From Lutispora saccharofermentans (lineage in GTDB: Bacteria; Bacillota; Clostridia; Lutisporales; Lutisporaceae), in contig NZ_JAJEKE010000008.1 of assembly GCF_024363565.1 (NCBI RefSeq), forward strand, positions 1 to 64,000: a DNA stretch of 64,000 nt. The letters run 5' to 3'. The position numbers and the translations under genes were made by a program. Below the pieces are notes generated by a model. That model ran no database searches and was not told the DNA's origin. It saw only the letters and a list, made by a program, of their open reading frames with translations. Every line of letters begins with the position of its first letter. Position 1 is the first letter of the stretch. Positions 1 through 64,000 of this stretch are shown here, one piece after another.

Positions 1-77
1 ACAAGGCCAGAAAAAGGTTGCGTTTACAATGTCAATTGACTAGATTTATAAATAATTAAAAAATTTATAAATATGTA

Positions 78-106
78 TTGACAAAATACTAATGAGATAG
101 TAACAT
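78..106 (+). promoter_or_regulatory. Sigma-A-type promoter of the leuCDB leader
   Basis: TTGACA at 78-83 and TAACAT at 101-106 with a 17-bp spacer lie about 50 bp ahead of the Leu T-box leader. The position is right to drive leader and leuCDB. Confidence 0.7.
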
Positions 107-154
107 GTAGAGAATTAATCTTTCTCTAGAGAATGTAATTGAATATATATACAC

Positions 155-370
155 ATAAAAGCTAGGATAGGGAAAAGTAGACATGAAAAGCATTTATTAG
201 AGAGTGGGATAAGGTGAAAGCCCATAAAGGCCTAATGTTGAAACTCACCCTGGAGCTGCAGGCTGAACTGGAGTAAGCTGGGCCGGCATTAGCCGTTATT
301 GCAATGAGTAAAAATTGGGTGGAACCGCGACAGATTTCTCGCCCCAGGCAGAGGTCTGTTTTTTTATACC
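155..370 (+). promoter_or_regulatory. T-box riboswitch (Leu) upstream of leuCDB
   Basis: The T-box core (TGGGTGGAACCGCG, about 316-329) is followed by a terminator hairpin and T run ending near 365. The probable specifier is CTC (Leu) at 244-246, in a context (GAAACTC) shared with the second leucine leader at 3.5 kb. Uncharged tRNA-Leu should stabilise the antiterminator and switch on leuCDB. Specifier assignment is by comparison of the two leaders, not by full folding. Confidence 0.9.
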
Positions 371-546
371 CAAATTTAAAACGTATTGACTGTTAAGTAA
401 AAATTATTACTGGCTGCAATCATCCAACCATGCCAATACCGAATTATATCTCAAAAGTGAAAGGCATGATTATGATGGAGGATAAGCTGAACAATAGATG
501 GTGCAGCAAGTTAAATATTAACGGTAAAGGAGAGTAGGGAAATAAT

Positions 547-1809
547 ATGGGAATGACGATGACACAAAAGATTTTAGCGGATCACGCAGGCCTTGAATCT
601 GTAAAGGCAGGCGATTTGATAAAGGTAAAGCTTGATTTGGTTTTAGGAAATGACATTACTGCTCCGGTGGCTATAAAAGAGTTTAAGAACATAGGAGTCT
701 CCAAAGTATTTGATAAGAAAAAAATTGCTATAGTGCCCGACCATTTTACCCCTAACAAGGATATAAAATCTGCAGAGCAGGTCAAATTTATTAGAGAGTT
801 TTCAAGGGAAATGGGAATAGAGAATTTCTTTGAAATCGGGCAGATGGGCATAGAGCATGCCCTTATCCCTGAAAAAGGCTTGGTTGTAGCAGGAGATGTA
901 GTTATAGGGGCGGATTCCCACACCTGTACCTATGGTGCACTTGGAGCTTTTTCAACAGGCATAGGGAGTACGGATATGGCAGCGGGGATGGCAACGGGAG
1001 AGGCATGGTTTAAGGTGCCGGATGCAATAAAATTTGTGTTTATAGGCAAACCGTCCAAGTGGGTGAGCGGAAAGGACATTATACTTCACATCATAGGCAT
1101 GATAGGAGTGGATGGTGCCTTGTATCAATCCATGGAGTTCACGGGAGATGGTGTGAAGCATTTATCCATAGATGATAGATTTACCATTGCCAATATGGCC
1201 ATAGAGGCAGGGGGTAAAAATGGGATATTTGAGGCCGATGAGAAGACCATAGATTATATGAAAGAGCATTCAAGTAAAGAATACCGTATATTTAAAGCTG
1301 ATGAGGATGCGGAATATAGAAGGGTTATCCAAATAGATCTCTCAACATTAAAACCTGTTGTGGCTTTTCCTCATTTGCCGGATAACATAAGAACCATAGA
1401 TGAAGTAGGCGATGTAGCGATTGATCAGGTAGTTATCGGCTCTTGCACCAATGGCAGGATAGAAGATATGAGAATAGCGGCGGAGGTGCTTAAAGAAAAG
1501 AAGGTACATGAAAGGGTAAGGCTTATTGTTTTCCCTGCTACTCAAAAGATATACCTTCAGGCATTAAGGGAAGGATTACTGGAGATATTCGTAGAAGCAG
1601 GAGGCGCAGTTAGCACGCCAACCTGCGGACCATGCCTGGGAGGCCATATGGGTATACTGGCAAAGGGAGAAAGAGCATTGTCCACAACAAACAGAAACTT
1701 TGTAGGCAGGATGGGGCACCCGGAGAGTGAGGTCTATCTTTCAAGCCCTGCAGTAGCAGCAGCATCTGCAATAACAGGCAGAATATCATCACCGGAGGAG
1801 GTAGTATGA
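547..1809 (+). CDS. leuC: 3-isopropylmalate dehydratase large subunit
   Basis: Large subunit of isopropylmalate isomerase, converting 2- to 3-isopropylmalate in leucine synthesis. At 420 residues it is the compact LeuC form. The three [4Fe-4S] cysteines are visible: SCTNGR (Cys about 300) and PTCGPC (Cys about 360 and 363). The ATG is followed by further in-frame ATGs (MGMTMTQK), so the exact start is uncertain. It overlaps leuD by 4 nt, suggesting translational coupling, and lies under the Leu T-box. Confidence 0.96.
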
Positions 1810-2306
1810 TGATGACAGGAAGAGCATTCAAGTATGGAGATAATATTGACACAGATGTTATCATACCTGCAAGATATTTGAACAGCAGTGATGTCAAAGA
1901 GCTTGCAGAGCATTGCATGGAAGATCTGGACAAGAATTTTGTAAATAAGGTGAAGCAGGGAGATTTCATTGTAGCCGGTAAAAACTTCGGCTGCGGCTCA
2001 TCAAGGGAGCATGCTCCAATAGCAATCAAAGCCTCAGGCGTGAGCCTGGTCATTGCAGAAACCTTTGCAAGGATATTTTTTAGGAATGCTATAAATATAG
2101 GGCTGCCAATAATGGAGTGCCCTGATGCAGCAAAAGAGATAGAAGCAGGAGATGAGATCTCTGTGAACATAAAAACCGGAGCCATAAAAAACATCACTAA
2201 GAATAAAGAGTATGAAGCAGCTCCTTTTCCCAGCTTTATGCAGTATATTATCGATGCTGGAGGGCTGATAGACTATATTAAGAAGGAGCAAAAAGGCAAT
2301 GAATAA
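1806..2306 (+). CDS. leuD: 3-isopropylmalate dehydratase small subunit
   Basis: Swivel-domain partner of LeuC. 166 residues, with the substrate-loop motif [10 protein letters not shown] at about residues 63-72. The N-terminus ([17 protein letters not shown]) is typical of the short LeuD family. It overlaps leuC by 4 nt and leuB by 8 nt. Confidence 0.96.
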
Positions 2307-3372
2307 GAAAATTGCATTGATGCCCGGTGATGGCGTAGGCCCTGAGATAGTGAAGCAAGGCATAAAAATTCTGGACGCTGTTTCTGCTAAATATAATTGT
2401 GTATTTGAATATAAAGAATTGCTTATGGGCGGCATTGCAATAGAAAAAACAGGACATCCTCTTCCACAGGAAACTATCAATGCATGCAAGGAAAGCGATG
2501 CTGTATTGCTAGGAGCTGTAGGAGGATGGAAATGGGACAATCTCCCTGGACATCTGAGACCTGAGGCAGGCCTCCTGGGAATCAGAAAAGCATTGGGAGT
2601 ATTCGCAAATCTAAGGCCCGCGATTCTCTTTCCCCAGCTAAAATCTGCCTCATTTCTGAGAGAAGGCGTCTTAGAAGACGGAATCGATGTAATGATAATA
2701 AGAGAGCTTATTGGAGGCATATATTTCGGTGAAAAAAAGAGAGTGGACATTGAAGGCGGCCAAAAAGCCTGGGATGTGATGGCCTATTCTACTCACGAGA
2801 TAGAGAGGATAACCAGAAGAGCTTACGAAACAGCCAGAAAGAGAAGCAAAAAGCTTACAATGGTGGATAAAGCCAATGTTCTTGAGAGCTCCAGGCTATG
2901 GAGAGAGGTTGTAATGGGGATTTCAGGCGAATACCCGGATGTGGAGACAAACTATATGTATGTCGATAATGCGGCTATGCAGCTTATCCGAAACCCCAAG
3001 CAATTTGATGTCATTGTTACGGAGAATATGTTTGGAGATATACTGAGCGACGAAGCTTCAATGCTGACAGGCTCTCTCGGAATGCTTCCGTCAGCAAGCA
3101 TGGGAGAAGGGAAAATAGGCCTGTACGAGCCTATTCATGGCTCTGCTCCCGACATAGCAGGGCAGGATAAAGCTAATCCCATAGCAACTATAATGAGCAT
3201 CGCAATGATGCTTCGCTACAGCCTTGATATGGAAGCTGCAGCTTCAGATATCGAAAGGGCCGTATCAAAGGTCTTGGATAAAGGATACAGGACAGCAGAT
3301 ATAATGCAGGAAGGAATGGATCTGGTCGGAACGGAAAGAATGGGAGACTTAATAGCTGAGAATATATGTTAA
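2299..3372 (+). CDS. leuB: 3-isopropylmalate dehydrogenase
   Basis: NAD-dependent oxidative decarboxylation of 3-isopropylmalate, third committed step of leucine synthesis. 357 residues, usual length. N-terminal MPGDGVGPE, substrate-binding region around [14 protein letters not shown], and the C-terminal [10 protein letters not shown] and [10 protein letters not shown] motifs identify the isocitrate/isopropylmalate dehydrogenase fold. Last gene before the second T-box; overlaps leuD by 8 nt. Confidence 0.96.
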
Positions 3373-3479
3373 TTACCCTTAGGTTCGTAACTCTGATTTC
3401 TGTGTGATATATATTGCTTAAACCATGTAACTTTAACAAATAGAATCAACTAGGACAATAAACTTAATATTTAATACTA

Positions 3480-3690
3480 TGAAGAGAAATAGTAGACCTC
3501 TTAATATTTCAAAGAGAGTGAGGGTATGGTGAAACCTCATAAATATAAGATGTCGAACTCGTCTTGGAGTTGCAGGCTGAACTTCAGTAAGCTGTGCCGG
3601 TTATAAACCGTTAATGAACTGAGAATAAATTTGGGTGGTACCGCGGCAGACCTTTCGCCCCATTGGGTGAGGTCTGCTTTTTTATATACT
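3480..3690 (+). promoter_or_regulatory. T-box riboswitch (Leu) upstream of leuA-ilvBN
   Basis: The T-box core TTGGGTGGTACCGCGG (about 3631-3646) is followed by a terminator (GCAGACC...GGTCTGC plus T run, ending near 3686). The presumed specifier CTC is at 3558-3560. The leader is closely similar to the one at 155-370, as if duplicated within the cluster. I saw no convincing promoter between leuB and this leader, so it may act partly on read-through transcripts. Confidence 0.9.
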
Positions 3691-3716
3691 GAATCAACTT
3701 TAAGGAGGCAAACATA

Positions 3717-5240
3717 ATGTCAAAAAGAATTTATATATTTGACACTACTTTGAGAGATGGGGAGCAAACTCCCGGGGTAAGTTTAAATATACAGGAGAAG
3801 CTGGAAATTGCAAGACAGTTGGAAAGGCTGGGAGTGGATTGTATAGAGGCTGGATTCCCAATAGCCAGCAATGGAGATTTCGAAGCTGTAAAAGCTATAG
3901 CTCAAAGCATACGCAAGCCTGTCATTACGGCTCTAGCCAGAGCATCAAAGCAAGATATCGATAGAGCATGGGAAGCAATCAAATTTGCAGAAAAGCCAAG
4001 AATACACACCTTTTTGGCCACTTCTGATATTCATATGGAATTTAAATTGAAAATGGCTCCCCAGGAGGTCAAGAAAAGAGCCATCGAGGCAGTAGCCTAT
4101 GCGAAATCTTTGAGTCCCAAGGTGGAGATTGAGTTTTCACCTGAAGATGGAACCAGGACAAGGCCAGAATTTTTATATGAGGTTTTGGAAGGAGTAATAG
4201 CCGCAGGCGCGGATGTGGTAAATATACCTGATACAGTTGGCTACTCAACTCCCGGTGAGTATGGAGCCTTTATCGCAGGGATAAAAAGAAATGTTCCTAA
4301 TATTGATAAGGCAGTTATAAGCCTTCATTGTCATAATGATCTGGGCCTTGCTGTTGCAAATTCTCTAGCAGGCATTGAAAATGGCGCGCTTCAGATCGAA
4401 TGTGCCATAAATGGTCTTGGAGAAAGAGCAGGAAATGCATCCTTGGAGGAGCTTGTCATGGCATTGAAGACAAGAAAAAACTATTATGATTTTGAAACAA
4501 ACATCATCACTGAGCAGATATCCCGAACAAGCGGCCTTGTGAGCAGGACTACAGGTATCCATATTCAGCCTAATAAGGCTGTAGTAGGTGCTAATGCCTT
4601 TGCTCATGAATCAGGAATACATCAGCATGGAGTCCTAAACAACAGATTGACCTATGAAATAATGACGCCTGAGTCAGTGGGACTTAAGAAAAATCTTATG
4701 GTGCTGGGCAAGCACTCAGGAAGGCATGCCTTTGAGGAAAGATTGAATGAGCTTGGATACAGCGACTTATCCCACGAAGAAATAAATAAAGCCTTCATTA
4801 AATTTAAAGATCTTGCAGACAAGAAAAAAACCGTATCCGACGGAGATATTGAAGCCATTATCACGGAGGACATCCATCAAATACCTGAAGCTTACAGCCT
4901 GGAATATATGCATATATCCTGCGGCAACAAGGTGGTCAGTACAGCTACGGTAAGGGTGAAAAAGCCCGACGATAATGTTGCGGAAGAAGCTGCATGCGGA
5001 ACAGGGCCAGTTGATGCTGTATTTAAAGCGATAGAAAAAGCAGCAGATATAGATGTGAATCTTAGGGATTACTTTCTGAAAGCAATAGGAAGCGGCGAAG
5101 ATGCTCTGGGAGAAGTAAGGGTAAAGATAGAAAAGGGCAGCAAGATTTATGTCGGCAGCGGCATAAGCACTGACATAATAGAGTCAAGTGCAAAAGCTTT
5201 CATCAACGCAATAAATAAGATAAGTTATGAGGAAAGATAG
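3717..5240 (+). CDS. leuA: 2-isopropylmalate synthase
   Basis: Condenses 2-ketoisovalerate with acetyl-CoA. 507 residues. The catalytic HMGL-like barrel shows DTTLRDGEQTPGVSL near the N-terminus, HCHNDLGLAVANS (about residue 204) and NGLGERAGNA. The C-terminal third resembles the LeuA allosteric dimer domain (leucine feedback). Good AAGGAGG site before the ATG. Citramalate synthase (CimA) is a possible alternative, but a Leu T-box and the leu/ilv neighbours favour LeuA. Confidence 0.93.
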   Translation: MSKRIYIFDTTLRDGEQTPGVSLNIQEKLEIARQLERLGVDCIEAGFPIASNGDFEAVKAIAQSIRKPVITALARASKQDIDRAWEAIKFAEKPRIHTFLATSDIHMEFKLKMAPQEVKKRAIEAVAYAKSLSPKVEIEFSPEDGTRTRPEFLYEVLEGVIAAGADVVNIPDTVGYSTPGEYGAFIAGIKRNVPNIDKAVISLHCHNDLGLAVANSLAGIENGALQIECAINGLGERAGNASLEELVMALKTRKNYYDFETNIITEQISRTSGLVSRTTGIHIQPNKAVVGANAFAHESGIHQHGVLNNRLTYEIMTPESVGLKKNLMVLGKHSGRHAFEERLNELGYSDLSHEEINKAFIKFKDLADKKKTVSDGDIEAIITEDIHQIPEAYSLEYMHISCGNKVVSTATVRVKKPDDNVAEEAACGTGPVDAVFKAIEKAADIDVNLRDYFLKAIGSGEDALGEVRVKIEKGSKIYVGSGISTDIIESSAKAFINAINKISYEER

Positions 5241-5256
5241 TTGGGGAGGTAGGGCT

Positions 5257-6867
5257 ATGATAGCTGCTGAAGCGATTATAAAGTGTTTGCGCAGAGAAGG
5301 AGTGGAAGTGGTCTTCGGCTATCCGGGAGGTGCTGTGCTTCCTATATATGAGTACTTGCGGCAATCAAACATCAGGCATGTTCTGACAAGGCATGAACAA
5401 GCAGCAGGCCATTCCGCAAGCGGCTACGCCAGAGCTGCCGGAAAAACAGGAGCTTGTATAGTAACCTCAGATCCGGGAGCTACCAATCTGATAACGGCAG
5501 TCGCCAATGCTTATATGGATTCAACACCTATAGTGGCCATCACAGGCCAGGTAAGATCCGGGCTTATAGGAAAGGATGTTTTTCAGGAAGCAGATATTAT
5601 AGGCTCCACGGCGTCCTTTACCAAGCATAGCTATCTGATAAAGGATGCTGAAGAAATTCCAAGGATTATTAAAGAAGCCTTTCATATAGCAAGTACAGGC
5701 AGGCCTGGGCCGGTCTTGATAGATATTCCTGTAGACATACAAAACCGGGAAATAGATTTTGAGTGCCCCAAGGAGGTAAATATCAGAGGCTATAAACCCA
5801 ACATTAACGGGCATAAGCTGCAAATAAGGAAAGCAGTTGAAGCAATAAAAAGAAGCAAAAGGCCGCTGATTTGTCTGGGTGGAGGCGTAATTTCAGCTAA
5901 AGCCCAAAAGGAAGTAGAAGAATTTATAGAAAAAGGAAAAATACCTGCAGTTCATACCTTGATGGGCAAGGGCAGCATAAAGGACAAAAACCTGTATTAT
6001 CTGGGCTTGATAGGCTCTCATGGAAGCTGCCACTGCAATAAAGCATTAGCTAACGCTGATGTGCTCGTTTTAGTTGGAGCAAGAGCTGCAGACAGGGCTA
6101 TAAGGGATAAAAGCTTGTTTTCTCATGGAGCAACAATAATTCACATAGATATTGATCCTGCTGAAATAGGCAAAACTCTGAATTCTATGATACCTGTAGT
6201 TGGAGATGCGAAGAACATATTGAAACAAATGACACAGCATATGGAGCCTCTGGATACCCAAGAGTGGATTCAGGAGATTAATAGCTGGAAGAAAGAAGGA
6301 GACAATGGTTCCAAGCATAGCATAGGAGTGGACCCAAGAGATGTGATGAGCATATTATCAGGCAAAGTGGATATGAATGCAATACTCACTGCTGATGTAG
6401 GGCAAAATCAGATATGGGCTGCCCACAACTTTATTATTGATGGTGATAGGAAATTCATTACCTCAGGCGGATTAGGCACCATGGGCTATGCCATACCTGC
6501 GGCAATAGGAGCTAAAATCGGAGAGCCTAATAGGCAGGCTATAGCCGTAATGGGGGATGGGAGCTTTCAAATGAGCTTTAACGAGTTAGGCACTCTTATC
6601 CAGGAAAATCTCAAAATATTGTTTTTGATGTTCAATAATAGCAGATTAGGGATGGTTAGGGAGCTTCAGACAAATGCTCGTTGGGATACCTTCGGGATTG
6701 AGCTTCCAAATAATCCGGATTTTATGAAGATTTTTGAAGCCTATGGCCTGCAAGGTGCAAGGGTAAAGACCAATGATGAATTTAAAAGTGCATTAGACAA
6801 GGCTCTTATTTCAGATAAATCCTTTCTTATTGAATGTATAGTTGATCCGAATCTGAGCACTTTGTAA
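5257..6867 (+). CDS. ilvB: Acetolactate synthase large (catalytic) subunit
   Basis: ThDP-dependent synthase forming acetolactate or acetohydroxybutyrate from pyruvate. I choose ATG 5257 (MIAAEAIIKCLRREG) because GGGGAGG lies just before it; an in-frame ATG at 5227 overlaps the leuA end and has a weaker site. Motifs: GYPGGAVLPIYEYL, catalytic Glu in RHEQAAGHSASGY, and the ThDP motif GDGSFQMSFNEL near the C-terminus. 536 residues. Directly followed by ilvN. Confidence 0.95.
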   Translation: MIAAEAIIKCLRREGVEVVFGYPGGAVLPIYEYLRQSNIRHVLTRHEQAAGHSASGYARAAGKTGACIVTSDPGATNLITAVANAYMDSTPIVAITGQVRSGLIGKDVFQEADIIGSTASFTKHSYLIKDAEEIPRIIKEAFHIASTGRPGPVLIDIPVDIQNREIDFECPKEVNIRGYKPNINGHKLQIRKAVEAIKRSKRPLICLGGGVISAKAQKEVEEFIEKGKIPAVHTLMGKGSIKDKNLYYLGLIGSHGSCHCNKALANADVLVLVGARAADRAIRDKSLFSHGATIIHIDIDPAEIGKTLNSMIPVVGDAKNILKQMTQHMEPLDTQEWIQEINSWKKEGDNGSKHSIGVDPRDVMSILSGKVDMNAILTADVGQNQIWAAHNFIIDGDRKFITSGGLGTMGYAIPAAIGAKIGEPNRQAIAVMGDGSFQMSFNELGTLIQENLKILFLMFNNSRLGMVRELQTNARWDTFGIELPNNPDFMKIFEAYGLQGARVKTNDEFKSALDKALISDKSFLIECIVDPNLSTL

Positions 6868-6879
6868 GGAGGAATTTTT

Positions 6880-7374
6880 ATATCCAGTCGTATTTTATCT
6901 GTATTAGTTGAAAATCATTCGGGTGTACTAAGTAAAATATCTGGCCTGTTTACAAGAAGAGGCTTTAATATTGACAGTCTCACAGTAAGTGAAACTGAAG
7001 ACCCCACAATTTCCAGGATGACTATAGTGGTGAAGGACGATGACAGCATGGTGGAACAGATAAACAAGCAGCTTAATAAGCTCATAGATGTGATAAAGGT
7101 AATTGAACTGGACGAACAGAAGTCTGTTTTCAGAGAACTGGCTCTTATAAAGGTTTCTCTTAATCAGAACAACAGATCCGTTATAACTGAAACAGTTAAT
7201 ATTTTTCGGGGCAATGTTGTTGATGTGGATAACAAGAGCATTATAGTTGAGGTCACAGGGAGTCATGACAAGATTATTGCATTTATTGAGCTTATGAAGC
7301 CATATGGTATAAAGGAAATGGTGAGAACCGGGCTTACTGCACTAGAAAGAGGAGGAAATAAAAACAGTCCGTAA
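6880..7374 (+). CDS. ilvN: Acetolactate synthase regulatory subunit, apparent AUA start
   Basis: The ACT-domain small subunit, giving valine feedback control of IlvB. The coding frame continues upstream of the first in-frame ATG (7018) with a textbook IlvN N-terminus ([19 protein letters not shown]). The only codon correctly placed after the strong GGAGG at 6868-6872 is ATA at 6880, spacing 7. Neither ATG, GTG nor TTG lies between. From ATA the protein is 164 residues, the normal IlvN length. Either AUA initiation or a base change in a former ATG. Confidence 0.9.
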
Positions 7375-7414
7375 TGTTGCAATTGCTATCCCAATTGCTT
7401 ACGATGTTTTGCCG

Positions 7415-7443
7415 TTGACAAAATTTCGTAATAGTCATATAAT
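7415..7443 (+). promoter_or_regulatory. Promoter of the trpS T-box leader
   Basis: Consensus TTGACA (7415-7420) and TATAAT (7438-7443) separated by 17 bp, directly ahead of the Trp T-box. Confidence 0.85.
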
Positions 7444-7464
7444 ATATGAAAATAATATTAAAAT

Positions 7465-7735
7465 CCGTTGAAGGGAAGCAAGTAAGCTTGAAAACAGATT
7501 CAAAGAGAGCTGCCGATGGTGGGAGTGCAGCAATTATGCTTGAGCCGAATGGGTCCTTGAGGATTTTGGTGAAATCAAAGTAGCCAATAACGTGAGCTTC
7601 CCGTTAAAGAAGCAGGATATGAAGTATTTTCATGCTGGAGTATCTGTTATGAGGAGAGGTTCTGAGCCTCTTGAATTAGGTGGCACCGCGCATTATACGC
7701 CCTATAGGTTTTCTATGGGGCTTTTGAATTTTTTT
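7465..7735 (+). promoter_or_regulatory. T-box riboswitch (Trp) upstream of trpS
   Basis: The T-box core AATTAGGTGGCACCGCG (about 7675-7691) is followed by a terminator (GCCCTATAG...CTATGGGGC and T run, about 7699-7733). The specifier TGG (Trp) is at 7550-7552 in GAATGGGTCC, matching the downstream tryptophanyl-tRNA synthetase. Confidence 0.93.
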
Positions 7736-7762
7736 GAGCACAATAATTATGGAGGTGTAGAA

Positions 7763-8761
7763 ATGGATGAGAAAAAGAAGGTCATATTCAGCGGAATTCA
7801 GCCTTCCGGTGATTTGACCATAGGTAACTATTTGGGGGCTTTAAAAAATTGGGCGGCCCTGCAGGATGAATATGAGTCATACTATTGTGTCGTTGATTTG
7901 CATGCTCTGACCGTAAGGCAGGACTCGGCAGAATTGAGAGCCAGGACTTTAAAAAACATTGCAATCTACGTGGCTTCAGGTCTCGATCCCAAGAAGAATA
8001 CATTGTTTATACAATCACATGTGCCTGCGCATAGCGAGGCCTCATGGCTGTTGAGCTGCTTCTGCTATATGGGGGAGCTGAGCAGGATGACCCAATTCAA
8101 GGATAAGTCTCAGAAAGTCGGCGAAAGCGTCAGTTCGGCGTTATTCACCTATCCTGTGCTGATGGCGGCAGATATACTCTTATATAATACCGATTTGGTG
8201 CCGGTAGGCAGCGACCAGAAGCAGCATATTGAATTGGCAAGGGATCTGGCTATTAGATTTAATAATTTGTATAGCCCTACCTTTACAATACCGGAGCCAT
8301 ATATTGGGGATACAGGCGCCAGGATAATGGATCTTCAGGAGCCGGATAAAAAGATGTCCAAATCCGCCGATAACCCCAATGCCTATGTACTGATAATGGA
8401 CCCGCCGGATGTCATCAGAAGGAAAATAAGCAGGGCAGTCACAGATGATTTGGGTGTGGTTAAATATAACGAATCTCAGCCGGGTATATCAAACCTTATC
8501 AGTATTTTAAGCACTATTGCAGGCAAGAAGCCTGAAGATATCGAGAAAGAGTATGACGGCATAGGATACGCCAAATTTAAATCCGATGTGGCGGAGGCAC
8601 TGGTAGAAGAGCTTCAGCCCCTTCAAAACACAGTAAAGCAGCTTTTGGATGATAAGCCATATATGGAGAGCATTTATAAAAGCGGAGCAGAAAAGGCAAG
8701 CTATGTTGCAAATAAGACCTTGAGAAAGATGCAAAAAAAGCTTGGGCTGATACCCAGATAA
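7763..8761 (+). CDS. trpS: Tryptophanyl-tRNA synthetase
   Basis: Class I aminoacyl-tRNA synthetase charging tRNA-Trp. The reading frame is open back into the T-box leader, but ATG 7763 (MDEKKKVIFSGIQPSG) follows GGAGG with good spacing and gives 332 residues, the usual size. The HIGH-equivalent is in PSGDLTIGNYLGAL and the KMSKS loop is KKMSKSADNP. Regulated by the Trp T-box directly upstream. Confidence 0.97.
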   Translation: MDEKKKVIFSGIQPSGDLTIGNYLGALKNWAALQDEYESYYCVVDLHALTVRQDSAELRARTLKNIAIYVASGLDPKKNTLFIQSHVPAHSEASWLLSCFCYMGELSRMTQFKDKSQKVGESVSSALFTYPVLMAADILLYNTDLVPVGSDQKQHIELARDLAIRFNNLYSPTFTIPEPYIGDTGARIMDLQEPDKKMSKSADNPNAYVLIMDPPDVIRRKISRAVTDDLGVVKYNESQPGISNLISILSTIAGKKPEDIEKEYDGIGYAKFKSDVAEALVEELQPLQNTVKQLLDDKPYMESIYKSGAEKASYVANKTLRKMQKKLGLIPR

Positions 8762-8780
8762 GCTTTGTATGAAAAAATGT

Positions 8781-8810
8781 TTGACTTGGGAGCTTGTCAT
8801 ATAATATAAT
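8781..8810 (+). promoter_or_regulatory. Promoter of a short leader transcript
   Basis: TTGACT (8781-8786) and TATAAT (8805-8810), 18-bp spacer. It points at the structured leader at 8846-9024, not directly at a long gene. Confidence 0.65.
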
Positions 8811-8845
8811 GACATCGTCATAAGTATTCTAAAGGAGTTTGTTTT

Positions 8846-8955
8846 ATGATAGAGGTTGTTCTTAACTAAGCAATTTAATAAGGGACGAAGAGTAGCATTT
8901 CACCTACACAAATAGGTGGTTTTCTTGTTGCCTTCGGACACTATTAGTTAAGAAC
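8846..8955 (+). other. Structured leader with 7-codon ORF and 12-bp inverted repeat
   Basis: An AAAGGAG site precedes a mini-ORF at 8846-8869 encoding MIEVVLN. Its last codons lie inside GTTCTTAACTAA (8858-8869), which is perfectly complementary to TTAGTTAAGAAC at 8944-8955. A small hairpin (ACCTA/TAGGT) lies between. The layout (promoter, ribosome site, mini-ORF overlapping one arm of a long stem, then terminator) looks like a translation-sensing attenuator or a small RNA. No known family was recognised. Confidence 0.5.
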
Positions 8956-8995
8956 ATCGGCTTCAGTAAAAAATTAAGTATAGTGCATGAATTTC

Positions 8996-9024
8996 TGCCG
9001 TGCTCTTATTGCACGGCATTTTAA
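8996..9024 (+). terminator. Rho-independent terminator of the leader transcript
   Basis: An 8-bp hairpin TGCCGTGC/GCACGGCA with a 7-nt loop is followed by TTTT. It would end a transcript of about 200 nt started at the 8781 promoter. Confidence 0.7.
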
Positions 9025-9098
9025 TATTCAAATTTTATTGGTTTTGCAGATTCACCGATTCGGGGGAAGCATTTGCATTAATCAGATAGATCTATACG

Positions 9099-9136
9099 AG
9101 CTGCAGGTAAACAGATGTTTGCTTGCAGCTTTTTTG
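9099..9136 (+). terminator. Second strong terminator ahead of mutS2
   Basis: A 14-bp arm AGCTGCAGGTAAAC pairs (with G-T) with GTTTGCTTGCAGCT around an AGAT loop, followed by six T. It sits 75 bp before mutS2, so mutS2 needs its own promoter or conditional read-through. Confidence 0.75.
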
Positions 9137-9208
9137 ATTTGGAAGCAGTAGGCGCAGTGTCCGGAGAGCAAAATATTTAGAAATAAAAGAAAGATGGAGG
9201 AATAAAAA

Positions 9209-11170
9209 TTGAAAGAGACTGCGATAAAACTGCTGGAATATGACAAGATTAAAGAAAAACTGGCTGAATATGCTGTTTCAGATCAGGCAAAAGGAGTCAT
9301 AAAAGAATTAAAGCCGTCAACAGATATAAATATAATAGAAGGATGGCTGCATGAAACAACAGAGGGCTGTATGATCATGGACAGATGCTCCAGCGTACCT
9401 CTATATAGCCTTAAGGGTATTGATAAGGTGATTAATAAGCTTGGCAAAGGCGGTATCCTATATCCGGAAGAACTATCAGCCATATTAGAACTGCTGGAGA
9501 GCGTCAGGCGCATCAGAAAGTTTATGATCCCAATGCAGGATATTGCTCCAGACGTGTCATCCTACGCTCTTTCTATGCATGAGCTCAAAGACTTGGCTGA
9601 AGAAATTTCAAATTCCATTGAATATGATAGGGTAAGCGATAAGGCAAGTCCCGAGCTGAACAAGATAAGAAAGAAAATAGGCATTACTGATGACAGGATC
9701 AGGCAAAAGCTTAACAGCTTGCTCAATTCATCAGCATATGCCGCCTATATACAGGAAGCCTTTGTGAGCATGAGAAATGGAAGATATGTTATACCTGTGA
9801 AAAAGGAATACCGCAAGAATATAGAAGGAAGCGTGCTGGACACTTCCGCCAGCGGCTCCACCTTATTTATTGAGCCAGCCTCAGTAAAAAAGCTCCATGA
9901 GGAATTGAACATGCTAAAACTGGAGGAAGAAAACGAAGTTTATAAAATATTATCTTTTTTAACCGGCATAGTCGAATCCTATAAGCGTGAATTGTCTATA
10001 AATATAGAAGCTATGATACATTATGACTTTGTATTTGCAAAGGCTAAGTTCAGTAAATCCCTGGATTGCAGAGAGGTTAAGCTTAATACTGAAAATTATA
10101 TCAGCATTCATAGCGGAAGGCATCCGCTGATAGGCAAGGATGCTGTGCCCATCGATTTCCTCATCGGAAATGATTACAGAGCTTTGGTGATCACAGGGCC
10201 GAATACCGGAGGCAAGACAGTAGCCTTAAAGACCGTCGGGTTGATGACCATGATGGTTCAGTCCGGCTTGCATGTATCCGTTGGAAGCGGAAGCGAGTTT
10301 GCGGTGTTTGAGGATATACTGGTGGATATCGGAGATGGCCAGAGCATAGAGCAGTCCTTGAGCACCTTTTCATCACATATGAAAAATATTTCAGCTATTT
10401 TGGAATGCGCTGATTCCAAGACCTTGGTAATAATTGACGAACTGGGTTCAGGGACAGATCCCAGCGAAGGTATGGGATTAGCTGCTGCAATACTTGAAGA
10501 GATATATGATAAAGGAGCAACAATAATTGCAACTACACATTATAGTGAAATAAAGTCCTTTGCTGCAGCAAAGGATGGCTTTGAGAATGGCTGCATGGAA
10601 TTTGACATAGAAACCTTAAGCCCCATGTACAAATTGAATATCGGCAAAGCGGGAGAAAGCAATGCTCTGCTGATAGCTTTACGGCTTGGGATAAGCAGAA
10701 ATATCGTTGAAAGGGCTCATGAAATAACATATAAGGAGAAAAAGGATTACAGCAATATTTATAAAGAGCCGAATGCGAAGAACGCCAATGCTAAAAGCTT
10801 TGTAAAGCCACACATTCAGCAGGCTGCAAAATGCACTGAATCGATCTGCGGCAAAAAAGAAGATCAGGAACAAAAAGCAAAGAAGACTTTCCAAATAGGT
10901 GATTGTGTCTATATCAGCAGCATGGGCAGGACCGGAATTGTTTGCGAATCGGAAAACAGCAAAGGCGAACTGGGTGTAATGGTCATGAAAAAGAAGCTGA
11001 AAGTCAATAAAAAGCGTCTTTCGCTCTATATTCAAGGAGATGAGCTGTACCCTAAAGATTACGACTTCGATATAGTATTTGAAACTAAAGAGAACAGAAA
11101 GAAGAGGCATATTTTAAGCAGAAAGCATGTTGAAGGCCTTGAAATAACAGTTCCGAATAAAGAAGAATAA
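9209..11170 (+). CDS. mutS2: MutS2-family ATPase lacking the Smr nuclease domain
   Basis: MutS2-type DNA-binding ATPase (recombination or ribosome-rescue related in its family). TTG start after GGAGG. Lever and core region about 1-310, Walker A GPNTGGKT at about 330-337, Walker B LVIIDELGSGTDPSEG, and signature THYSEIKSFA. At 653 residues it is shorter than typical MutS2 (about 780): a KOW-like linker is present, but the protein ends at HVEGLEITVPNKEE with no Smr domain. The mutS2 symbol is therefore tentative for function. Confidence 0.8.
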   Translation: MKETAIKLLEYDKIKEKLAEYAVSDQAKGVIKELKPSTDINIIEGWLHETTEGCMIMDRCSSVPLYSLKGIDKVINKLGKGGILYPEELSAILELLESVRRIRKFMIPMQDIAPDVSSYALSMHELKDLAEEISNSIEYDRVSDKASPELNKIRKKIGITDDRIRQKLNSLLNSSAYAAYIQEAFVSMRNGRYVIPVKKEYRKNIEGSVLDTSASGSTLFIEPASVKKLHEELNMLKLEEENEVYKILSFLTGIVESYKRELSINIEAMIHYDFVFAKAKFSKSLDCREVKLNTENYISIHSGRHPLIGKDAVPIDFLIGNDYRALVITGPNTGGKTVALKTVGLMTMMVQSGLHVSVGSGSEFAVFEDILVDIGDGQSIEQSLSTFSSHMKNISAILECADSKTLVIIDELGSGTDPSEGMGLAAAILEEIYDKGATIIATTHYSEIKSFAAAKDGFENGCMEFDIETLSPMYKLNIGKAGESNALLIALRLGISRNIVERAHEITYKEKKDYSNIYKEPNAKNANAKSFVKPHIQQAAKCTESICGKKEDQEQKAKKTFQIGDCVYISSMGRTGIVCESENSKGELGVMVMKKKLKVNKKRLSLYIQGDELYPKDYDFDIVFETKENRKKRHILSRKHVEGLEITVPNKEE

Positions 11171-11318
11171 AGCCTTCAATGTCAAACCCATGGAATATTT
11201 ATGTCCATGTGTGAGAAGTTGACTTTATTAGCTATTATTTTTACTATATTTCTCCCTGTTTATATAATATAATGATTTCGAAATCACATTATGTAAACTA
11301 AAAATCAGGAGGAGAAAT

Positions 11319-13091
11319 ATGATAAATAATCAAAAAGTGAAGAAGCTATTAAGTGTATTCCTTTCTGTTGTGCTAGCATTATCAAGCTTTAGCATCGTTT
11401 TCGCAGAATCCTCTGAGATCAGAGGACACTGGGCTGAAAAGCAGCTTGGCGATTGGATCGACAGAGGCTTGATGACGGGATATTTGGATGGCTCATACAA
11501 GCCCAATAACAATATCACAAGATCTGAGTTTGTTGCTTTGGTCAACAGAATATATCAGTTTGATGAAAAAACTGAGCCGGGTTTCACCGATGTTTCTGCC
11601 GAAGCAAACCAATGGGTCTATGATGAAGTTTCCAAAGCAAAGAAAGCAGGCTACATCAATGGCTTTGTAGACGGAAGCTTTAAGCCTAATGACAGCATCA
11701 CAAGACAAGAAGTGGCGGCTATAATTTCCAGGATCGAGAAGCTTGAACCAAATCCGGATTCGGAAATTTTGAAAAACTATGTTGATGCAAATGATATACC
11801 GGAATGGAGCAAAGCTGACATAGGTGCTGTTGTAGTCAAAGGCTATATGAGAGGCACACCGGAAAATCAATTTAAGGCTTTAGCACAGATAACAAGGGCA
11901 GAAGTTGTAACAGCGTTGGACAGAGTAGCTACAAAGGATCTTACTGCAGCAGATGCAAAACCATTGTTTGACGCGATTAGAAAACAGCAGGAAATCAAGA
12001 CCATGGAAAGCAAGGGTAGCTTGTACCTTGCCCTGAAGGCTGACGGTCTTTCAGAAGAGGAAAAGACAGTATTTGATGAAATAGCTGATGTTGTGAACAG
12101 CACAAAAATAGATGCTGCTTCCAAAGCCGTTATGAATGATGACGGTACAAAAGTGACAGCAGAGACAAGCCTTTCTGCTAAAGCAAAAGGTTTCGATGTA
12201 AATACTACAATATGGGTGGACATGGATATGTCCGGCGACACACAGAAGCTTACAGAAGTGGTCAAGGTCCCTGAAATACTTGCCGGTTTTATGCCTGAAG
12301 AGCTCCAGGGAAAAGAATATCTTGTAATAGATGATCAAGGAGCAAATCAGTCAAATGCGGGTAATCCGAAGGAACTCATGGAGGCAAGCAAAAAACTTCA
12401 GGACAGCATGATGAAGATAATAGAAAGGTATATGGATGAAGCCAATACTGATTTCGGCATCGTTAAGGACAGGGGCATCAAGGTCATCAATACTTCTGAA
12501 GGAAAAGACTATGCGAGGATCTACCAAATCAGATTGGATGATGCAATACTAAAGGCAGTTATAAAGAACTCTGTAAATGATTTGGCTCAGGATAAAGATT
12601 TTATAAAATTGGTCAAAGAATATATGCTGATGATGGCAGAGTTTGAGACAAATCCAGAAGTAAAGGCTGAATTGGAGAAAGCGGCAGCAGAGCTTGAAAA
12701 CAATACAGATGCTTTCATAGCCAGCTTCAACAAGGCAATGGATATTCTTGACGATGTGACATTGATAGGCCAAAGAGGTATAGTAATAGACTATACTGTA
12801 AATAGCCAGGGCTATATTATAAATGAAAAAGGCAATGCTGATTTTGTGGTAGATGCAGCCAAGCTTGGCAAAGCAATCGCTGAAATAGCCGGTGAAACTG
12901 TAGCGGAAGAGCCGACAACTGCCGGTGTATATTCAATAGGAATTGATTTTGATACTGATATATTCAATATAAATGGGGATGTAAAGGTAGAAATGCCCAC
13001 AATCACAAAAGAAAATTCAATGACGGTTGAAGAACTGGTAGCAGCCTTGGCTGCACAAGCAGAAGCAAATCAGGATGATACAATAGAATAA
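11319..13091 (+). CDS. SLH-domain surface protein
   Basis: Secreted protein with a Lys-rich N-terminus, hydrophobic core and an AFA/FAE-like cleavage region near residue 29, followed by three S-layer homology repeats (about 33-75, 88-140 and 150-200; GHWAEKQ, TGYLDGSYKPNNNITRSE, NGFVDGSFKPNDSITRQE). SLH repeats bind pyruvylated secondary cell-wall polymer. The remaining ~390 residues are acidic and match no family I recognise. Own RBS (AGGAGG) and a terminator right after the stop indicate a single-gene unit. Confidence 0.9.
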   Translation: MINNQKVKKLLSVFLSVVLALSSFSIVFAESSEIRGHWAEKQLGDWIDRGLMTGYLDGSYKPNNNITRSEFVALVNRIYQFDEKTEPGFTDVSAEANQWVYDEVSKAKKAGYINGFVDGSFKPNDSITRQEVAAIISRIEKLEPNPDSEILKNYVDANDIPEWSKADIGAVVVKGYMRGTPENQFKALAQITRAEVVTALDRVATKDLTAADAKPLFDAIRKQQEIKTMESKGSLYLALKADGLSEEEKTVFDEIADVVNSTKIDAASKAVMNDDGTKVTAETSLSAKAKGFDVNTTIWVDMDMSGDTQKLTEVVKVPEILAGFMPEELQGKEYLVIDDQGANQSNAGNPKELMEASKKLQDSMMKIIERYMDEANTDFGIVKDRGIKVINTSEGKDYARIYQIRLDDAILKAVIKNSVNDLAQDKDFIKLVKEYMLMMAEFETNPEVKAELEKAAAELENNTDAFIASFNKAMDILDDVTLIGQRGIVIDYTVNSQGYIINEKGNADFVVDAAKLGKAIAEIAGETVAEEPTTAGVYSIGIDFDTDIFNINGDVKVEMPTITKENSMTVEELVAALAAQAEANQDDTIE

Positions 13092-13098
13092 TAAAGAA

Positions 13099-13126
13099 AA
13101 GCCGGGGATTTTCCTCGGCTTTTTTA
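13099..13126. terminator. Bidirectional terminator after the SLH gene
   Basis: Hairpin AAGCCGGGGA/TCCTCGGCTT followed by T run; preceded by A run on the other strand, so it can serve the convergent small gene at 13124-13369 as well. Confidence 0.85.
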
Positions 13127-13369
13127 TCTCAATTTGCTTTTTAAGCTTTGCAATTGCTGTTCCATATCGCTGATTTGCTGTCTTATGTCGTCTTGTTTTT
13201 CTTTGCTCGCTATTTGAGCAGCTTTGGTTAAAAACAATGAACCGAGAGCTGTGAAAAGATTTCCCAAAACATTATTATCATCTTCGCTTGCATTGTCGGC
13301 AATGGCGAGAGTTATCAATACGGCTATTATAATAAAAGAATTTGAATTAATGCAGGAAGAACTCAACAT
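13124..13369 (-). CDS. Small membrane protein with C-terminal coiled coil
   Basis: 81-residue product from ATG at 13369 (MLSSSCINSNSF), preceded by a G-rich site. One hydrophobic stretch (FIIIAVLITLAIA) is followed by a spacer and a heptad-like tail (DDIRQQISDMEQQLQSLKSK). Likely a small membrane-anchored protein; function unknown. Convergent with the SLH gene. Confidence 0.6.
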   Translation of the reverse strand: MLSSSCINSNSFIIIAVLITLAIADNASEDDNNVLGNLFTALGSLFLTKAAQIASKEKQDDIRQQISDMEQQLQSLKSKLR

Positions 13370-13568
13370 AACCCAGCCCCCTATCTCAATAACATAATAT
13401 GGACTCGTGCACAAATTGTTACATGTACATACTTCTGACCTTTAGAAAGCATTTTACCGGCATAATCTGAATTGGATAGTGAAATATTGTTAAGGTATGT
13501 TATTATATTATTATCGGATAATATGCGCTAATCGCATATCAAGCATGTAACGGAAGGTGGTAAGTATA

Positions 13569-13763
13569 TTGTTTAATAAAGATTCAGGAGACAGATTTAA
13601 AATTATTTATAAACAGGGAATGATGACAGGCTTTAGAATAGTACAGGATAGAGAAACCGGGGTAAATTATTTGATGACTTATGAGGGCAATGCAGGAGGA
13701 CTTACTGTTTTGCTGGATAAGGATGGGAAGCCGGTCATAACGCCTGTAGAAAATGACTATTAG
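13569..13763 (+). CDS. Small DUF6440-like protein
   Basis: 64 residues from TTG 13569 (FNKDSGDRFKII), preferred over GTG 13557 because GGTGG precedes it at proper spacing. The core RETGVNYLMTYEGNAGGLT and LLDKDGKPVI is the pattern I associate with DUF6440. Biological role unknown. Ends 20 bp before the phosphatase gene, possibly co-transcribed. Confidence 0.75.
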   Translation: MFNKDSGDRFKIIYKQGMMTGFRIVQDRETGVNYLMTYEGNAGGLTVLLDKDGKPVITPVENDY

Positions 13764-13783
13764 GAGCAGGAGGAAGAAAATCA

Positions 13784-14449
13784 GTGAGGTTATATTTGAC
13801 GAGACATGGACAAACTGTATGGAATATAGAAAGAAGGCTTCAAGGCTGGAATGATTCGGAGCTCAGCGAAAAAGGCATATCAAATGCAAGAGCCCTGAGA
13901 GAGAGGTTGGCGGATATCGATTTTTATGAGGTCTATTCAAGCCCCATAGGAAGGACTATGAAAACTGCAGAAATTGTAAGCGGCCTGGAAGCTGATAAAA
14001 TAATACAGGATGAGAATCTGAGGGAGATTCATCTGGGCTCCTGGGAGGGAAGGCTGACGGATGAGATAGAGCTGGAATATCCGGAAGAGTATTCAGCCTT
14101 CAGATGCAGCCCCCATCTATATAAAAGATCGGATGCGGAATCCTATTATGATGTGCAAAAAAGGGCTTTGATTTCGGTGAACAATGTGATTAAAAAGCAT
14201 GGGAATACGGATAGGAACATTTTGTTTGTGACTCATACGGTTACGCTGAAAACAATAATGGCTTATTTTGAGGACAGAGAGTTTGCTAGATTATGGGATC
14301 CGCCTTTCATATATGACACAAGCCTAAGCATGGTGGAAATAAAAAATGGTACCGGCACAATAGTAATGCATGGAGACATCTCGCATTTTTCCGACTTAAA
14401 GGGTTATGAGTTTGTCAAAGATAATCATTTTATTAAGAAGGATGAATAG
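13784..14449 (+). CDS. Histidine phosphatase family protein
   Basis: Phosphoglycerate-mutase-like phosphatase of 221 residues with GTG start. The catalytic RHG motif is TRHGQTVWNIERRLQGWND; the second-half histidine is in FVTHTVTLKTI. Substrate is not predictable (broad phosphatase or alpha-ribazole phosphatase type). Located between a small ORF and an EamA transporter, no clear pathway. Confidence 0.88.
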   Translation: MRLYLTRHGQTVWNIERRLQGWNDSELSEKGISNARALRERLADIDFYEVYSSPIGRTMKTAEIVSGLEADKIIQDENLREIHLGSWEGRLTDEIELEYPEEYSAFRCSPHLYKRSDAESYYDVQKRALISVNNVIKKHGNTDRNILFVTHTVTLKTIMAYFEDREFARLWDPPFIYDTSLSMVEIKNGTGTIVMHGDISHFSDLKGYEFVKDNHFIKKDE

Positions 14450-14497
14450 ATTTATCCGGCATCTAAGCAAGAATATTGTTAATAAGGGGGAAATACC

Positions 14498-15400
14498 TTG
14501 GAGAAGAAAAATTACGGATTACTGGCCTATATATTGGTATGCATAATCTGGGGCTCTACCTATCTGGCAATCAGAGTCGGCGTTCAAAGTTTTCCTCCTT
14601 TTCTCTTCGGAGGCATAAGATTTATAACAGCCGGCACCGCAATTTTATTATTCGGCTATTTTAAAAAACTGGAATTTCCAAAAGAAAAAATTGACTATCT
14701 GAAAATTTCCGTGGTGGGTATTTTTCTGCTGGCAATGAGCAATAGCCTTGTTCTGGCTGCAGAGATGAGGGTCAACTCAAGCACCGCAGCATTGCTCATA
14801 GCCACTATACCGATATTTATGGCATTAATCGAACTGTTTATACCAGGGGGCAGCCGAATAAACTTGTTCGGATGGATCGGGATGCTGATAGGCTTTGCCG
14901 GAGTGGGTATATTATCCTTAAGCGGCGGCGAGCTCGATACCGATATGATAGGCATTATATTGCTGATACTGGCAGGCTTTGCGTGGGCTGCCGGCTCTGT
15001 ATATTCTAAGAGGACAGCATTCAAAGGCTCCATCGTTGTCCAGATAGGTGTTCAGATGCTATCCGGCGGATTGCTGCAGACCATCATGGGAATAGCTACG
15101 GGGGAAGCAGCAAGACTAAACCCTGAGCCTTCAGGGATTTGGGCCTTGTTATATCTGATAATGATGGGCTCTTTGGTGGGCTATACCTCGTATATTTATC
15201 TCATAAATGTGTGGCCTATTTCAAAGGCAGGCACTTATGCCTATATAAATCCAATAGTTGCTATGTTTCTGGGATGGCTGTTCCTTGGAGAACCGGTGAC
15301 CGCCAGAATGATCGTTTCCGCTGCTTTCATACTGGCAGGAGTATTGGTAGTTCAGAAGTCCAGGGTGGTAGAGAAGGCAGAGGAGAAAATCGAAGCTTAG
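14498..15400 (+). CDS. EamA/DMT-superfamily transporter
   Basis: Inner-membrane exporter-like protein, 300 residues with about ten hydrophobic segments and two EamA halves; IIWGSTYLAIRVG near the N-terminus is the family hallmark. TTG start with AAGGGGGA upstream. Substrate unknown (amino acids or metabolites are usual). Possibly co-transcribed with 15413, 12 bp downstream. Confidence 0.9.
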   Translation: MEKKNYGLLAYILVCIIWGSTYLAIRVGVQSFPPFLFGGIRFITAGTAILLFGYFKKLEFPKEKIDYLKISVVGIFLLAMSNSLVLAAEMRVNSSTAALLIATIPIFMALIELFIPGGSRINLFGWIGMLIGFAGVGILSLSGGELDTDMIGIILLILAGFAWAAGSVYSKRTAFKGSIVVQIGVQMLSGGLLQTIMGIATGEAARLNPEPSGIWALLYLIMMGSLVGYTSYIYLINVWPISKAGTYAYINPIVAMFLGWLFLGEPVTARMIVSAAFILAGVLVVQKSRVVEKAEEKIEA

Positions 15401-15412
15401 GAGGGTTTTGCA

Positions 15413-16222
15413 ATGCCTATAGATATATATGATAGGAATCAAGAGCATATAGGGATCATCAGAGAGCGATATATTGACACAGATAATGTTTATATGGTAG
15501 CTATCACCGATTTAAATTCAGCTGACATTGCCATTGATGAAGACAAGCTGAAAAAATATATGGCAGGTATAGTAAAAGTTAAAAGCATATTCGGTAAAAT
15601 TGATGAAGACAGATTAAAGGAAGAAATTGAGGAGCTTCGCATTTCTGAGCAGTATGAGCAGCTTCAGCAGCTATCCTATGATGATTTCATAAAATACCTG
15701 TTCTTAAAAAATTATTCAGGTAAAAGCATAGAGAATTATTTGGAGATCAATGGGTTTCGCGAAGAACTGATCAAAGGATATATACTTTTAGATATCAAGA
15801 AGATTGAAATAAAGAATGGGAAGCTTTGCATTGATGATGAGATGGATTATATATTAAATGAAACAATAGATTATGACCTGATACCCAAAAATAACTCTCC
15901 ATATCTCATTGATCAGAGAAATGATGAAATAACAGATAAAATAAAGCCTATTTTTGCAAAGATTACAGGCTATCCGATTTTTCAAACGGATATAATGGGC
16001 TTTGGAGAAGGCTTTATATTAGGGGGAGACCTTGCAGATTTAGGCGGAAGAAATCATAGCCATGAAACCATCTTAAGAATAAAGTCCGGCAGCTATGAGG
16101 ATAACATTGTGCTGCCGATAATTGTTTTTGCTAAGGCAGGTATGCCGATTCAATTATATATCGGTGAGAAGAAGGTGGAGAAGGTTTTCTGCGATGGAGT
16201 GATATATAAGCTTTGGCAGTAA
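15413..16222 (+). CDS. Hypothetical protein, 269 residues
   Basis: I do not recognise this protein. It lacks signal peptide and membrane segments, is acidic, and has a helical middle part (KEEIEELRISEQYEQLQQL) and a beta-rich C-terminal part. The clear GGAGG start context, the codon use, and the tight spacing to the transporter (12 bp) and VOC gene (22 bp) support a real gene in a three-gene run. Confidence 0.75.
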   Translation: MPIDIYDRNQEHIGIIRERYIDTDNVYMVAITDLNSADIAIDEDKLKKYMAGIVKVKSIFGKIDEDRLKEEIEELRISEQYEQLQQLSYDDFIKYLFLKNYSGKSIENYLEINGFREELIKGYILLDIKKIEIKNGKLCIDDEMDYILNETIDYDLIPKNNSPYLIDQRNDEITDKIKPIFAKITGYPIFQTDIMGFGEGFILGGDLADLGGRNHSHETILRIKSGSYEDNIVLPIIVFAKAGMPIQLYIGEKKVEKVFCDGVIYKLWQ

Positions 16223-16244
16223 AGAGATTTGAGGAGGTGTACAT

Positions 16245-16649
16245 ATGTCTATAGACAATAGTAAAGCGATGATGCTTATAATCTATGTAGAAAATCAGGA
16301 GAAGGCCAGGGATTTCTATAAGCAAGTTCTAGCTATGGAGCCTCTTATGGATGTCCCCGGGATGACTGAATTTAAATTGGATAAAAATGTCCTTCTGGGC
16401 ATCATGCCTAATGAAGGAATTGCAAGGATATTGGAAGGCAAGGTGAAAAACCTGGGCAAGTCCGCCGCTGTGCCAAAATGTGAACTATACCTTCCCGTGG
16501 ATGATCCGGATGAATATTACCATAGGCTGATTAAGGCAGGCGGAACGGGAATTGTTGAGGGAAAAGCAAGGCCATGGGGCGACTATACCGCCTATGGGAT
16601 GGACCCGGACGGCAACTTGATCGCCTTTGCTAAAAGCACGAATAAATAA
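16245..16649 (+). CDS. VOC family (glyoxalase/bleomycin-resistance fold) protein
   Basis: 134 residues with the paired beta-alpha-beta-beta-beta modules of the vicinal-oxygen-chelate fold: N-terminal MLIIYVENQEKARDFYKQVL and C-terminal WGDYTAYGMDPDGNLIAFA. Role could be a small-molecule-binding or isomerase/dioxygenase function; substrate not predictable. AGGAGG precedes ATG. Confidence 0.88.
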   Translation: MSIDNSKAMMLIIYVENQEKARDFYKQVLAMEPLMDVPGMTEFKLDKNVLLGIMPNEGIARILEGKVKNLGKSAAVPKCELYLPVDDPDEYYHRLIKAGGTGIVEGKARPWGDYTAYGMDPDGNLIAFAKSTNK

Positions 16650-16680
16650 GGCGGTAACCACATGCCGCCTTATTTATCGT
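16644..16680. terminator. Bidirectional terminator between VOC and SOD genes
   Basis: Perfect 11-bp arms AAATAAGGCGG and CCGCCTTATTT around a 10-nt loop, between two convergent genes. Confidence 0.85.
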
Positions 16681-16685
16681 ATAAC

Positions 16686-17150
16686 TTAACGCACTGATCT
16701 TATTACGCCGCACGCCAATCTTTTTCCTGCCGCTCCTGCAGGCTGGGTGCGATAATCATCAGGGTTTTGGTGGATGATAATAGCTTTTCCTATGATATCT
16801 CTTACTTTAAACCTATCGGTGAAAAAGCACATCAAGGCTCTGCCGTTGTTGGAGAATAGCACAGGGAAATCTCCTGCATGGTTGCCGTGGGGCTGGTTGT
16901 CCGGATTCCAATGTTCCCCTGCTGCTTGGAAAGGGTCCTCTGGGTTGCCAACCTGGCAGTTACCGAATTGATGGATATGGAAACCATGAGGGCCTATTGG
17001 GGGTTGGTTGTCAGCTGCAGGCTTGTAATTTGGCAGGCCTCTCACAGAGATACATACTTGAACACCGCCGGTTACATCTGAGAAGTATACTATTCCTGAT
17101 AAAGAAGGTGCTAAAGGCCCTCCTTTTATAATGGCTGATGCAATTGCCAT
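16686..17150 (-). CDS. Superoxide dismutase, Cu/Zn family
   Basis: 154 residues. Cu/Zn SOD signatures: GPHGFHIHQFGNC (Cu ligands and disulfide Cys), HGNHAGDFP (bridging and Zn histidines), GKAIIIHQNPDDY, and GAAGKRLACGVI (active-site Arg region and second Cys). No signal peptide, so cytoplasmic unless exported otherwise. One of very few minus-strand genes; convergent with VOC. A Cu/Zn-type SOD is notable in an apparently anaerobic lineage. Confidence 0.92.
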   Translation of the reverse strand: MAIASAIIKGGPLAPSLSGIVYFSDVTGGVQVCISVRGLPNYKPAADNQPPIGPHGFHIHQFGNCQVGNPEDPFQAAGEHWNPDNQPHGNHAGDFPVLFSNNGRALMCFFTDRFKVRDIIGKAIIIHQNPDDYRTQPAGAAGKRLACGVIRSVR

Positions 17151-17252
17151 AGATATAATTCACCCTTTCATTTTAATACTGCATATAATCATAATATGCA
17201 GAATAAAGCCATATGTGTAAATAAAGTAAAAATGAACTAGAGGAGGTTTAAA

Positions 17253-17582
17253 ATGGCTGATATTAATTTCAAAATAAGTATAACTCCCAAGGCAGCATGT
17301 GATATGCTGCAGGAATTAGACAGTGCAGAATTGATATATGATGAGCTGAAACGCCCTGCACCGGGAAAGGAGATTGCTATTTTAGTCTTCGAAAAATACT
17401 ATTTCAGATCTGAAAACAGAGCGGCAATGACCGTTATAATAGATAATTTCGAAGGCGTCACATATGTAAAGGCTATAGCTGCCGGAAGCTCCCAGGGCTT
17501 CATATTCAACTTTGACTGGGGTGCCGCGGATAATTTTGTGGAGAGTGTAAGGAAAGTCTTCAAAGAATATATTTTAGAATAA
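17253..17582 (+). CDS. Small DUF6054-like protein
   Basis: 109 residues, ATG after AGAGGAGG. No signal or membrane segment; mixed alpha/beta pattern ending in an amphipathic helix (NFVESVRKVFKEYILE). Resembles proteins I associate with DUF6054, function unknown. Stand-alone transcription likely. Confidence 0.65.
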   Translation: MADINFKISITPKAACDMLQELDSAELIYDELKRPAPGKEIAILVFEKYYFRSENRAAMTVIIDNFEGVTYVKAIAAGSSQGFIFNFDWGAADNFVESVRKVFKEYILE

Positions 17583-17700
17583 ATTTTGAATATTTCACAA
17601 TTTACTTTTGATATTATCATCAAATTATATTAACATTAAATTATATCAACATTAAATCTTTGGGGTTGAACGATATTATAAAAGGAAAGAGGGAGATAAT

Positions 17701-18750
17701 TTGGTTAGGGAATTGCTGAAGGAATTAGTGGAAACTCATGGCTTAACCGGTTATGAAACTGAAGCCGGTAAAGTTGTGGAAAAATATTTCAAACCCTATT
17801 CCGATGAAATCAAGCTGGATAAAATGGGAAGCCTGGCAGCGATCAAAAGAGGAAGGACTGAAAACCCGAAGAAGATCATGCTGGCGGCTCATATGGACGA
17901 GATAGGCCTTATGGTAAAAAAGATCGACGAAAATGGCTTTGTGTCATTCACAAATGTAGGCGGGGTTGACCAGAGGACTTTGCTCACCCAGGAAGTGACA
18001 ATACACGGCAAAAAGGACTTGTTTGGGATAATCGGCAGCAAACCGCCTCATATCCTTGAAGCCAGTGAAAGAAAAAAATCCGTAAAGATGGAAGATATGC
18101 TGATAGATGTAGGACTTTCAAAGGAAGAAGCGGAAAAATATATTGCAATAGGGGACCCTATTACAATAAAGCGCAGGATGCTGAATCTGCAAAATGATAT
18201 GGTTGCAGGAAAGGCCTTAGATGACAGGGCTGGAGTTGCCGTAATGTATGAATGCCTGAGGGAACTTCGCAAGATGCATCATGACTGTGACGTCTATGCG
18301 GTAGCAACAGTTCAGGAAGAGGTAGGCTACAGAGGGGCTGTTCCCGCTGCCTTTGCCATATCTCCCGATATAGGGATTGCCATAGATGTAGGATTCGGCT
18401 CAACACTCGAACTTCCCAAGGATGAAACATCAGATTTGGGGAAGGGTCCCGCCATCGGTTTTGGCGCCAATATACATCCAAAGGTCTATGAAAGGCTGAC
18501 AGAGGTTGCTAAGGAATACAACATACCATGGCAGCAGGAGGTATATCCGGGAGCAACGGGCACAGATGCATGGGGAATGCAGGTAACAAGATGCGGAGTT
18601 GCCACAGGACTCCTGTCCATACCGCTGAGATACATGCACACCTCGGTAGAGACCATACAGATCGATGATATTAAAAATGCCGGAAAGCTGCTTGCATATT
18701 TCATTGTCAGCTTGAACGGCGAGGATTTGGAGGGAATGCTATGCTATTAA
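17701..18750 (+). CDS. M42 family metallo-aminopeptidase, copy 1
   Basis: Tetrahedral-type aminopeptidase/endoglucanase-like family using two metals. 349 residues, TTG start. Metal and catalytic motifs: AAHMDEIGLM, KALDDRAGVA, TVQEEVGYRGA, DVGFG, and MHTSVE near the C-terminus. First of three adjacent paralogues; overlaps the next by 10 nt. Likely peptide recycling in the cytoplasm. Confidence 0.93.
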   Translation: MVRELLKELVETHGLTGYETEAGKVVEKYFKPYSDEIKLDKMGSLAAIKRGRTENPKKIMLAAHMDEIGLMVKKIDENGFVSFTNVGGVDQRTLLTQEVTIHGKKDLFGIIGSKPPHILEASERKKSVKMEDMLIDVGLSKEEAEKYIAIGDPITIKRRMLNLQNDMVAGKALDDRAGVAVMYECLRELRKMHHDCDVYAVATVQEEVGYRGAVPAAFAISPDIGIAIDVGFGSTLELPKDETSDLGKGPAIGFGANIHPKVYERLTEVAKEYNIPWQQEVYPGATGTDAWGMQVTRCGVATGLLSIPLRYMHTSVETIQIDDIKNAGKLLAYFIVSLNGEDLEGMLCY

Positions 18751-19769
18751 AAAAATTGACAGAAGCTTGCGGCATGCCCGGAGGAGAAGGCGAAGTAAGA
18801 GAAATAATACAAGAAGAGATCAAGGGATATGTAGACGATATAAAGATTGACAGGCTGGGAAATATAATAGCAACAAAGAATGGTAAGCCTGGATTTCCAA
18901 AGGTCATGATAGCTGCCCACATGGACGAAGTAGGGATGATGGTAAAATCCATAGACGACAGCGGTTTTATCAAATTTGCTCAAGCCGGCGGTATGGATGA
19001 TAGGATCCTTGTATCCAAGCCGGTTTTGGTGGGCAAAAACAAAATACCGGGTGTAATAGGAGCCAAGGCCATACATTTACAAGAACCTGAAGAGAGAGAA
19101 ACCCCATTAAAGACAAAGCAATTATACATAGATATCGGCGCCAAATCAAAAGAGGATACGGAGAAATTAGTAAAAATAGGAGACTATGTGGCATTTGATA
19201 GCGACTATGTGGAATTCGGCAATAATCTTGTAAAGGCAAAGGCCCTGGATGACAGAGCAGGCTGTGCAGCTTTGATCGAAATACTGAAGCATCAGTATGA
19301 TGTTACCATTGTGGCTGCATTTACGGTGCAAGAGGAGATAGGACTCAGGGGCGCTACAGTGGCGGCCTATAATATAAATCCGGATATCGCATTAGTCCTT
19401 GAAGGAACCCTGTGCTCGGATGTTACGAATGTTCCGGAGGCTTCCTTTATAACAAAGCTGGGAGAAGGACCTGCACTGTCATTGATGGACTCCAGAACCT
19501 TATTCCCAAAGAATCTGGACAAGAGGATATATGATCTGGCAGTAAAAGACGGGGTTAAAATTCAATATAGATTGCCGTCAGCAGGAGGAAATGATGCAGG
19601 GGCGATACATACTACAAGAGAGGGCGTGCCCTGTGCCGCTATCTCTGTGCCATGCCGCTACATCCACTCAGCCTCTTGCGTTATGAGCATGGACGACTTT
19701 GAAGGATGCAAAAAAGCAGCAAAACTTTTCCTGAAAGATATAAAAGAGGGGGAATACATTCGTGAGTAA
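18741..19769 (+). CDS. M42 family metallo-aminopeptidase, copy 2
   Basis: 342 residues. Motifs AAHMDEVGMM, KALDDRAGCA, TVQEEIGLRGA and IHSASCV are present. The position occupied by DVGFG in copy 1 is EGTLCSD here, a visible divergence near a metal-binding segment that may alter specificity. Overlaps copy 1 by 10 nt and copy 3 by 8 nt. Confidence 0.93.
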   Translation: MLLKKLTEACGMPGGEGEVREIIQEEIKGYVDDIKIDRLGNIIATKNGKPGFPKVMIAAHMDEVGMMVKSIDDSGFIKFAQAGGMDDRILVSKPVLVGKNKIPGVIGAKAIHLQEPEERETPLKTKQLYIDIGAKSKEDTEKLVKIGDYVAFDSDYVEFGNNLVKAKALDDRAGCAALIEILKHQYDVTIVAAFTVQEEIGLRGATVAAYNINPDIALVLEGTLCSDVTNVPEASFITKLGEGPALSLMDSRTLFPKNLDKRIYDLAVKDGVKIQYRLPSAGGNDAGAIHTTREGVPCAAISVPCRYIHSASCVMSMDDFEGCKKAAKLFLKDIKEGEYIRE

Positions 19770-20751
19770 GATAAATAATGATTTATTAAAGAAATTATTA
19801 GAAACCTTTGGACCTTCAGGCAATGAAGAAGCTATAAGAGATGTGATAAGAGAAGAAATAAAGGGCTATGTTGATGAAATAAAGGTTGATGCATTGGGCA
19901 ATCTCATCGGCATCAAAAAAGGCCAGGGCAAAAAGATCATGGTGGCCGGACATATGGATGAAATAGGCATAATGGTGACCAATATAGATGAAAACGGCTT
20001 TATCCGCTTTACAAGCATCGGAGGGGTATCACCCTTTACGGAACTATACCAAAGAGTCATATTTGCTGACGGTACTTTGGGCGTTGTGGGTATGGAAAAG
20101 CTGGATGATATGAAGGATCTCACCTTGAGCAAGATGTTTATAGATATAGGTGCAGGCTCAAAGGAAGAAGCATTGAAGAAGGTGAATGTCGGAGACGTAG
20201 CCTGCTTCTATGGTCCTTTTGTTCAGAATGATGACTATATAATGTCCAAGGCTCTTGATGATAGAATAGGCTGCTATATAGCCATTGAAGCTTTGAAAGC
20301 CTTAAAGAATTGCCCCAATGAAGTCTATTTCGTGTTTACCGTACAAGAAGAAGTGGGCCTTAGAGGTGCCAGGACGGCCGCTTATGGTATTGATCCGGAT
20401 ATGGGGATTGCAATAGATGTAACGTCAACAGGAGATACTCCTAAATGCAAGCCTATGGACATGAAAATGGGCAGCGGTGCGGCTATAAAGGTTAAGGACA
20501 ACAGTGTACTGGCTCACCCTGAAGTGAAAAAGCTTATGATAGAAACAGCTAAAGAAAACAATATACCATACCAGCTGGAAGTATTGGAAGCCGGCGGCAC
20601 AGATTCGGGCGCCATACATATAACCCGTTCAGGAGTTCCTTCCGGAGTTATATCGGTGCCATGCCGCTATGTGCACTCTCCGGCGGAGATGGTATCGGTA
20701 AAGGATGTAGAAAGCGCAATAGAATTGCTGTGCAAAGTGCTTGAAAAATAA
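19762..20751 (+). CDS. M42 family metallo-aminopeptidase, copy 3
   Basis: 329 residues, GTG start. Motifs AGHMDEIGIM, KALDDRIGCY, TVQEEVGLRGA, DVTSTGDTP and VHSPAEM. Third member of a translationally coupled trio, probably able to form homo- or mixed dodecamers like other M42 enzymes (inference). Confidence 0.93.
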   Translation: MSKINNDLLKKLLETFGPSGNEEAIRDVIREEIKGYVDEIKVDALGNLIGIKKGQGKKIMVAGHMDEIGIMVTNIDENGFIRFTSIGGVSPFTELYQRVIFADGTLGVVGMEKLDDMKDLTLSKMFIDIGAGSKEEALKKVNVGDVACFYGPFVQNDDYIMSKALDDRIGCYIAIEALKALKNCPNEVYFVFTVQEEVGLRGARTAAYGIDPDMGIAIDVTSTGDTPKCKPMDMKMGSGAAIKVKDNSVLAHPEVKKLMIETAKENNIPYQLEVLEAGGTDSGAIHITRSGVPSGVISVPCRYVHSPAEMVSVKDVESAIELLCKVLEK

Positions 20752-20762
20752 TAAAAAAGATA

Positions 20763-20814
20763 TTGACAAAAATAATAAAGATAGTTAGAATTCTAATAGT
20801 AAGAATTCTAACTA
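20763..20814 (+). promoter_or_regulatory. Promoter with MarR-type operator
   Basis: TTGACA (20763-20768), 17-bp spacer, TAGAAT (20786-20791). A perfect inverted repeat with 13-bp arms TAGTTAGAATTCT (20782-20794) and AGAATTCTAACTA (20802-20814) covers the -10 box. It lies just upstream of the marR-MATE pair and should mediate autorepression. Confidence 0.88.
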
Positions 20815-20834
20815 TTTGTTTTTGGAGGTAACCG

Positions 20835-21308
20835 ATGAAGCACGAGAAGCTTAAAGAACTTTTTTATCTGATGTTTGAATTTATGCCTCTATATAACCAG
20901 ACTATGGGGAGCATATATCGCAAAGACTATGATGTTGAGCCGCGTTTGAACAAGAATCAGAAAAGAGCGCTTTTTATTATTAAAAAACAGGGGAAAATAA
21001 TACCGTCCGCTCTCGGAAGGGCTTTGGACATGCAAAGGGGAAGCTTGACTACCTTGGTGGATTTACTGGAAAAGCACGAATTTGTAAGCCGTGCAGTTGA
21101 TAATGATGACAGGCGAAAGCTCTGGCTTTTTTTGACTCCGAAAGGAGAAGAATATATCTCGGTCTTGATGGGCAACTATGAAAAAGAGTTCGCACAGATG
21201 TTTGACAAGATCGAACTTGAAGACATCTCGAAGATGATCGACAGCATCGGTTTCAGCAAAGATATCTTAAAGAATATAAAAGAGACAGGAGGAGTATTAT
21301 GCAGATAG
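20835..21308 (+). CDS. MarR family transcriptional regulator
   Basis: 157-residue winged-helix repressor. The helix-turn-helix and wing region shows SALGRALDMQRGSLTTLVDLLE followed by a DNDDRRKLWLFLTPKGEEY wing, the MarR DxRxxxxxLT pattern. Likely binds the palindrome over its own promoter and controls the MATE pump, whose ORF overlaps its end by 10 nt. Confidence 0.93.
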   Translation: MKHEKLKELFYLMFEFMPLYNQTMGSIYRKDYDVEPRLNKNQKRALFIIKKQGKIIPSALGRALDMQRGSLTTLVDLLEKHEFVSRAVDNDDRRKLWLFLTPKGEEYISVLMGNYEKEFAQMFDKIELEDISKMIDSIGFSKDILKNIKETGGVLCR

Positions 21309-22690
21309 TTGAAAGAGAAAAATTACTGGGAGAAAGCGAAATACCAAAGCTGCTGCTCAAGTTTTCCATACCGGCTATAGTGGGAATGCTGGTCAATGGA
21401 CTTTATAACTTCGTTGATATGGTTTTCATAGGAAATGGCGTAGGTCCTTTAGGTATAGCCGGGGTTAGGATGGGCTTCCCCATAATAGTCATTAATATGG
21501 CTTTCTCCATGTTGATCGGTATAGGTGCTAATTCACTTATATCTATAAGATTGGGACAGAAGAGAAAGGAAGATGCGGAGGTCATATTAGGCAATGCTCT
21601 GATGGGCATGATAATCATAGCAGCTTTGCTGACTATAGCCGGACTGATATTCATGAATCCCCTTCTCAAGGTTTTTGGAGCCAGCGAGGATGTAATGCCG
21701 TATGCTCAGGGCTATTTGAGCATAATACTTTACGGGGCAATATTTCAGATGATCGGAATGGGAATGAATAATTTTATTAGGGGAGAAGGCAATCCCAAGG
21801 TCGCAATGATCACAATGCTTATAGGAGCAATTCTCAACACAATACTCGATCCTATTTTTATATTTGTGTTTAAATGGGGGATAGAGGGGGCAGCCCTTGC
21901 GACTATATTATCTATGGCTGTTTCTGCGATTTGGGTGCTATATTACTTCCTTTATGGCAAAAGCCTTTTGAAGATTAGAAAGCCTAACTTAAAGATAAGG
22001 AAAGATATCATTAAATCCATAATAACCATAGGATTAGCTCCTTTCTCCATGCAGCTGGCCTCCAGCGTATTGATAATTTTCATGAACAAGGGACTGTCAC
22101 ATTATGGAGGAGATATTGCAGTATCAGCTATGGGTATAATCAATAACGTGGCCATGATATTCATGATGGTGGTATTCGGTATAAATCAGGGAGCCCAACC
22201 TATCATAGGCTTCAACTACGGAGCCCAAAAATATGACAGGGTGAAAACTACTTTGAAATATGCCATAGGGGCTGCGACGATAGTTGTCACCATTGGCTTT
22301 ATATCGACTAGGCTGTTCTCAGCTCAGATAATCGGGATTTTCAGCAATGATCCTGAGTTGATCGCCCTTGGCGCTAAAGGCTTGAAGAGATTTTTAATAT
22401 TTATGCCCATAATAGGCTTCCAGGTAGTGAGCTCCGCGTATTTCCAGGCTGTAGGAAAACCAAAGCAGTCCATGCTTTTGAGTCTTTCACGCCAGGTGCT
22501 CATACTGATACCCATGGTATTGATATTGCCTAAGTTTATGGGCCTGGAAGGTCTTTTTACGGCAGGTCCCGTAGCTGACTTATTCTCATCGATACTTACA
22601 GCCTTATTCTTAGTCTTTGAGCTGAAGCATTTGGACAAACAGCATGAAAATGGAAGGGTAAATACTGATCCGCGATTGGGAGACATCTAG
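21299..22690 (+). CDS. MATE family efflux transporter
   Basis: 463 residues with twelve predicted membrane segments. MATE hallmarks: IPAIVGMLVNGLYNFVDMVFIG at the N-terminus, NPKVAMITMLIGAILNTILDP, and FGINQGAQPIIGFNYGAQ at the start of the second half. Drug/cation antiporter of the cytoplasmic membrane, translationally coupled to the MarR repressor. Confidence 0.94.
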   Translation: MQIVEREKLLGESEIPKLLLKFSIPAIVGMLVNGLYNFVDMVFIGNGVGPLGIAGVRMGFPIIVINMAFSMLIGIGANSLISIRLGQKRKEDAEVILGNALMGMIIIAALLTIAGLIFMNPLLKVFGASEDVMPYAQGYLSIILYGAIFQMIGMGMNNFIRGEGNPKVAMITMLIGAILNTILDPIFIFVFKWGIEGAALATILSMAVSAIWVLYYFLYGKSLLKIRKPNLKIRKDIIKSIITIGLAPFSMQLASSVLIIFMNKGLSHYGGDIAVSAMGIINNVAMIFMMVVFGINQGAQPIIGFNYGAQKYDRVKTTLKYAIGAATIVVTIGFISTRLFSAQIIGIFSNDPELIALGAKGLKRFLIFMPIIGFQVVSSAYFQAVGKPKQSMLLSLSRQVLILIPMVLILPKFMGLEGLFTAGPVADLFSSILTALFLVFELKHLDKQHENGRVNTDPRLGDI

Positions 22691-22702
22691 CGTTAAAGGT
22701 GA

Positions 22703-22731
22703 TTGACAAGTGCGGGTATCAATATTATAAT
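22703..22731 (+). promoter_or_regulatory. Promoter of the asnS T-box leader
   Basis: TTGACA (22703-22708), 17-bp spacer, TATAAT (22726-22731). Confidence 0.85.
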
Positions 22732-22744
22732 GTTTGTTAATACT

Positions 22745-23145
22745 ATTTACAGGCTATGAAGGGAAGCAAAATGCAGATGAGGTTAAGAGTCTGTTTAGTA
22801 TCTTCGGGTGCCTGAGATTTTGAGTAGATTTTTCGTTAGACAAGGCAAATTTTCGAAGGAATACTGGTGGTATTCCAAGAAAATTTAACGCAGTAAGGCG
22901 GCAAATCTGCCAAAAGATCAGGCGCAAGTAGATGCTAAACAGACTCTAAGCGAGTCGGCGGCAGGTGAGAGCCGATACCGAACTGTATGGAGGAACGTCC
23001 CGGAGCATCCGCCCGAAATCCAAAGGAAAGTAGGCTCGGACGGCGCCCGCCGTTATTGGGTTTGAGCAGGCCGAACAGGCAAGCAGGGTGGTACCGCGGA
23101 ATATTATCTTTCGTCCCTTTATGGGGGACGAGAGATTTTTATTTT
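22745..23145 (+). promoter_or_regulatory. T-box riboswitch (Asn) with inserted hairpin element
   Basis: The T-box core AAGCAGGGTGGTACCGCGG (about 23081-23099) is followed by a terminator (TCGTCCC...GGGGACGA and T run). The specifier AAC (Asn) is at 22981-22983 in CCGAACTG, fitting the downstream asnS. Stem I is interrupted by a ~160-bp inverted-repeat element (22786-22947); removing it restores a leader of ordinary length. Confidence 0.9.
22786..22947. mobile_element. MITE-like inverted-repeat element inside the asnS T-box
   Basis: Perfect 13-bp terminal inverted repeats AGAGTCTGTTTAG (22786-22798) and CTAAACAGACTCT (22935-22947), flanked by TA on both sides if the ends are trimmed by one base. 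The interior also folds back: GGAATAC/GTATTCC at the apex and AAATTTTC/GAAAATTT beside it. No ORF. The size, the shape and the TA flank suggest a non-autonomous element, although no second copy lies in this window. Confidence 0.6.
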
Positions 23146-23325
23146 TTTGTTAAAGGGAGACGGAAACCAGGTCAAGACACGGAATATTTCACGGATTTTC
23201 ACGGCAGGTATATAGGAAATTAAAATATGATAATCTGAAGCAGCAAATGCTTTAGGAGATGTGTTAAAAAGACTGTGCTAATCCGTATTCCCCGTAACCA
23301 AAATCAAATTAGGAGGTTATATAAA

Positions 23326-24717
23326 ATGAAAACAGTATATGTAAAAAGCTTATACAGGGATACTGAAAGCTACGCAGGAAAATCCGTCACAGTAGCAGGC
23401 TGGGTAAGGAATATAAGGGTATCAAAGAATTTTGGCTTTATAGAGCTTTACGACGGAAGCTTTTTTAAGAGTGTCCAAGTTGTATTCGGCGAAGAACTGG
23501 ATAACTTCAAAGATATAGCAAAGCTGAACATAAGCTCATCTCTCTATGTTGAAGGCAAGCTGGAGCTGACTCCGGGAGCAAAGCAGCCCTTTGAGATAAA
23601 GACAGAAAAAATTGTAATAGAGGGGTTGTCTTCACCGGATTATCCTTTGCAAAAGAAGAGGCATACACTGGAATACTTAAGGACGATAGCTCATCTAAGA
23701 CCCAGGAGCAATACTTTTTCTGCCGTATTCAGAGTGAGATCCCTGGCAGCCTTTGCAATACACAAATTCTTCAATGAAAGAGGCTTTGTGTATGTCCATA
23801 CCCCGCTCATAACCGGGAGTGACGCCGAAGGAGCAGGTGAGATGTTCAGAGTGACCACCCTTGATCTTGACAATCTGCCGAGGACCCAGGACGGCAAAAT
23901 AGACACTAAAGAAGACTTCTTTGGCAAGGAAACCAACCTGACAGTCAGCGGACAGCTGGAAGCAGAGACATTTGCTTTGGCTTTCAGAGATGTATACACC
24001 TTTGGACCGACCTTTAGGGCAGAAAACTCCAACACTGCACGGCATGCAGCAGAATTTTGGATGATAGAGCCTGAAATAGCGTTTGCAGATTTGGAAGATA
24101 ACATGGCATTAGCAGAGGACATGATGAAATATGTGATAAGCTATGTATTGGAGAATGCGCCCGAAGAGATGGCATTTTTTAACCAGTTTATAGACAACAC
24201 CCTGTTGGAAAGGTTAGATAACATAGTAAGCTCTGACTTTGGCAGAGTGACCTATACAGAAGCTGTGGATTTGCTGAAAAAATCAGGCAAGGAATTCGAA
24301 TATCCGGTAGAATGGGGAATAGACCTTCAGACAGAACATGAAAGATACCTGACAGAGCAGATATTTAAAAAACCGGTATTTGTTATCAACTATCCTAAAG
24401 AGATCAAAGCCTTCTATATGAGACTTAATGATGACAACAAGACGGTAGCTGCTATGGATCTGCTGGTGCCCGGAGTCGGAGAGATCATAGGAGGCAGCCA
24501 GAGAGAAGAAAGATATGAAGTCCTGGAAAAGAAAATGGAAGAGCTGGGATTCAACAAGGAAGACTACTGGTGGTATATGGAGCTGCGTAAATACGGCGGA
24601 ACCAAACATGCCGGCTATGGCCTGGGCTTCGAGAGAATGATCATGTATCTGACGGGAATAGGCAACATCAGAGACGTAATACCCTTCCCGAGAACGGTAG
24701 GAAGTGCAGAATTTTAA
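23326..24717 (+). CDS. asnS: Asparaginyl-tRNA synthetase
   Basis: Class II synthetase with N-terminal OB-fold anticodon-binding domain (about 1-110). The reading frame is open further upstream, but ATG 23326 follows AGGAGG and gives [12 protein letters not shown], 463 residues. Motif 2 is [21 protein letters not shown] and motif 3 [11 protein letters not shown]. The T-box AAC specifier agrees with Asn, not Asp. Confidence 0.96.
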
Positions 24718-24724
24718 TTAGTGT

Positions 24725-24756
24725 AGCGGAGAGTTAACTCTCCGCTATTTTGTTTT
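24725..24756 (+). terminator. Terminator after asnS
   Basis: Perfect 11-bp palindrome AGCGGAGAGTT/AACTCTCCGCT followed by ATTTTGTTTT. Confidence 0.85.
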
Positions 24757-24903
24757 ATTCAGGAAAGCATGTTGAAGAGCTAATATATATGGTATAATAT
24801 GGACAAATATGTTGCAATATTTTGACAATGCATGAATAGGACAACTGTCAGTAAAATGGCCCAACGATCGGCACAGGATGCATTTTATATGAGGAGGCTT
24901 AGA

Positions 24904-25485
24904 ATGCTAAAGGTAAGACAAATTTCAAGTGACTTTATTGAAATGATAAAACTTGATTTATTTGAAAAAGAAGATTTAAAAAGAATTATAGAATGGAATG
25001 CAAATAAATCTGCTGATGATTTATTACAATGGGCTGGACCTATGTACAATTATCCTTTAACACTTGTACAAGTTGAAAATTACTTTTTAAATGAAGTTGA
25101 AAAGGACAATTCCAATATCTTTGTTTATAAAATACAACTTATTAATACAGGTGAAATTATCGGAACTATTGAGTTACGTGAAGTAGATGAAAATAATAAA
25201 ATAGGCAAGATTTGCAGGTTCCTAATCGGAGAAGAAAATATTAGAGGGAGAGGCGTTGGAACTGAGGTTCTAAAAGAAATATTACGAATTGGCTTTGAAG
25301 ATCTAAAGTTTGAAAAGATAACGCTTGGCGTATTCGATTTTAATCAAAGTGCAATTAAATGCTATGAAAATGCGGGCTTCACAAAAGTAAAATTTACTGA
25401 AAATGCAAGAAAATCATCAAATGGGTATTGGAATTTATATGAAATGATTATTTCAAAAGATGAGTGGCAAATAAAAAATAAGTAG
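24904..25485 (+). CDS. GNAT family N-acetyltransferase with borrowed 5' end
   Basis: About 193 residues from ATG 24904, after GAGGAGG. The acetyl-CoA-binding segment is CRFLIGEENIRGRGVGTEVL, with NQSAIKCYENAGF at the C-terminus (RimJ/RimL type). The first eleven residues (MLKVRQISSDF) and the RBS are nearly identical, 41 of 43 nt, to the start of the unrelated GNAT at 28372. A second natural start seems to follow (IKLDLFEKEDL), so this looks like a chimera. Its stop codon abuts a left-truncated attC-like repeat. Confidence 0.85.
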   Translation: MLKVRQISSDFIEMIKLDLFEKEDLKRIIEWNANKSADDLLQWAGPMYNYPLTLVQVENYFLNEVEKDNSNIFVYKIQLINTGEIIGTIELREVDENNKIGKICRFLIGEENIRGRGVGTEVLKEILRIGFEDLKFEKITLGVFDFNQSAIKCYENAGFTKVKFTENARKSSNGYWNLYEMIISKDEWQIKNK

Positions 25486-25582
25486 TCACACATGCCTTCA
25501 CTGGGTGTGAAGCACCGCCAAAGGTTATTCCTTATAGGCCCGGTTCAGATATGTCGGCAAGCCGAAACATTATCTGCAATAC
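25482..25582 (+). repeat. attC-like repeat 1, left half missing
   Basis: Matches the right two thirds of the repeat at 28921-29067 (AAGTAG, CTTCAC.GGGTG.GA, GCACCG.CAA, ATTCCTTA, CCGGTTCAG). It ends in ATTATCTGCAATAC (25569-25582), the reverse complement of the left end of the repeat at 30263 (13 of 14). Confidence 0.7.
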
Positions 25583-25618
25583 TTATGAAAGGAAAAATAG
25601 AGCGGGGTTGAATTTAAT

Positions 25619-25867
25619 ATGAGTGAAATAGATATAAGGAAACATATACCTACTTTAGAAGAAGCAAAAATCCTATTAGATGATGGACGAAAATTAAATC
25701 CAGGTAAATGGATAGAACATTCAATGTATGTAGGTAAAGCCGCACAATTAATTGCACAGAATTGTTCCAATCTGAATCCTGAGACGGCACTCATTTTAGG
25801 TATGTTACACGACATTGGGAGAAGATTTGGAGTTACAAGCATGAGGCATAGCATAGTAAGTAAATGA
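25619..25867 (+). pseudogene. HD-domain protein, N-terminal fragment
   Basis: 82 residues (MSEIDIRKHIPTLEEAKILL...) reading into an HD phosphohydrolase core: CSNLNPETALILGMLHDIGRRFG contains the HD pair. It stops abruptly after RHSIVSK, where complete family members continue. Nucleotides 25735-25856 are repeated at 30005-30126 (119 of 122 identical). It is the 5' part of a cassette whose 3' part lies 4.3 kb downstream. Confidence 0.8.
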
Positions 25868-25895
25868 AACGTTGGCCATGCGTAAACGTTAGGCG
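25865..25895 (+). repeat. attC-like right-end fragment
   Basis: A short remnant with two R'-like boxes, GTTGGCC and GTTAGGCG (25888-25895). The second is the exact reverse complement of CGCCTAAC at 32623-32630 and matches CGCCTA at the end of the adjoining GNAT unit (26566-26571). Confidence 0.55.
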
Positions 25896-25992
25896 TAATC
25901 GACCGGTGAGCCACTGTATCATGCGTGGATTGCTGGAGAAGGTATGACAATAAATTTATATTATATTTGGCGGAAGAGAGGAGAGGTTAATT

Positions 25993-26574
25993 ACGAGTAT
26001 ACGAATATGTAGGCTTACCCCCGAACTGTTAGACGATTACCTGTATTTTTTTGAAAATGTAGCCCATACAGATAATAAGGAATGGGATCGTTGTTATTGC
26101 CTTAATTACTGTAGTGAAGCTAATGCAGGTAGGGATTTTTCATCTCTGGATGTAAGGAGAGAATATGCAATAAAGTATGTTAAAAGCGGAAAAATACAAG
26201 GCTATTTAGCATATTGTGAGAATAAGGTCGTCGGATGGTGCAATGCTAATCGCAAATCAGACTGTTTGAAATGTGGGGGTTGGCAGCTAATATCAAAGAA
26301 TGATAAAGCTTATGATCCAAATTTAAAAATTAAATCAATATTTTGCTTTACTGTGGCACCCGATATGCGAAGAAAAGGTATTGCGACACAGCTTTTAAGC
26401 TACGTCTGTGAAGAAGCCATACAAAATGGTTTTGATTACATAGAAGCTTATCCAAATAAAAGGGAAAGCAACGTATATTATGATTATGTTGGCCCATTAG
26501 ATTTATATAAAAAGTTTGGATTCGCTTTATATAAAGAGACAGACCAAAGATTTGTGATGCGAAAACGCCTATAG
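25993..26574 (+). CDS. GNAT family N-acetyltransferase with lost or non-canonical start
   Basis: 193 codons homologous end to end with the GNAT at 36251 (e.g. PELLDDYL, IQGYLAYC.NKVVGWCNAN.KSDC, GFD..EAYPNK, LYKKFGFA). The codon aligned to the sibling's ATG is ACG (25993); the preceding codon is ATT, behind a GGAGAGG site. The first in-frame ATG is residue 92. Acetyl-CoA loop APDMRRKGIATQLL is intact. Either weak initiation at ATT/ACG or a gene silenced by start loss. Confidence 0.75.
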   Translation, partial: TSIRICRLTPELLDDYLYFFENVAHTDNKEWDRCYCLNYCSEANAGRDFSSLDVRREYAIKYVKSGKIQGYLAYCENKVVGWCNANRKSDCLKCGGWQLISKNDKAYDPNLKIKSIFCFTVAPDMRRKGIATQLLSYVCEEAIQNGFDYIEAYPNKRESNVYYDYVGPLDLYKKFGFALYKETDQRFVMRKRL

Positions 26575-26655
26575 CTTTATAAGGGCACCACACCGCTTTG
26601 CCGGGCGGCAAGCGAGGGCTCCGCTAGTTCGGTTCACCAGCGTCGTGAAAGCGAG
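26566..26655 (+). repeat. attC-like repeat 2
   Basis: Begins with CGCCTA inside the last codons and stop of the GNAT gene, then AAGGGCACCACACCGC, a G+C-rich hairpin (TTGCCGGGCGGCAA) and GTTCGGTTCACCAGCGTCG, the same order as in the other repeats but with a divergent middle. Confidence 0.55.
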
Positions 26656-26705
26656 ACTTGTTGAAGAGTATTGCACGAATAAAAAGATTTGAGGAGGTTA
26701 ACTTG

Positions 26706-27002
26706 ATGCGTCAAAAGTGTGGGAAATGTGGAACAAAATTCAGGTATAGAAGTATCCAAAAAGCATTCTGGTCTGGAGAATGGTCTGGGGAAAGATTGTT
26801 CAAATGTGAAAGTTGTGAAACAGAGCATAGATTAACTAATTACAGGATATTGTATCTAATATTTGCATTGCCATTATTTTTAATATGGATTCCGTATTCA
26901 AATGCTCGTGGTATAGGGTTCATTATGGTTATCCTATACATTTTAAGCTTTATTCTGCTTATGCCTTTTATATTCAAACTTAAAATGACCAAAGCAGATT
27001 AG
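26706..27002 (+). CDS. Zinc-ribbon membrane protein, TIGR04104-like
   Basis: 98 residues from ATG 26706, after GAGGAGG. N-terminal zinc ribbon CGKCGTKFRYRS...CESC (two CxxC pairs), then two hydrophobic helices (ILYLIFALPLFLIWIP and IGFIMVILYILSFILLMPF). Matches the cysteine spacing I associate with TIGR04104, function unknown. Probably the gene of the cassette following repeat 2. Confidence 0.75.
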   Translation: MRQKCGKCGTKFRYRSIQKAFWSGEWSGERLFKCESCETEHRLTNYRILYLIFALPLFLIWIPYSNARGIGFIMVILYILSFILLMPFIFKLKMTKAD

Positions 27003-27252
27003 TATTCACTGCACCTTTTTTAATCCACATTATTAAATGCAGGTCAGTTTTGTAGTACGAAAGAAGGGGTAAGAGGGACGAAAACCACTGAAGGATCTTT
27101 TCGTGTTGGGAAAGATTCTTCGCTTACGCTCAGAATGACCGCAATGCTGGGCTTTTACGACATTTTATAAAAATTTCCTCATTGAATGGATTATATCGTA
27201 TGAGAAATATAGTAAAAACCTTAGTCCACAAAAATAAATGGAGGATTAGTTT
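27003..27252. other. Intergenic stretch with repeat-like remnant
   Basis: No gene seen. 27095-27140 contains GGATCTTTTCGTG and GATTCTTCGCTTACGCTCAG, a type of short inverted sequence often dispersed in clostridial genomes; only one copy is visible here. Confidence 0.35.
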
Positions 27253-28059
27253 ATGGAATATAATTGGATTAATGCAGAAGAGTTTTCTTTTAATAGCTTT
27301 TTGCTAATGGACAGATGGCTTATTCGAATGATATGCAACAATTATTTGGAATGGAACGAGTTTATTGATAACCTGGGAATAGCTTTAGCATATAACCCAA
27401 CGGTTGCGTGGTACTTTGCTCATAGAAGCCCGGAAAGTAAGCCTTTTATTGATAAGCTAATGGCAATGGCTCCGAAAAATCTTTCAGCCGACGATGTCCG
27501 AAAAGCAGAGATATTTGTAATCCATGCAATGGAAACATCAGTTGTATATGTTCATCCGGATATAATGAACAAAAATTGTGATTACATTTATGATTGGAAT
27601 AAAGAGTTGCTGTTTGAACTTGCAGATTTCACAGATAAGTTAGTCCTTGATGTCGGAAGCGGCACTGGACGGCTTGCATTTGCAGCGGCAGAAAAAGCGA
27701 AGCGTGTTTATGCAAGTGAACCCACCGATATTCTGAGAGAGTAGATGCGTGACAAAATCAAGCGTGAGAATATTAAAAATGTGATAGTTGTAGACGGTAC
27801 AGTAGAACAAATCCCTTATGAGGACAATACCTTTGATATTGTGATGTCAGGGCATGTAGTTGGTGATAATTATGACCTTGAGATTGCTGAATTGACAAGG
27901 GTTGTTAAAAATGATGGCCTCATCATTGATTGCATTGGAGAAGATAATAGGACAAGAGAACCCGATGAAGAGTTATTGAAACGAGGCTTTGAGTCATTTT
28001 ATCATGTCAGTAAATCCGGTGGCGATATTTATAGATATCGCAAAAAAGTTGACAAATAG
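27253..28059 (+). pseudogene. Class I SAM methyltransferase interrupted by in-frame TAG
   Basis: Two segments in the same frame, 27253-27741 and 27745-28059, separated only by TAG at 27742-27744. Together they give a 268-codon methyltransferase: motif I VLDVGSGTGRLA, acidic loop YASEPTD, then TVEQIPYEDNTFDIVMSGHVV. The TAG falls between motif I and the rest of the SAM fold, so the truncated products should be inactive unless read through. A Tyr codon (TAT/TAC) to TAG change is the simplest cause. Confidence 0.85.
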
Positions 28060-28121
28060 GCATTGTTTATCAATAGAATTTAATATAAAATCCGCAGATA
28101 AGTATCAGACCATATATATTC

Positions 28122-28232
28122 TAGGCAAAAGTGCTGGAAGGAAGTCTCTGGAGTGGGAGATGCACCACACCTGAGCCTTGAGGGGCATCTCGCTAAGGGT
28201 CTCGGTGTCAGAGATATCAAAACGTTATCTTC
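28122..28232 (+). repeat. attC-like repeat 3
   Basis: Contains GTGCTGGAAGGAAGTCTCTGGAG (matching 32645 onwards) and CACCACACC, and ends CGGTGTCAGAGATATCAAAACGTTATCTT, closely similar to 36092-36118. GTTATCTT (28224-28231) is the exact reverse complement of AAGATAAC at 28921, the far end of the next cassette. Confidence 0.65.
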
Positions 28233-28371
28233 AATATGGCGAAGGGCCGGGCATCCTTGCCCAGATTTGTTAGTAAAATTTTGTTGGATGGTTTATATCA
28301 GTTCATAACTGTAGAATAAGAAGAATTAAAAGTTAAATATTTTATAGTCATATCAGATTAGGAGGCATAGA

Positions 28372-28845
28372 ATGCTAAAAGTAAGACAAATTTCAAGTGA
28401 CTTCGCGGATATTGTTCATAACATACAAAAAAAATCATTTGAACCATTGCTTAATAAATATCATGATTATGATATTAATCCTGCAATGGAGAGTGTTGAG
28501 CAAATCAGAGAAAAGATTGATAGAGCCAATACGACAGCATATATTTTTGAGCTTAATGATATTTATGTGGGATGGGTCAGAGTAACGGAATTGGAGGATA
28601 TTACATATAAGATTTCAGCTTTGTGTGTTCTTCCAGGATATCAAAATAGAGGAATTGCACAAGAAGCATTGAAACAAATAGAAAGCTATCATTCAAATGC
28701 ACAAAAATGGACTTTAGATACAATATTTCAGGAAAAGGGAAACTGCCACTTATATGAAAAATTGGGATATGTAAAAGTCGGCGAGTTAGAGCAAATAAAT
28801 GAAAGAATGGTAATTGTTAAATATATGAAAATTTGTAAAGCATGA
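28372..28845 (+). CDS. GNAT family N-acetyltransferase
   Basis: 157 residues, ATG after AGGAGG. Acetyl-CoA-binding stretch ALCVLPGYQNRGIAQEAL; C-terminal CHLYEKLGYVKVG. The cassette is complete: right box of repeat 3 before it and complementary left box of repeat 4 after it. Its first 11 codons plus RBS are copied in front of the GNAT at 24904. Confidence 0.9.
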   Translation: MLKVRQISSDFADIVHNIQKKSFEPLLNKYHDYDINPAMESVEQIREKIDRANTTAYIFELNDIYVGWVRVTELEDITYKISALCVLPGYQNRGIAQEALKQIESYHSNAQKWTLDTIFQEKGNCHLYEKLGYVKVGELEQINERMVIVKYMKICKA

Positions 28846-28920
28846 TTGTGATATATAGTATTCTTAAAGCACAATTTTTATTATAGTGAATAGAGAGGTT
28901 TTTAAGGAGTGACCATACTA

Positions 28921-29067
28921 AAGATAACAATGCATTGCCGCAAGGACGCTAAGAGTTGGAGTATGAAGTAGACATGCCATATCGCTTCACCGGGTGCGAG
29001 CACCGTCAAGGTGTATTCCTTAAATGTCCGGTTCAGCAATATTGGAGATGCGAGGCGTTATGTGACA
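28921..29067 (+). repeat. attC-like repeat 4
   Basis: 147 bp: left end AAGATAACAATGCATTGCCGC, central CTTCACCGGGTGCGAGCACCG hairpin region, CCGGTTCAGCAATATTGG, right end GCGTTATGTGACA. Left and right ends are not complementary to each other beyond the core; they pair with the neighbours (28224 and 29954). Confidence 0.75.
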
Positions 29068-29102
29068 TACTTTTGGTGGAGGCGGTAATGAAAGGAGTTA
29101 TT

Positions 29103-29936
29103 ATGAAGAGGTATTTTATAAAAATCAATGAGAGTAATGTACATATTACTGAATGGGGTAATTCAGATAATCCAGTAATTTTCTGCCTGCATGGCTTAGG
29201 AAGTTCAAGTCTTAGCTTTATTGAAATTGGGGAAGGATTATTAAATCAATTTAGAATCATATCAATAGATGCTCCAGGTCATGGCAAGACGACTGCTTTT
29301 GAACAGGAAACTGACTATGAAATACCGAATATGGTAAGCTGGATATCTAATATTCTCGACGCTCTTAAAATTGATAGGTTTTATTTTTTATCTCATTCAT
29401 GGGGAAGTTTTGTAGCGCTGCATTTCTTGGCTCATTATCCTGATCGAATAAAAGGAAGCATTCTAATTGATGGTGGATATCAAATTAAAAGGGAACAAGA
29501 GATAAGCTTAGAGCAAGAAGTGGACTATTATGAGAAGAATTTTGACGATTACATATTTGATTCATGGGATGATTATTTAAAAGAAGAGCAAAAAAATTAT
29601 CAGCGCTGGTCCTCATTATTAGAATTAGCAGTGAAGGACTTGATGATAGAGGATAATAAAAAAATAAGATGGCATGTAAGAGGAAAAACAGCTAGAAGGA
29701 TGATACATGCTATGTATAAATATGAGACTGTAGATATTTATAATTTACTTCCTAACTCTATTATTCTACTTCGGGCTACATTGCCAAGAGATTTAGAGGA
29801 ACATAGGGATAAGATTGCAAAAGTTTTTCAACAAATGACCGGAGGAATAGTTAAGCCGATTAAAGGTACTATTCACATGTTACATTGGGATAAACCAGAT
29901 GTTGTAGTCGCCGAAATATTATCAAGCTGGATATAA
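29103..29936 (+). CDS. Alpha/beta hydrolase
   Basis: 277 residues from ATG 29103 (MKRYFIKINESNVHITEWG), after AAAGGAG; the longer open frame upstream runs through the attC-like repeat. Hydrolase fold: FCLHGLGSSSLSF oxyanion region, nucleophile elbow SHSWGS (GxSxG-like with Ser in HSWGS), late histidine in GTIHMLHWD. Substrate unknown. Confidence 0.87.
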   Translation: MKRYFIKINESNVHITEWGNSDNPVIFCLHGLGSSSLSFIEIGEGLLNQFRIISIDAPGHGKTTAFEQETDYEIPNMVSWISNILDALKIDRFYFLSHSWGSFVALHFLAHYPDRIKGSILIDGGYQIKREQEISLEQEVDYYEKNFDDYIFDSWDDYLKEEQKNYQRWSSLLELAVKDLMIEDNKKIRWHVRGKTARRMIHAMYKYETVDIYNLLPNSIILLRATLPRDLEEHRDKIAKVFQQMTGGIVKPIKGTIHMLHWDKPDVVVAEILSSWI

Positions 29937-29952
29937 AAAGTAAGAAAAATAC

Positions 29953-30002
29953 ATCACATAATATATGTATTTGTGTAAGGGTACGTAGGGTGAGGACTTC
30001 AG
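29953..30002 (+). repeat. attC-like repeat 5, right part deleted
   Basis: ATCACATAAT (29953-29962) complements GTTATGTGA at the start of this cassette (29057), then GTAAGGGTACGTAGGGTGAGGAC parallels CAAGGGTGTGTAGAGTCGGAGC of repeat 7. The repeat then runs directly into HD-gene sequence at about 30003. Confidence 0.6.
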
Positions 30003-30004
30003 GA

Positions 30005-30227
30005 TAAAGCCGCACAATTAATTGCACAGGATTGTTCCAATCTGAATCCTGAGGCGGCACTCATTTTAGGTATGTTACACGACATTGGGAGAAGATTTGG
30101 AGTTACAAGCATTAGGCATAGCATAGATGGATATAATTTTCTTATTCAGAAGTACTTTGAAAAATGTATAGGCAAATCTTTATATAGTGTACTGCCTGGA
30201 GTTATTGAAAATACATTTAACATTTAA
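30005..30227 (+). pseudogene. HD-domain protein, second fragment
   Basis: In frame from KAAQLIAQDCSNLNPEAALILGMLHDIGRRFG to RHSIDGYNFLIQKYFEKC and a stop, without a start codon or RBS. 122 bp overlap with the fragment at 25735. Together the two fragments supply the two ends of one original cassette, but the full-length protein is still not reconstituted at its C-terminus. Confidence 0.8.
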
Positions 30228-30262
30228 AGGGTAAGAACAGAATAACATAATATTAGTGAGAC

Positions 30263-30416
30263 GTATTGCAGATAACACAGCATGACTACAAGGGTGCGGA
30301 AGAAAAGGCTCTGAAGTCTGCGCACCACATCCCTTCACCGAGCGCGAAGCGCCGCCAAAGAAGAAGGGCTTTGAGGGTCCAGTTCAGCGGCGTCGGGCAT
30401 GCAGGCCGTTAAGCGA
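30263..30416 (+). repeat. attC-like repeat 6
   Basis: 154 bp. Left end GTATTGCAGATAACACAGCATGAC, centre CACCACATCCCTTCACCGAGCG with hairpin GCGCGAAGCGC, then GTCCAGTTCAGCGGCGTCGGGCATGC, right end GTTAAGCGA. The latter is exactly complementary to TCGCTTAAC at 31066. Confidence 0.75.
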
Positions 30417-30501
30417 TATTAAAAGAATGTTTCATATAGGAGAGATTTTTTTACAATATTAGTATATAATTAAGATAAGATAGCAAATTGGAGGTGGAAT
30501 A

Positions 30502-30681
30502 ATGCAAGTTTTAAAGCAAGATATTATGAATCTAGTGTCCAATTTACCCGAAAAGTTTGACATGGAAGAATTTATGTATAAATTATATGTTTTAGATAAA
30601 GTCAAAAAAGGTCAGAGAGATATAAAAAAAGGTAATTTTATAGCTGTAGATGAACTACGGAAGGAAACAGAAAAATGGTAA
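30502..30681 (+). CDS. Putative antitoxin of RelE/ParE pair
   Basis: 59-residue acidic/basic mixed protein (MQVLKQDIMNLVSNLPEKFD...) with good GGAGG start. Ends KETEKW, and its last codons overlap the toxin start by 7 nt. The short size, position and overlap are typical of an antitoxin; the N-terminal part resembles short Phd/prevent-host-death-like helpers that accompany RelE toxins. Confidence 0.8.
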   Translation: MQVLKQDIMNLVSNLPEKFDMEEFMYKLYVLDKVKKGQRDIKKGNFIAVDELRKETEKW

Positions 30682-30962
30682 AATGGTCAAAAACAGCTGT
30701 GGATGATTTAAGACGGATATATAATTATATTTCCGAGGATTCAGTAATTTATGCTAAGAAAGTTGTTGAAGAGATAATAAATAAATCGGATTATTTAAAG
30801 GCTTATCCTAATATAGGTAGGGCTATTCCTGAATTGAATAATCCGGGAATAAGGGAATTAATTGTTTATTCATATAGAATGGTATATCAAGTAGAAAGAG
30901 AAGATGTTGAGATACTAACCTTAGTTCACTCAAGGAAAAACTTTGATTTAGAAATTAAATAA
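30675..30962 (+). CDS. RelE/ParE family toxin
   Basis: 95 residues: VKWSKTAVDDLRRIYNYISEDS, AYPNIGRAIPEL, IRELIVYSYRMVYQVE, ILTLVHSRKNF, the classical RelE/ParE layout. The family either cleaves mRNA on the ribosome or poisons gyrase; which one cannot be told by eye. The pair occupies a complete cassette between repeats 6 and 7. Confidence 0.9.
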   Translation: MVKWSKTAVDDLRRIYNYISEDSVIYAKKVVEEIINKSDYLKAYPNIGRAIPELNNPGIRELIVYSYRMVYQVEREDVEILTLVHSRKNFDLEIK

Positions 30963-31064
30963 AATTTAATGATGTATGAGGACTTGACAGTATTATTGTT
31001 TCAATAATAGAAACTTAATTTGCTAAGTCCTTATTAATATTCTAAAGTATACTGTTTTGTTTAC

Positions 31065-31220
31065 GTCGCTTAACAATGCATCTCCACAAGGGTGTGTAGA
31101 GTCGGAGCATGAAGTAGCCGCACCACATCCCTTCAGTGGATGTTAACACCGCCTACGGAGAAGGTGCTTGCAGATCCAGTTCAGGCATTGTCGGTCATGC
31201 AACAATGCTACACTCGATAA
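31065..31220 (+). repeat. attC-like repeat 7
   Basis: Left end GTCGCTTAACAATGCATC, then CAAGGGTGTGTAGAGTCGGAGCATGAAGTAG and CACCACATCCCTTCAGTGG, hairpin GTGGATGTTAACACC, CCAGTTCAGGCATTGTCGG, right end CATGCAACAATGCTACAC. The right box lacks the GTT core, so the junction has been altered. Confidence 0.7.
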
Positions 31221-31255
31221 TTTATTACTGTGAAGCTTCGTGAGGAGTGAGGAAA

Positions 31256-31684
31256 ATGGAAAATGGATATGAAATAACAATTCCGAGAGAAGATGAAGCC
31301 GAGCATATAGGCAATATGTTGCTGCAATTTAATCTCGAATCAATATCGCTTACTCAGGAAAAACCGTTTATCAGCATTAACAGATGTATAAAAAATGGGA
31401 ACGGAGAGATTATTGGCGGGATTTTGGCATGCTCTGCATTGTGGCAAGTTCTATCTATTGATACATTATGGGTAAAAAAAGAATTTCGCAATCAAGGAAT
31501 TGCGAAACAATTGTTGAGTGTTGTGGAAGATAAGGCGAGAAGTATGGGGTGCCATATTGCATATTTAAGTACCTACGATTTTCAAGCTAAAGACTTTTAT
31601 TTTAAAAATGGATATGAAATTTTCGGTATATTGGAGGATTGCCCTAAAGGCCATAGGCTTTATCATTTATCCAAAAAATTATGA
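31256..31684 (+). CDS. GNAT family N-acetyltransferase
   Basis: 142 residues from ATG 31256, spaced correctly from GAGGAG (GTG 31247 is the longer alternative). LWVKKEFRNQGIAKQLL is the acetyl-CoA loop; DFQAKDFYFKNGYEIFG near the C-terminus. Cassette gene following repeat 7. Confidence 0.88.
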   Translation: MENGYEITIPREDEAEHIGNMLLQFNLESISLTQEKPFISINRCIKNGNGEIIGGILACSALWQVLSIDTLWVKKEFRNQGIAKQLLSVVEDKARSMGCHIAYLSTYDFQAKDFYFKNGYEIFGILEDCPKGHRLYHLSKKL

Positions 31685-31706
31685 GCTATAGTTAAGCATA
31701 CTTTTC

Positions 31707-31788
31707 TTAAATTGTGCATTAGATAAACAGGACTTTGTGAGATTTGGAGGAGCGATGTTTTGGCGGCCTCTGAATAGGTAAGCCCTCC
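31707..31788 (+). repeat. Repeat B, copy 1
   Basis: Shares TTAAATTGTGCATTA.ATAAACA, AGATTT, and GGCGGCCTCTGAA.AGG with 36855-36937. Ends GGAGG...CCTCC can form a hairpin. Both copies follow a GNAT gene directly, so it may be a terminator or older cassette boundary that travels with the gene. Confidence 0.6.
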
Positions 31789-31816
31789 AAGATTATATAT
31801 AAACTAGGAGGTATTT

Positions 31817-32575
31817 ATGAAGGAAATAATTTTGTGTGATGATACAGATTTATTGGACGTTATATTATTATGTCAGGAATATTCTTTAGGTATTGAAGTA
31901 CAATCATTTTATGATCCAGAGTACCTTGAAAAAGAGATTGATGGATTACAAAAACATATTGATGCTATAAAAAATGTTAAAAGCAAATCAGTCCATGGTC
32001 CTTTTGCTGATTTATGTCTGGGTAGTTCTGATAAGATGATTAGAGAAGTAACAAGAAACAGATTTGAGTATGCTTATGATGTCGCTAAAAAATTGAAGGC
32101 TCAAAATCTTGTGTTACATCATGGGTATGTGCCTAAGACAAGCTACCCACCAAATTGGATAAAAAGAAGCTTTACGTTTTTTGATGATTTTTTTGCAAAT
32201 AAGAGTAATGATATTAAAATACATTTGGAAAATGTTTTAGAGTTTGATAGTGATATGTTATTTGAGGTGATTGAGGGACTACAAGGTAAAAATATTGATG
32301 TTTGTCTGGATATAGGTCATGCTCATTGTAATTCTAAGATTTCAGTTGTTGAATGGATAAAGAGGTTAAAAGGTAAGATAGGTTATGTACATATGCATGA
32401 TAATAATGGTTTTGAAGATGAACACTTAGGATTGGGGATGGGGAATATTCCTTTAGATGAAGTATGTGAGGTTTTAGAACAATATTCTCCTCAAGCTATT
32501 TGGGCAATTGAGTCTAAGACTGATCATATACAAAAAAGTATAGATTGGATGATGACGCGAGGATACATAAAATAA
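31817..32575 (+). CDS. Sugar phosphate isomerase/epimerase (xylose isomerase-like TIM barrel)
   Basis: 252 residues, ATG after AGGAGG. TIM-barrel metal sites: SVHGPF, LVLHHGYV, HLENVLE, CLDIGHAHC, YVHMHDNNG, AIESKTD, spaced as in the AP-endonuclease-2-like family. Substrate cannot be deduced. Confidence 0.88.
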   Translation: MKEIILCDDTDLLDVILLCQEYSLGIEVQSFYDPEYLEKEIDGLQKHIDAIKNVKSKSVHGPFADLCLGSSDKMIREVTRNRFEYAYDVAKKLKAQNLVLHHGYVPKTSYPPNWIKRSFTFFDDFFANKSNDIKIHLENVLEFDSDMLFEVIEGLQGKNIDVCLDIGHAHCNSKISVVEWIKRLKGKIGYVHMHDNNGFEDEHLGLGMGNIPLDEVCEVLEQYSPQAIWAIESKTDHIQKSIDWMMTRGYIK

Positions 32576-32618
32576 AGAGCTTACCATGCGTGACTACCCT
32601 AACTTAATAGGGTATGGT

Positions 32619-32815
32619 CAATCGCCTAACACGAATGTTACTGCAAGGGTGCTGGAGGAAAGGCTCTGGAGTAGGTACTTCCAAACATGAAGTAGAGGTA
32701 CCACAAGGTACAAGGAATTATGATCGACCCATAGTGTTCTGAGGCCGAAAAAGCTGCCTACATAAGGAAGGAGTCGTCGGCAGGTAACTGGCTGTCTTAC
32801 CTTAACTGTATAATC
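32619..32815 (+). repeat. attC-like repeat 8 (long)
   Basis: Left end CGCCTAACACGAATG, CAAGGGTGCTGGAGGAAAGG, CTCTGGAGTAGGTAC...GAGGTACCAC, then an extended, divergent right part with TCGTCGGCAGGTAACTGG. CGCCTAAC equals the reverse complement of GTTAGGCG at 25888, hinting that cassette ends have been exchanged. Confidence 0.55.
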
Positions 32816-32884
32816 CCGCGCTATAGATGAGAGTTCATTCGTAAGCTGGCAAATTTACTTATAATATTAAAAATGGAGATAAAT

Positions 32885-33367
32885 ATGAAACTAAACATAA
32901 AGAGGATGAATTATGAAAAAGCAAATGAAATTTCAAAATGGATTTATCAAGAGCCATATTCAATTTATAGCAATGATGGAAGCGATAGCTGCATAAGAGA
33001 ACTACTTGATGGTAATTACTTTTCTGCTGCTGACGAAGAGAATAAGCTTTTAGGATATTATTGTTTTAATGAATCTGCTCAAGTTCCAGCAGGTAAACAA
33101 TTTGGTGTTTATGATGATGAAGATTTAATCGACATCGGCTTGGGAATAAGGCCTGATTTATGCGGACAAGGATTTGGATTAGATTTTTTAAGTAATGGTA
33201 TAGATTTTGCCCGCAGTGAATTAAATGCAAAAGGATTACGTTTGACTGTAGCTTCCTTTAATAAACGTGCAATAAAAATATATGAGAGAATAGGATTTAA
33301 AAAAGTTAATTCTTTTAAAAGAATATCGGAAATTGGAGAAATGGAATTTTGGGTTATGATTTTATGA
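32885..33367 (+). CDS. GNAT family N-acetyltransferase
   Basis: 160 residues from ATG 32885 (MKLNIKRMNYEKANEISKW), after GGAG at 32876-32879. LGIRPDLCGQGFGLDFL is the acetyl-CoA-binding loop and FNKRAIKIYERIGFKKV the C-terminal helix. Member of the cassette set. Confidence 0.9.
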   Translation: MKLNIKRMNYEKANEISKWIYQEPYSIYSNDGSDSCIRELLDGNYFSAADEENKLLGYYCFNESAQVPAGKQFGVYDDEDLIDIGLGIRPDLCGQGFGLDFLSNGIDFARSELNAKGLRLTVASFNKRAIKIYERIGFKKVNSFKRISEIGEMEFWVMIL

Positions 33368-33620
33368 TGAGAATAATATAAAACCTTGCAATGTTGCAAT
33401 TTTGAGGAGCGGTAATTGATTTTGCCACTTTAACCGTAAGTTGGTATTTGAGTAAATATTCTAGATGAAGAATTATATCAGATGAGGTGAGATATATGGG
33501 CAATATCGTTGGTAAGTTAATTATAAAGTTAAGCTGCATTCATCTAAATTGATTCACATTAATAGAAAATGCTAAGCATAACAAATCCGATAAATCGAAA
33601 TCTGAAGGGGGAATTTGAGT
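33368..33620. other. Intergenic stretch, decayed
   Basis: No convincing gene or repeat. ATGCTAAGCATAACAAATCC (33571-33590) faintly resembles the left end of the attC-like repeats. Confidence 0.3.
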
Positions 33621-34256
33621 ATGAAAAAGATAGCAGTAGTTATTTACCCGTACTTTTCTTTACAAGAAATCACTACACTAACTTCTTGCTTAAAAATATG
33701 GTTTGGTAAAGATATAGATTATTTGGGTAGTGAGCTAAATATTTATGAAAGTGAAGAAGGCTTTCAGGTCACACCTACAAAAACTTTTAATGATGTAGAT
33801 TTAGATGATTACAGTTGTGTTATATTGCCTGGAATCATTAATCCTTTGCCTGCTTTATATGATAACCGGCTTATTAATTTTCTTTCCGGATTGAAAGACA
33901 AAGAGATTTTAATAGCATCAATATCAAGTTCTCCGCTTTTGTTAGCTAAAGCAGGTCTATTAAGTGAAGTAAAATTTACAGCCGGTATCTTTATGCAAAT
34001 GGTTGATGTATTCTCATTCATTAAAAAGGAGAATTTCATTCATCAACCTATAGTAAAAGACAAGAATATTATTACTGCAATTGGCTTTGCTTTTAGAGAA
34101 TTTGCGCAGCTTGTTTTAAATGAAATGGGATTAGATGTAGGTGAGTCATTCATGCTCCCTGTTACTAAAGAATATACAGAAGATGAATTAACGTTTTACT
34201 GGGAGAATGATGACTATCAGGAGTTTTTAGATGAATTAAAAGAATATCAGAATTAA
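33621..34256 (+). CDS. DJ-1/PfpI family (class I glutamine amidotransferase-like) protein
   Basis: 211 residues. MKKIAVVIYPYFSLQEITTL and YSCVILPGIINPLP fit the DJ-1/PfpI fold. The usual nucleophile-elbow Cys is replaced by Ser at SISSSPLLLAKAGLL, so peptidase/deglycase chemistry is doubtful. Ends 57 bp before the beta-lactamase gene. Confidence 0.8.
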   Translation: MKKIAVVIYPYFSLQEITTLTSCLKIWFGKDIDYLGSELNIYESEEGFQVTPTKTFNDVDLDDYSCVILPGIINPLPALYDNRLINFLSGLKDKEILIASISSSPLLLAKAGLLSEVKFTAGIFMQMVDVFSFIKKENFIHQPIVKDKNIITAIGFAFREFAQLVLNEMGLDVGESFMLPVTKEYTEDELTFYWENDDYQEFLDELKEYQN

Positions 34257-34313
34257 TAGGGATTACAAATTCCAAGTTATGGAGCAATATTAGAATATTG
34301 AAGGGATGTGTTT

Positions 34314-35168
34314 GTGATCAGAAAAATAATGCTAACATTTTTATTTCTCACTTTTTTAGTTGCTACTATTGGGTGTAGCAGTGCCACTGATACTTCTAAG
34401 GAAATGAATAGTACAGAAAAAGTTCTAAATGAGGATTTAAGCAAGTATTTTACCGGATATGAGGGGAGCTTTGTACTATTTGATAAGAATAAGAATGAAT
34501 ACACAATATTTAATCAATCCAAAAGTCAAAAACAAGTTCCGCCATGTTCAACTTTCAAGATTATTAACTCTTTAATTGGTCTGGAAACCAAAGTATTGGA
34601 GGATGAGAACACCAGTTTTAAATGGGATGGAACAGATTATTCAATTGAGTCATGGAATAAGGACCAAACATTGAAATCTGCAGTTTCCAACTCAGTAGTT
34701 TGGTATTTTCAAATCCTTGCATCAAAAATTGGTGAAGACAAGATGCAGGATTATATTAATAAAGTAAACTATGGGAACAAAGATATTTCTGGCGGTATAA
34801 CGAAATTTTGGCTTCAATCCTCTTTGAAAATATCACCCATAGAGCAAGTAGATATATTAAGAAAATTTTACGATTACCAATTGCCTTTTTCCAAAAGGAA
34901 TATAGATATTGTTAAGGATGTTATCGTTTTAACTACTGAAAATGGAATTAAGTTATCGGGGAAAACAGGATCAGGTTCAAAACCGGAAAATAACGCGCCG
35001 GAATCAAAATATATAAATGGTTGGTTTGTCGGGTACATAGAAAAGAATGAAGATGTTTACTTTTTTGCAACAAATATTGAGGCTAATGAAACAGCAGAAA
35101 AAAGTGCCGGAGGACAAGAAGCTAAAGAAATAACATTGAAAATCCTTAAGGATAAAAATTATTTATAA
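34314..35168 (+). CDS. Class D beta-lactamase (OXA-like), lipoprotein
   Basis: About 284 residues with a lipobox (VATIGC) after a hydrophobic signal, so the enzyme is probably anchored to the outer face of the membrane. Active-site motifs are all present: STFK (Ser nucleophile and Lys to be carbamylated), SVVW, YGN, WLQSSLKISP and KTGSG. GTG 34314 best fits AAGGG; GTG 34308 and ATG 34329 are alternatives. Resembles the class D enzymes of clostridia. Intact, hence potentially beta-lactam-hydrolysing. Confidence 0.92.
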   Translation: MIRKIMLTFLFLTFLVATIGCSSATDTSKEMNSTEKVLNEDLSKYFTGYEGSFVLFDKNKNEYTIFNQSKSQKQVPPCSTFKIINSLIGLETKVLEDENTSFKWDGTDYSIESWNKDQTLKSAVSNSVVWYFQILASKIGEDKMQDYINKVNYGNKDISGGITKFWLQSSLKISPIEQVDILRKFYDYQLPFSKRNIDIVKDVIVLTTENGIKLSGKTGSGSKPENNAPESKYINGWFVGYIEKNEDVYFFATNIEANETAEKSAGGQEAKEITLKILKDKNYL

Positions 35169-35280
35169 ACAACTTGGAGGAATAGATATGTCTTTAACCA
35201 TTTTCAGGTGTGGGATAAGATATATTGAAGGGCGAATATGGCCGACATCCAGCCTGGGTTTTAAATAAGAGGTGTATGAA

Positions 35281-36081
35281 ATGTATACTGTAGTAGAAAG
35301 AAAAGATGCTTTAGAAAAATTGATTGAAATCATTTCATCTATGCCAAATGTTGAAGGCTGTCTTTTGGTTGGCTCTGGTGCAATTGGATTTACTGATGAA
35401 TGGTCGGATATAGATGTATCTGTAGTTGTTTATCCGGAAGAGAATACACGAGCTGTTTGGAATGAGCTAAACAAGAAGATCTTAGATAGCTTTAGCATTT
35501 ACAAGTATTTGCTCAATGAATATGGAATAAATAATTACATTACAGTTATTCTGCTTAAAAATTTTTTAGAGATTGATGTTGGCGTGATATCATTAAATAA
35601 CCTATCTGCTAAGCGGGAATACTGGAAGGTGCTGTTTGATAAGTCCAGTAGAGTAGCAGATAAAATGAAAAATACATGGGAGAATCGGAAATACCCTGTT
35701 CTAAGTACTGAGATTGAACAGAGCCTTAACAGCTTTTGGTATAATTTCAAGAATGCTGCTTTTGCAATTAAAAGAAATAAATCATACAGAGCAGTGAAAG
35801 AATTAGAAGAAATTCGGAATGAAATTATTCGGTTGAAGGCTATACAGGAAGATAAGATATCCAAGCACTATAGAGATGTGGATGAAATGGAATCCTGGTT
35901 TATTAAACGGCTTGAAAATACTTTTTTTGGGGAAATAGATATTGCAAGCCTTACTAATTGTTTTGTTAGTTTATTAGACTTGTACTTTGAGGTGGTTAAA
36001 GACATGTATAGAAATTGTGAAGTTAATGAATATGAGGCACAATTGAGGGATTTTTTGTATGAATTAGGAATAATGAATTAA
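35281..36081 (+). CDS. Aminoglycoside/lincosamide-type nucleotidyltransferase
   Basis: 266 residues from ATG 35281 after AAGAGGTG. Polymerase-beta-like nucleotidyltransferase core: LLVGSGAIGFTDEWSDIDVS (GS...DxD) and a third Asp in FLEIDVGVIS, then a helical C-terminal domain. This is the domain organisation of ANT-type antibiotic nucleotidyltransferases, but many family members have other substrates. Adjacent to the beta-lactamase, 112 bp downstream. Confidence 0.78.
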   Translation: MYTVVERKDALEKLIEIISSMPNVEGCLLVGSGAIGFTDEWSDIDVSVVVYPEENTRAVWNELNKKILDSFSIYKYLLNEYGINNYITVILLKNFLEIDVGVISLNNLSAKREYWKVLFDKSSRVADKMKNTWENRKYPVLSTEIEQSLNSFWYNFKNAAFAIKRNKSYRAVKELEEIRNEIIRLKAIQEDKISKHYRDVDEMESWFIKRLENTFFGEIDIASLTNCFVSLLDLYFEVVKDMYRNCEVNEYEAQLRDFLYELGIMN

Positions 36082-36090
36082 AAAATTGAC

Positions 36091-36140
36091 ATCGGTGTCA
36101 GGGACATCAAGACGTTACAACACAGACCGAGCAAATGATG
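36091..36140 (+). repeat. attC-like right-end fragment
   Basis: ATCGGTGTCAGGGACATCAAGACGTTA matches the right end of repeat 3 (28203-28227) with few changes, followed by CAACACAGACC. The left part is absent. Confidence 0.5.
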
Positions 36141-36250
36141 CGTCGTTTTGCCGCAATTTATGAAAGGTTTAGGTTTTACAAAGTATTGCTTCGTATTAGT
36201 AGATAAGTACGAATTAGAGATTATTTATATAATGAGTGAAAGGATTAAAT

Positions 36251-36841
36251 ATGAATATTGAAATTCGCAAGTTGGCACCAGAACTATTAGATGATTATTT
36301 GCACTTTTTTGATACGACACCACATTCCACTAATAAAGACGAACATAGATGTTATTGTGTGTGTTGGTGCAACGATAACTATAAAGACAAAGACTTTTCT
36401 ACTGCGGGGAAAAGAAGAGATATAGCCATTAAATATATAAATGGACATAATATCCAAGGATATCTTGCGTATTGTGACAACAAGGTTGTTGGGTGGTGCA
36501 ATGCAAACACGAAATCAGATTGTTTCGAATGCTGTTCTTGGCAAATGTTTATGAGGTCAGTTCATCAAGACGAATCTTCACCGGGCATAAAAGTTAAATC
36601 TGTATTCTGCTTTGCAATCGCACCGAAAATGAGGGGTAAAGGTATTGCAGGACTATTGTTGAGCCGTGTCTGCGAAGATGCGAAAAAAGACGGATTTGAT
36701 TTTGTGGAGGCATATCCGAACAAAGAATTTATAGACACAGAGGAAGACTTTATGGGACCCGCTAAATTGTATGAGAAATTAGGTTTTGCTATTTGCTACG
36801 AAGCTGATAAAAAACTTGTTATGCGGAAAAAGCTAAAATAA
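36251..36841 (+). CDS. GNAT family N-acetyltransferase, paralogue of 25993
   Basis: 196 residues from ATG 36251. Cys-rich N-terminal half (RCYCVCWCND), GYLAYCDNKVVGWCNAN, acetyl-CoA loop APKMRGKGIAGLLL, EAYPNKEF, LYEKLGFAI. Full-length sibling of the start-defective gene at 25993, showing that related genes occupy two cassettes. Confidence 0.9.
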   Translation: MNIEIRKLAPELLDDYLHFFDTTPHSTNKDEHRCYCVCWCNDNYKDKDFSTAGKRRDIAIKYINGHNIQGYLAYCDNKVVGWCNANTKSDCFECCSWQMFMRSVHQDESSPGIKVKSVFCFAIAPKMRGKGIAGLLLSRVCEDAKKDGFDFVEAYPNKEFIDTEEDFMGPAKLYEKLGFAICYEADKKLVMRKKLK

Positions 36842-36854
36842 CTACGCAAAATTT

Positions 36855-36937
36855 TTAAATTGTGCATTATATAAACACGGCTCTGTTAGATTTTAGGGTC
36901 CGACATCCTGTCGGCCTCTGAACAGGCGGGGTCTCCC
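36855..36937 (+). repeat. Repeat B, copy 2
   Basis: Partner of 31707-31788. GGGTCCGACA/TGTCGGCC stem with TCTGAACAGG. Leads directly into attC-like repeat 9. Confidence 0.6.
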
Positions 36938-37058
36938 ACGTTACATAACACAGCATGACCGTTCGTGCTGGTAGGACAGGCTCTGAAGTGGAGCCAGCAT
37001 ACATGTCTTCACCAAGATAGGAGTTATCTAAGACTTAAGCGTGTCGGCTATGTAACGC
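36938..37058 (+). repeat. attC-like repeat 9
   Basis: Left ACGTTACATAACACAGCATGACC, GGCTCTGAAGTGGAGCC hairpin, CATGTCTTCACC, right GTGTCGGCTATGTAACGCC. Here the two ends of one repeat are complementary to each other (CGTTACATA/TATGTAACG), unlike repeats 4 and 6. Confidence 0.65.
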
Positions 37059-37096
37059 CGTTTTAATGCTTGGGATTTTTCAGGGGGAATAACATT

Positions 37097-37966
37097 ATGA
37101 TAAATATTATTGATACATTCAAAGATTATGAGATATGCTTTCATGACAAATTAGATTCACCTGTAGAAGATAAAATTGATTTATGGAAAAGGTGCTATAT
37201 ATCAAAATATCCCGAGTTGGAGAAAAAATGTAAAGATGGTTATGAGTCTAAAGGTTATAGCTGGAGAAGAATTGCTCAGGAGAAGGTCTTTAACAGAACT
37301 GAAAAAGACTTCAATAAAATGACATGTGCCCATAGAAATATATTGGAGGCTATGAAGAATATAAACACAAGAGCAGAAGAAGTATTTAATTTGGATTTGG
37401 ACATAAATTTGGTTTTATATTGCGGGCTATGCAATAGTGCAGGATGGGTTGATACCTATAACGGTAAAAGAGCAGTTCTCTATGGCATAGATAAAATCGC
37501 AGAGCTTAATTGGCATACAATACAGAAGATAGAATCACTTATATCACATGGACTTTGTCATGTTGTTCATTTTCAAATTAGAGGTGAGGATAATTTACCT
37601 GGTAATGTTGAGCTAAATAATTATAACAAAGGTATTTGGTCTTTATATGAAGAAGGATTTGCACAGTTTTTTCAATACAAGCTATTAGGCAAAGAGGCTG
37701 ATTCAAGAGGAAGAGCGTGGATTGAAGAATGTAGAATTAATGAGAGACAGCTAAAAAAGTTATATTTAGAAGCATTGCATGATGAAGGGAAAGGAACGCG
37801 AGATTTTTTTGGAGATTGGTTTAAAGTATTGGAAATAAGTGATGTGGGATATTTCCTTGGTGCTGAACTGGTCAGAAAGCTATATATTCAATATAATATA
37901 GCATATATTGCACAACTGCCATTTATAGAAATAGAAAAACAGGTGATGAACTTTCTTGAAAACTGA
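37097..37966 (+). CDS. Putative zinc-protease-like protein with altered HEXXH
   Basis: 289 residues from ATG 37097 behind GGGGGA. The central SHGLCHVVHF followed ~45 residues later by LYEEGFAQFF has the shape of gluzincin-like DUF2268 proteins, but the expected HEXXH reads HGLCH: GGA replaces a Glu codon, one base away from GAA. If the assignment is right, the general base is missing and catalysis is doubtful. Confidence 0.6.
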   Translation: MINIIDTFKDYEICFHDKLDSPVEDKIDLWKRCYISKYPELEKKCKDGYESKGYSWRRIAQEKVFNRTEKDFNKMTCAHRNILEAMKNINTRAEEVFNLDLDINLVLYCGLCNSAGWVDTYNGKRAVLYGIDKIAELNWHTIQKIESLISHGLCHVVHFQIRGEDNLPGNVELNNYNKGIWSLYEEGFAQFFQYKLLGKEADSRGRAWIEECRINERQLKKLYLEALHDEGKGTRDFFGDWFKVLEISDVGYFLGAELVRKLYIQYNIAYIAQLPFIEIEKQVMNFLEN

Positions 37967-37980
37967 GGACAATCAATGGG

Positions 37981-38094
37981 GTGAAAGTATTGGCTTCTAA
38001 AGTGTTACATTACTTAATCGCAGAAGAAATAATTAGGAAGATACAGAAGCAGGGATATCAAGCTGTTATAGGCAATCATCATTTGAAGAATTGA
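37981..38094 (+). pseudogene. Short N-terminal gene remnant
   Basis: GTG ORF of 37 codons (VKVLASKVLHYLIAEEIIRKIQ...) preceded by GGGG. The start looks like the N-terminus of metal-dependent phospholipase-C-like hydrolases (HYLIAEEI), which are several times longer. Probably a truncated cassette gene. Confidence 0.4.
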
Positions 38095-38109
38095 TTGGAG
38101 GGTCATATA

Positions 38110-38778
38110 ATGTTTAAAGGTTTTTCTGAAGATACCATTAAATATCTGAAAGAGCTAAATGAGAATAACAATAAGCAGTGGTTTGAAGCCAATAGGGACA
38201 GGTATAAGAAAGTTTTGTATGAACCATTTGAAGAGCTTGTTTTGAATTTAGGTCCTTTTATGTTGTCTATTGATCCTTTATTAGATGTGAATCCAAAGAA
38301 GACAATATCAAGAATAAACCGCGATGTCAGATTCTCAAAAGACAAGAGCCCATATAGAACGAATATGTGGATTGCTTTCAAGAGGACATATCAGGACTGG
38401 AAAGCAGAACCAACGTATTTCTTTGAGATATGCCCCGATAATTATAGATATGGAATGGGTTTTTACAATTTACCAAAAGAATTTATGTCAAAGCTGAGAA
38501 GCATGATAGATGAGGGAGAAAAGAAGTTCACTAAAATTCATTCCCTATACATGAAACAAAAAATATTTAAACTTGAAGGCGAGAAATATAAGCGAATTAT
38601 TAATCCTGATTTATCGGAAGAATTCAATGAATGGTATCAAAGAAAAGAATTATACTTTGCTTGCAGCAGAAAGATTGATGAACGTTTATTTACTCCGCTT
38701 CTAGTGGATGATCTAATTGAAGGATTTGAAAAGATAGCCCCAATATATAACTTTCTCTTAGGATTAAGAGGAAGATAA
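38110..38778 (+). CDS. DUF2461 domain-containing protein
   Basis: 222 residues from ATG 38110 (MFKGFSEDTIKYLKELNENN), after GGAGG. NNKQWFEANRDRYKK, SRINRDVRFSKDKSPYRTNMW and the GFYNLPKEF region are the DUF2461/TIGR02453 pattern. Biochemical role unknown. Confidence 0.9.
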   Translation: MFKGFSEDTIKYLKELNENNNKQWFEANRDRYKKVLYEPFEELVLNLGPFMLSIDPLLDVNPKKTISRINRDVRFSKDKSPYRTNMWIAFKRTYQDWKAEPTYFFEICPDNYRYGMGFYNLPKEFMSKLRSMIDEGEKKFTKIHSLYMKQKIFKLEGEKYKRIINPDLSEEFNEWYQRKELYFACSRKIDERLFTPLLVDDLIEGFEKIAPIYNFLLGLRGR

Positions 38779-38829
38779 TAGGGCGAAATTCAGCTCTTCT
38801 AAGCCAAAGATTTTGCAATCAAAACTAAG

Positions 38830-38876
38830 GCCCGCCATCGCTTTAAGGTTGGATGATCCGGAAAATCCAGGGCGGC
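38830..38876 (+). repeat. Hairpin-forming cassette-boundary candidate
   Basis: GCCCGCC (38830-38836) pairs with GGGCGGC (38870-38876), with an inner TGGAT/ATCCA pair. It sits between two one-gene units, but matches none of the repeats above clearly. Confidence 0.4.
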
Positions 38877-38915
38877 TAGACGAAATACTTCCTAAATTGA
38901 AAGGAGAGCTATAAG

Positions 38916-39740
38916 TTGTTAGTTGACGAATTAAAGTTATATCATAGGAGTGATTGTTTTATCTGGACTGATGAACATATTTCAAAGAATATGTTATCTG
39001 CTCATCTTGACCTTGAGGGTGATGCAGCAAGCCGTAACATAAGAACGATTGAAAAGACCATTGAGTGGTTAACGGATAAGATACCTAAAGGAGGAAAGGT
39101 ATTGGATCTTGGTTGCGGTCCAGGTTTGTATTCTTCATTGTTGGCGAAGAAAGGATATTCAGTTACTGGCGTTGATATTTCAAAACAATCAATATCATAC
39201 GCAAAAAACAAGGCAATGGAAGAGGATCTTCAGATTGATTACCGATATGCGGATTATATAAAAGATGATGTCGGCATGGGATATGATGCCGTGATATGTA
39301 TATATTGTGACTTTGGCGCATTAACTCCAGAAGAACAAACAATATTGCTGAAAAAGATTCATTGTGGGTTATCGGATTATGGAATTTTCATATTTGATGT
39401 GTTTAAAATTGGCTTGTGTAGCAAAATGCAAGAATATAGGAATTGGTATTATGCAGGTAAAGAAACATTCTGGTGCGATAAGCCGCACTTTGTACTTGAA
39501 GAAGTCAAGCATTTTATTGATTATAAAACTTGGGGATCAAGGACTATAATAATTGAAGAAGGAAAAGCTCCTAAGGAGTTTATTATATGGGATAATTACT
39601 ATACAGAGGACGATATTGAAAAGCTATTAAAGAATAATGGATTTAAAATTCTGTCCATAAATAGTAAATTAGTTGCTGAAAATGAATTTACAAGTAATGA
39701 TGTTATGTTTATAGAAGCTAAAAAGTCGATACATGCTTAA
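38916..39740 (+). CDS. Class I SAM-dependent methyltransferase
   Basis: 274 residues, TTG start after AAAGGAG. Motif I VLDLGCGPGLYSSLLAKKG, acidic loop VTGVDISKQSI, motif IV region DAVICIYCDFGAL. Closest in style to small-molecule methyltransferases. Substrate unknown. Confidence 0.9.
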   Translation: MLVDELKLYHRSDCFIWTDEHISKNMLSAHLDLEGDAASRNIRTIEKTIEWLTDKIPKGGKVLDLGCGPGLYSSLLAKKGYSVTGVDISKQSISYAKNKAMEEDLQIDYRYADYIKDDVGMGYDAVICIYCDFGALTPEEQTILLKKIHCGLSDYGIFIFDVFKIGLCSKMQEYRNWYYAGKETFWCDKPHFVLEEVKHFIDYKTWGSRTIIIEEGKAPKEFIIWDNYYTEDDIEKLLKNNGFKILSINSKLVAENEFTSNDVMFIEAKKSIHA

Positions 39741-39795
39741 AAAAGTAATACTTAGGAGTATAATAAATATCTATTTATTATGAGGGGGAAGAAAT

Positions 39796-40272
39796 ATGAG
39801 TAACCGTGTAATTCAGATAACCAATAAAGGGCTAATTGAGCCTCAGCATAAATGTGAACATGAACCTTATGAATATAACAAATATGAAGTAACAAAAAGA
39901 AGCAAAGAAAGTCAATGTTATGTCGCTATATATGAGATTCCACCGAAGAAAGCAAATTATCCATATCACTACCATTTGAAGAATGAAGAGGTTTTTTACA
40001 TTATCAGTGGGAGTGGCCTTTTAGAAACACCTGATGGAAATAAGAACATTTCAGCAGGGGATATTGTGGTATGTCCACCGTCAGAAAATGGTGCACATAG
40101 AATAATTAATAATTCTCAAACTGAAACACTTGTCTACTTAGATTTTGATACGGTTAATTCTCCTGAAGTTGTATTTTATCCTAATTCTGATAAAGTTGGT
40201 GTAATTGTACAAGGTGAGTCAAGCACATTTTATAGAAAGAATACAAACGTAGATTATTATGAAGGTGAGTAA
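39796..40272 (+). CDS. Cupin domain protein
   Basis: 158 residues, ATG after GAGGGGG. Cupin motif 1 PYHYHLKNEEVFYIISGSG and motif 2 GDIVVCPPSENGAHRIIN with the metal-binding His/Glu residues. Possible isomerase, dioxygenase or sensing role. Confidence 0.9.
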   Translation: MSNRVIQITNKGLIEPQHKCEHEPYEYNKYEVTKRSKESQCYVAIYEIPPKKANYPYHYHLKNEEVFYIISGSGLLETPDGNKNISAGDIVVCPPSENGAHRIINNSQTETLVYLDFDTVNSPEVVFYPNSDKVGVIVQGESSTFYRKNTNVDYYEGE

Positions 40273-40336
40273 ATAAAGCGGCTTAAAGCATATTATGATG
40301 ACTTGTGTCATTAGGTAATTATTATTTAATGAACCC

Positions 40337-40445
40337 ACATCCGTGTCGATCTCTGGCTGCGAGGGGCGAATAACTTCGTATAACGGTTTATCAGCATAAG
40401 GGTGCAGGGAGCAAAACATGTAGAACTGCTTCGAAGAGAGAACAT
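40337..40445 (+). repeat. attC-like repeat 10, degenerate
   Basis: CACATCCGTGTCGATCTCTGG parallels repeat B, then TTCGTATAACGGTTTATCAGC and ATAAGGGTGCAGGGAGC parallel the left half of repeats 7 and 8. The right half is unrecognisable. Confidence 0.4.
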
Positions 40446-40523
40446 TAATTAAGTTTGTATCACATATCTTTACCGCAAGCAAAATCAGAGGGTCATACTG
40501 AAAAGAATAAGGAGGACGTATTT

Positions 40524-41144
40524 ATGTTGGACAGCGAAGGATTTGATTTATGGGCCGATGGATACGACGAGAGTGTTAATTTAAGCGAAGAAGACAATGA
40601 TTATCCTTTTGCAGGATATAAAAACCTTCTTAATGCTATTTACAACATAATTCGTAAGAAAGAGAAAGCAAAAGTATTGGATATCGGATTCGGTACAGGA
40701 GTCTTAACTAAAAAATTATATGATGATGGATATGAAATATATGGAGTTGATTTTTCAAAAAGAATGATTGAAATAGCAAAAGAAAAAATGCCCTTGTCCA
40801 GGCTGTTTCAATATGATTTTTCTAAAGGATTACCGAAAGAACTTGAAAACTTATGGTTTGATTATATTATAAGCACTTATGCAACTCACCATTTGGATGA
40901 TAATGGGAAAGTTCAATTTTTTCACCGATTAAGCGAATATATCTCCGATGACGGTGAAATTCTTATCGGAGATGTAGCTTTTCAAACAAGGAAATTATTG
41001 GAGCAGTGTAAAATAAAGTCTGGTGATTATTGGGACAATGAAGAAATTTACATTGTATATGATGAATTGAAAAAATCTTTTCCCCAGAATAATATCAAAT
41101 TTATACCAATATCTCATTGTGCAGGAATTGTTCGATTTAAATAA
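40524..41144 (+). CDS. Class I SAM-dependent methyltransferase (YrrT-like)
   Basis: 206 residues from ATG 40524, after GGAGGA. GFDLWADGYDESVN at the N-terminus, motif I VLDIGFGTGVLTKKLYDDG, acidic loop IYGVDFSKRM, YATHHLDDNGKV. Substrate unknown. Confidence 0.9.
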   Translation: MLDSEGFDLWADGYDESVNLSEEDNDYPFAGYKNLLNAIYNIIRKKEKAKVLDIGFGTGVLTKKLYDDGYEIYGVDFSKRMIEIAKEKMPLSRLFQYDFSKGLPKELENLWFDYIISTYATHHLDDNGKVQFFHRLSEYISDDGEILIGDVAFQTRKLLEQCKIKSGDYWDNEEIYIVYDELKKSFPQNNIKFIPISHCAGIVRFK

Positions 41145-41240
41145 TTATTGCAGCTAAGGTTATGTAGCGGGAACGCCTCATATCTGCGGAGTGATATCGG
41201 GATTATTTTTTTCTTACTCTAACCAAAAAGGAGATATAGA

Positions 41241-41720
41241 ATGTTAAGGAATATGACTTCAATTTATGTTATTTCTAATAATAAGATATTATTGCTTTAT
41301 AGAGTCGGTTCAAGAGTGGTAGAACCATCATGGTGTGGCATTGGCGGACATTTTGAAAAAGATGAATTAAATAATCCCAGAGCATGCGTAATAAGAGAAT
41401 TGTTTGAAGAAACTGGTATTACAGAAAATGATATTGGAAGTGTAAAATTAAGGTATGTCACACTCCGGAAAAAGAATAATGAGATACGGCAAAATTATTA
41501 TTATTTTGCAGAATTACATAATACAGATATAGATATCAGTAAATGTGATGAAGGCACATTGGAATGGATTGAAATCGGACAAGTGCTAAATAGAGTAATG
41601 CCTTTTACAGCAAAGGAATGTTTGAGGCATTATTTAGCTATAGGTAAAGATGATGATAAATTATATGCAGGCATTGCAACTACAAGCGGTGTCGATTTTA
41701 TAGAATTACAGGAATTTTAG
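41241..41720 (+). CDS. NUDIX hydrolase
   Basis: 159 residues, ATG after AAGGAG. Nudix box in GHFEKDELNNPRACVIRELFEETGI: the Gly, REL and EE.GI elements are present, with two extra residues between the first Glu and the RE pair, as in some MutT-like subfamilies. Hydrolyses nucleoside diphosphate derivatives; exact substrate unknown. Confidence 0.9.
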   Translation: MLRNMTSIYVISNNKILLLYRVGSRVVEPSWCGIGGHFEKDELNNPRACVIRELFEETGITENDIGSVKLRYVTLRKKNNEIRQNYYYFAELHNTDIDISKCDEGTLEWIEIGQVLNRVMPFTAKECLRHYLAIGKDDDKLYAGIATTSGVDFIELQEF

Positions 41721-41920
41721 AATTGGGTTACAAATAAATTCTATACCACATATTTACCATAATATTTTTTCATGTTGCTTGGCTGATGATTTTCCAGGTG
41801 TTCTAATTGATTACTGCATAAAGGCTTCTGCCGAGGATTGTTCTGGTGAAGCGTTGAAGTTAATAGCATGATTATGTAAGGTAAAGATTATTTGTATAAC
41901 ATATGTATTGGGGGAATTAA

Positions 41921-42328
41921 ATGAAATCAAATTTTGTCCCAACCGTTAAAAACTCAGCATTATTATATTGTGTAATTTTTACGGTTGCAACATTAGCGGA
42001 CAACATTTGGCAATTGTGCCGGGGACAGATAGCAGATTCAAATTATCATATTATAAATAGGGCAGTGGTTATTTTGATTGCCGTCATAACAATTACATTA
42101 TTTGATAAGTTCAGGTTAAAAAGCAAGCTTTTATCCCACATAATATCCTATGCTATTTCAATGATAGCGGTTTTCACTTATGTATGGTTTACCAGCTTTT
42201 TAGACCCGTTGGGCCCCGGTGCATATCAAGGTATTTTCGTAATTTATACGCTTCTCACTATTTTACTTTCGGTAATAATTGAGATAAAAGAGCGTATTAA
42301 AAGAAAAAGGCAAAGCATAACAAACTGA
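41921..42328 (+). CDS. Small integral membrane protein
   Basis: 135 residues, ATG after GGGGGA. Four hydrophobic segments (around 10-28, 44-60, 70-95, 100-122) and a basic tail IKERIKRKRQ. I recognise no family; function unknown. Confidence 0.75.
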   Translation: MKSNFVPTVKNSALLYCVIFTVATLADNIWQLCRGQIADSNYHIINRAVVILIAVITITLFDKFRLKSKLLSHIISYAISMIAVFTYVWFTSFLDPLGPGAYQGIFVIYTLLTILLSVIIEIKERIKRKRQSITN

Positions 42329-42333
42329 GCATA

Positions 42334-42405
42334 AGTGTGGCTTCGTAGAATAAAGCGCCTCCGCAAGGGTGCAGAGGGTTGGCATGAAGTAAGCACTAAT
42401 AGCAG
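42334..42405 (+). repeat. attC-like repeat 11, degenerate left half
   Basis: CTTCGTAGAATAAAGCGCC, CCGCAAGGGTGCAGAGGGT and GGCATGAAGTAAGCAC follow the order of the left half of repeat 7. Last recognisable member of the repeat family. Confidence 0.45.
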
Positions 42406-42415
42406 GTGGTGAAAA

Positions 42416-43033
42416 ATGAATATATATATTATCAGACATGGAGAAGCTAAAAAGGATAGTGTTTTCAATTTTGAGGGGTACCCTGATGCTGATTTAACCG
42501 AAGTCGGGCTAAAGCAAGCACAATTGACTGGAAAGCATATTTCAACAGTGCCCTTCGATGCAATTTATTCTAGCGATTTAAAAAGAGCAATGCAAACCTC
42601 AGATATAATATCAAGTTATCAACAGGGGCTGAAGGTAGAAATTGATAAGCAAATCAGAGAAATTAATATGGGTGTATTTCATACTTCTTCGGAGGAGCAA
42701 ATTAGAAAAGATTATCCGGAATTCTATAATGAATTTTTAAAAAAGGATACAGATTTCAGATATCCAGAAGGAGAATCAGGTGAAGAAGTATTGAGGAGGA
42801 CATTAAATTTTTTAGAATCTGTCAAGCATAAAAAATTTAATAATATATGTGTTGTTTGTCACGGTGGAGTTATTAGATCAGTAATCAGCCATTTTATTGG
42901 ATTACCACAGCATAAACGATTCAATTTATACCCTTTTAATTGTGGAATAAGTCTTTTAAGATACGATGGTGATAATTTTAAAGTTATTTCAATAAATGAA
43001 ATTTCACATTTAGGTATATATGCTGCATTTTGA
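42416..43033 (+). CDS. Histidine phosphatase family protein
   Basis: 205 residues. RHG motif IIRHGEAKKDSVFNFEGYPD, YSSDLKRAMQTSDI, second histidine VVCHGGVIRSVI. Same superfamily as 13784 but not a close copy. Substrate unknown. Confidence 0.9.
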   Translation: MNIYIIRHGEAKKDSVFNFEGYPDADLTEVGLKQAQLTGKHISTVPFDAIYSSDLKRAMQTSDIISSYQQGLKVEIDKQIREINMGVFHTSSEEQIRKDYPEFYNEFLKKDTDFRYPEGESGEEVLRRTLNFLESVKHKKFNNICVVCHGGVIRSVISHFIGLPQHKRFNLYPFNCGISLLRYDGDNFKVISINEISHLGIYAAF

Positions 43034-43100
43034 TGCCTTTGCAAGAAAAAAAATTTTATCAGTAAAAATGCTTTACTCAACTTAAGGAGGAGGTTACAAC

Positions 43101-43886
43101 ATGGAAGGAATTGCAAAGTATTATGAGGGTTACGATGAAGAGTCAAGGTTGATCAAGGACAATTCTCACAAGGTTGAATTCATTTCAACAACTCATGTGC
43201 TGGATAAGAAGATAAAAAAAGATGCGAGGATATTGGAAGTTGGCGCAGGAACCGGAAGATATTCATTCTACTATCTCAATAAAGGACATATGATTACGGC
43301 ATTGGATATTGTACAGAAAAATGTTGAGTTGATGATGGAAAAGGCCAGGACAATTGAGTCGAAAAATATAGAAATAAAGCTTGGCGATGCAAGGAACTTA
43401 TCGCAGTTTGATTCAAATACTTTTGATGTTGTTTTATGCCTGGGGCCTATATATCATCTTTCAAAGCTGGAAGACCGGATTAAATGCATAGGCGAATGTA
43501 TGAGGGTATTGAAGCCAGGCGGCATTTTGGCTGTTGCATATATAAATAGATATGCTCAATACGTTATTCAAATAAGCAGGGATAAAAATTATATTAATGA
43601 TGAATCCTTAAGAAGTATAACTAAATCTGGAATCGAACCAGAGGAAGGTGAAAATTGTTTTTATTTTTCAACTTACGATGAAATGGAAGAAACTATGGCC
43701 GGTTTTAGTGCAGAAAAATTAGAGCATGTTGGAACCGACGGGATAGTTCACATGATGAGGGATAATATAAATGCTTTAGATGAGAGTGAGCTAGAGAAAT
43801 GGTTGGATTATCACTTTATGACATTTGATAACCCTTCTCTCATAGGATATAGTTTACATAATTTGTACGTGTGCAAAAAGAAATAG
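43101..43886 (+). CDS. Class I SAM-dependent methyltransferase
   Basis: 261 residues, ATG after AAGGAGGAGG. Motif I ILEVGAGTGRYSFYYLNKG, ITALDIVQKNVEL, VVLCLGPIYHL, LKPGGILAVAY: the UbiE/COQ5-like small-molecule group. Substrate unknown. Confidence 0.9.
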   Translation: MEGIAKYYEGYDEESRLIKDNSHKVEFISTTHVLDKKIKKDARILEVGAGTGRYSFYYLNKGHMITALDIVQKNVELMMEKARTIESKNIEIKLGDARNLSQFDSNTFDVVLCLGPIYHLSKLEDRIKCIGECMRVLKPGGILAVAYINRYAQYVIQISRDKNYINDESLRSITKSGIEPEEGENCFYFSTYDEMEETMAGFSAEKLEHVGTDGIVHMMRDNINALDESELEKWLDYHFMTFDNPSLIGYSLHNLYVCKKK

Positions 43887-43972
43887 CATTCCATATAACA
43901 GAGGTTTATGGATTTGCTGAATAAAGATTCTCAAAGAAAAAATTTCAATATGATGAGAGGAGAAGAACTTAA

Positions 43973-44710
43973 TTGAACTTCACATTTCAAGATTATTACT
44001 ATGGCTACTTGAGCATAGATAAAAAGGAACTTGAAATAGGTAAAAGGATATTTAGCTCTGATCAAAGAAATAAACCTTTAAATGGCCAATTTGTACAATA
44101 CCTGATATCAACACATATAGATGGAAGATTGATTTTTTCAGTAGCACCTCAATATTATGATGATTTATTTGAGTTTATTAAAGGACAAGCTGTTGACGAT
44201 GCAGATGAGATAATTGAGATGCTTGACATTTTTTTCAGCAATAAATTAGAAAGCTTTAAGTTGAGGAAGATGTATAGATTAATTCCTGGCGAAGATTATG
44301 ATATATGGAGCTCGTCGAATTCGTCTGCCGTGAAATTAACCAAGGAAATTTTCATGGAGGCTTTAGAAAATATAGATGAAGCGGAGAAAACGGAAGCCTG
44401 GGAGAGCAAAAAAGGTGAAATCTTAGAAGACAGGAAATTTGTTGTACTTGATGGTAAGAAAGTCGTATCCGCATGCAAAATTTCCGATATAGATTTTGGC
44501 GGAGGGAACATTGCTGTATGGACTGACTCGGATTATAGGAATAAGGGATTTGGGAAAGAGGTCGTAACCGAAGCCGTGAAATGGTGTATCTATAATAGCA
44601 TTCTTCCTATATACTGGGTTGATGCTGAAAATACTGCTTCAATCAGTCTGGCCAAGAGTTTAGGCTTTGAAGTCAAATCTCAAGAGATTGTTGCTTCGAT
44701 AACATTATAA
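43973..44710 (+). CDS. GNAT-like acetyltransferase with extra N-terminal domain
   Basis: 245 residues, TTG start. The first ~120 residues are not recognisable; the C-terminal part holds the GNAT fold (AVWTDSDYRNKGFGKEVVTEAV; ENTASISLAKSLGF). This two-part layout is seen in GNATs with an auxiliary sensing or substrate domain. Confidence 0.85.
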   Translation: MNFTFQDYYYGYLSIDKKELEIGKRIFSSDQRNKPLNGQFVQYLISTHIDGRLIFSVAPQYYDDLFEFIKGQAVDDADEIIEMLDIFFSNKLESFKLRKMYRLIPGEDYDIWSSSNSSAVKLTKEIFMEALENIDEAEKTEAWESKKGEILEDRKFVVLDGKKVVSACKISDIDFGGGNIAVWTDSDYRNKGFGKEVVTEAVKWCIYNSILPIYWVDAENTASISLAKSLGFEVKSQEIVASITL

Positions 44711-44801
44711 ATTCTGGTATAGAAATTAGACCTTACAGAGCATTGATCCAAATTAGTGTTCTATGTGGATAAGGGTGATTTATATTTTTCGAGGTGAGGA
44801 T

Positions 44802-45332
44802 ATGAAAAAAGTTTATGTTATTTTTGCTGTATTTTTATTGCTGCTTGGAATTTCTGCCTGCTTCAGATTTTCCATCATCGGAGTAAACAGAGACGGGCTT
44901 GAGCGCGATGCTCGTAAATACCAAAAAATAGATGGTAGCTGGCAGGTATCCAAATCTGTGACGGACAATCTTGGTGCATTGTTGTTTTATGATAAGCATT
45001 TAAATGATTTCACTTACTCCATTTATTTGAACAGAAAAGGATTCTCATTCGGATATTTTTTCCGTTCAGGCGGGAGTACCAGCGGCATTTCCAATGGTAT
45101 TAGGGCCTTCAATTACGGCAGTTCCATGGCTTTAATTTCCATGAATAAGGTGAATGTGGCCCGAATTGAATGCGTGTCGGAAACCGGTCCAATGCAAGAA
45201 GCCGTTCATATGATAGAGCCGGGTGAACCATTTGCTATTGCAATACCCGTTACTGATGATAGCATGACGGTAAAAATATATGATCAAAATGGAAATGAAA
45301 TTCCGATAACAGAAATCTCATCTTATGACTAA
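44802..45332 (+). CDS. Putative lipoprotein, unknown function
   Basis: 176 residues from ATG 44802 after GAGGTGAGG. Hydrophobic signal ending in the lipobox LGISAC, then a beta-rich domain without recognised motifs. Probably membrane-anchored on the outside. Confidence 0.75.
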   Translation: MKKVYVIFAVFLLLLGISACFRFSIIGVNRDGLERDARKYQKIDGSWQVSKSVTDNLGALLFYDKHLNDFTYSIYLNRKGFSFGYFFRSGGSTSGISNGIRAFNYGSSMALISMNKVNVARIECVSETGPMQEAVHMIEPGEPFAIAIPVTDDSMTVKIYDQNGNEIPITEISSYD

Positions 45333-45458
45333 GTCTCACAATTTGCAGCCTTCATGAGCAGTAGGATATGGCAGAGCCTTTCCATTTGCGCGAATTTGGC
45401 GGAACTAAACCAGACTCACCGGTGTATGTAGGAAAAAGAATTAGAAAAATATTAGCAA

Positions 45459-45495
45459 GCCCCTAAAAATATCAAATAAATTTTAGGGGCTATAA
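45459..45495. terminator. Bidirectional terminator
   Basis: 10-bp arms GCCCCTAAAA and TTTTAGGGGC around a 12-nt loop, between convergent genes. Confidence 0.8.
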
Positions 45496-45506
45496 TTATT
45501 TTAGAA

Positions 45507-45896
45507 CTATTTACAGAAATAGCTGACTGGATACTTTTTACCTATGGCGGCATTCGCACCCAAATGAGGATAGTAGTCTTCACTATGTTCTATTCGGCAC
45601 AGCACAGGACCATATGTTGTTATTTTTGCACTTGTCTCTCTGTTTCCACAATGACGGCATTCCAACCAGGATGCGCCGTACATTCTAAAGTGATGATGAG
45701 GATAATCATAGTAAATACATGATTCTACTGGTATGTCAGGACCGCCGGCGCAGCTTCCTGTATATCTGTCAGCTTGCTGTTCACAAGAACTGCATTCATT
45801 CGGGTCTTGTCCTGGTATGTTGGCATATGTATTGGAAATAAGCACACATAATACAAGTAGAATGATCAGGAATTTTTTTGAGATTTTTTTAAACAT
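45507..45896 (-). CDS. Small secreted Cys-rich protein
   Basis: 129 residues from the ATG at 45896 (MFKKISKKFLIILLVLCVLIS), following GGAGGTG. A signal peptide is followed by a mature part rich in Cys and His (ECSSCEQQ, ECRHCGNRE), possibly metal- or disulfide-stabilised. Function unknown. Minus strand, convergent with 44802. Confidence 0.75.
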   Translation of the reverse strand: MFKKISKKFLIILLVLCVLISNTYANIPGQDPNECSSCEQQADRYTGSCAGGPDIPVESCIYYDYPHHHFRMYGASWLECRHCGNRETSAKITTYGPVLCRIEHSEDYYPHLGANAAIGKKYPVSYFCK

Positions 45897-46101
45897 AATC
45901 ACACCTCCAAAATCTGATTCATGCATAAGCATGCTAATAAAAAATATGAAAAAAATTTAAAGTTTATACCATTCAGTAAATAAAAATACAATTATCTTTT
46001 TCTAAAACTTTATAGTGGCTTACATGAGCAGAAAGCTAAGCTTGCTGCTCTTTTTCATACCTATTCAATATATGACAATAGAGTACAAAAACAAACAGTT
46101 A

Positions 46102-46130
46102 TTGACATAAAAGGTAATTGGAAATATAAT
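46102..46130 (+). promoter_or_regulatory. Promoter of the c-di-GMP riboswitch transcript
   Basis: TTGACA (46102-46107), 17-bp spacer, TATAAT (46125-46130), about 120 nt before the aptamer core. Confidence 0.75.
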
Positions 46131-46251
46131 AGTAATGTTGTTTGAATAAACAATTTCTTTTCGTAATAATATCAATTCACAGTTATAAACACAGCACGAT
46201 TTACAGCAAATGCAATTAAATATTATTTTAGTATTACTGTTATGCTATATG

Positions 46252-46330
46252 ATAATGGCAAACCTATCGAAAGGTAGGGGCGCAAAGCTACGAGTCTAAG
46301 GTGTAAACACTATGACAGTCGGGCCGCCAA
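46252..46330 (+). promoter_or_regulatory. Cyclic di-GMP-I (GEMM-I) riboswitch
   Basis: Shows the conserved GGCAAACC, the GAAA tetraloop in CGAAAGG, GGGGCGCAAAGC and AGTCTAAGG, then ATGACAG and GGGCCGCC closing the second arm. This is the GEMM-I pattern. Followed by a terminator at 46346, so probably transcriptional control of the HD-GYP gene. Confidence 0.93.
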
Positions 46331-46345
46331 GATAGAGTTTTTTTA

Positions 46346-46378
46346 AGCCATGGTGATTATAGCGCCATGGCTTTCATA
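46346..46378 (+). terminator. Riboswitch-controlled terminator
   Basis: AGCCATGG (46346-46353) pairs with CCATGGCT (46365-46372), followed by TTCATAATTTT; weak T run, hence suited to being conditional. Confidence 0.75.
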
Positions 46379-46442
46379 ATTTTAGGATTTTATATAGATA
46401 CTATATAAGAAAAATGAAGTATAATTTTGAGGTGAATTCGCT

Positions 46443-47021
46443 GTGTCCAATGATAATGATTTTGATCTGTTTGATAGCAACATTGATGATCTGCTGAAGC
46501 TGCTGAAATTTGATTCCAATACCTACAAGCATTCAATGAATGTAGCTCAATACTCAAAAAAATTTACTGAGCTGCTGGGTGATGAGGTTAATATTAATAC
46601 GATCTATTATTCCGGCTTGTTCCATGATATTGGTAAAATAAAAGTTGACTCCAGTATACTGAATAAAAAAAGTGAACTTAAGCCTGAAGAATTTAGCAGC
46701 ATGATGAAGCATTCTCAGTTTGGTTATAACATATTAAAGCAAACTCATATGCCCAAGGAAATGAAGTTTGCAGCATTCTTTCATCATGAGCGCTGGGATG
46801 GCAAGGGTTATCCCTGGCATTTGGAGGCGGGGCAGATCCCTAAAGTAGCAAGGCTTATAAGCATATGTGACGTATTTGACGCATTGACTTCCGACAGACC
46901 TTATAGAAAGGCATATTCAATAGAAAAGGCATTAAATATTATGCAGAATTCAAAAGGGCAATTCGATCAGGAATTATTTAAAGCATTTATTGACAACTTG
47001 GATTCAATAATCGATAAGTAG
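46443..47021 (+). CDS. HD-GYP domain protein, probable c-di-GMP phosphodiesterase
   Basis: 192 residues with GTG start and GAGGTG upstream. HD motif LFHDIGKIKVDSSIL, then FFHHERWDGKGYPWHL (the HHE..DGxGYP part) and DALTSDRPYRKA. The HD-GYP core is present without a receiver or sensor domain. Its leader is a c-di-GMP riboswitch, which would give feedback between ligand level and degradation enzyme. Confidence 0.93.
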   Translation: MSNDNDFDLFDSNIDDLLKLLKFDSNTYKHSMNVAQYSKKFTELLGDEVNINTIYYSGLFHDIGKIKVDSSILNKKSELKPEEFSSMMKHSQFGYNILKQTHMPKEMKFAAFFHHERWDGKGYPWHLEAGQIPKVARLISICDVFDALTSDRPYRKAYSIEKALNIMQNSKGQFDQELFKAFIDNLDSIIDK

Positions 47022-47041
47022 GAATTTAATAAATTATCAGG

Positions 47042-47064
47042 CAGGTGAGAGATCACCTGTTTTT
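47042..47064 (+). terminator. Terminator after the HD-GYP gene
   Basis: CAGGTGA/TCACCTG with a GAGA loop and TTTTT. Confidence 0.75.
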
Positions 47065-47195
47065 ATTTCGGCACGGTATGGGCGCGTATTGTTTTTTCTA
47101 TTATCGGTATTAAGCATATAGGTTATGACAATCGTAACTGGTATAATAATAGCAAGAATATATAATTTATAATCAAGTGTAATGGAGGGGTTTTT

Positions 47196-48044
47196 ATGAA
47201 GTCTGCTGATCTATACGATCGATTGGAACGGGATTTTATCTCGGAAAACATGAGAGATAACTGGGCGAAATACATGGGCGAATTAGAAGAGTATCTTTCT
47301 CCTAATTTCAAAGAAAGAAGCATGGGATTGGTATGTGACTTCACAAATGAAATCAATAAAGTTTATTCTGCTGTGTTTCCCACTAAAGAAATTTTGCAGA
47401 GCATCATAGATGATGGAGCGACAAATGCCATGTTGTTCCTGCATCATCCTTCTATCTGGGATAGCAGAAGAGCAAAGCTCTTCTATCAGATGGATAAAGA
47501 ATTATTAGCAAAGCTTAGAGAGAATAGAGTATCTATATATAATTTACATGTGCCGTTGGATAACTTCAGCGAATATTCAACAAGCAAAACTTTAGCTGAT
47601 GTATTAGATATAGAAATTGAAAAACCGTTTAAGGAGTATTGTGGAGCCTTGAGCGGTGTAATCGGGAAAACTAATTGTAAAACCGTGGAAGAATTGCATG
47701 ATAAGTTTTCAAAGGTCTTGGGGCATGATACAAGCCTTTATTTATATGGGGACATCGCCATAAAAGATGGGAGAATAGCTATAGTAGCAGGCGGCGGTAA
47801 TAATATCGACACTGTTTCTGAAATGGTTGAAAACAAAGTTGATGTTCTTATTACAGGCATTTCAGCCAACAATGAAGATTGCTCAGAAGTTCATGAGCTT
47901 GAGCGGAAAAGCCGCATTAATGTTCTAGGGGGAACACATTATTCCACTGAAAAATTTGCGTGCCAAAAGATGTGTACTTATTTTGAAAAGCTTGGCCTCG
48001 TCTCTGCCTTTATTGAAGGAGAACCGGTATATGAGGATATGTAA
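47196..48044 (+). CDS. Nif3-like dinuclear metal centre family protein
   Basis: 282 residues, ATG after GGAGGGG. Metal-ligand segments FLHHPSIWD, NLHVPLDN, and late GGTHYSTEKFA fit the Nif3/YbgI (GTP cyclohydrolase I type 2-like) family, usually hexameric. Function of the family is unclear. Confidence 0.85.
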   Translation: MKSADLYDRLERDFISENMRDNWAKYMGELEEYLSPNFKERSMGLVCDFTNEINKVYSAVFPTKEILQSIIDDGATNAMLFLHHPSIWDSRRAKLFYQMDKELLAKLRENRVSIYNLHVPLDNFSEYSTSKTLADVLDIEIEKPFKEYCGALSGVIGKTNCKTVEELHDKFSKVLGHDTSLYLYGDIAIKDGRIAIVAGGGNNIDTVSEMVENKVDVLITGISANNEDCSEVHELERKSRINVLGGTHYSTEKFACQKMCTYFEKLGLVSAFIEGEPVYEDM

Positions 48045-48088
48045 GCTTATTATGTGATAAAAAGTGATTGAACAAAGAGGAGAGCATT

Positions 48089-48979
48089 ATGCATGAAAAA
48101 GAGGTAAAGGGTATCCTATCAGCTCAAAACGGAATGAATATATACCGCGGCTGTACTCATGGATGCATTTATTGTGATTCCAGGAGCAAGTGTTATCAGA
48201 TGCATCATGATTTTGAAGATATAGAAGTAAAGATAAATGCAGCAGAACTTTTAGAGGATGCTTTGCGCAGAAAAAGGAAGAAATGCATGATCGGCACCGG
48301 GGCAATGAGCGATCCATATATTCATCTGGAGGAAAAATTGGGCAACACCAGGAAATGCATTGAGCTTATCCATCACTATGGATTTGGACTGACTATACAG
48401 ACCAAGTCTGCAAGGATTTTAAGGGATCTGGAACTGCTTAAAAAAATTAATGAAAAGTCAAAGTGTGTGGTACAGATGACCCTTACTACTTATGATGAAG
48501 CTTTGAATAAGGTAGTCGAGCCCAATGTGAGCACTACAAGAGAACGGTTTGAGGCGCTGAAGATAATGCGTGATAACGGAATCCCTACGGTAGTCTGGTT
48601 GAGTCCTGTTCTACCATTTATCAATGATACGGAGGAAAATATCCTGGGAATTTTGGATTACTGTATAGAGGCGAAAGTACATGGCATCATTTGCTTTGGC
48701 ATAGGATTGACCCTAAGAGAGGGGAACCGGGAATACTTTTATAAGAAGTTGGATGAGCATTTTCCGGGAATGAAGGCCAGATATATTGAAAAGTACGGCT
48801 ATGCATATCAGGTAAGCAGCCCTAACAATGGCAAGCTGATGAGCATGGTGAAAAAAATATGCAAATCTCATGATATATTGTGTGACATTAATGAATGCTT
48901 CAGCTATCTTCACAAATTTGAGGATAAAAATGAGTATGAGCAATTGATGTTGCCGGGACTGGATAAGCTGGGGGAATAG
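48089..48979 (+). CDS. Radical SAM protein (SplB-like)
   Basis: 296 residues from ATG 48089, after GAGGAG. [4Fe-4S] motif RGCTHGCIYCDSRS (CX3CX2C) close to the N-terminus, then GTGAMSDPY and TIQTKSARILRDLELL. Family resembles Rv2578c/spore photoproduct lyase-related radical SAM enzymes; reaction unknown. Confidence 0.88.
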   Translation: MHEKEVKGILSAQNGMNIYRGCTHGCIYCDSRSKCYQMHHDFEDIEVKINAAELLEDALRRKRKKCMIGTGAMSDPYIHLEEKLGNTRKCIELIHHYGFGLTIQTKSARILRDLELLKKINEKSKCVVQMTLTTYDEALNKVVEPNVSTTRERFEALKIMRDNGIPTVVWLSPVLPFINDTEENILGILDYCIEAKVHGIICFGIGLTLREGNREYFYKKLDEHFPGMKARYIEKYGYAYQVSSPNNGKLMSMVKKICKSHDILCDINECFSYLHKFEDKNEYEQLMLPGLDKLGE

Positions 48980-49035
48980 TATGAATAAAGTTATCTGTGT
49001 TAAAAAATGCTGTGAAGTTAGAGGGGGATTCTAAT

Positions 49036-49764
49036 ATGAACAAGACTGGTAAATGCTTGCTACTGATTATGGTATTAGGTATGCTGATGATGTCGATCCT
49101 GTCTGCACCAGCTATGGCAAACTCTGCGGAACCGCCGTCATTGGTACTACTCATCATCAATCCGCCGGATGATCTTTCAATTGCATTGGTATCCAATGAA
49201 AAGCAACCGGAAGCGGTAGTCCGACGGGTTGCATGGGAAGGATATTACGCCTTTTATTCGCGGGATATGCAGACTGGCGGGAAGTATACGTTCAAGGCCA
49301 CTACAAACGGGGAATGCTTTGAATTTACGATCATTGAACCCTTGCAGCGGTATAATAATGTGTTCACCTTGAATTTATCCACTCAAGAGCTTACACCTGG
49401 GAAATATCCGCTTCGCTCAGTGCTCTTAGTGTCAATACGGTTATTGCTCACGCTTTTACTTGAAGGCGTGATCTTCATGCTCTTCAGGTTCAGACAGAAG
49501 AGAAGCTGGCTTGTATTTCTTGCTGTAAATCTTCTTACTCAAGGTGTGTTGAATATTTGGCTGAATAGCGGAGGCTCGCTGATGCCGAGCTACTTGATCT
49601 TCGCCTTGATTATAGGAGAGCTTTTTGTATTCACTGCCGAGATGATTGCGCTTCCCATTTTCATTAAGGAGCATAAAAAAAGCTATATCTTGATTTATGC
49701 TTTTATAGCAAACCTTATAAGCTTAATTGCCGGCGGTTATATTATATCGGTTTTGCCTGTCTAG
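49036..49764 (+). CDS. Membrane protein with signal peptide and extracellular domain
   Basis: 242 residues from ATG 49036, after GAGGGGGA. Signal peptide (MVLGMLMMSILSAPAMA), a ~90-residue external beta-rich part, then about four hydrophobic segments (SVLLVSIRLLLTLLLEGVIFML onward). Family not recognised. Confidence 0.72.
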   Translation: MNKTGKCLLLIMVLGMLMMSILSAPAMANSAEPPSLVLLIINPPDDLSIALVSNEKQPEAVVRRVAWEGYYAFYSRDMQTGGKYTFKATTNGECFEFTIIEPLQRYNNVFTLNLSTQELTPGKYPLRSVLLVSIRLLLTLLLEGVIFMLFRFRQKRSWLVFLAVNLLTQGVLNIWLNSGGSLMPSYLIFALIIGELFVFTAEMIALPIFIKEHKKSYILIYAFIANLISLIAGGYIISVLPV

Positions 49765-49784
49765 ACGAGATACTCTATGTTTCC

Positions 49785-49857
49785 AGAACCCTTCACTGGA
49801 GTATGAACACCACAAAAAGAACGTCAAAAACGTCGAGCAATGACGCTCTTTTTGAAT
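49785..49857 (+). repeat. Repeat fragment and terminator
   Basis: ACCCTTCACTGGAGTATGAACACCAC resembles the centre of attC-like repeat 7 (CCCTTCAGTGG.TG.TAACACCGCC). The adjoining AGAACGTCAAA...TGACGCTCTTTTTG can act as a terminator. Confidence 0.4.
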
Positions 49858-49906
49858 TATAATATAATCACTTCCGGAAGAAAAGATTAGAGGGGGAGGT
49901 AAGATC

Positions 49907-51418
49907 TTGGATTACATGATCGAAACCTGTGCAATTATTGCTTTCATCGAAGAGCGAATAAAGCAAAAGCTTCAATTTGCGGAACTTGAGAAAACCTTGA
50001 ATTTTTCTTATCGTCACATCAGAGAAATATTCAAGAAAAAAACCAATATCACTTTGTCCCATTACATCGTGGCTCGAAAGATTGCAAACTGTGCATTCGA
50101 AATCGCATCAACTAAAAAAAGCCTGACAGAGATAGCTTCTGAATATGGCTTTGACAGTTATGACACATTTACTCGAGCTTTCAAGCGTCAAATAGGCATA
50201 AGACCGTCGGAATTTAAAAATTCAAGTTTTATATGCGGAAGAAAGTGTATTTGTACAGGCATATATGCTCCTGCTATTTTAAATCTCGATAATTCAAAGC
50301 TTGCCCTCCCAATTTTATCGGAGGTTGATATTGTGAATAAAACTTTAAAAACACAAAACAGCTGTATTCTTTATGGTGTGCCTAAAGTGTATTATGGGCG
50401 CAATTATGATGGCGACTGGCAATGCACTCCATTTCCTATGTGTTTGCAGGCTGTTTTGAATTATATGGGGCAAAATGTTCATTACTCGTATATTATGGTG
50501 GCTTCCGGTGCATCTTTCCGCTTAAGATGGAAGGAAAGCGGCTGGGATTTAGCCGCTGTAGACATACGAAACATTTACGAAAATCCCGTAATGCCTTTTA
50601 TACTCTCATTTAAGGCAGTAGGACGAAAGTTTAAGATTTTAGAAAAGGGTGCCAGTTCAAAGGACGACTTTATAAGCTTTATTAAATCAGAAATAGACGG
50701 AGGACGGCCGATAATTGCACTCGGTGTTGTCGGCCCACCAGAGGCAAGCATTGTTACGGGCTATAAAGACAACGGAGAAACCCTATTAGGCTGGAGTTTA
50801 TTTCAGGACAATATGGAATTTGCAAAAGGTCTTACCTTTGATGAGTCGGGTTATTTTATATGCAGCAATTGGTGGGAAAATACTGAGGCGATTATGTCAA
50901 TAGGAGAGGAAGCTGGTGCGATGGTACCGGTAAAAGAACTGCTTGAAAATGCTCTTTATCTGCTTACTGCTGAAACAATTGATGTATACAACGGTAAATA
51001 CTGTTCATACTTAGGAGGACAAAAAGCATATTCTGCGTGGGCAGATGCAATGTCTGATGATGGAAACTTCTCTAAAAGTACACAATTATCCTTGCTCATA
51101 GAGAGAAATATGTGTTTTGTTGATGCTACAGTTATGGTTGGTGAAGGCCGCTTCTATGCTGCTGAATATATAGACCGGCTTGGGGAAGAAAACCCCGGAA
51201 TCTCAAAGGAATGCAAGAAGTGTGCAGAATACTTCAGGGCTGCAGCCGACTGCATTACCAAAATGCAAGCTCTGATAAAAGGTGATTGTGGTGAAGAAGC
51301 TGCTCGAAAACTTGCTGATAAGGAAGCCAGAACTCAAATCGTTTCTTTGATAAAAGAAGCACAGTTGCATGAAGCAAAAGCGAGTGATGCGTTAGAAACT
51401 ATCATCGCCAAGATGTAA
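49907..51418 (+). CDS. AraC family regulator fused to a BtrH/C39-like domain
   Basis: 503 residues, TTG start. N-terminal AraC DNA-binding domain (about 10-105: LEKTLNFSYRHIREIFKKKT, EIASEYGFDSYDTFTRAFKR, GIRPSEFK). After a linker, a ~380-residue domain (WQCTPFPMCLQAVLNYMGQN, GGRPIIALGVVGPPEASIVTGYKD) has the look of a papain/C39-like fold, with a Cys near its start but no clear catalytic His by eye. It may sense a peptide or small molecule. Confidence 0.8.
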   Translation: MDYMIETCAIIAFIEERIKQKLQFAELEKTLNFSYRHIREIFKKKTNITLSHYIVARKIANCAFEIASTKKSLTEIASEYGFDSYDTFTRAFKRQIGIRPSEFKNSSFICGRKCICTGIYAPAILNLDNSKLALPILSEVDIVNKTLKTQNSCILYGVPKVYYGRNYDGDWQCTPFPMCLQAVLNYMGQNVHYSYIMVASGASFRLRWKESGWDLAAVDIRNIYENPVMPFILSFKAVGRKFKILEKGASSKDDFISFIKSEIDGGRPIIALGVVGPPEASIVTGYKDNGETLLGWSLFQDNMEFAKGLTFDESGYFICSNWWENTEAIMSIGEEAGAMVPVKELLENALYLLTAETIDVYNGKYCSYLGGQKAYSAWADAMSDDGNFSKSTQLSLLIERNMCFVDATVMVGEGRFYAAEYIDRLGEENPGISKECKKCAEYFRAAADCITKMQALIKGDCGEEAARKLADKEARTQIVSLIKEAQLHEAKASDALETIIAKM

Positions 51419-51641
51419 TATATGGTTTATTAACAAAGCGATTCATATGGCTCCTCACTTAAAAGTCTTGCTTTCAAGATTTAATAACCATATAATGGTA
51501 TTAGTTAATGTGTTCTTTCTGGGCAAGTAGAAACTGGGCGGCTTTGAATATTATAAGTGGATTACCGTCTTTTTCGGTTCGATAAATAACGGGAACGATG
51601 AATCTATACGCTTTATAATTTATTTGGAAGGAAGGTTATTG

Positions 51642-52484
51642 ATGGAATGGATTGAGCGGCTTAATGAAGTGATCGGTTATATAGAAGAGCATCTCGATGA
51701 CGAAATAAGTAATGAAGCAATAGGAAAGATTGTTGTGTGCCCTGTCGGATCATTTCAAAGGACATTTTCCTTGATGACAGGTATTACGCTTTCAGAATAC
51801 ATACGAAGAAGGAGACTGACAAAGGCAGCTTTTGAGTTGCAGTCTACAGATTGTAAAGTGATTGATATTGCAGTTAAATACGGGTATGAGTCATCAGATG
51901 CTTTTTGCGTTGCTTTTAAAAAAATGCATGGAATTACACCCATAGCTGCCAGACAACAAAATATTAAGCTGAAATCCTATCCTCGCCTAGCCTTTGAACT
52001 TACAATAAAAGGAGAGGTAGAAATGAATTATCGAGTTGTAGAAAGAGAAGACTTTAGGGTTGTTGGCAAAATTGTAACTTCATCGTTGGAAAACAACATA
52101 ATACCTGAATTTTGGGATCAGTGCAAAAAAGACGGTACTGTTGACAAATTGCTTGAAATAGGTGTGAACTCCAGTACGCTAGGTATGTGCTTCGGCTACA
52201 ATGATGAAGGCATAAACGATTACATGGTTGGCATTGAAACAAACGATGAAGGTATAGAGGGTATGAAAAATGTTGTAGTTCCTAAGTCTACCTGGTTAGT
52301 CTTTGAATCCATAGGACCGGTAAGTCCAACGCTTGAAAATACTTGGGGCAGAATATATGGAGAATTCTTGCCTCAAAGCATTTATAAGCAGGCAGCGTTG
52401 CCTACAATGGAAAAATATTTTGGCAGTGATGTAGATGCTGATGATTACCGTATTGAAATTTGGATTCCTGTAGTTAAAGAGTAA
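51642..52484 (+). CDS. AraC family regulator with GyrI-like effector domain
   Basis: 280 residues from ATG 51642. Rob/SoxS-type helix-turn-helix (MEWIERLNEVIGYIEEHLDD, FQRTFSLMTGITLSEYIRRRRL, IAVKYGYESSDAFCVAFKK), then an effector-binding domain starting about residue 127 (MNYRVVEREDFRVVG...). Typical of drug-responsive activators. Confidence 0.9.
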   Translation: MEWIERLNEVIGYIEEHLDDEISNEAIGKIVVCPVGSFQRTFSLMTGITLSEYIRRRRLTKAAFELQSTDCKVIDIAVKYGYESSDAFCVAFKKMHGITPIAARQQNIKLKSYPRLAFELTIKGEVEMNYRVVEREDFRVVGKIVTSSLENNIIPEFWDQCKKDGTVDKLLEIGVNSSTLGMCFGYNDEGINDYMVGIETNDEGIEGMKNVVVPKSTWLVFESIGPVSPTLENTWGRIYGEFLPQSIYKQAALPTMEKYFGSDVDADDYRIEIWIPVVKE

Positions 52485-52738
52485 GTGCCTGTTAATGAAG
52501 GTAATGCTCTTTTGAAAGGAGACCGGAGAAGCGAACCATTAGAGGACAAGTAGTGTGTTGCTGCGCGTCCATGTCTGAGTATGACAGGCATGGACTATGC
52601 GGCTTTACCTCATATCGGTAGAATGATGAAGTAAAGGCGGGAGGAAAACATGGATAGGAAGGACATCAGCTGAGATTGTTTAACCATGCGTAGCAAGGGA
52701 AATTTGTATAATGTATTTTAATAAAGGGAGAGAGGACT
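52485..52738. other. Intergenic stretch with hairpin
   Basis: No gene seen. GTCCATG/CATGGAC (about 52567-52595) forms a hairpin. ACCATGCGTAGCAAGGG at 52683 recalls ACCATGCGTGACTACCC at 32583 near repeat 8. Confidence 0.3.
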
Positions 52739-53200
52739 ATGGGGAAAACAGCAAACGAAATCCAAAAAGAAAGAATTAAAGAAATAGAAGAGAAGGCTTC
52801 CCAATTATTAGAAAAATGTGAGGTTGTAACACTTGCTTCCATTAATGAAAATGGGTACCCGCGTATATGCGCTGTAACGAAAATCAGAAATAATGGTTTT
52901 TCCGAAATATATTTTATGACATCAAAAAGATCTCATCTAAATGGGAAGGCGACTCATTTTGGAAATAATACTAAAGCCAGTGTTTGTTATTATCTTGATG
53001 GTGACAGTGTCACACTAATCGGCGATGTTGAAATAGTAACGGATATGGATGAGAAAGGAAAATTCGATAATGATTGCGATAGAAATTTCTTTAAGAAAGG
53101 GATTGAGGACCCAAAATGCTATTTATTAAGATTTCGAACTAATGAGGCAACATTTTGGATTGAAGGCAAATTTAGAACCTGTAAATATAAAACTAAATGA
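52739..53200 (+). CDS. Pyridoxamine 5'-phosphate oxidase family protein
   Basis: 153 residues. FMN-binding split-barrel pattern: VVTLASINENGYPRICAV, EIYFMTSKRSHLNGKATHFGNN, VCYYLDGDSVTLIGDVE. General-stress-protein-26-like; flavin reduction or binding. ATG after GGGAGAGAGGA. Confidence 0.88.
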   Translation: MGKTANEIQKERIKEIEEKASQLLEKCEVVTLASINENGYPRICAVTKIRNNGFSEIYFMTSKRSHLNGKATHFGNNTKASVCYYLDGDSVTLIGDVEIVTDMDEKGKFDNDCDRNFFKKGIEDPKCYLLRFRTNEATFWIEGKFRTCKYKTK

Positions 53201-53287
53201 TACATATTATGAGCAGCATAAATAAGCTTGCAACAGAGCTTGAAAGGAAAATCAGATGTAGACGATTGATTCGAACGGAGGGGTGAG

Positions 53288-53842
53288 TTGGGAATTTATC
53301 AACCAATACTAACTGAACGGCTTATTTTAAGAGAGTTCAAAGAAGATGATTGGAATAAAATTTATAGCTATTTGTCTGATTGCGAGGTACAGAAATATAT
53401 GATCCAGGATGTTGCTTCATTGGATCAGACAAAAAGCTATGCTCAAATGTTTCTCAAGCATATGCATGAAGAACCAAGGAAATACGTGAGATTTGCTGTC
53501 CTTCTAAAAGAAGACAGTCAGCTGATTGGTGAGTGTGGGATAAACATGCCTAACGTCCAGCATTATGAGGGTGAAATTGTATATCGTTTTGCAAAAGCGT
53601 ATTGGAGAAAAGGATATGCGAGCGAAGTGGTCAAAAGGATGCTTAGCTTTGGCTTCGAAGAATTAAGGCTTCACAGGATCGAAGCATTATGTGATGTGAG
53701 AAACACTGCGTCTATTAGGGTATTAGAGAAAGCAGGTATGACAATAGAAGGATGCATGAGGGAGCACAGATTTGTTAAGGGATATTGGCGTAATTCTGTG
53801 CTTTATTCAATGCTTGAGCAAGAATTCAACAAAGGTTCTTGA
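53288..53842 (+). CDS. GNAT family N-acetyltransferase (RimJ/RimL type)
   Basis: 184 residues, TTG start after GGAGGGG. TERLILREFKEDDW, YRFAKAYWRKGYASEVV, RNTASIRVLEKAGM. Transfers acetyl to N-terminal or small-molecule amines; target unknown. Confidence 0.92.
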   Translation: MGIYQPILTERLILREFKEDDWNKIYSYLSDCEVQKYMIQDVASLDQTKSYAQMFLKHMHEEPRKYVRFAVLLKEDSQLIGECGINMPNVQHYEGEIVYRFAKAYWRKGYASEVVKRMLSFGFEELRLHRIEALCDVRNTASIRVLEKAGMTIEGCMREHRFVKGYWRNSVLYSMLEQEFNKGS

Positions 53843-53919
53843 AGCCTGAAGTGTGTATCAGCAATTTCAGACGACTTTCTTGAAGCCTGAAGTGTGTATC
53901 AGCAATTTCAGACGACTTT
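53838..53919 (+). repeat. Perfect 41-bp tandem duplication
   Basis: Two identical 41-bp units (53838-53878, 53879-53919), starting in the end of the GNAT gene, with a third partial CTTGAAG at 53920. Unit begins CTTGAAGCCTGAAGTGTG. Confidence 0.95.
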
Positions 53920-53949
53920 CTTGAAGGATTTTGAGTTGGAGGTGGGAAA

Positions 53950-54465
53950 ATGGATATAGCGTTAAAAACAAGAACAAAGGAGCATGTCGTGACTTTTTGG
54001 GAGAAGACTCAAGATGAAGAAATAAAAAGATTATTTCCCTTTAGTATTGAATCCTTGGAAAAAGCATTAACATTATTTGATGAATCTTTAAGAGAAGATG
54101 CCTTGAGCTATGGAAAAGTAATATATTTCGGAGGGAAATATGCCGGGGATATTTGGTGTTATAGTATAGATGAAATTGATGAAAAAATGGCTATGCTAAG
54201 TGTTGTCATCTTTGAAAAGGAACTGTGGGGTAAAGGAATAGCAACAGAAGCAGCCGAAGCTTTTATTAATGAAGTATTTAATAAATATGATATAGAAAAA
54301 ATCGGAGCATTTACATATTCCAATAATCATGGGTCAATAGGCCTGCTAAAAAAGATTGGATTTTCTGAGATTGAAACATTTATTGAAGACGGCATCGAAT
54401 CAAAATATTTTGAGGCTTCTATAAGCTGCTTTAGAGATGTTGCGGACAAAAAATATAGAGTATAG
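53950..54465 (+). CDS. GNAT family N-acetyltransferase
   Basis: 171 residues, ATG after GGAGGTGGG. VVIFEKELWGKGIATEAAEAF is the acetyl-CoA-binding region; SNNHGSIGLLKKIGF follows. N-terminus (LKTRTKEHVVTFWEKTQDEE) resembles the RimJ-like set. Confidence 0.9.
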   Translation: MDIALKTRTKEHVVTFWEKTQDEEIKRLFPFSIESLEKALTLFDESLREDALSYGKVIYFGGKYAGDIWCYSIDEIDEKMAMLSVVIFEKELWGKGIATEAAEAFINEVFNKYDIEKIGAFTYSNNHGSIGLLKKIGFSEIETFIEDGIESKYFEASISCFRDVADKKYRV

Positions 54466-54495
54466 AAAAATAGTGACCTTTTGGGGGGATATTAT

Positions 54496-54966
54496 ATGTT
54501 GGGACATTTAGGATTTTCATATGTAGGTCTGATATATTTGCTCATGTTATTTATCCCAAATATCATTTGGAGTAAGAATAAGCCGATAGATTATAGCGGC
54601 GCCTCAGAAAACAAAATATTATTATTGTTTGAACGGGTAGGTCAGGTATGCTGTACTTGCAGTGCACTGATTTTTATTGATTTCAACATTGCTTCGTTTT
54701 CAGCATGGAGTTTGTGGCTGGCCGCATCATTTTTGCTGATGATCCTTTATGAGGTTTGTTGGATCAGATATTTTACTGATGAACACACAGAAGAAAATTT
54801 TTATCGCAGCTTTTATGGAATTCCGGTACCTCTTGCAAGTCTTCCTGTTGCGGCTTTCTTATTGCTGGGTATCTACGGAAAGGTTATTTGGATGATTGCA
54901 TCTGCTGTCATAATCGGAATAGGACATATAGGAATACACATTCAGCATTTAAAAGCGATAAAGTGA
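54496..54966 (+). CDS. Integral membrane protein
   Basis: 156 residues from ATG 54496, after GGGGGGA. Hydrophobic segments at about 7-25, 55-68, 75-95, 112-128 and 132-150. FAMILY not recognised; function unknown. Confidence 0.75.
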   Translation: MLGHLGFSYVGLIYLLMLFIPNIIWSKNKPIDYSGASENKILLLFERVGQVCCTCSALIFIDFNIASFSAWSLWLAASFLLMILYEVCWIRYFTDEHTEENFYRSFYGIPVPLASLPVAAFLLLGIYGKVIWMIASAVIIGIGHIGIHIQHLKAIK

Positions 54967-55037
54967 GAATAGCAAAGAGCGGTAAGGGATCTGAAAAACA
55001 AAAGTATGCTTTGTTTTAATTTGAAAGGGGTTATAAT

Positions 55038-55601
55038 TTGGATGCAATTGAAACGATTTATAAAAGAAGAAGTATAAGAAGATATTTGGAAAAGCAAGTT
55101 GAAAAGGATGCGATTATTACACTATTGAAAGCTGCTGCAGCGGCACCAACAGCAGCAAATTGTCAGCCGTGGGAGTTTATAGTTATTGATGAAGCGCAAA
55201 AGCTTTCCGAGCTTAGAGATAAATTAGTTTTTGCGAGATACAATGCACCTGCTGCTATTGTTGTATGTGGAAATATGAAATTATCATTTAAAGGCCCTTC
55301 TCAGGAATTTTGGGTTCAAGATTGCAGTGCAGCGATAGAGAATATTTTGATTGCAGCAACAAGCATTGGGCTGGGTTCGGTTTGGATAGGTATATATCCT
55401 ATCCAAAGCAATATAAATCTGGTAAAAGATATGTTGAATATTCCTGAGCATGTTGTACCGCTTGGTATCGTATACGTAGGATATCCTGCAGAAGAAAAAG
55501 AAGCGAGAACACGGTTTGATGAGAAAAGAGTATATTGGCAGGAATATGAACCTAAACGTAAACATAGATCAAAAGACAAGCCGGTAATCGGCCATTATTG
55601 A
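55038..55601 (+). CDS. Nitroreductase family protein
   Basis: 187 residues, TTG start with GAAAGGGG. FMN-binding RRSIRRYLEKQVE, AAAAAPTAANCQPWEFIV, AAIENILIAATSIGLGSVWIG. Flavin-dependent reductase of nitro or quinone compounds. Confidence 0.92.
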   Translation: MDAIETIYKRRSIRRYLEKQVEKDAIITLLKAAAAAPTAANCQPWEFIVIDEAQKLSELRDKLVFARYNAPAAIVVCGNMKLSFKGPSQEFWVQDCSAAIENILIAATSIGLGSVWIGIYPIQSNINLVKDMLNIPEHVVPLGIVYVGYPAEEKEARTRFDEKRVYWQEYEPKRKHRSKDKPVIGHY

Positions 55602-55649
55602 AAGAGACTTCATTCAGCGGTAAATCTTCAGAATAGGGGAGAGGCATTG

Positions 55650-55835
55650 ATGAAATTTGAAAAGTCATGCGGAGCCATCGTATATAGAAGTAAAAATACA
55701 AAAAGAAAGAATATAAATGGGCCTCATTTAATGAGATATATGGCTTGCTGACTTATGACAGCGCAAAGAATATTTTAGAAAAAGCAAAGAATTTTTTGCA
55801 ATCGAATCAAAGCATTTGGCTCCGGCGGCCGAAAG
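55650..55835 (+). pseudogene. NUDIX hydrolase remnant
   Basis: ATG ORF starts MKFEKSCGAIVYRSK like bis(5'-nucleosyl)-tetraphosphatases, then breaks at a stop (RYMAC*) and resumes in frame with LTYDSAKNILEKAKNFL, the family's usual C-terminal helix. The whole Nudix-box section is missing, i.e. an internal deletion. Confidence 0.7.
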
Positions 55836-55843
55836 GAGAAGCA

Positions 55844-56437
55844 ATGGATATATTTATTGAGACGGAACGGCTTATATTAAGGCAATTCAAAGAGACGGAC
55901 GCAGAAGCATTATCCTTGATATGCAATCAAAAATATATTTTAAAATGGATGCCTGACTGGGAGGGAGGCGTAGAAGAAAGAAGAGAATGGATAAGGTGGA
56001 TTGAAAGCTTATATACAAAAGCAAATAAAGAAACCGCAAGAATAATGCTTGCGGTTGCCTTAAAAGAAAACAAAGAACTAATAGGCATGGTAGCAATAGG
56101 GAATAAGGAAGAAGTCGACAACGAAATCGAGATTGCTTATTTTATTTCCGAAGACTATTGCAACAAGGGCTATATGACCGAAGCGGCAAGGGCAATGGTT
56201 CAGTGGACCTTCAACACTTTAGACTTGGAATATCTCATTGCAATAGTTGAAATCGATAATTTTCCATCTCAGAGGATAGTTGAAAAATGCGGATTTACAA
56301 AGCTTGGCACCAAGAGAATCTTAAATTCTGGCGAAACAGAGGAAAAGCCATTTTATTATTATCGCTTATATAATAATATCAGGAGAGCAAAACCATGTAT
56401 CGATGATGCGGGTTTTGTTATCGAAAAGAAGAAATAA
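55844..56437 (+). CDS. GNAT family N-acetyltransferase (RimJ/RimL type)
   Basis: 197 residues from ATG 55844 (MDIFIETERLILRQF), after GAAAGGAG; the frame is open further upstream through the NUDIX remnant. IAYFISEDYCNKGYMTEAARAM and IDNFPSQRIVEKCGF mark the fold. Confidence 0.92.
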   Translation: MDIFIETERLILRQFKETDAEALSLICNQKYILKWMPDWEGGVEERREWIRWIESLYTKANKETARIMLAVALKENKELIGMVAIGNKEEVDNEIEIAYFISEDYCNKGYMTEAARAMVQWTFNTLDLEYLIAIVEIDNFPSQRIVEKCGFTKLGTKRILNSGETEEKPFYYYRLYNNIRRAKPCIDDAGFVIEKKK

Positions 56438-56458
56438 AATGTAAGGAGAAGGAAAAGC

Positions 56459-57145
56459 ATGGATAATAAAAGAGCCTTATGGAATTCACAGCAGAAATTA
56501 TTAAGAGATATAATATTGAAGCCGGATAGATTTGATGAAGCCATTAAGTTATGTTTGGACCAGCATTTAATGGTTCATTCTTCAGAAATGTCTCAAATAA
56601 GTGCAGTAACGTTTGAGGATGAATTATGGGAAGGGCTGGATGAGCTTTCATTTCGTACTATGCCGACTGTAAAAGATGAGACTGTTGCCTGGAGCTTATG
56701 GCATTTAACCAGAATTGAAGATATCACGATGAATATTCTGGTGGCTGATGAAACTCAAATTATCAATACAGATAATTGGATTGAAAGAATGAATGTAAAT
56801 GTCCTTGACACGGGCAATGCTATGACAGACGAGGAAATTATCGATTTAAGCTCAAATATAGATATGCAAGAATTACGCAATTACAGGATAGCTGTAGGGA
56901 GGAAAACTCGTGATATTATTCAGCAATTTAAGCCTGCTGATTTAAAACGTAAGATGGAACCAAAGAGGCTGCAGCGAATTTTAGATGAGGGTGCAGTTTT
57001 AAATGTTGACGGCGCCAAATGGCTGATAGATTTCTGGGGCAGGAAGAATGTAGCGGGAATATTACTAATGCCTGTAACTCGCCACAATTTAGTGCATATT
57101 AACGAGTCGATGAATATTAAAAAGAAATGCCAAAAAATAAAATGA
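56459..57145 (+). CDS. DinB family protein
   Basis: 228 residues, ATG after AAGGAG. Four-helix DinB-type: VHSSEMS (first His), WSLWHLTRIEDIT (second), HNLVHINESM (third), the pattern of the metal-binding histidines. May be a thiol- or metal-dependent transferase. Downstream of the GNAT by 21 bp, likely same transcript. Confidence 0.82.
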   Translation: MDNKRALWNSQQKLLRDIILKPDRFDEAIKLCLDQHLMVHSSEMSQISAVTFEDELWEGLDELSFRTMPTVKDETVAWSLWHLTRIEDITMNILVADETQIINTDNWIERMNVNVLDTGNAMTDEEIIDLSSNIDMQELRNYRIAVGRKTRDIIQQFKPADLKRKMEPKRLQRILDEGAVLNVDGAKWLIDFWGRKNVAGILLMPVTRHNLVHINESMNIKKKCQKIK

Positions 57146-57273
57146 GGAAGCGAAGCTGTGCTGCATAACTACATTAGAAGCTTATTATATTGCCTTTTAC
57201 GCTACAATGGTTATTATGTTTGCATGAACACATAAGCAGGCTTTAAATTTTGATTAGTAAGGATCTTGATAAA

Positions 57274-57972
57274 ATGCAGAAAAAAGATAAAAGAACAAGT
57301 TTTCAGCATATTACCTCTGAATCTGTCCCATTTGGCATGCTTCTTGCGATTGTGGGTGGATTTTTGGACGCTTATACTTTTATAGGAAGAGGTGGCGTTT
57401 TCGCTAATGCCCAAACCGGAAATATTGTGCTCTTGGGCATATATGCTTCGAAAGGAGAATGGGGGCAGGCACTGGTTCATATTCCGCCTATATTGGCTTT
57501 TATAATTGGGGTAATAGTTGCCGAGTCGATAAAAAATAGTTCATCACACATATTCTCGCTGGATTGGGCGCAGGCAGTTTTATTTTTTGAAAGTATAGTA
57601 CTTATTATCATAGGATTTATACCTAATATCATTCCTAATATTGTTGTCACCGTTGCGGTTTCATTTGTTTCCTCGGTTCAAATATCTTCTTTTCGTAAAC
57701 TGGTTGGTTCTCCATATTGCACGACTATGTCAACGGGGAATTTACGATCAGCTTCACAGGCAGCATATATTGCTTTTACCCAAAACGATCGTGAGTCAGC
57801 TATTCGTGCTATTCGTTTTCTTGCAATTATCTTTTCGTTTCTATTTGGGGCCTTTTTAGGCGGGCTGTTAACACTGATTATTGGGGTCAAAGCAGTATGG
57901 GGAGCTGTTATCATATTAGTATGCGCTCTTGTATTATTTAGCATAGGTGAACGGAAAAGCAGGAGTGAATAA
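57274..57972 (+). CDS. YoaK family (DUF1275) membrane protein
   Basis: 232 residues from ATG 57274 (GGA at 57261); TTG 57250 is a longer alternative with little RBS. GGFLDAYTFIGRGGVFANAQTGNIVLLG is diagnostic; six hydrophobic segments. Function of the family unknown. Confidence 0.9.
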   Translation: MQKKDKRTSFQHITSESVPFGMLLAIVGGFLDAYTFIGRGGVFANAQTGNIVLLGIYASKGEWGQALVHIPPILAFIIGVIVAESIKNSSSHIFSLDWAQAVLFFESIVLIIIGFIPNIIPNIVVTVAVSFVSSVQISSFRKLVGSPYCTTMSTGNLRSASQAAYIAFTQNDRESAIRAIRFLAIIFSFLFGAFLGGLLTLIIGVKAVWGAVIILVCALVLFSIGERKSRSE

Positions 57973-58087
57973 TTATGATAGCCATAAAATATTTACATGT
58001 TATTTTAAATGAAGTGTATGGGATAACAAAGACATGTTTGCTTTCTAATAGCTGATACAATTATTTTCTGGATACTCCCTTGCAATA

Positions 58088-58118
58088 TTGACTTTGACGT
58101 TAGGACGTACTTTATAAT
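58088..58118 (+). promoter_or_regulatory. MerR-type promoter with 19-bp spacer
   Basis: TTGACT (58088-58093) and TATAAT (58113-58118) are 19 bp apart, with ACGT repeated in GACGTTAGGACGTAC between them. Long spacers realigned by the activator are characteristic of MerR-regulated promoters. The next gene is a MerR regulator. Confidence 0.75.
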
Positions 58119-58151
58119 GACCTTATAAAATGTTAAAGGAGTGTTATTAAA

Positions 58152-59108
58152 ATGGCAGATTTAATTAAAATCAGGGAAGTATCTTTGAAATATAGCATTT
58201 CAACTCGTTCTCTCAGGTATTATGAAGATATGGGCCTGTTACAGAGTACAAAAAGCGATGACTATGCTTACAGATGTTATGATGAAAAGGCTATAGCAAG
58301 ATTGGAGCAAATACTCATTCTGAGAAAACTAAACATTAGCATCAAAGATATTCAAAGAATTTTTTCATCAAATAGTGCTGGGACGCTATTGGAGGTTTTA
58401 AGCAATAAAGTTAATGATATCGATGAAGAAGCTGCACTATTGCATGAACTAAAAGAGATTGTCCTTGAATTTATAAAGCAAATCGAAAAAATTGATTTCA
58501 GTAAAGAAGCAGATATTAAATTGTTGTATGAAAAAGCAAATGAAATTGAAAAACGGTTAACAAATGTTGAAAAGGTGAATAATCCGACATCTATAGGAAA
58601 ACTGGTTGAAATTACAGAAAGACTGGAAAAGGAGCCTGAGGTTAGAATAGTCCGCATGCCAGCAATGCCAATGTTTCTTTCACCTCATGGCAATCCTGAA
58701 GCAGAATCAGGAGTGCTTCAGGATTTTTATGCATTGGCTAAAAAAGAGCTATTCAACGGCGACGATGAATATCCCTATGCCGGTGGATTGCCTATATTTG
58801 CATGGGATGACGGAGAAGGGTTCAGATTTTTGATAAAAAAACCTATAAATTTTACTAACACTTTTAATTGGGAAGAGTATGAATTTCCGGGAGGCTTATA
58901 TCTAGTGTTTTCTGCATGGCTTCCAGAGATGATGGACAAATATCAGCAAGTGTTAAAATGGTTGGAGCATAGCACACTTTATAAGCTGGATGAAAAGGCT
59001 GAAGCAGAAGGCAGATACGTAATGGGACATATCATTACACCTTTTGAGTTGAGGGAAAAGCTGAATAATGAGCAACAAGATGTTTTTGTGCCGATATGTC
59101 TCAAGTAA
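58152..59108 (+). CDS. MerR family regulator with effector-binding domain
   Basis: 318 residues, ATG after AAAGGAG. Winged helix (IREVSLKYSISTRSLRYYEDMGLL, YDEKAIARLEQILILRKL), helical linker (about 75-150), then a GyrI-like ligand-binding domain (RIVRMPAMPMFLSPHG...). BmrR/TipA-type drug sensor is the closest style. Likely autoregulated from the 58088 promoter. Confidence 0.92.
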   Translation: MADLIKIREVSLKYSISTRSLRYYEDMGLLQSTKSDDYAYRCYDEKAIARLEQILILRKLNISIKDIQRIFSSNSAGTLLEVLSNKVNDIDEEAALLHELKEIVLEFIKQIEKIDFSKEADIKLLYEKANEIEKRLTNVEKVNNPTSIGKLVEITERLEKEPEVRIVRMPAMPMFLSPHGNPEAESGVLQDFYALAKKELFNGDDEYPYAGGLPIFAWDDGEGFRFLIKKPINFTNTFNWEEYEFPGGLYLVFSAWLPEMMDKYQQVLKWLEHSTLYKLDEKAEAEGRYVMGHIITPFELREKLNNEQQDVFVPICLK

Positions 59109-59217
59109 TAGTGTCGGAACTCATTTTTATGTTCTTACTATACCACAAAATGGGAAAAAAGTCAAGTCTTGCAATGCTTCTCTGAATGCTGTATTAATTA
59201 TCTGAGGTGATAATTTT

Positions 59218-60132
59218 ATGGAACAAAAAAGTATGACAGCACTCGTAAGTGCCTTTTCAAGAGCCTATCATTCAACGCAATATGCAGAGAAAGTATTTGA
59301 TGACTATTTGGCAAAAAAAGTCTTAACCGAGGATGAATATGAACAAATAGCAGGCAACATGTCAAAAGGAATAGGTTTCTTTAATCCATCCTTCGTGGGT
59401 ACACAAGATGAGGCTTTACAATGGATTGTTGATAATCAGCTAGCTCCATCTCCGCTAGGCAGAGCCGCATTTGCAGAGAATTTACTTGAAAATGCCGTAC
59501 AAATCGGCGCGAAGCAGTATTTGATCTTTGCTGCCGGATATGACACATTCGCATATCGTCAGCCTGGTTGGGCATCAAAAATCCAAATATTTGAGTTAGA
59601 TCATCCCGCTGTCAGCGGGGATAAGCAAAAACGTATGCGGTCATTAGCAGCAGAGAAACCAGCAAATTTACATTACGTGCATGCAGACTTTAGGGAAAAC
59701 AACTGGCAAAGCAATTTGCTTAGCTGTGCAGAATTTGATGAAAGCAAAATAAGCTTTTGCAGTTTGCTCGGAATAAGCTATTATTTGACTAAGCAGGTAT
59801 TCTCAGAAATGATCGAAATAATTTCAAGCTTTGTGCCAAAAGGCAGCAGCATTGTTTTTGATTATCCTGATGAGGATACATATACCGAAAAAGCAGGGAT
59901 ACGAGCAAAAAAGCAAGCGGCAATGGCTGGTGCTGCAAATGAAAAAATGCTTGTCAGCTATTCTTATGTGGAAATGGAAAAGCTATTAGCCTATAATGAT
60001 TTCTTAATTTATGAGCATTTGACACCGAATGAAATAACAGAGCAGTATTTCAGAAAATATAATCAAGCAAATCCGGAGCATCCCATGACAGCTTTTGATA
60101 ATGTGAATTATTGTTTGGCAGTAAAGAAATAA
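59218..60132 (+). CDS. Class I SAM-dependent methyltransferase (leucine carboxyl methyltransferase-like)
   Basis: 304 residues, ATG after GAGGTGA. N-terminal helices then QYLIFAAGYDTFAYRQP, FELDHPAVSGDKQKRM, HADFRENNW, SFCSLLGISYYLT match the LCM/TIGR00027 type. Substrate unknown. Confidence 0.88.
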   Translation: MEQKSMTALVSAFSRAYHSTQYAEKVFDDYLAKKVLTEDEYEQIAGNMSKGIGFFNPSFVGTQDEALQWIVDNQLAPSPLGRAAFAENLLENAVQIGAKQYLIFAAGYDTFAYRQPGWASKIQIFELDHPAVSGDKQKRMRSLAAEKPANLHYVHADFRENNWQSNLLSCAEFDESKISFCSLLGISYYLTKQVFSEMIEIISSFVPKGSSIVFDYPDEDTYTEKAGIRAKKQAAMAGAANEKMLVSYSYVEMEKLLAYNDFLIYEHLTPNEITEQYFRKYNQANPEHPMTAFDNVNYCLAVKK

Positions 60133-60199
60133 ATACACATACAGGGAGCTTAGGAGCAAGCTTATTTGTTCTCCAATATTATTATTTTTGTTAATATAG

Positions 60200-60259
60200 T
60201 TGCATTTCATTAAGAGAGAGAATATAATAACAATATCCCCCTATGGGGGATATTGTTAT
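60200..60259 (+). promoter_or_regulatory. Promoter with CsoR-type palindromic operator
   Basis: TTGCAT (60200-60205), 17-bp spacer, TATAAT (60223-60228). A perfect palindrome with 15-bp arms follows: ATAACAATATCCCCC (60227-60241) and GGGGGATATTGTTAT (60245-60259). The CCCCC-TAT-GGGGG centre is the type bound by CsoR/RcnR-family repressors, one of which is encoded at 61673. Confidence 0.88.
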
Positions 60260-60276
60260 TATGGAGGCAGATATGC

Positions 60277-61641
60277 ATGGAAAATAAATCGGTTTTATTC
60301 AAAGAATTTGATAAAAAAAGCTGTATAACTATAATGGCTTTAGCTTTTCCGGCAATGATTGAAAATATCTTGCAGGTTTTTATCGGAGTTGCCGATACAT
60401 ATTTCGTCGGGAAAATCGGGACTGAAGCTATAGCCGGGGTTGGAGTCACAAATTTAATCATGAATATTTACATTGTTTTTTTTCTGGCTCTGGGAGTAGG
60501 TACTGCTGCTATTGTATCGAGAAATATTGGCGCAGGTAACATTGAAAATGCTAATAATGCAGTGAAGCAGTCATTTATAATGGCTTTTGCCATAGGGATA
60601 GTTTTTGGAATCATTAATCTCATATTTTCTAGAAATATATTGCTTTTTCTAGGTGCAGAAGAAAGCGTACTGGAGTATGCCCTGCCCTATTTTTTCTCTG
60701 TAGCTGTTCCGTCGGTATTTTTGTGCCTTATGATGGTTTTGTCCAGTGCATTAAGGGGCTCCGGAGATACTAAAACACCAATGCAAATATCAATCGTTAT
60801 GAACATCACTAATATAGTACTTGATTATATATTGATTTTTGGTATATTTAACTTTAATGGGCTTGGAATATTAGGGGCAGGTATAGCAACTACAATCTCC
60901 AGAATAATCGGCTTTATGCTTTTAATGAAAAAGATTAACAGTAATAATAATGTTAAAATCCATATGAATTTAATGGACAAGTGGTGCATCGATAAAGACA
61001 TACTTAAATCTATTGCAGAGATTGGTTTACCGGCTGCATTTGAAAAACTATTTATGCGCTTTGGACAGCTTATCTATGGAGGGATGATCGTAAAGATTGG
61101 CACCGAAGCCTATGCAGCTCATAATATAGCCGGGACCATAGAAACATTTTCTTACTTGCCTGGAATGGGCTTTGGAGTAGCAGCTGCTACTTTAGTCGGG
61201 CAAAAACTCGGTGCTAATAGAAAAGATATGGCTCAGAAGCTTGGATTTATGTCTTATTTATTGTCTGCAGGATTTATGATGATAGTAGGCGCTGTTTTCT
61301 ATCTGTTTGCGCTCCCGCTTGCTAAAATCTTCAGCACAGACCAAGAAGTGATTGACATGGTTGTTAAAGTTTTAAGGATTATAGCATTGGTTCAGCCTTT
61401 TGTATGCTCAACTCTTGTAATCACCTCCGCACTACAAGGGGCAGGAGATACAAAGTTCCCAATGTGTTCAACCTTGATTGGGATATGGGGATTCCGAGTG
61501 TTAGGCGTATATATATTAGGACTTAAGCTAAAAATGGGGCTGGTTGGTGTATGGCTGGCAATCTCTGTAGATTTAATAATAAGGGGAATTATCTTGATGA
61601 TTCGCTTTATGAACGGTAAATGGAAAGATAAAAAAATATGA
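60277..61641 (+). CDS. MATE family efflux transporter, CsoR-linked
   Basis: 454 residues from ATG 60277, with GGAGG 9 bp before; the longer TTG start at 60253 lies in the operator. MATE pattern: ALAFPAMIENILQVFIGVADTYFVG, RGSGDTKTPMQISIVMNITNIVLDYI, AAATLVGQKLGA. Drug or cation antiporter. Operon with the CsoR-family gene 32 bp downstream. Confidence 0.94.
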   Translation: MENKSVLFKEFDKKSCITIMALAFPAMIENILQVFIGVADTYFVGKIGTEAIAGVGVTNLIMNIYIVFFLALGVGTAAIVSRNIGAGNIENANNAVKQSFIMAFAIGIVFGIINLIFSRNILLFLGAEESVLEYALPYFFSVAVPSVFLCLMMVLSSALRGSGDTKTPMQISIVMNITNIVLDYILIFGIFNFNGLGILGAGIATTISRIIGFMLLMKKINSNNNVKIHMNLMDKWCIDKDILKSIAEIGLPAAFEKLFMRFGQLIYGGMIVKIGTEAYAAHNIAGTIETFSYLPGMGFGVAAATLVGQKLGANRKDMAQKLGFMSYLLSAGFMMIVGAVFYLFALPLAKIFSTDQEVIDMVVKVLRIIALVQPFVCSTLVITSALQGAGDTKFPMCSTLIGIWGFRVLGVYILGLKLKMGLVGVWLAISVDLIIRGIILMIRFMNGKWKDKKI

Positions 61642-61672
61642 TAGATATTTTAATAAAAGGAGTGAAGTCTAT

Positions 61673-61945
61673 ATGAATGAGCATAATCATCCTCATCATA
61701 AACAGATTATTAACAGAATGTCGAGGATCATCGGACATGCAGAGGCAATAAAAAGAATGTTGGAAGAAGGAAGAGACTGCAGCGAAGTGCTTATACAAAT
61801 AGCAGCGGTCAGGTCTGCGCTTAATAGTGCCGGAAAATTAATTTTAGAAGATCATATAAATCATTGTGTTTTGGAGGCTATTGAAAATAAGGATAATGAA
61901 CCGCTGGAAAAATTAAATACTGCCATAGATAAATTTATTAAGTAA
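61673..61945 (+). CDS. CsoR/FrmR-family (DUF156) transcriptional repressor
   Basis: 90 residues, ATG after AAGGAG. All-helical CsoR-like sequence: IINRMSRIIGHAEAIKRMLEEGRDC, IAAVRSALNSAGKLILEDHINHCV. Cys in RDC, His in DHINHC and the following Cys fit the C-H-C metal/thiol-sensing set. An N-terminal His-rich stretch (NEHNHPHHK) may add metal binding. Ligand could be Cu, Ni, persulfide or other. Confidence 0.92.
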   Translation: MNEHNHPHHKQIINRMSRIIGHAEAIKRMLEEGRDCSEVLIQIAAVRSALNSAGKLILEDHINHCVLEAIENKDNEPLEKLNTAIDKFIK

Positions 61946-62002
61946 TTATCACATAATGCATACTTGATATATATGCACAAATGGCTGCTAAATTTAAAAT
62001 AG

Positions 62003-62030
62003 ACAAGTCTTAAAATAGACTTGTTTTTTT
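62003..62030 (+). terminator. Terminator after the csoR-like gene
   Basis: ACAAGTCT/AGACTTGT with 6-nt loop and seven T. Confidence 0.85.
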
Positions 62031-62154
62031 GAATTCATAGAACTTTAATAAACTTATATTTATATAGAAAAAGCTAGAAATGTATGGTAAAGTTTAGGTA
62101 TTAAAATTAACAATTGGAATTGAGCTTTTAAACTTGATGTAACAGATAGAAAGG

Positions 62155-62280
62155 AAGAAAAAAATCCCCGAAGCTGCAGCCGTGGGGAGCAAAGAATATG
62201 CATTTTTGTGACCCCGACAGCAACCATATATACTTCAGGAGTATCCCTGAATGCCTGTGATATGTTGAGCAGCATGGGAA
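62155..62280 (+). other. Structured, unassigned leader-like region
   Basis: Several hairpins: CCCCGAAG...GTGGGG (62165-62188), TTCAGG/CCTGAA (62236-62253) enclosed by CATATATAC/GTGATATG. CCCCGACAGCAACC faintly recalls a conserved strip of c-di-AMP (ydaO) riboswitches, but the rest does not fit. Lies upstream of the gene at 62329. Confidence 0.35.
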
Positions 62281-62328
62281 GAAAGGTACAAAGCACTGCA
62301 AATTTATATTGTGAGGGGGAAAAGAAAA

Positions 62329-63048
62329 GTGGATAAACCCAAAATAATGATGCTTGGTACATTTCATATGGTGAGCGTTAAAAACTTATTTAATTTTAAG
62401 GTTGATGATCTTGTGAGTGATAAAAGGCAGGAAGAAATAATAGATCTTGTTGACAAAATAAAAAGATTCAATCCCACAAAAGTGGTTGTTGAATATGAGC
62501 ATAAAAATGAAGATGAGTTAAATGAAAAATATAATAATTATATTAATGGAGCAGCCCCATTAGAGATGTGGGAAGTGCAGCAAATAGCATTCAGACTGGC
62601 TAAAAGTTTAAAACTCCAAAGGATACATGCAATAGATTGGATGGAAAGAGGAGCAGGAACTTGTTCTATAGGCGAGGTCTATGAATATATAAAAAAAGAG
62701 CAGCCACAGTTTTTGACTTTATTTGATGATGCAGATATAAGCTTTGAAGGGGATACAACAATATCTGATATACATCGTTTTTTCAATGAAAAGGAGTATA
62801 TCAGGAGGACACATGAATCTTATGTGAATATGGCCAGAATCGGAATTAAAGATGGCTATAAGGGAATGGGCTGGCTGATTTGGTGGTATCAAAGAAATCT
62901 TATAATATTTGCTCATCTTTCTCAATTAATTGAACATCCGAATGAAAGGATATTTTTATTGATCGGTTCAGGTCATATAGGGATTTTGTCAAATTTTCTT
63001 AAGGAGAGCGAACTATTTGAAGTTGTAGATGCAATGGACTATTTATAA
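62329..63048 (+). CDS. DUF5694/TraB-like protein
   Basis: 239 residues from GTG 62329 after GAGGGGGA. IMMLGTFHMVSVKN at the N-terminus, VVVEYEHKNEDELNEKY, and LLIGSGHIGILSNFL at the end match the TraB/GumN-like arrangement (early GT(F)H and late GSGH). A metal-dependent hydrolase function is suspected for the superfamily. Confidence 0.8.
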   Translation: MDKPKIMMLGTFHMVSVKNLFNFKVDDLVSDKRQEEIIDLVDKIKRFNPTKVVVEYEHKNEDELNEKYNNYINGAAPLEMWEVQQIAFRLAKSLKLQRIHAIDWMERGAGTCSIGEVYEYIKKEQPQFLTLFDDADISFEGDTTISDIHRFFNEKEYIRRTHESYVNMARIGIKDGYKGMGWLIWWYQRNLIIFAHLSQLIEHPNERIFLLIGSGHIGILSNFLKESELFEVVDAMDYL

Positions 63049-63088
63049 AGTCTCTAATTTATACTCATTAAAGGATGGGGAAAAACAG

Positions 63089-63583
63089 ATGATTTTTCAG
63101 TCAAAAGATTTTTATGTAGATTTGGTAGAGAATGAAAATATAAATGAGATTGCTCAAGTATATAATTCCAATAAACATTTCTTGCTGAGCCATATAGACA
63201 GCGGCAAAGTTACATATGAATGGGTTAAACAAGAATTAGAGTCTATGGATAGGGCTGATTTCTATTCATGCAAAGTTGTTGAGAAAATCACAGGTAAAAT
63301 AATTGGCATAGTGGATTTTAAAGCAGGAAAGGAAGCCTATTTATCATTATTAATGCTGCATAAGGATTATAAGGATAAAGGATATGGAAAATTAATCTAT
63401 CAGGCTTTAGAAGAGTATGTCAAATCCATAGGAAGTAAGTGTATAAGAATAGATGTAGTCACTGATTATGATGAAAGCGTACTTAATTTTTGGACCAGAA
63501 AAGGGTTCATTAAATTTAAAGATGTGGAATTAAATTGGACAGGAAGAATTTTACCTGCAGTTACTATGAAGAAAAAAATTTGA
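63089..63583 (+). CDS. GNAT family N-acetyltransferase
   Basis: 164 residues from ATG 63089, after AAGGATGGGG. LMLHKDYKDKGYGKLIYQAL is the acetyl-CoA loop; YDESVLNFWTRKGFIKF follows. Preceding gene ends 41 bp upstream, probably same transcript. Confidence 0.9.
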   Translation: MIFQSKDFYVDLVENENINEIAQVYNSNKHFLLSHIDSGKVTYEWVKQELESMDRADFYSCKVVEKITGKIIGIVDFKAGKEAYLSLLMLHKDYKDKGYGKLIYQALEEYVKSIGSKCIRIDVVTDYDESVLNFWTRKGFIKFKDVELNWTGRILPAVTMKKKI

Positions 63584-63626
63584 TATTCAGTTATTCTTAC
63601 ATGTTTTCAGGGGGAGGGAAAAAATC

Positions 63627-64000
63627 ATAGACAAGAAGAATATCAAAGCTATTTTATTTGATTCAGGGAGAACCTTGAACATACCGAGGACTGGTCACTG
63701 GTTTATAACGCCTAAATTTTATGAAATACTTGATGTCTCAGGACTTAAATGCAAGCAGGAAATATTCGATAGTGCTATTGAGAAGGCTTGCGATTATGTA
63801 AACAAAATTCGTTTTGTAAAAAATGAAGAAGAAGAGTTTTTTATGTTCAGGGAATTTTATAGAATTGTTTTGGAAGGAGCCGGATATCCGGATATAGATA
63901 GCAGGATCTTGAGCGCCTTAGCAGAAGACAATGTTTATAACGATAATAAGTTTTTATTTTTTGATGATGTAGAGCCTTCACTAGAAATATTAAAACAGAA
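63627..64000 (+). CDS. HAD-like hydrolase, truncated by window end; non-canonical start
   Basis: The frame reads IDKKNIKAILFDSGRTLNIPRTG..., HAD motif I being DSGRT (the second Asp of DxD replaced by Gly). A GGGGGAGGG site ends at 63618, but neither ATG, GTG nor TTG follows: the fitting codons are ATC 63624 and ATA 63627. About 125 residues are seen before the window ends. Confidence 0.75.
   Translation, partial: MDKKNIKAILFDSGRTLNIPRTGHWFITPKFYEILDVSGLKCKQEIFDSAIEKACDYVNKIRFVKNEEEEFFMFREFYRIVLEGAGYPDIDSRILSALAEDNVYNDNKFLFFDDVEPSLEILKQ

Follow-up and report, generated by a model that had tools for sequence, protein, structure and literature searches.

Integrons are textbook gene-capture agents, defined by the integrase IntI and its I2 helix. 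This helix has been described as necessary for cassette capture and as occurring in no other protein (PMC7790495). Integrons have been described as extremely rare in Firmicutes and Actinobacteria: a few CALIN, clusters of attC sites that lack a neighbouring integrase, have been reported in various Firmicutes genera, together with one complete Firmicutes integron, in Limnochorda pilosa (PMC9024848). The window, meaning the whole stretch of 64,000 nucleotides analysed here, contains an array that qualifies as a CALIN when taken alone. A sequence-only reading had proposed an integron-like cassette array in a clostridial-type chromosome, with related repeats between small genes. Both proposals are supported: an nhmmer search using the window sites as query located attC-like sites at nine places, and the cassettes are bounded at G/TT. 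The features are listed below with their strand and, for sites, their nhmmer scores.

24832..42328 (+): whole array of same-strand accessory genes
25483..25577 (+): attC-like site, 3' part, with R' box ATTATCTGCAATAC (G to A) at 25569; 65.7 bits
25619..25867 (+): N-terminal fragment of an HD/HDOD-domain gene, which resumes at 30005-30228 beyond a 122 bp duplication
26556..26665 (+): attC-like site, decayed; 48.7 bits
28105..28232 (+): attC-like site of type C, 5' end decayed, with R' box GTTATCTT at 28224; 62.5 bits
28224..29056 (+): cassette with a GNAT acetyltransferase gene (28372-28845; PF00583) and an attC-like site; R'/R'' pairing 28224/28928, 14/18
28922..29063 (+): attC-like site of type A, R'' AAC ending at 28928 and R' GTT at 29057; 108.5 bits
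29057..30004 (+): cassette with an alpha/beta hydrolase gene (29088-29936; PF00561), then a truncated attC start (AAT at 29962); pairing 29057/29962, 14/18
30269..30413 (+): attC-like site, R'' AAC ending at 30276 and R' GTT at 30408; 115 bits
30408..31208 (+): cassette with a small ORF (30503-30682), a ParE toxin gene (30675-30962; PF05016) and an attC-like site; pairing 30408/31074, 13/18
31066..31212 (+): attC-like site, R'' AAC ending at 31074, R' end decayed; 102.5 bits
32622..32744 (+): attC-like site, decayed; 55.4 bits
36943..37068 (+): attC-like site of type B, R'' AAC ending at 36949 and R' GTT near 37060; 61.8 bits
42346..42395 (+): attC-like fragment, where the array ends on the right; 12.4 bits, E 0.009

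The cargo announced by the earlier reading was recovered as well, with GNATs, the ParE toxin, methyltransferases and a PBP/class D beta-lactamase-like protein (PF00905); NUDIX, cupin, DJ-1/PfpI, nucleotidyltransferase and DUF2461 families are also present. The cassette at 30408..31208 has an 88% identical counterpart in a genome of the same genus (G004). Sites from 32.6 kb onward are mostly degraded.

As comparison of arrays shows, the predicted cassettes are units running from one G/TT to the next, each ending in an attC-like site. The sequence-only reading held that the ends of a repeat pair with the opposite end of the same cassette, and not within one repeat copy. All four pairings that it quoted are present, three of them listed above and the last, 25569/30276, matching at 15/18 positions. 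The R' box at 25569 is the start of a cassette that is broken up, since a 4.1 kb block with the duplication on either side (25735-25856 = 30005-30126) interrupts the HD gene inside it; what lies at 29962 is a decayed site of which the truncated start is left. We take the quoted pairings as real because they are positioned at site ends and because the rule is kept in homologous arrays. Over 84 cassettes from such arrays in the same family, the ends of the same cassette match at 10.5 of 15 outer-stem positions (4-18). Permuting the ends gives 5.67 (sd 0.19), and the ends of a single site stay at this level, with 5.99. The z of 25 for same-cassette ends is inflated, as some cassettes have R-box sequences in common. 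The inner stem (L''-L') matches at 7.24 of 8 positions, versus 5.73 (sd 0.09) after permutation, so that outer and inner stem together provide the paired R and L boxes expected of an attC site in the cassette circle. This comparison shows an outer stem that would need both ends of one and the same cassette, and hence the excised circle, in order to form. Set against permuted ends, the pairing rule holds very clearly in the homologous arrays. In the window alone, an unrestricted search for GTT.../...AAC pairs (24.8-42.6 kb) returned 219 pairs versus about 200 in shuffles, which is chance level, so that pairings picked out by eye there would not by themselves stand above it. This search was therefore given up in favour of testing the site ends of the homologous arrays. 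A strand control on the GTT...AAC pattern is uninformative, since reverse complementation leaves the pattern unchanged.

The stem also carries a strand signature. In 61 of 64 cassettes the outer stem has A/G at position 11 (A.C on the top strand, G.T on the bottom strand), and changes leaving a wobble on the bottom strand outnumber those leaving one on the top strand by 112 to 16, or by 34 to 15 without positions 10-11. In folding energy the two strands differ little, by about 1 kcal/mol. This near-invariant position in the long attC stem is predicted to favour the bottom strand. It is absent from three class 1 cassettes, which constitute our entire IntI control for the extended stem.

Where is the integrase? 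The earlier statement that none is visible holds within the 64 kb window, but a tyrosine recombinase of 372 aa (P0001; G000:C36:148735-149853, or L015:8736-9854) lies beyond it on the same contig, 106 kb past the window array. Its catalytic residues RKHRHY are intact. It stands upstream of its cassettes, in the same orientation; after it come an attI-like region and seven or more attC-like sites (locus L015) of the same families as the window sites: the window site at 28922..29063 has 83-84% identity to sites adjoining the recombinase, and that at 36943..37068 has 86% identity to sites in L015. The array beside P0001 is better preserved than the window array. The first cassette starts at a G/TT roughly 50-160 bp past the recombinase stop, and in relatives a dyad-like region precedes this G/TT. 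SOS (LexA) control of the integrase is common in integrons, though not universal; among 14 recombinases, 3 (L054, L057, L067) have a LexA-type motif (GAACnnnnGTTY) in the 260 bp preceding the gene, and the one in the window's genome does not. Another recombinase, on contig C37 and with one internal stop, was considered as a second integrase and rejected: it was treated as part of an IS because the adjoining ORF resembles, by eye, an IS91-type transposase.

The genome search for intI-type recombinases suggested by the sequence-only reading would, strictly taken, have failed, since the tyrosine recombinase beside the array is not of the IntI type. Nothing in the whole genome exceeds the IntI cut-off. 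P0001 scores 217 bits with TIGR02249 (cut-off 265), positions 180-230 being skipped, and comparison with IntI1 reveals a gap at the I2 region, which has 23 residues in P0001 versus 64 in IntI1; the additional domain of IntI (I2/patch III) is missing. The same segment has 22-23 residues in the Bacillota recombinases of this type and 21-27 in the wider set, versus 64 in IntI1 and five IntI proteins. P0001 exceeds the cut-off of the XerA-like family NF040815 (230 bits) and falls short of the XerC and XerD equivalogs (TIGR02224, 187 vs 335 bits; TIGR02225, 197 vs 330 bits). In a quick tree with many weak forks, IntI forms a separate clade and the genome's own Xer genes fall in another. By fold, the recombinase is most similar to IntI4 in its complex with attC (2a3v). 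For the N-terminal domain, which carries a W...KxW motif, a profile search gives the HARP domain of SMARCAL1 as best PDB match (4o66, E 0.0023), and PF07443 (HARP) matches 6 of 10 related proteins (best E 1.9e-5), P0001 itself reaching 17 bits for a Pfam cut-off of 25; a fold search with the domain model yielded nothing at E < 0.001, its weak matches being to XPB, MotA and MutS-beta. The recombinase family has a predicted HARP-like N-terminal domain and lacks the I2 helix of IntI. HARP-like domains are of a structure-specific DNA-binding type.

Such recombinases are not confined to this genome. A cassette is found just downstream of 20 of 29 testable HARP-N recombinase loci, where shuffles predict 1.35, versus 1 of 30 relatives without a HARP-like domain; the IntI loci taken as controls contained no readable arrays. 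Loci combining a HARP-N recombinase and a cassette occur in Bacillota, Bacteroidota and one Spirochaetota MAG; Flavobacterium enshiense DK69 is among the cultured carriers. In our Bacillota sample of 397 genomes, 22 further ones (about 5.5%) have a close relative, and 11 of these 22 loci have a first cassette whose ends pair. Comparison thus shows a physical link between the HARP recombinase family and predicted cassette arrays across phyla.

Insertion of cassettes at G/TT, proposed earlier from knowledge of integrons, is confirmed by comparisons between species. In a sister species, the block formed by the recombinase and attI is 97.5% identical (L015 9349-9979 vs L064 3367-3997), homology stops at CATAG/TTA and the first cassettes differ beyond. 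One cassette occupies the first place behind attI in genome G012 and is found in mid-array in G007, from another genus (83% identity over 917 bp); the homology begins exactly at GTT. In all, two clean comparative cases of gain or loss at G/TT were obtained, L015/L064 and L208/L057. By these comparisons, the putative arrays change content exactly at G/TT, both at attI and within arrays. Changes at GTT boxes, which the earlier reading proposed to look for between strains, are thus seen between species in these other arrays. In the window array, most differences with the sister species (G002) fall outside GTT, at points of microhomology (24892/25434, 33161/33433), so that no present-day shuffling of this array by the recombinase is visible. 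A GNAT gene at 31234-31709 with a 99% copy at C3:71554-72030 has non-GTT borders and was excluded as a cassette event.

We consider it very probable, on sequence comparison, that the window array is one of three arrays of a chromosomal integron run by a HARP-type recombinase acting on folded attC sites. The recombinase would excise and insert cassettes by binding attC as a folded bottom strand, which it would exchange with attI at G/TT. Recognition of the folded site would do without the I2 helix of IntI, probably through the HARP-like N-terminal domain, and the window array would be an older, decaying one, served in trans by the recombinase.

Is folding of a single strand required at all? A recombinase of the Xer or phage integrase kind could act on double-stranded sites, the inverted ends being a quasi-palindrome. 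The lack of an I2 helix, the XerA-like sequence affinity and the length of the outer stem would suit such an enzyme. However, the two ends of an integrated site derive from different cassettes and do not pair, hence no palindrome exists in the integrated double-stranded site, and recognition of duplex DNA would not need mismatches that keep G.T on the bottom strand. We therefore find this model unlikely. We give still less credit to an ordinary CALIN, in which the window would hold relics of a classical IntI integron gained by transfer and the HARP recombinase would be an unrelated Xer-like enzyme: the R and L boxes and G/TT boundaries are those of classical integrons and the array is decayed, with no integrase within 64 kb, but the genome is devoid of any IntI-level match, HARP recombinases repeatedly stand directly upstream of such arrays when relatives without the domain do not, and the three class 1 cassettes lack the position-11 signature. 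That the repeats are structured RNAs or remnants of introns or IS (for instance group II intron ends), with pairings as by-products, seems very improbable: the spacers are long and structured and the C37 array apparently houses an IS91-like element that has a tyrosine recombinase of its own, but no Rfam family reaches its gathering threshold within the window array, and it is the ends of the same cassette that pair, not those of one repeat copy.

Beyond this genome, the integron run by a HARP-type recombinase may represent a second integron lineage. We lean slightly towards this broader reading, in which a HARP/SRD-type domain would recognise folded attC and the G.T stem position would mark the strand; as part of it, and with the same slight preference, the lineage would be widespread in Bacillota and Bacteroidota and the I2 helix would be dispensable. 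If true, IntI-based tools have been missing mobile cassettes in large numbers, and in two major phyla. Capture through folded sites would then have arisen by two molecular routes, or I2 would be a late addition to an older system, and the origin of single-strand cassette recombination would become testable by comparing two independent solutions. A search of mostly open-access journal articles returned no earlier report of such a system.

How does this system relate to known ones? With the chromosomal integrons of IntI, such as the Vibrio superintegron, it shares an attI beside the integrase, arrays of single-gene cassettes, attC sites of R''-L''...L'-R' organization and insertion at G/TT. It differs in having a HARP-like N-terminal domain and no I2 region, an integrase in the same orientation as its cassettes, and an outer stem of ~18 nt with the near-invariant A.C/G.T position 11, this stem being shorter in many Bacteroidota arrays. 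The window array alone resembles the Firmicutes CALIN (PMC9024848), except that the accompanying recombinase is identified here and is not IntI, so that IntI-based detection would miss it. The core catalytic domain without I2 is that of XerA and XerC-XerD (NF040815, 4a8e, 5hxy), whereas the enzyme described here has an extra N-terminal domain and is tied to cassette arrays, not to a dif site. Finally, this domain is similar in profile and in its W...KxW motif to the HARP/substrate-recognition domain of SMARCAL1 (PF07443, 4o66), but is here fused to a tyrosine recombinase, with P0001 itself under the Pfam cut-off.

Between ~24.8 and 42.4 kb of the window, accessory genes lie all on one strand with related spacers in between. 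They encode GNATs, a ParE toxin, an alpha/beta hydrolase, methyltransferases, a NUDIX protein, a cupin and a PF00905 transpeptidase/class D beta-lactamase-like protein. A profile built from the spacers matched nine places in the window; three sites are well preserved (28922, 30269 and 31066), and most of those from 32.6 kb onward are degraded. The sequence-only reading had proposed an integron-like array whose spacer ends pair within the same cassette, and its four quoted pairings were all located, with 13-15 of 18 positions matched. However, an unrestricted pair search in the window stayed at chance level (219 pairs versus ~200 in shuffles), so the cassette claim could not rest on the window alone.

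Iterated profiles gathered 127 sites, most from genomes in the organism's family. In 84 cassettes, the outer-stem boxes R' (5' end) and R'' (3' end) of the same cassette pair at 10.5 of 15 positions beyond GTT (permuted, 5.67), whereas an integrated site's own two ends pair at 5.99 of 15, that is, at the permuted level. This is the pattern predicted if circles integrate at G/TT, as had been proposed. The inner L''-L' stem pairs at 7.24 of 8 positions, with a nearly fixed offset (~3 nt after AAC, 5-6 nt before GTT); median lengths are 917 bp for cassettes and 145 nt for sites, from AAC to GTT.

The outer stem also carries a strand mark. At position 11, R' has A and the reverse complement of R'' has G in 61 of the 64 good cassettes, giving an A.C mismatch on the top strand and a G.T pair on the bottom strand. 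Wobble-keeping changes over all positions number 112 for the bottom strand versus 16 for the top, and 34 versus 15 when positions 10-11 are left out (p = 0.009). The difference in folding energy between strands is small. In Bacteroidota arrays the A/G position recurs in 57 of 100 candidate pairs, some of which are chance pairs. From these sequence patterns we infer that the folded bottom strand would be the substrate, like in known integrons.

The best integron-integrase match in the genome lies on the window's contig, at C36:149 kb. At this locus (L015), a 372 aa ORF, P0001, is followed on the same strand by array-type sites.

Sites behind P0001 in L015, of the same kinds as the window sites
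10.8 kb, P0001 strand, array-type site
12.0 kb, P0001 strand, array-type site
12.8 kb, P0001 strand, array-type site
13.4 kb, P0001 strand, array-type site
14.2 kb, P0001 strand, array-type site
15.0 kb, P0001 strand, array-type site
16.1 kb, P0001 strand, array-type site

A third array, on contig C37 (L016), still has the upstream sequence and a stretch resembling attI, but the P0001-type recombinase is gone. An IS91-like element is inserted in that array (L016:6820-8752); this putative element comprises a tyrosine recombinase with one stop and a transposase-like ORF.

Cassette change at G/TT, expected from the earlier reading, was seen between genomes. In the sister species G002, recombinase and attI are 97.5% identical and the likeness ends at CATAG/TTA, followed by a different cassette; the first cassette after attI in G012 sits mid-array in G007, of another genus, with homology beginning exactly at GTT. 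The window array itself, by contrast, differs from G002 mostly at microhomologies and thus looks old and inactive. In the window, an HD-domain gene is broken in two by a 122 bp direct duplication (98%; 25735-25856 and 30005-30126), with a 4.1 kb cassette block between the parts. A GNAT gene at 31234-31709 is 99% identical to G000:C3:71554-72030 of the same genome, which lies outside any recognised array and has borders other than GTT. The window also holds a c-di-GMP-I riboswitch (81 bits) at 46247-46331, upstream of an ORF at 46443, and T-box leaders at 155, 3470 and 7459.

Among loci of named genomes with enough downstream sequence, a cassette with the pairing signature was sought within 450 bp. 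Recombinases with the N-terminal extension had one in 20 of 29 loci (1.35 expected), and those without it in 1 of 30 (0.95 expected). Carriers include Flavobacterium enshiense DK69, Winogradskyella ursingii, Seonamhaeicola aphaedonensis, Zunongwangia mangrovi, Paenibacillus sp. NFR01, a Spirochaetota MAG and a Chryseobacterium plasmid. A Bacillota sample (n=397) added close relatives in 22 further genomes; at 11 of the 22 loci the short flank holds a first cassette whose ends pair. Two Chryseobacterium plasmids, NZ_CP041688.1 (L148) and NZ_CP094530.1, carry near-identical (95%) recombinases, with cassettes behind the former. The system may therefore be mobile as well. A 42% identical HARP-type recombinase occurs in an Undinarchaeales MAG (L068), whose contig ends directly behind it. 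LexA-like GAACnnnnGTTY boxes lie within 260 bp upstream of the recombinase start in 3 of 14 loci (L054, L057 and L067), hinting at SOS control.

The extension comprises ~75 residues with a W...KxW motif ahead of the recombinase core. Pfam HARP matched 6 of 10 family members (best 1.9e-5), and a profile of 24 such domains had SMARCAL1 HARP (4o66) as its top PDB match (E 0.0023). A model of the domain bears weak likeness to XPB, T4 MotA and MutS-beta, none at E < 0.001; these proteins have a structure-specific DNA-binding fold in common with HARP. The HARP-like domain may recognise the folded attC. Three Bacteroidota recombinases (L104, L118 and L131) have long N-terminal parts resembling two tandem HARP-like repeats.

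Complete Firmicutes integrons have been called extremely rare, with one case (PMC9024848). According to PMC7790495, cassette capture requires the I2 domain of IntI, which no other protein has; archaeal integrons have the usual additional domain (PMC9668308), and a tyrosine-recombinase survey found the insertion incompletely conserved within the integron-like subgroup (PMC8138268). A literature search outside preprints and most subscription journals turned up no account of HARP-type or I2-less integrons. The sequence-only reading had advised a genome-wide search for intI-type recombinases; a tyrosine recombinase is present on the contig, with all catalytic residues (RKHRHY), but it scores below the TIGR02249 cut-off and exceeds that of NF040815 (XerA-like). 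In a quick tree, where many forks are weak, IntI forms a clade (support 100) separate from that of the Bacillota HARP recombinases (96). Judged by its sequence, the array-linked recombinase is not IntI. Among solved structures, IntI4 bound to attC nonetheless comes closest to its fold; in an alignment including IntI1, the I2 helix falls in a segment that is 64 residues long in IntI1 and in five further IntI, but 22-23 in the Bacillota HARP recombinases.
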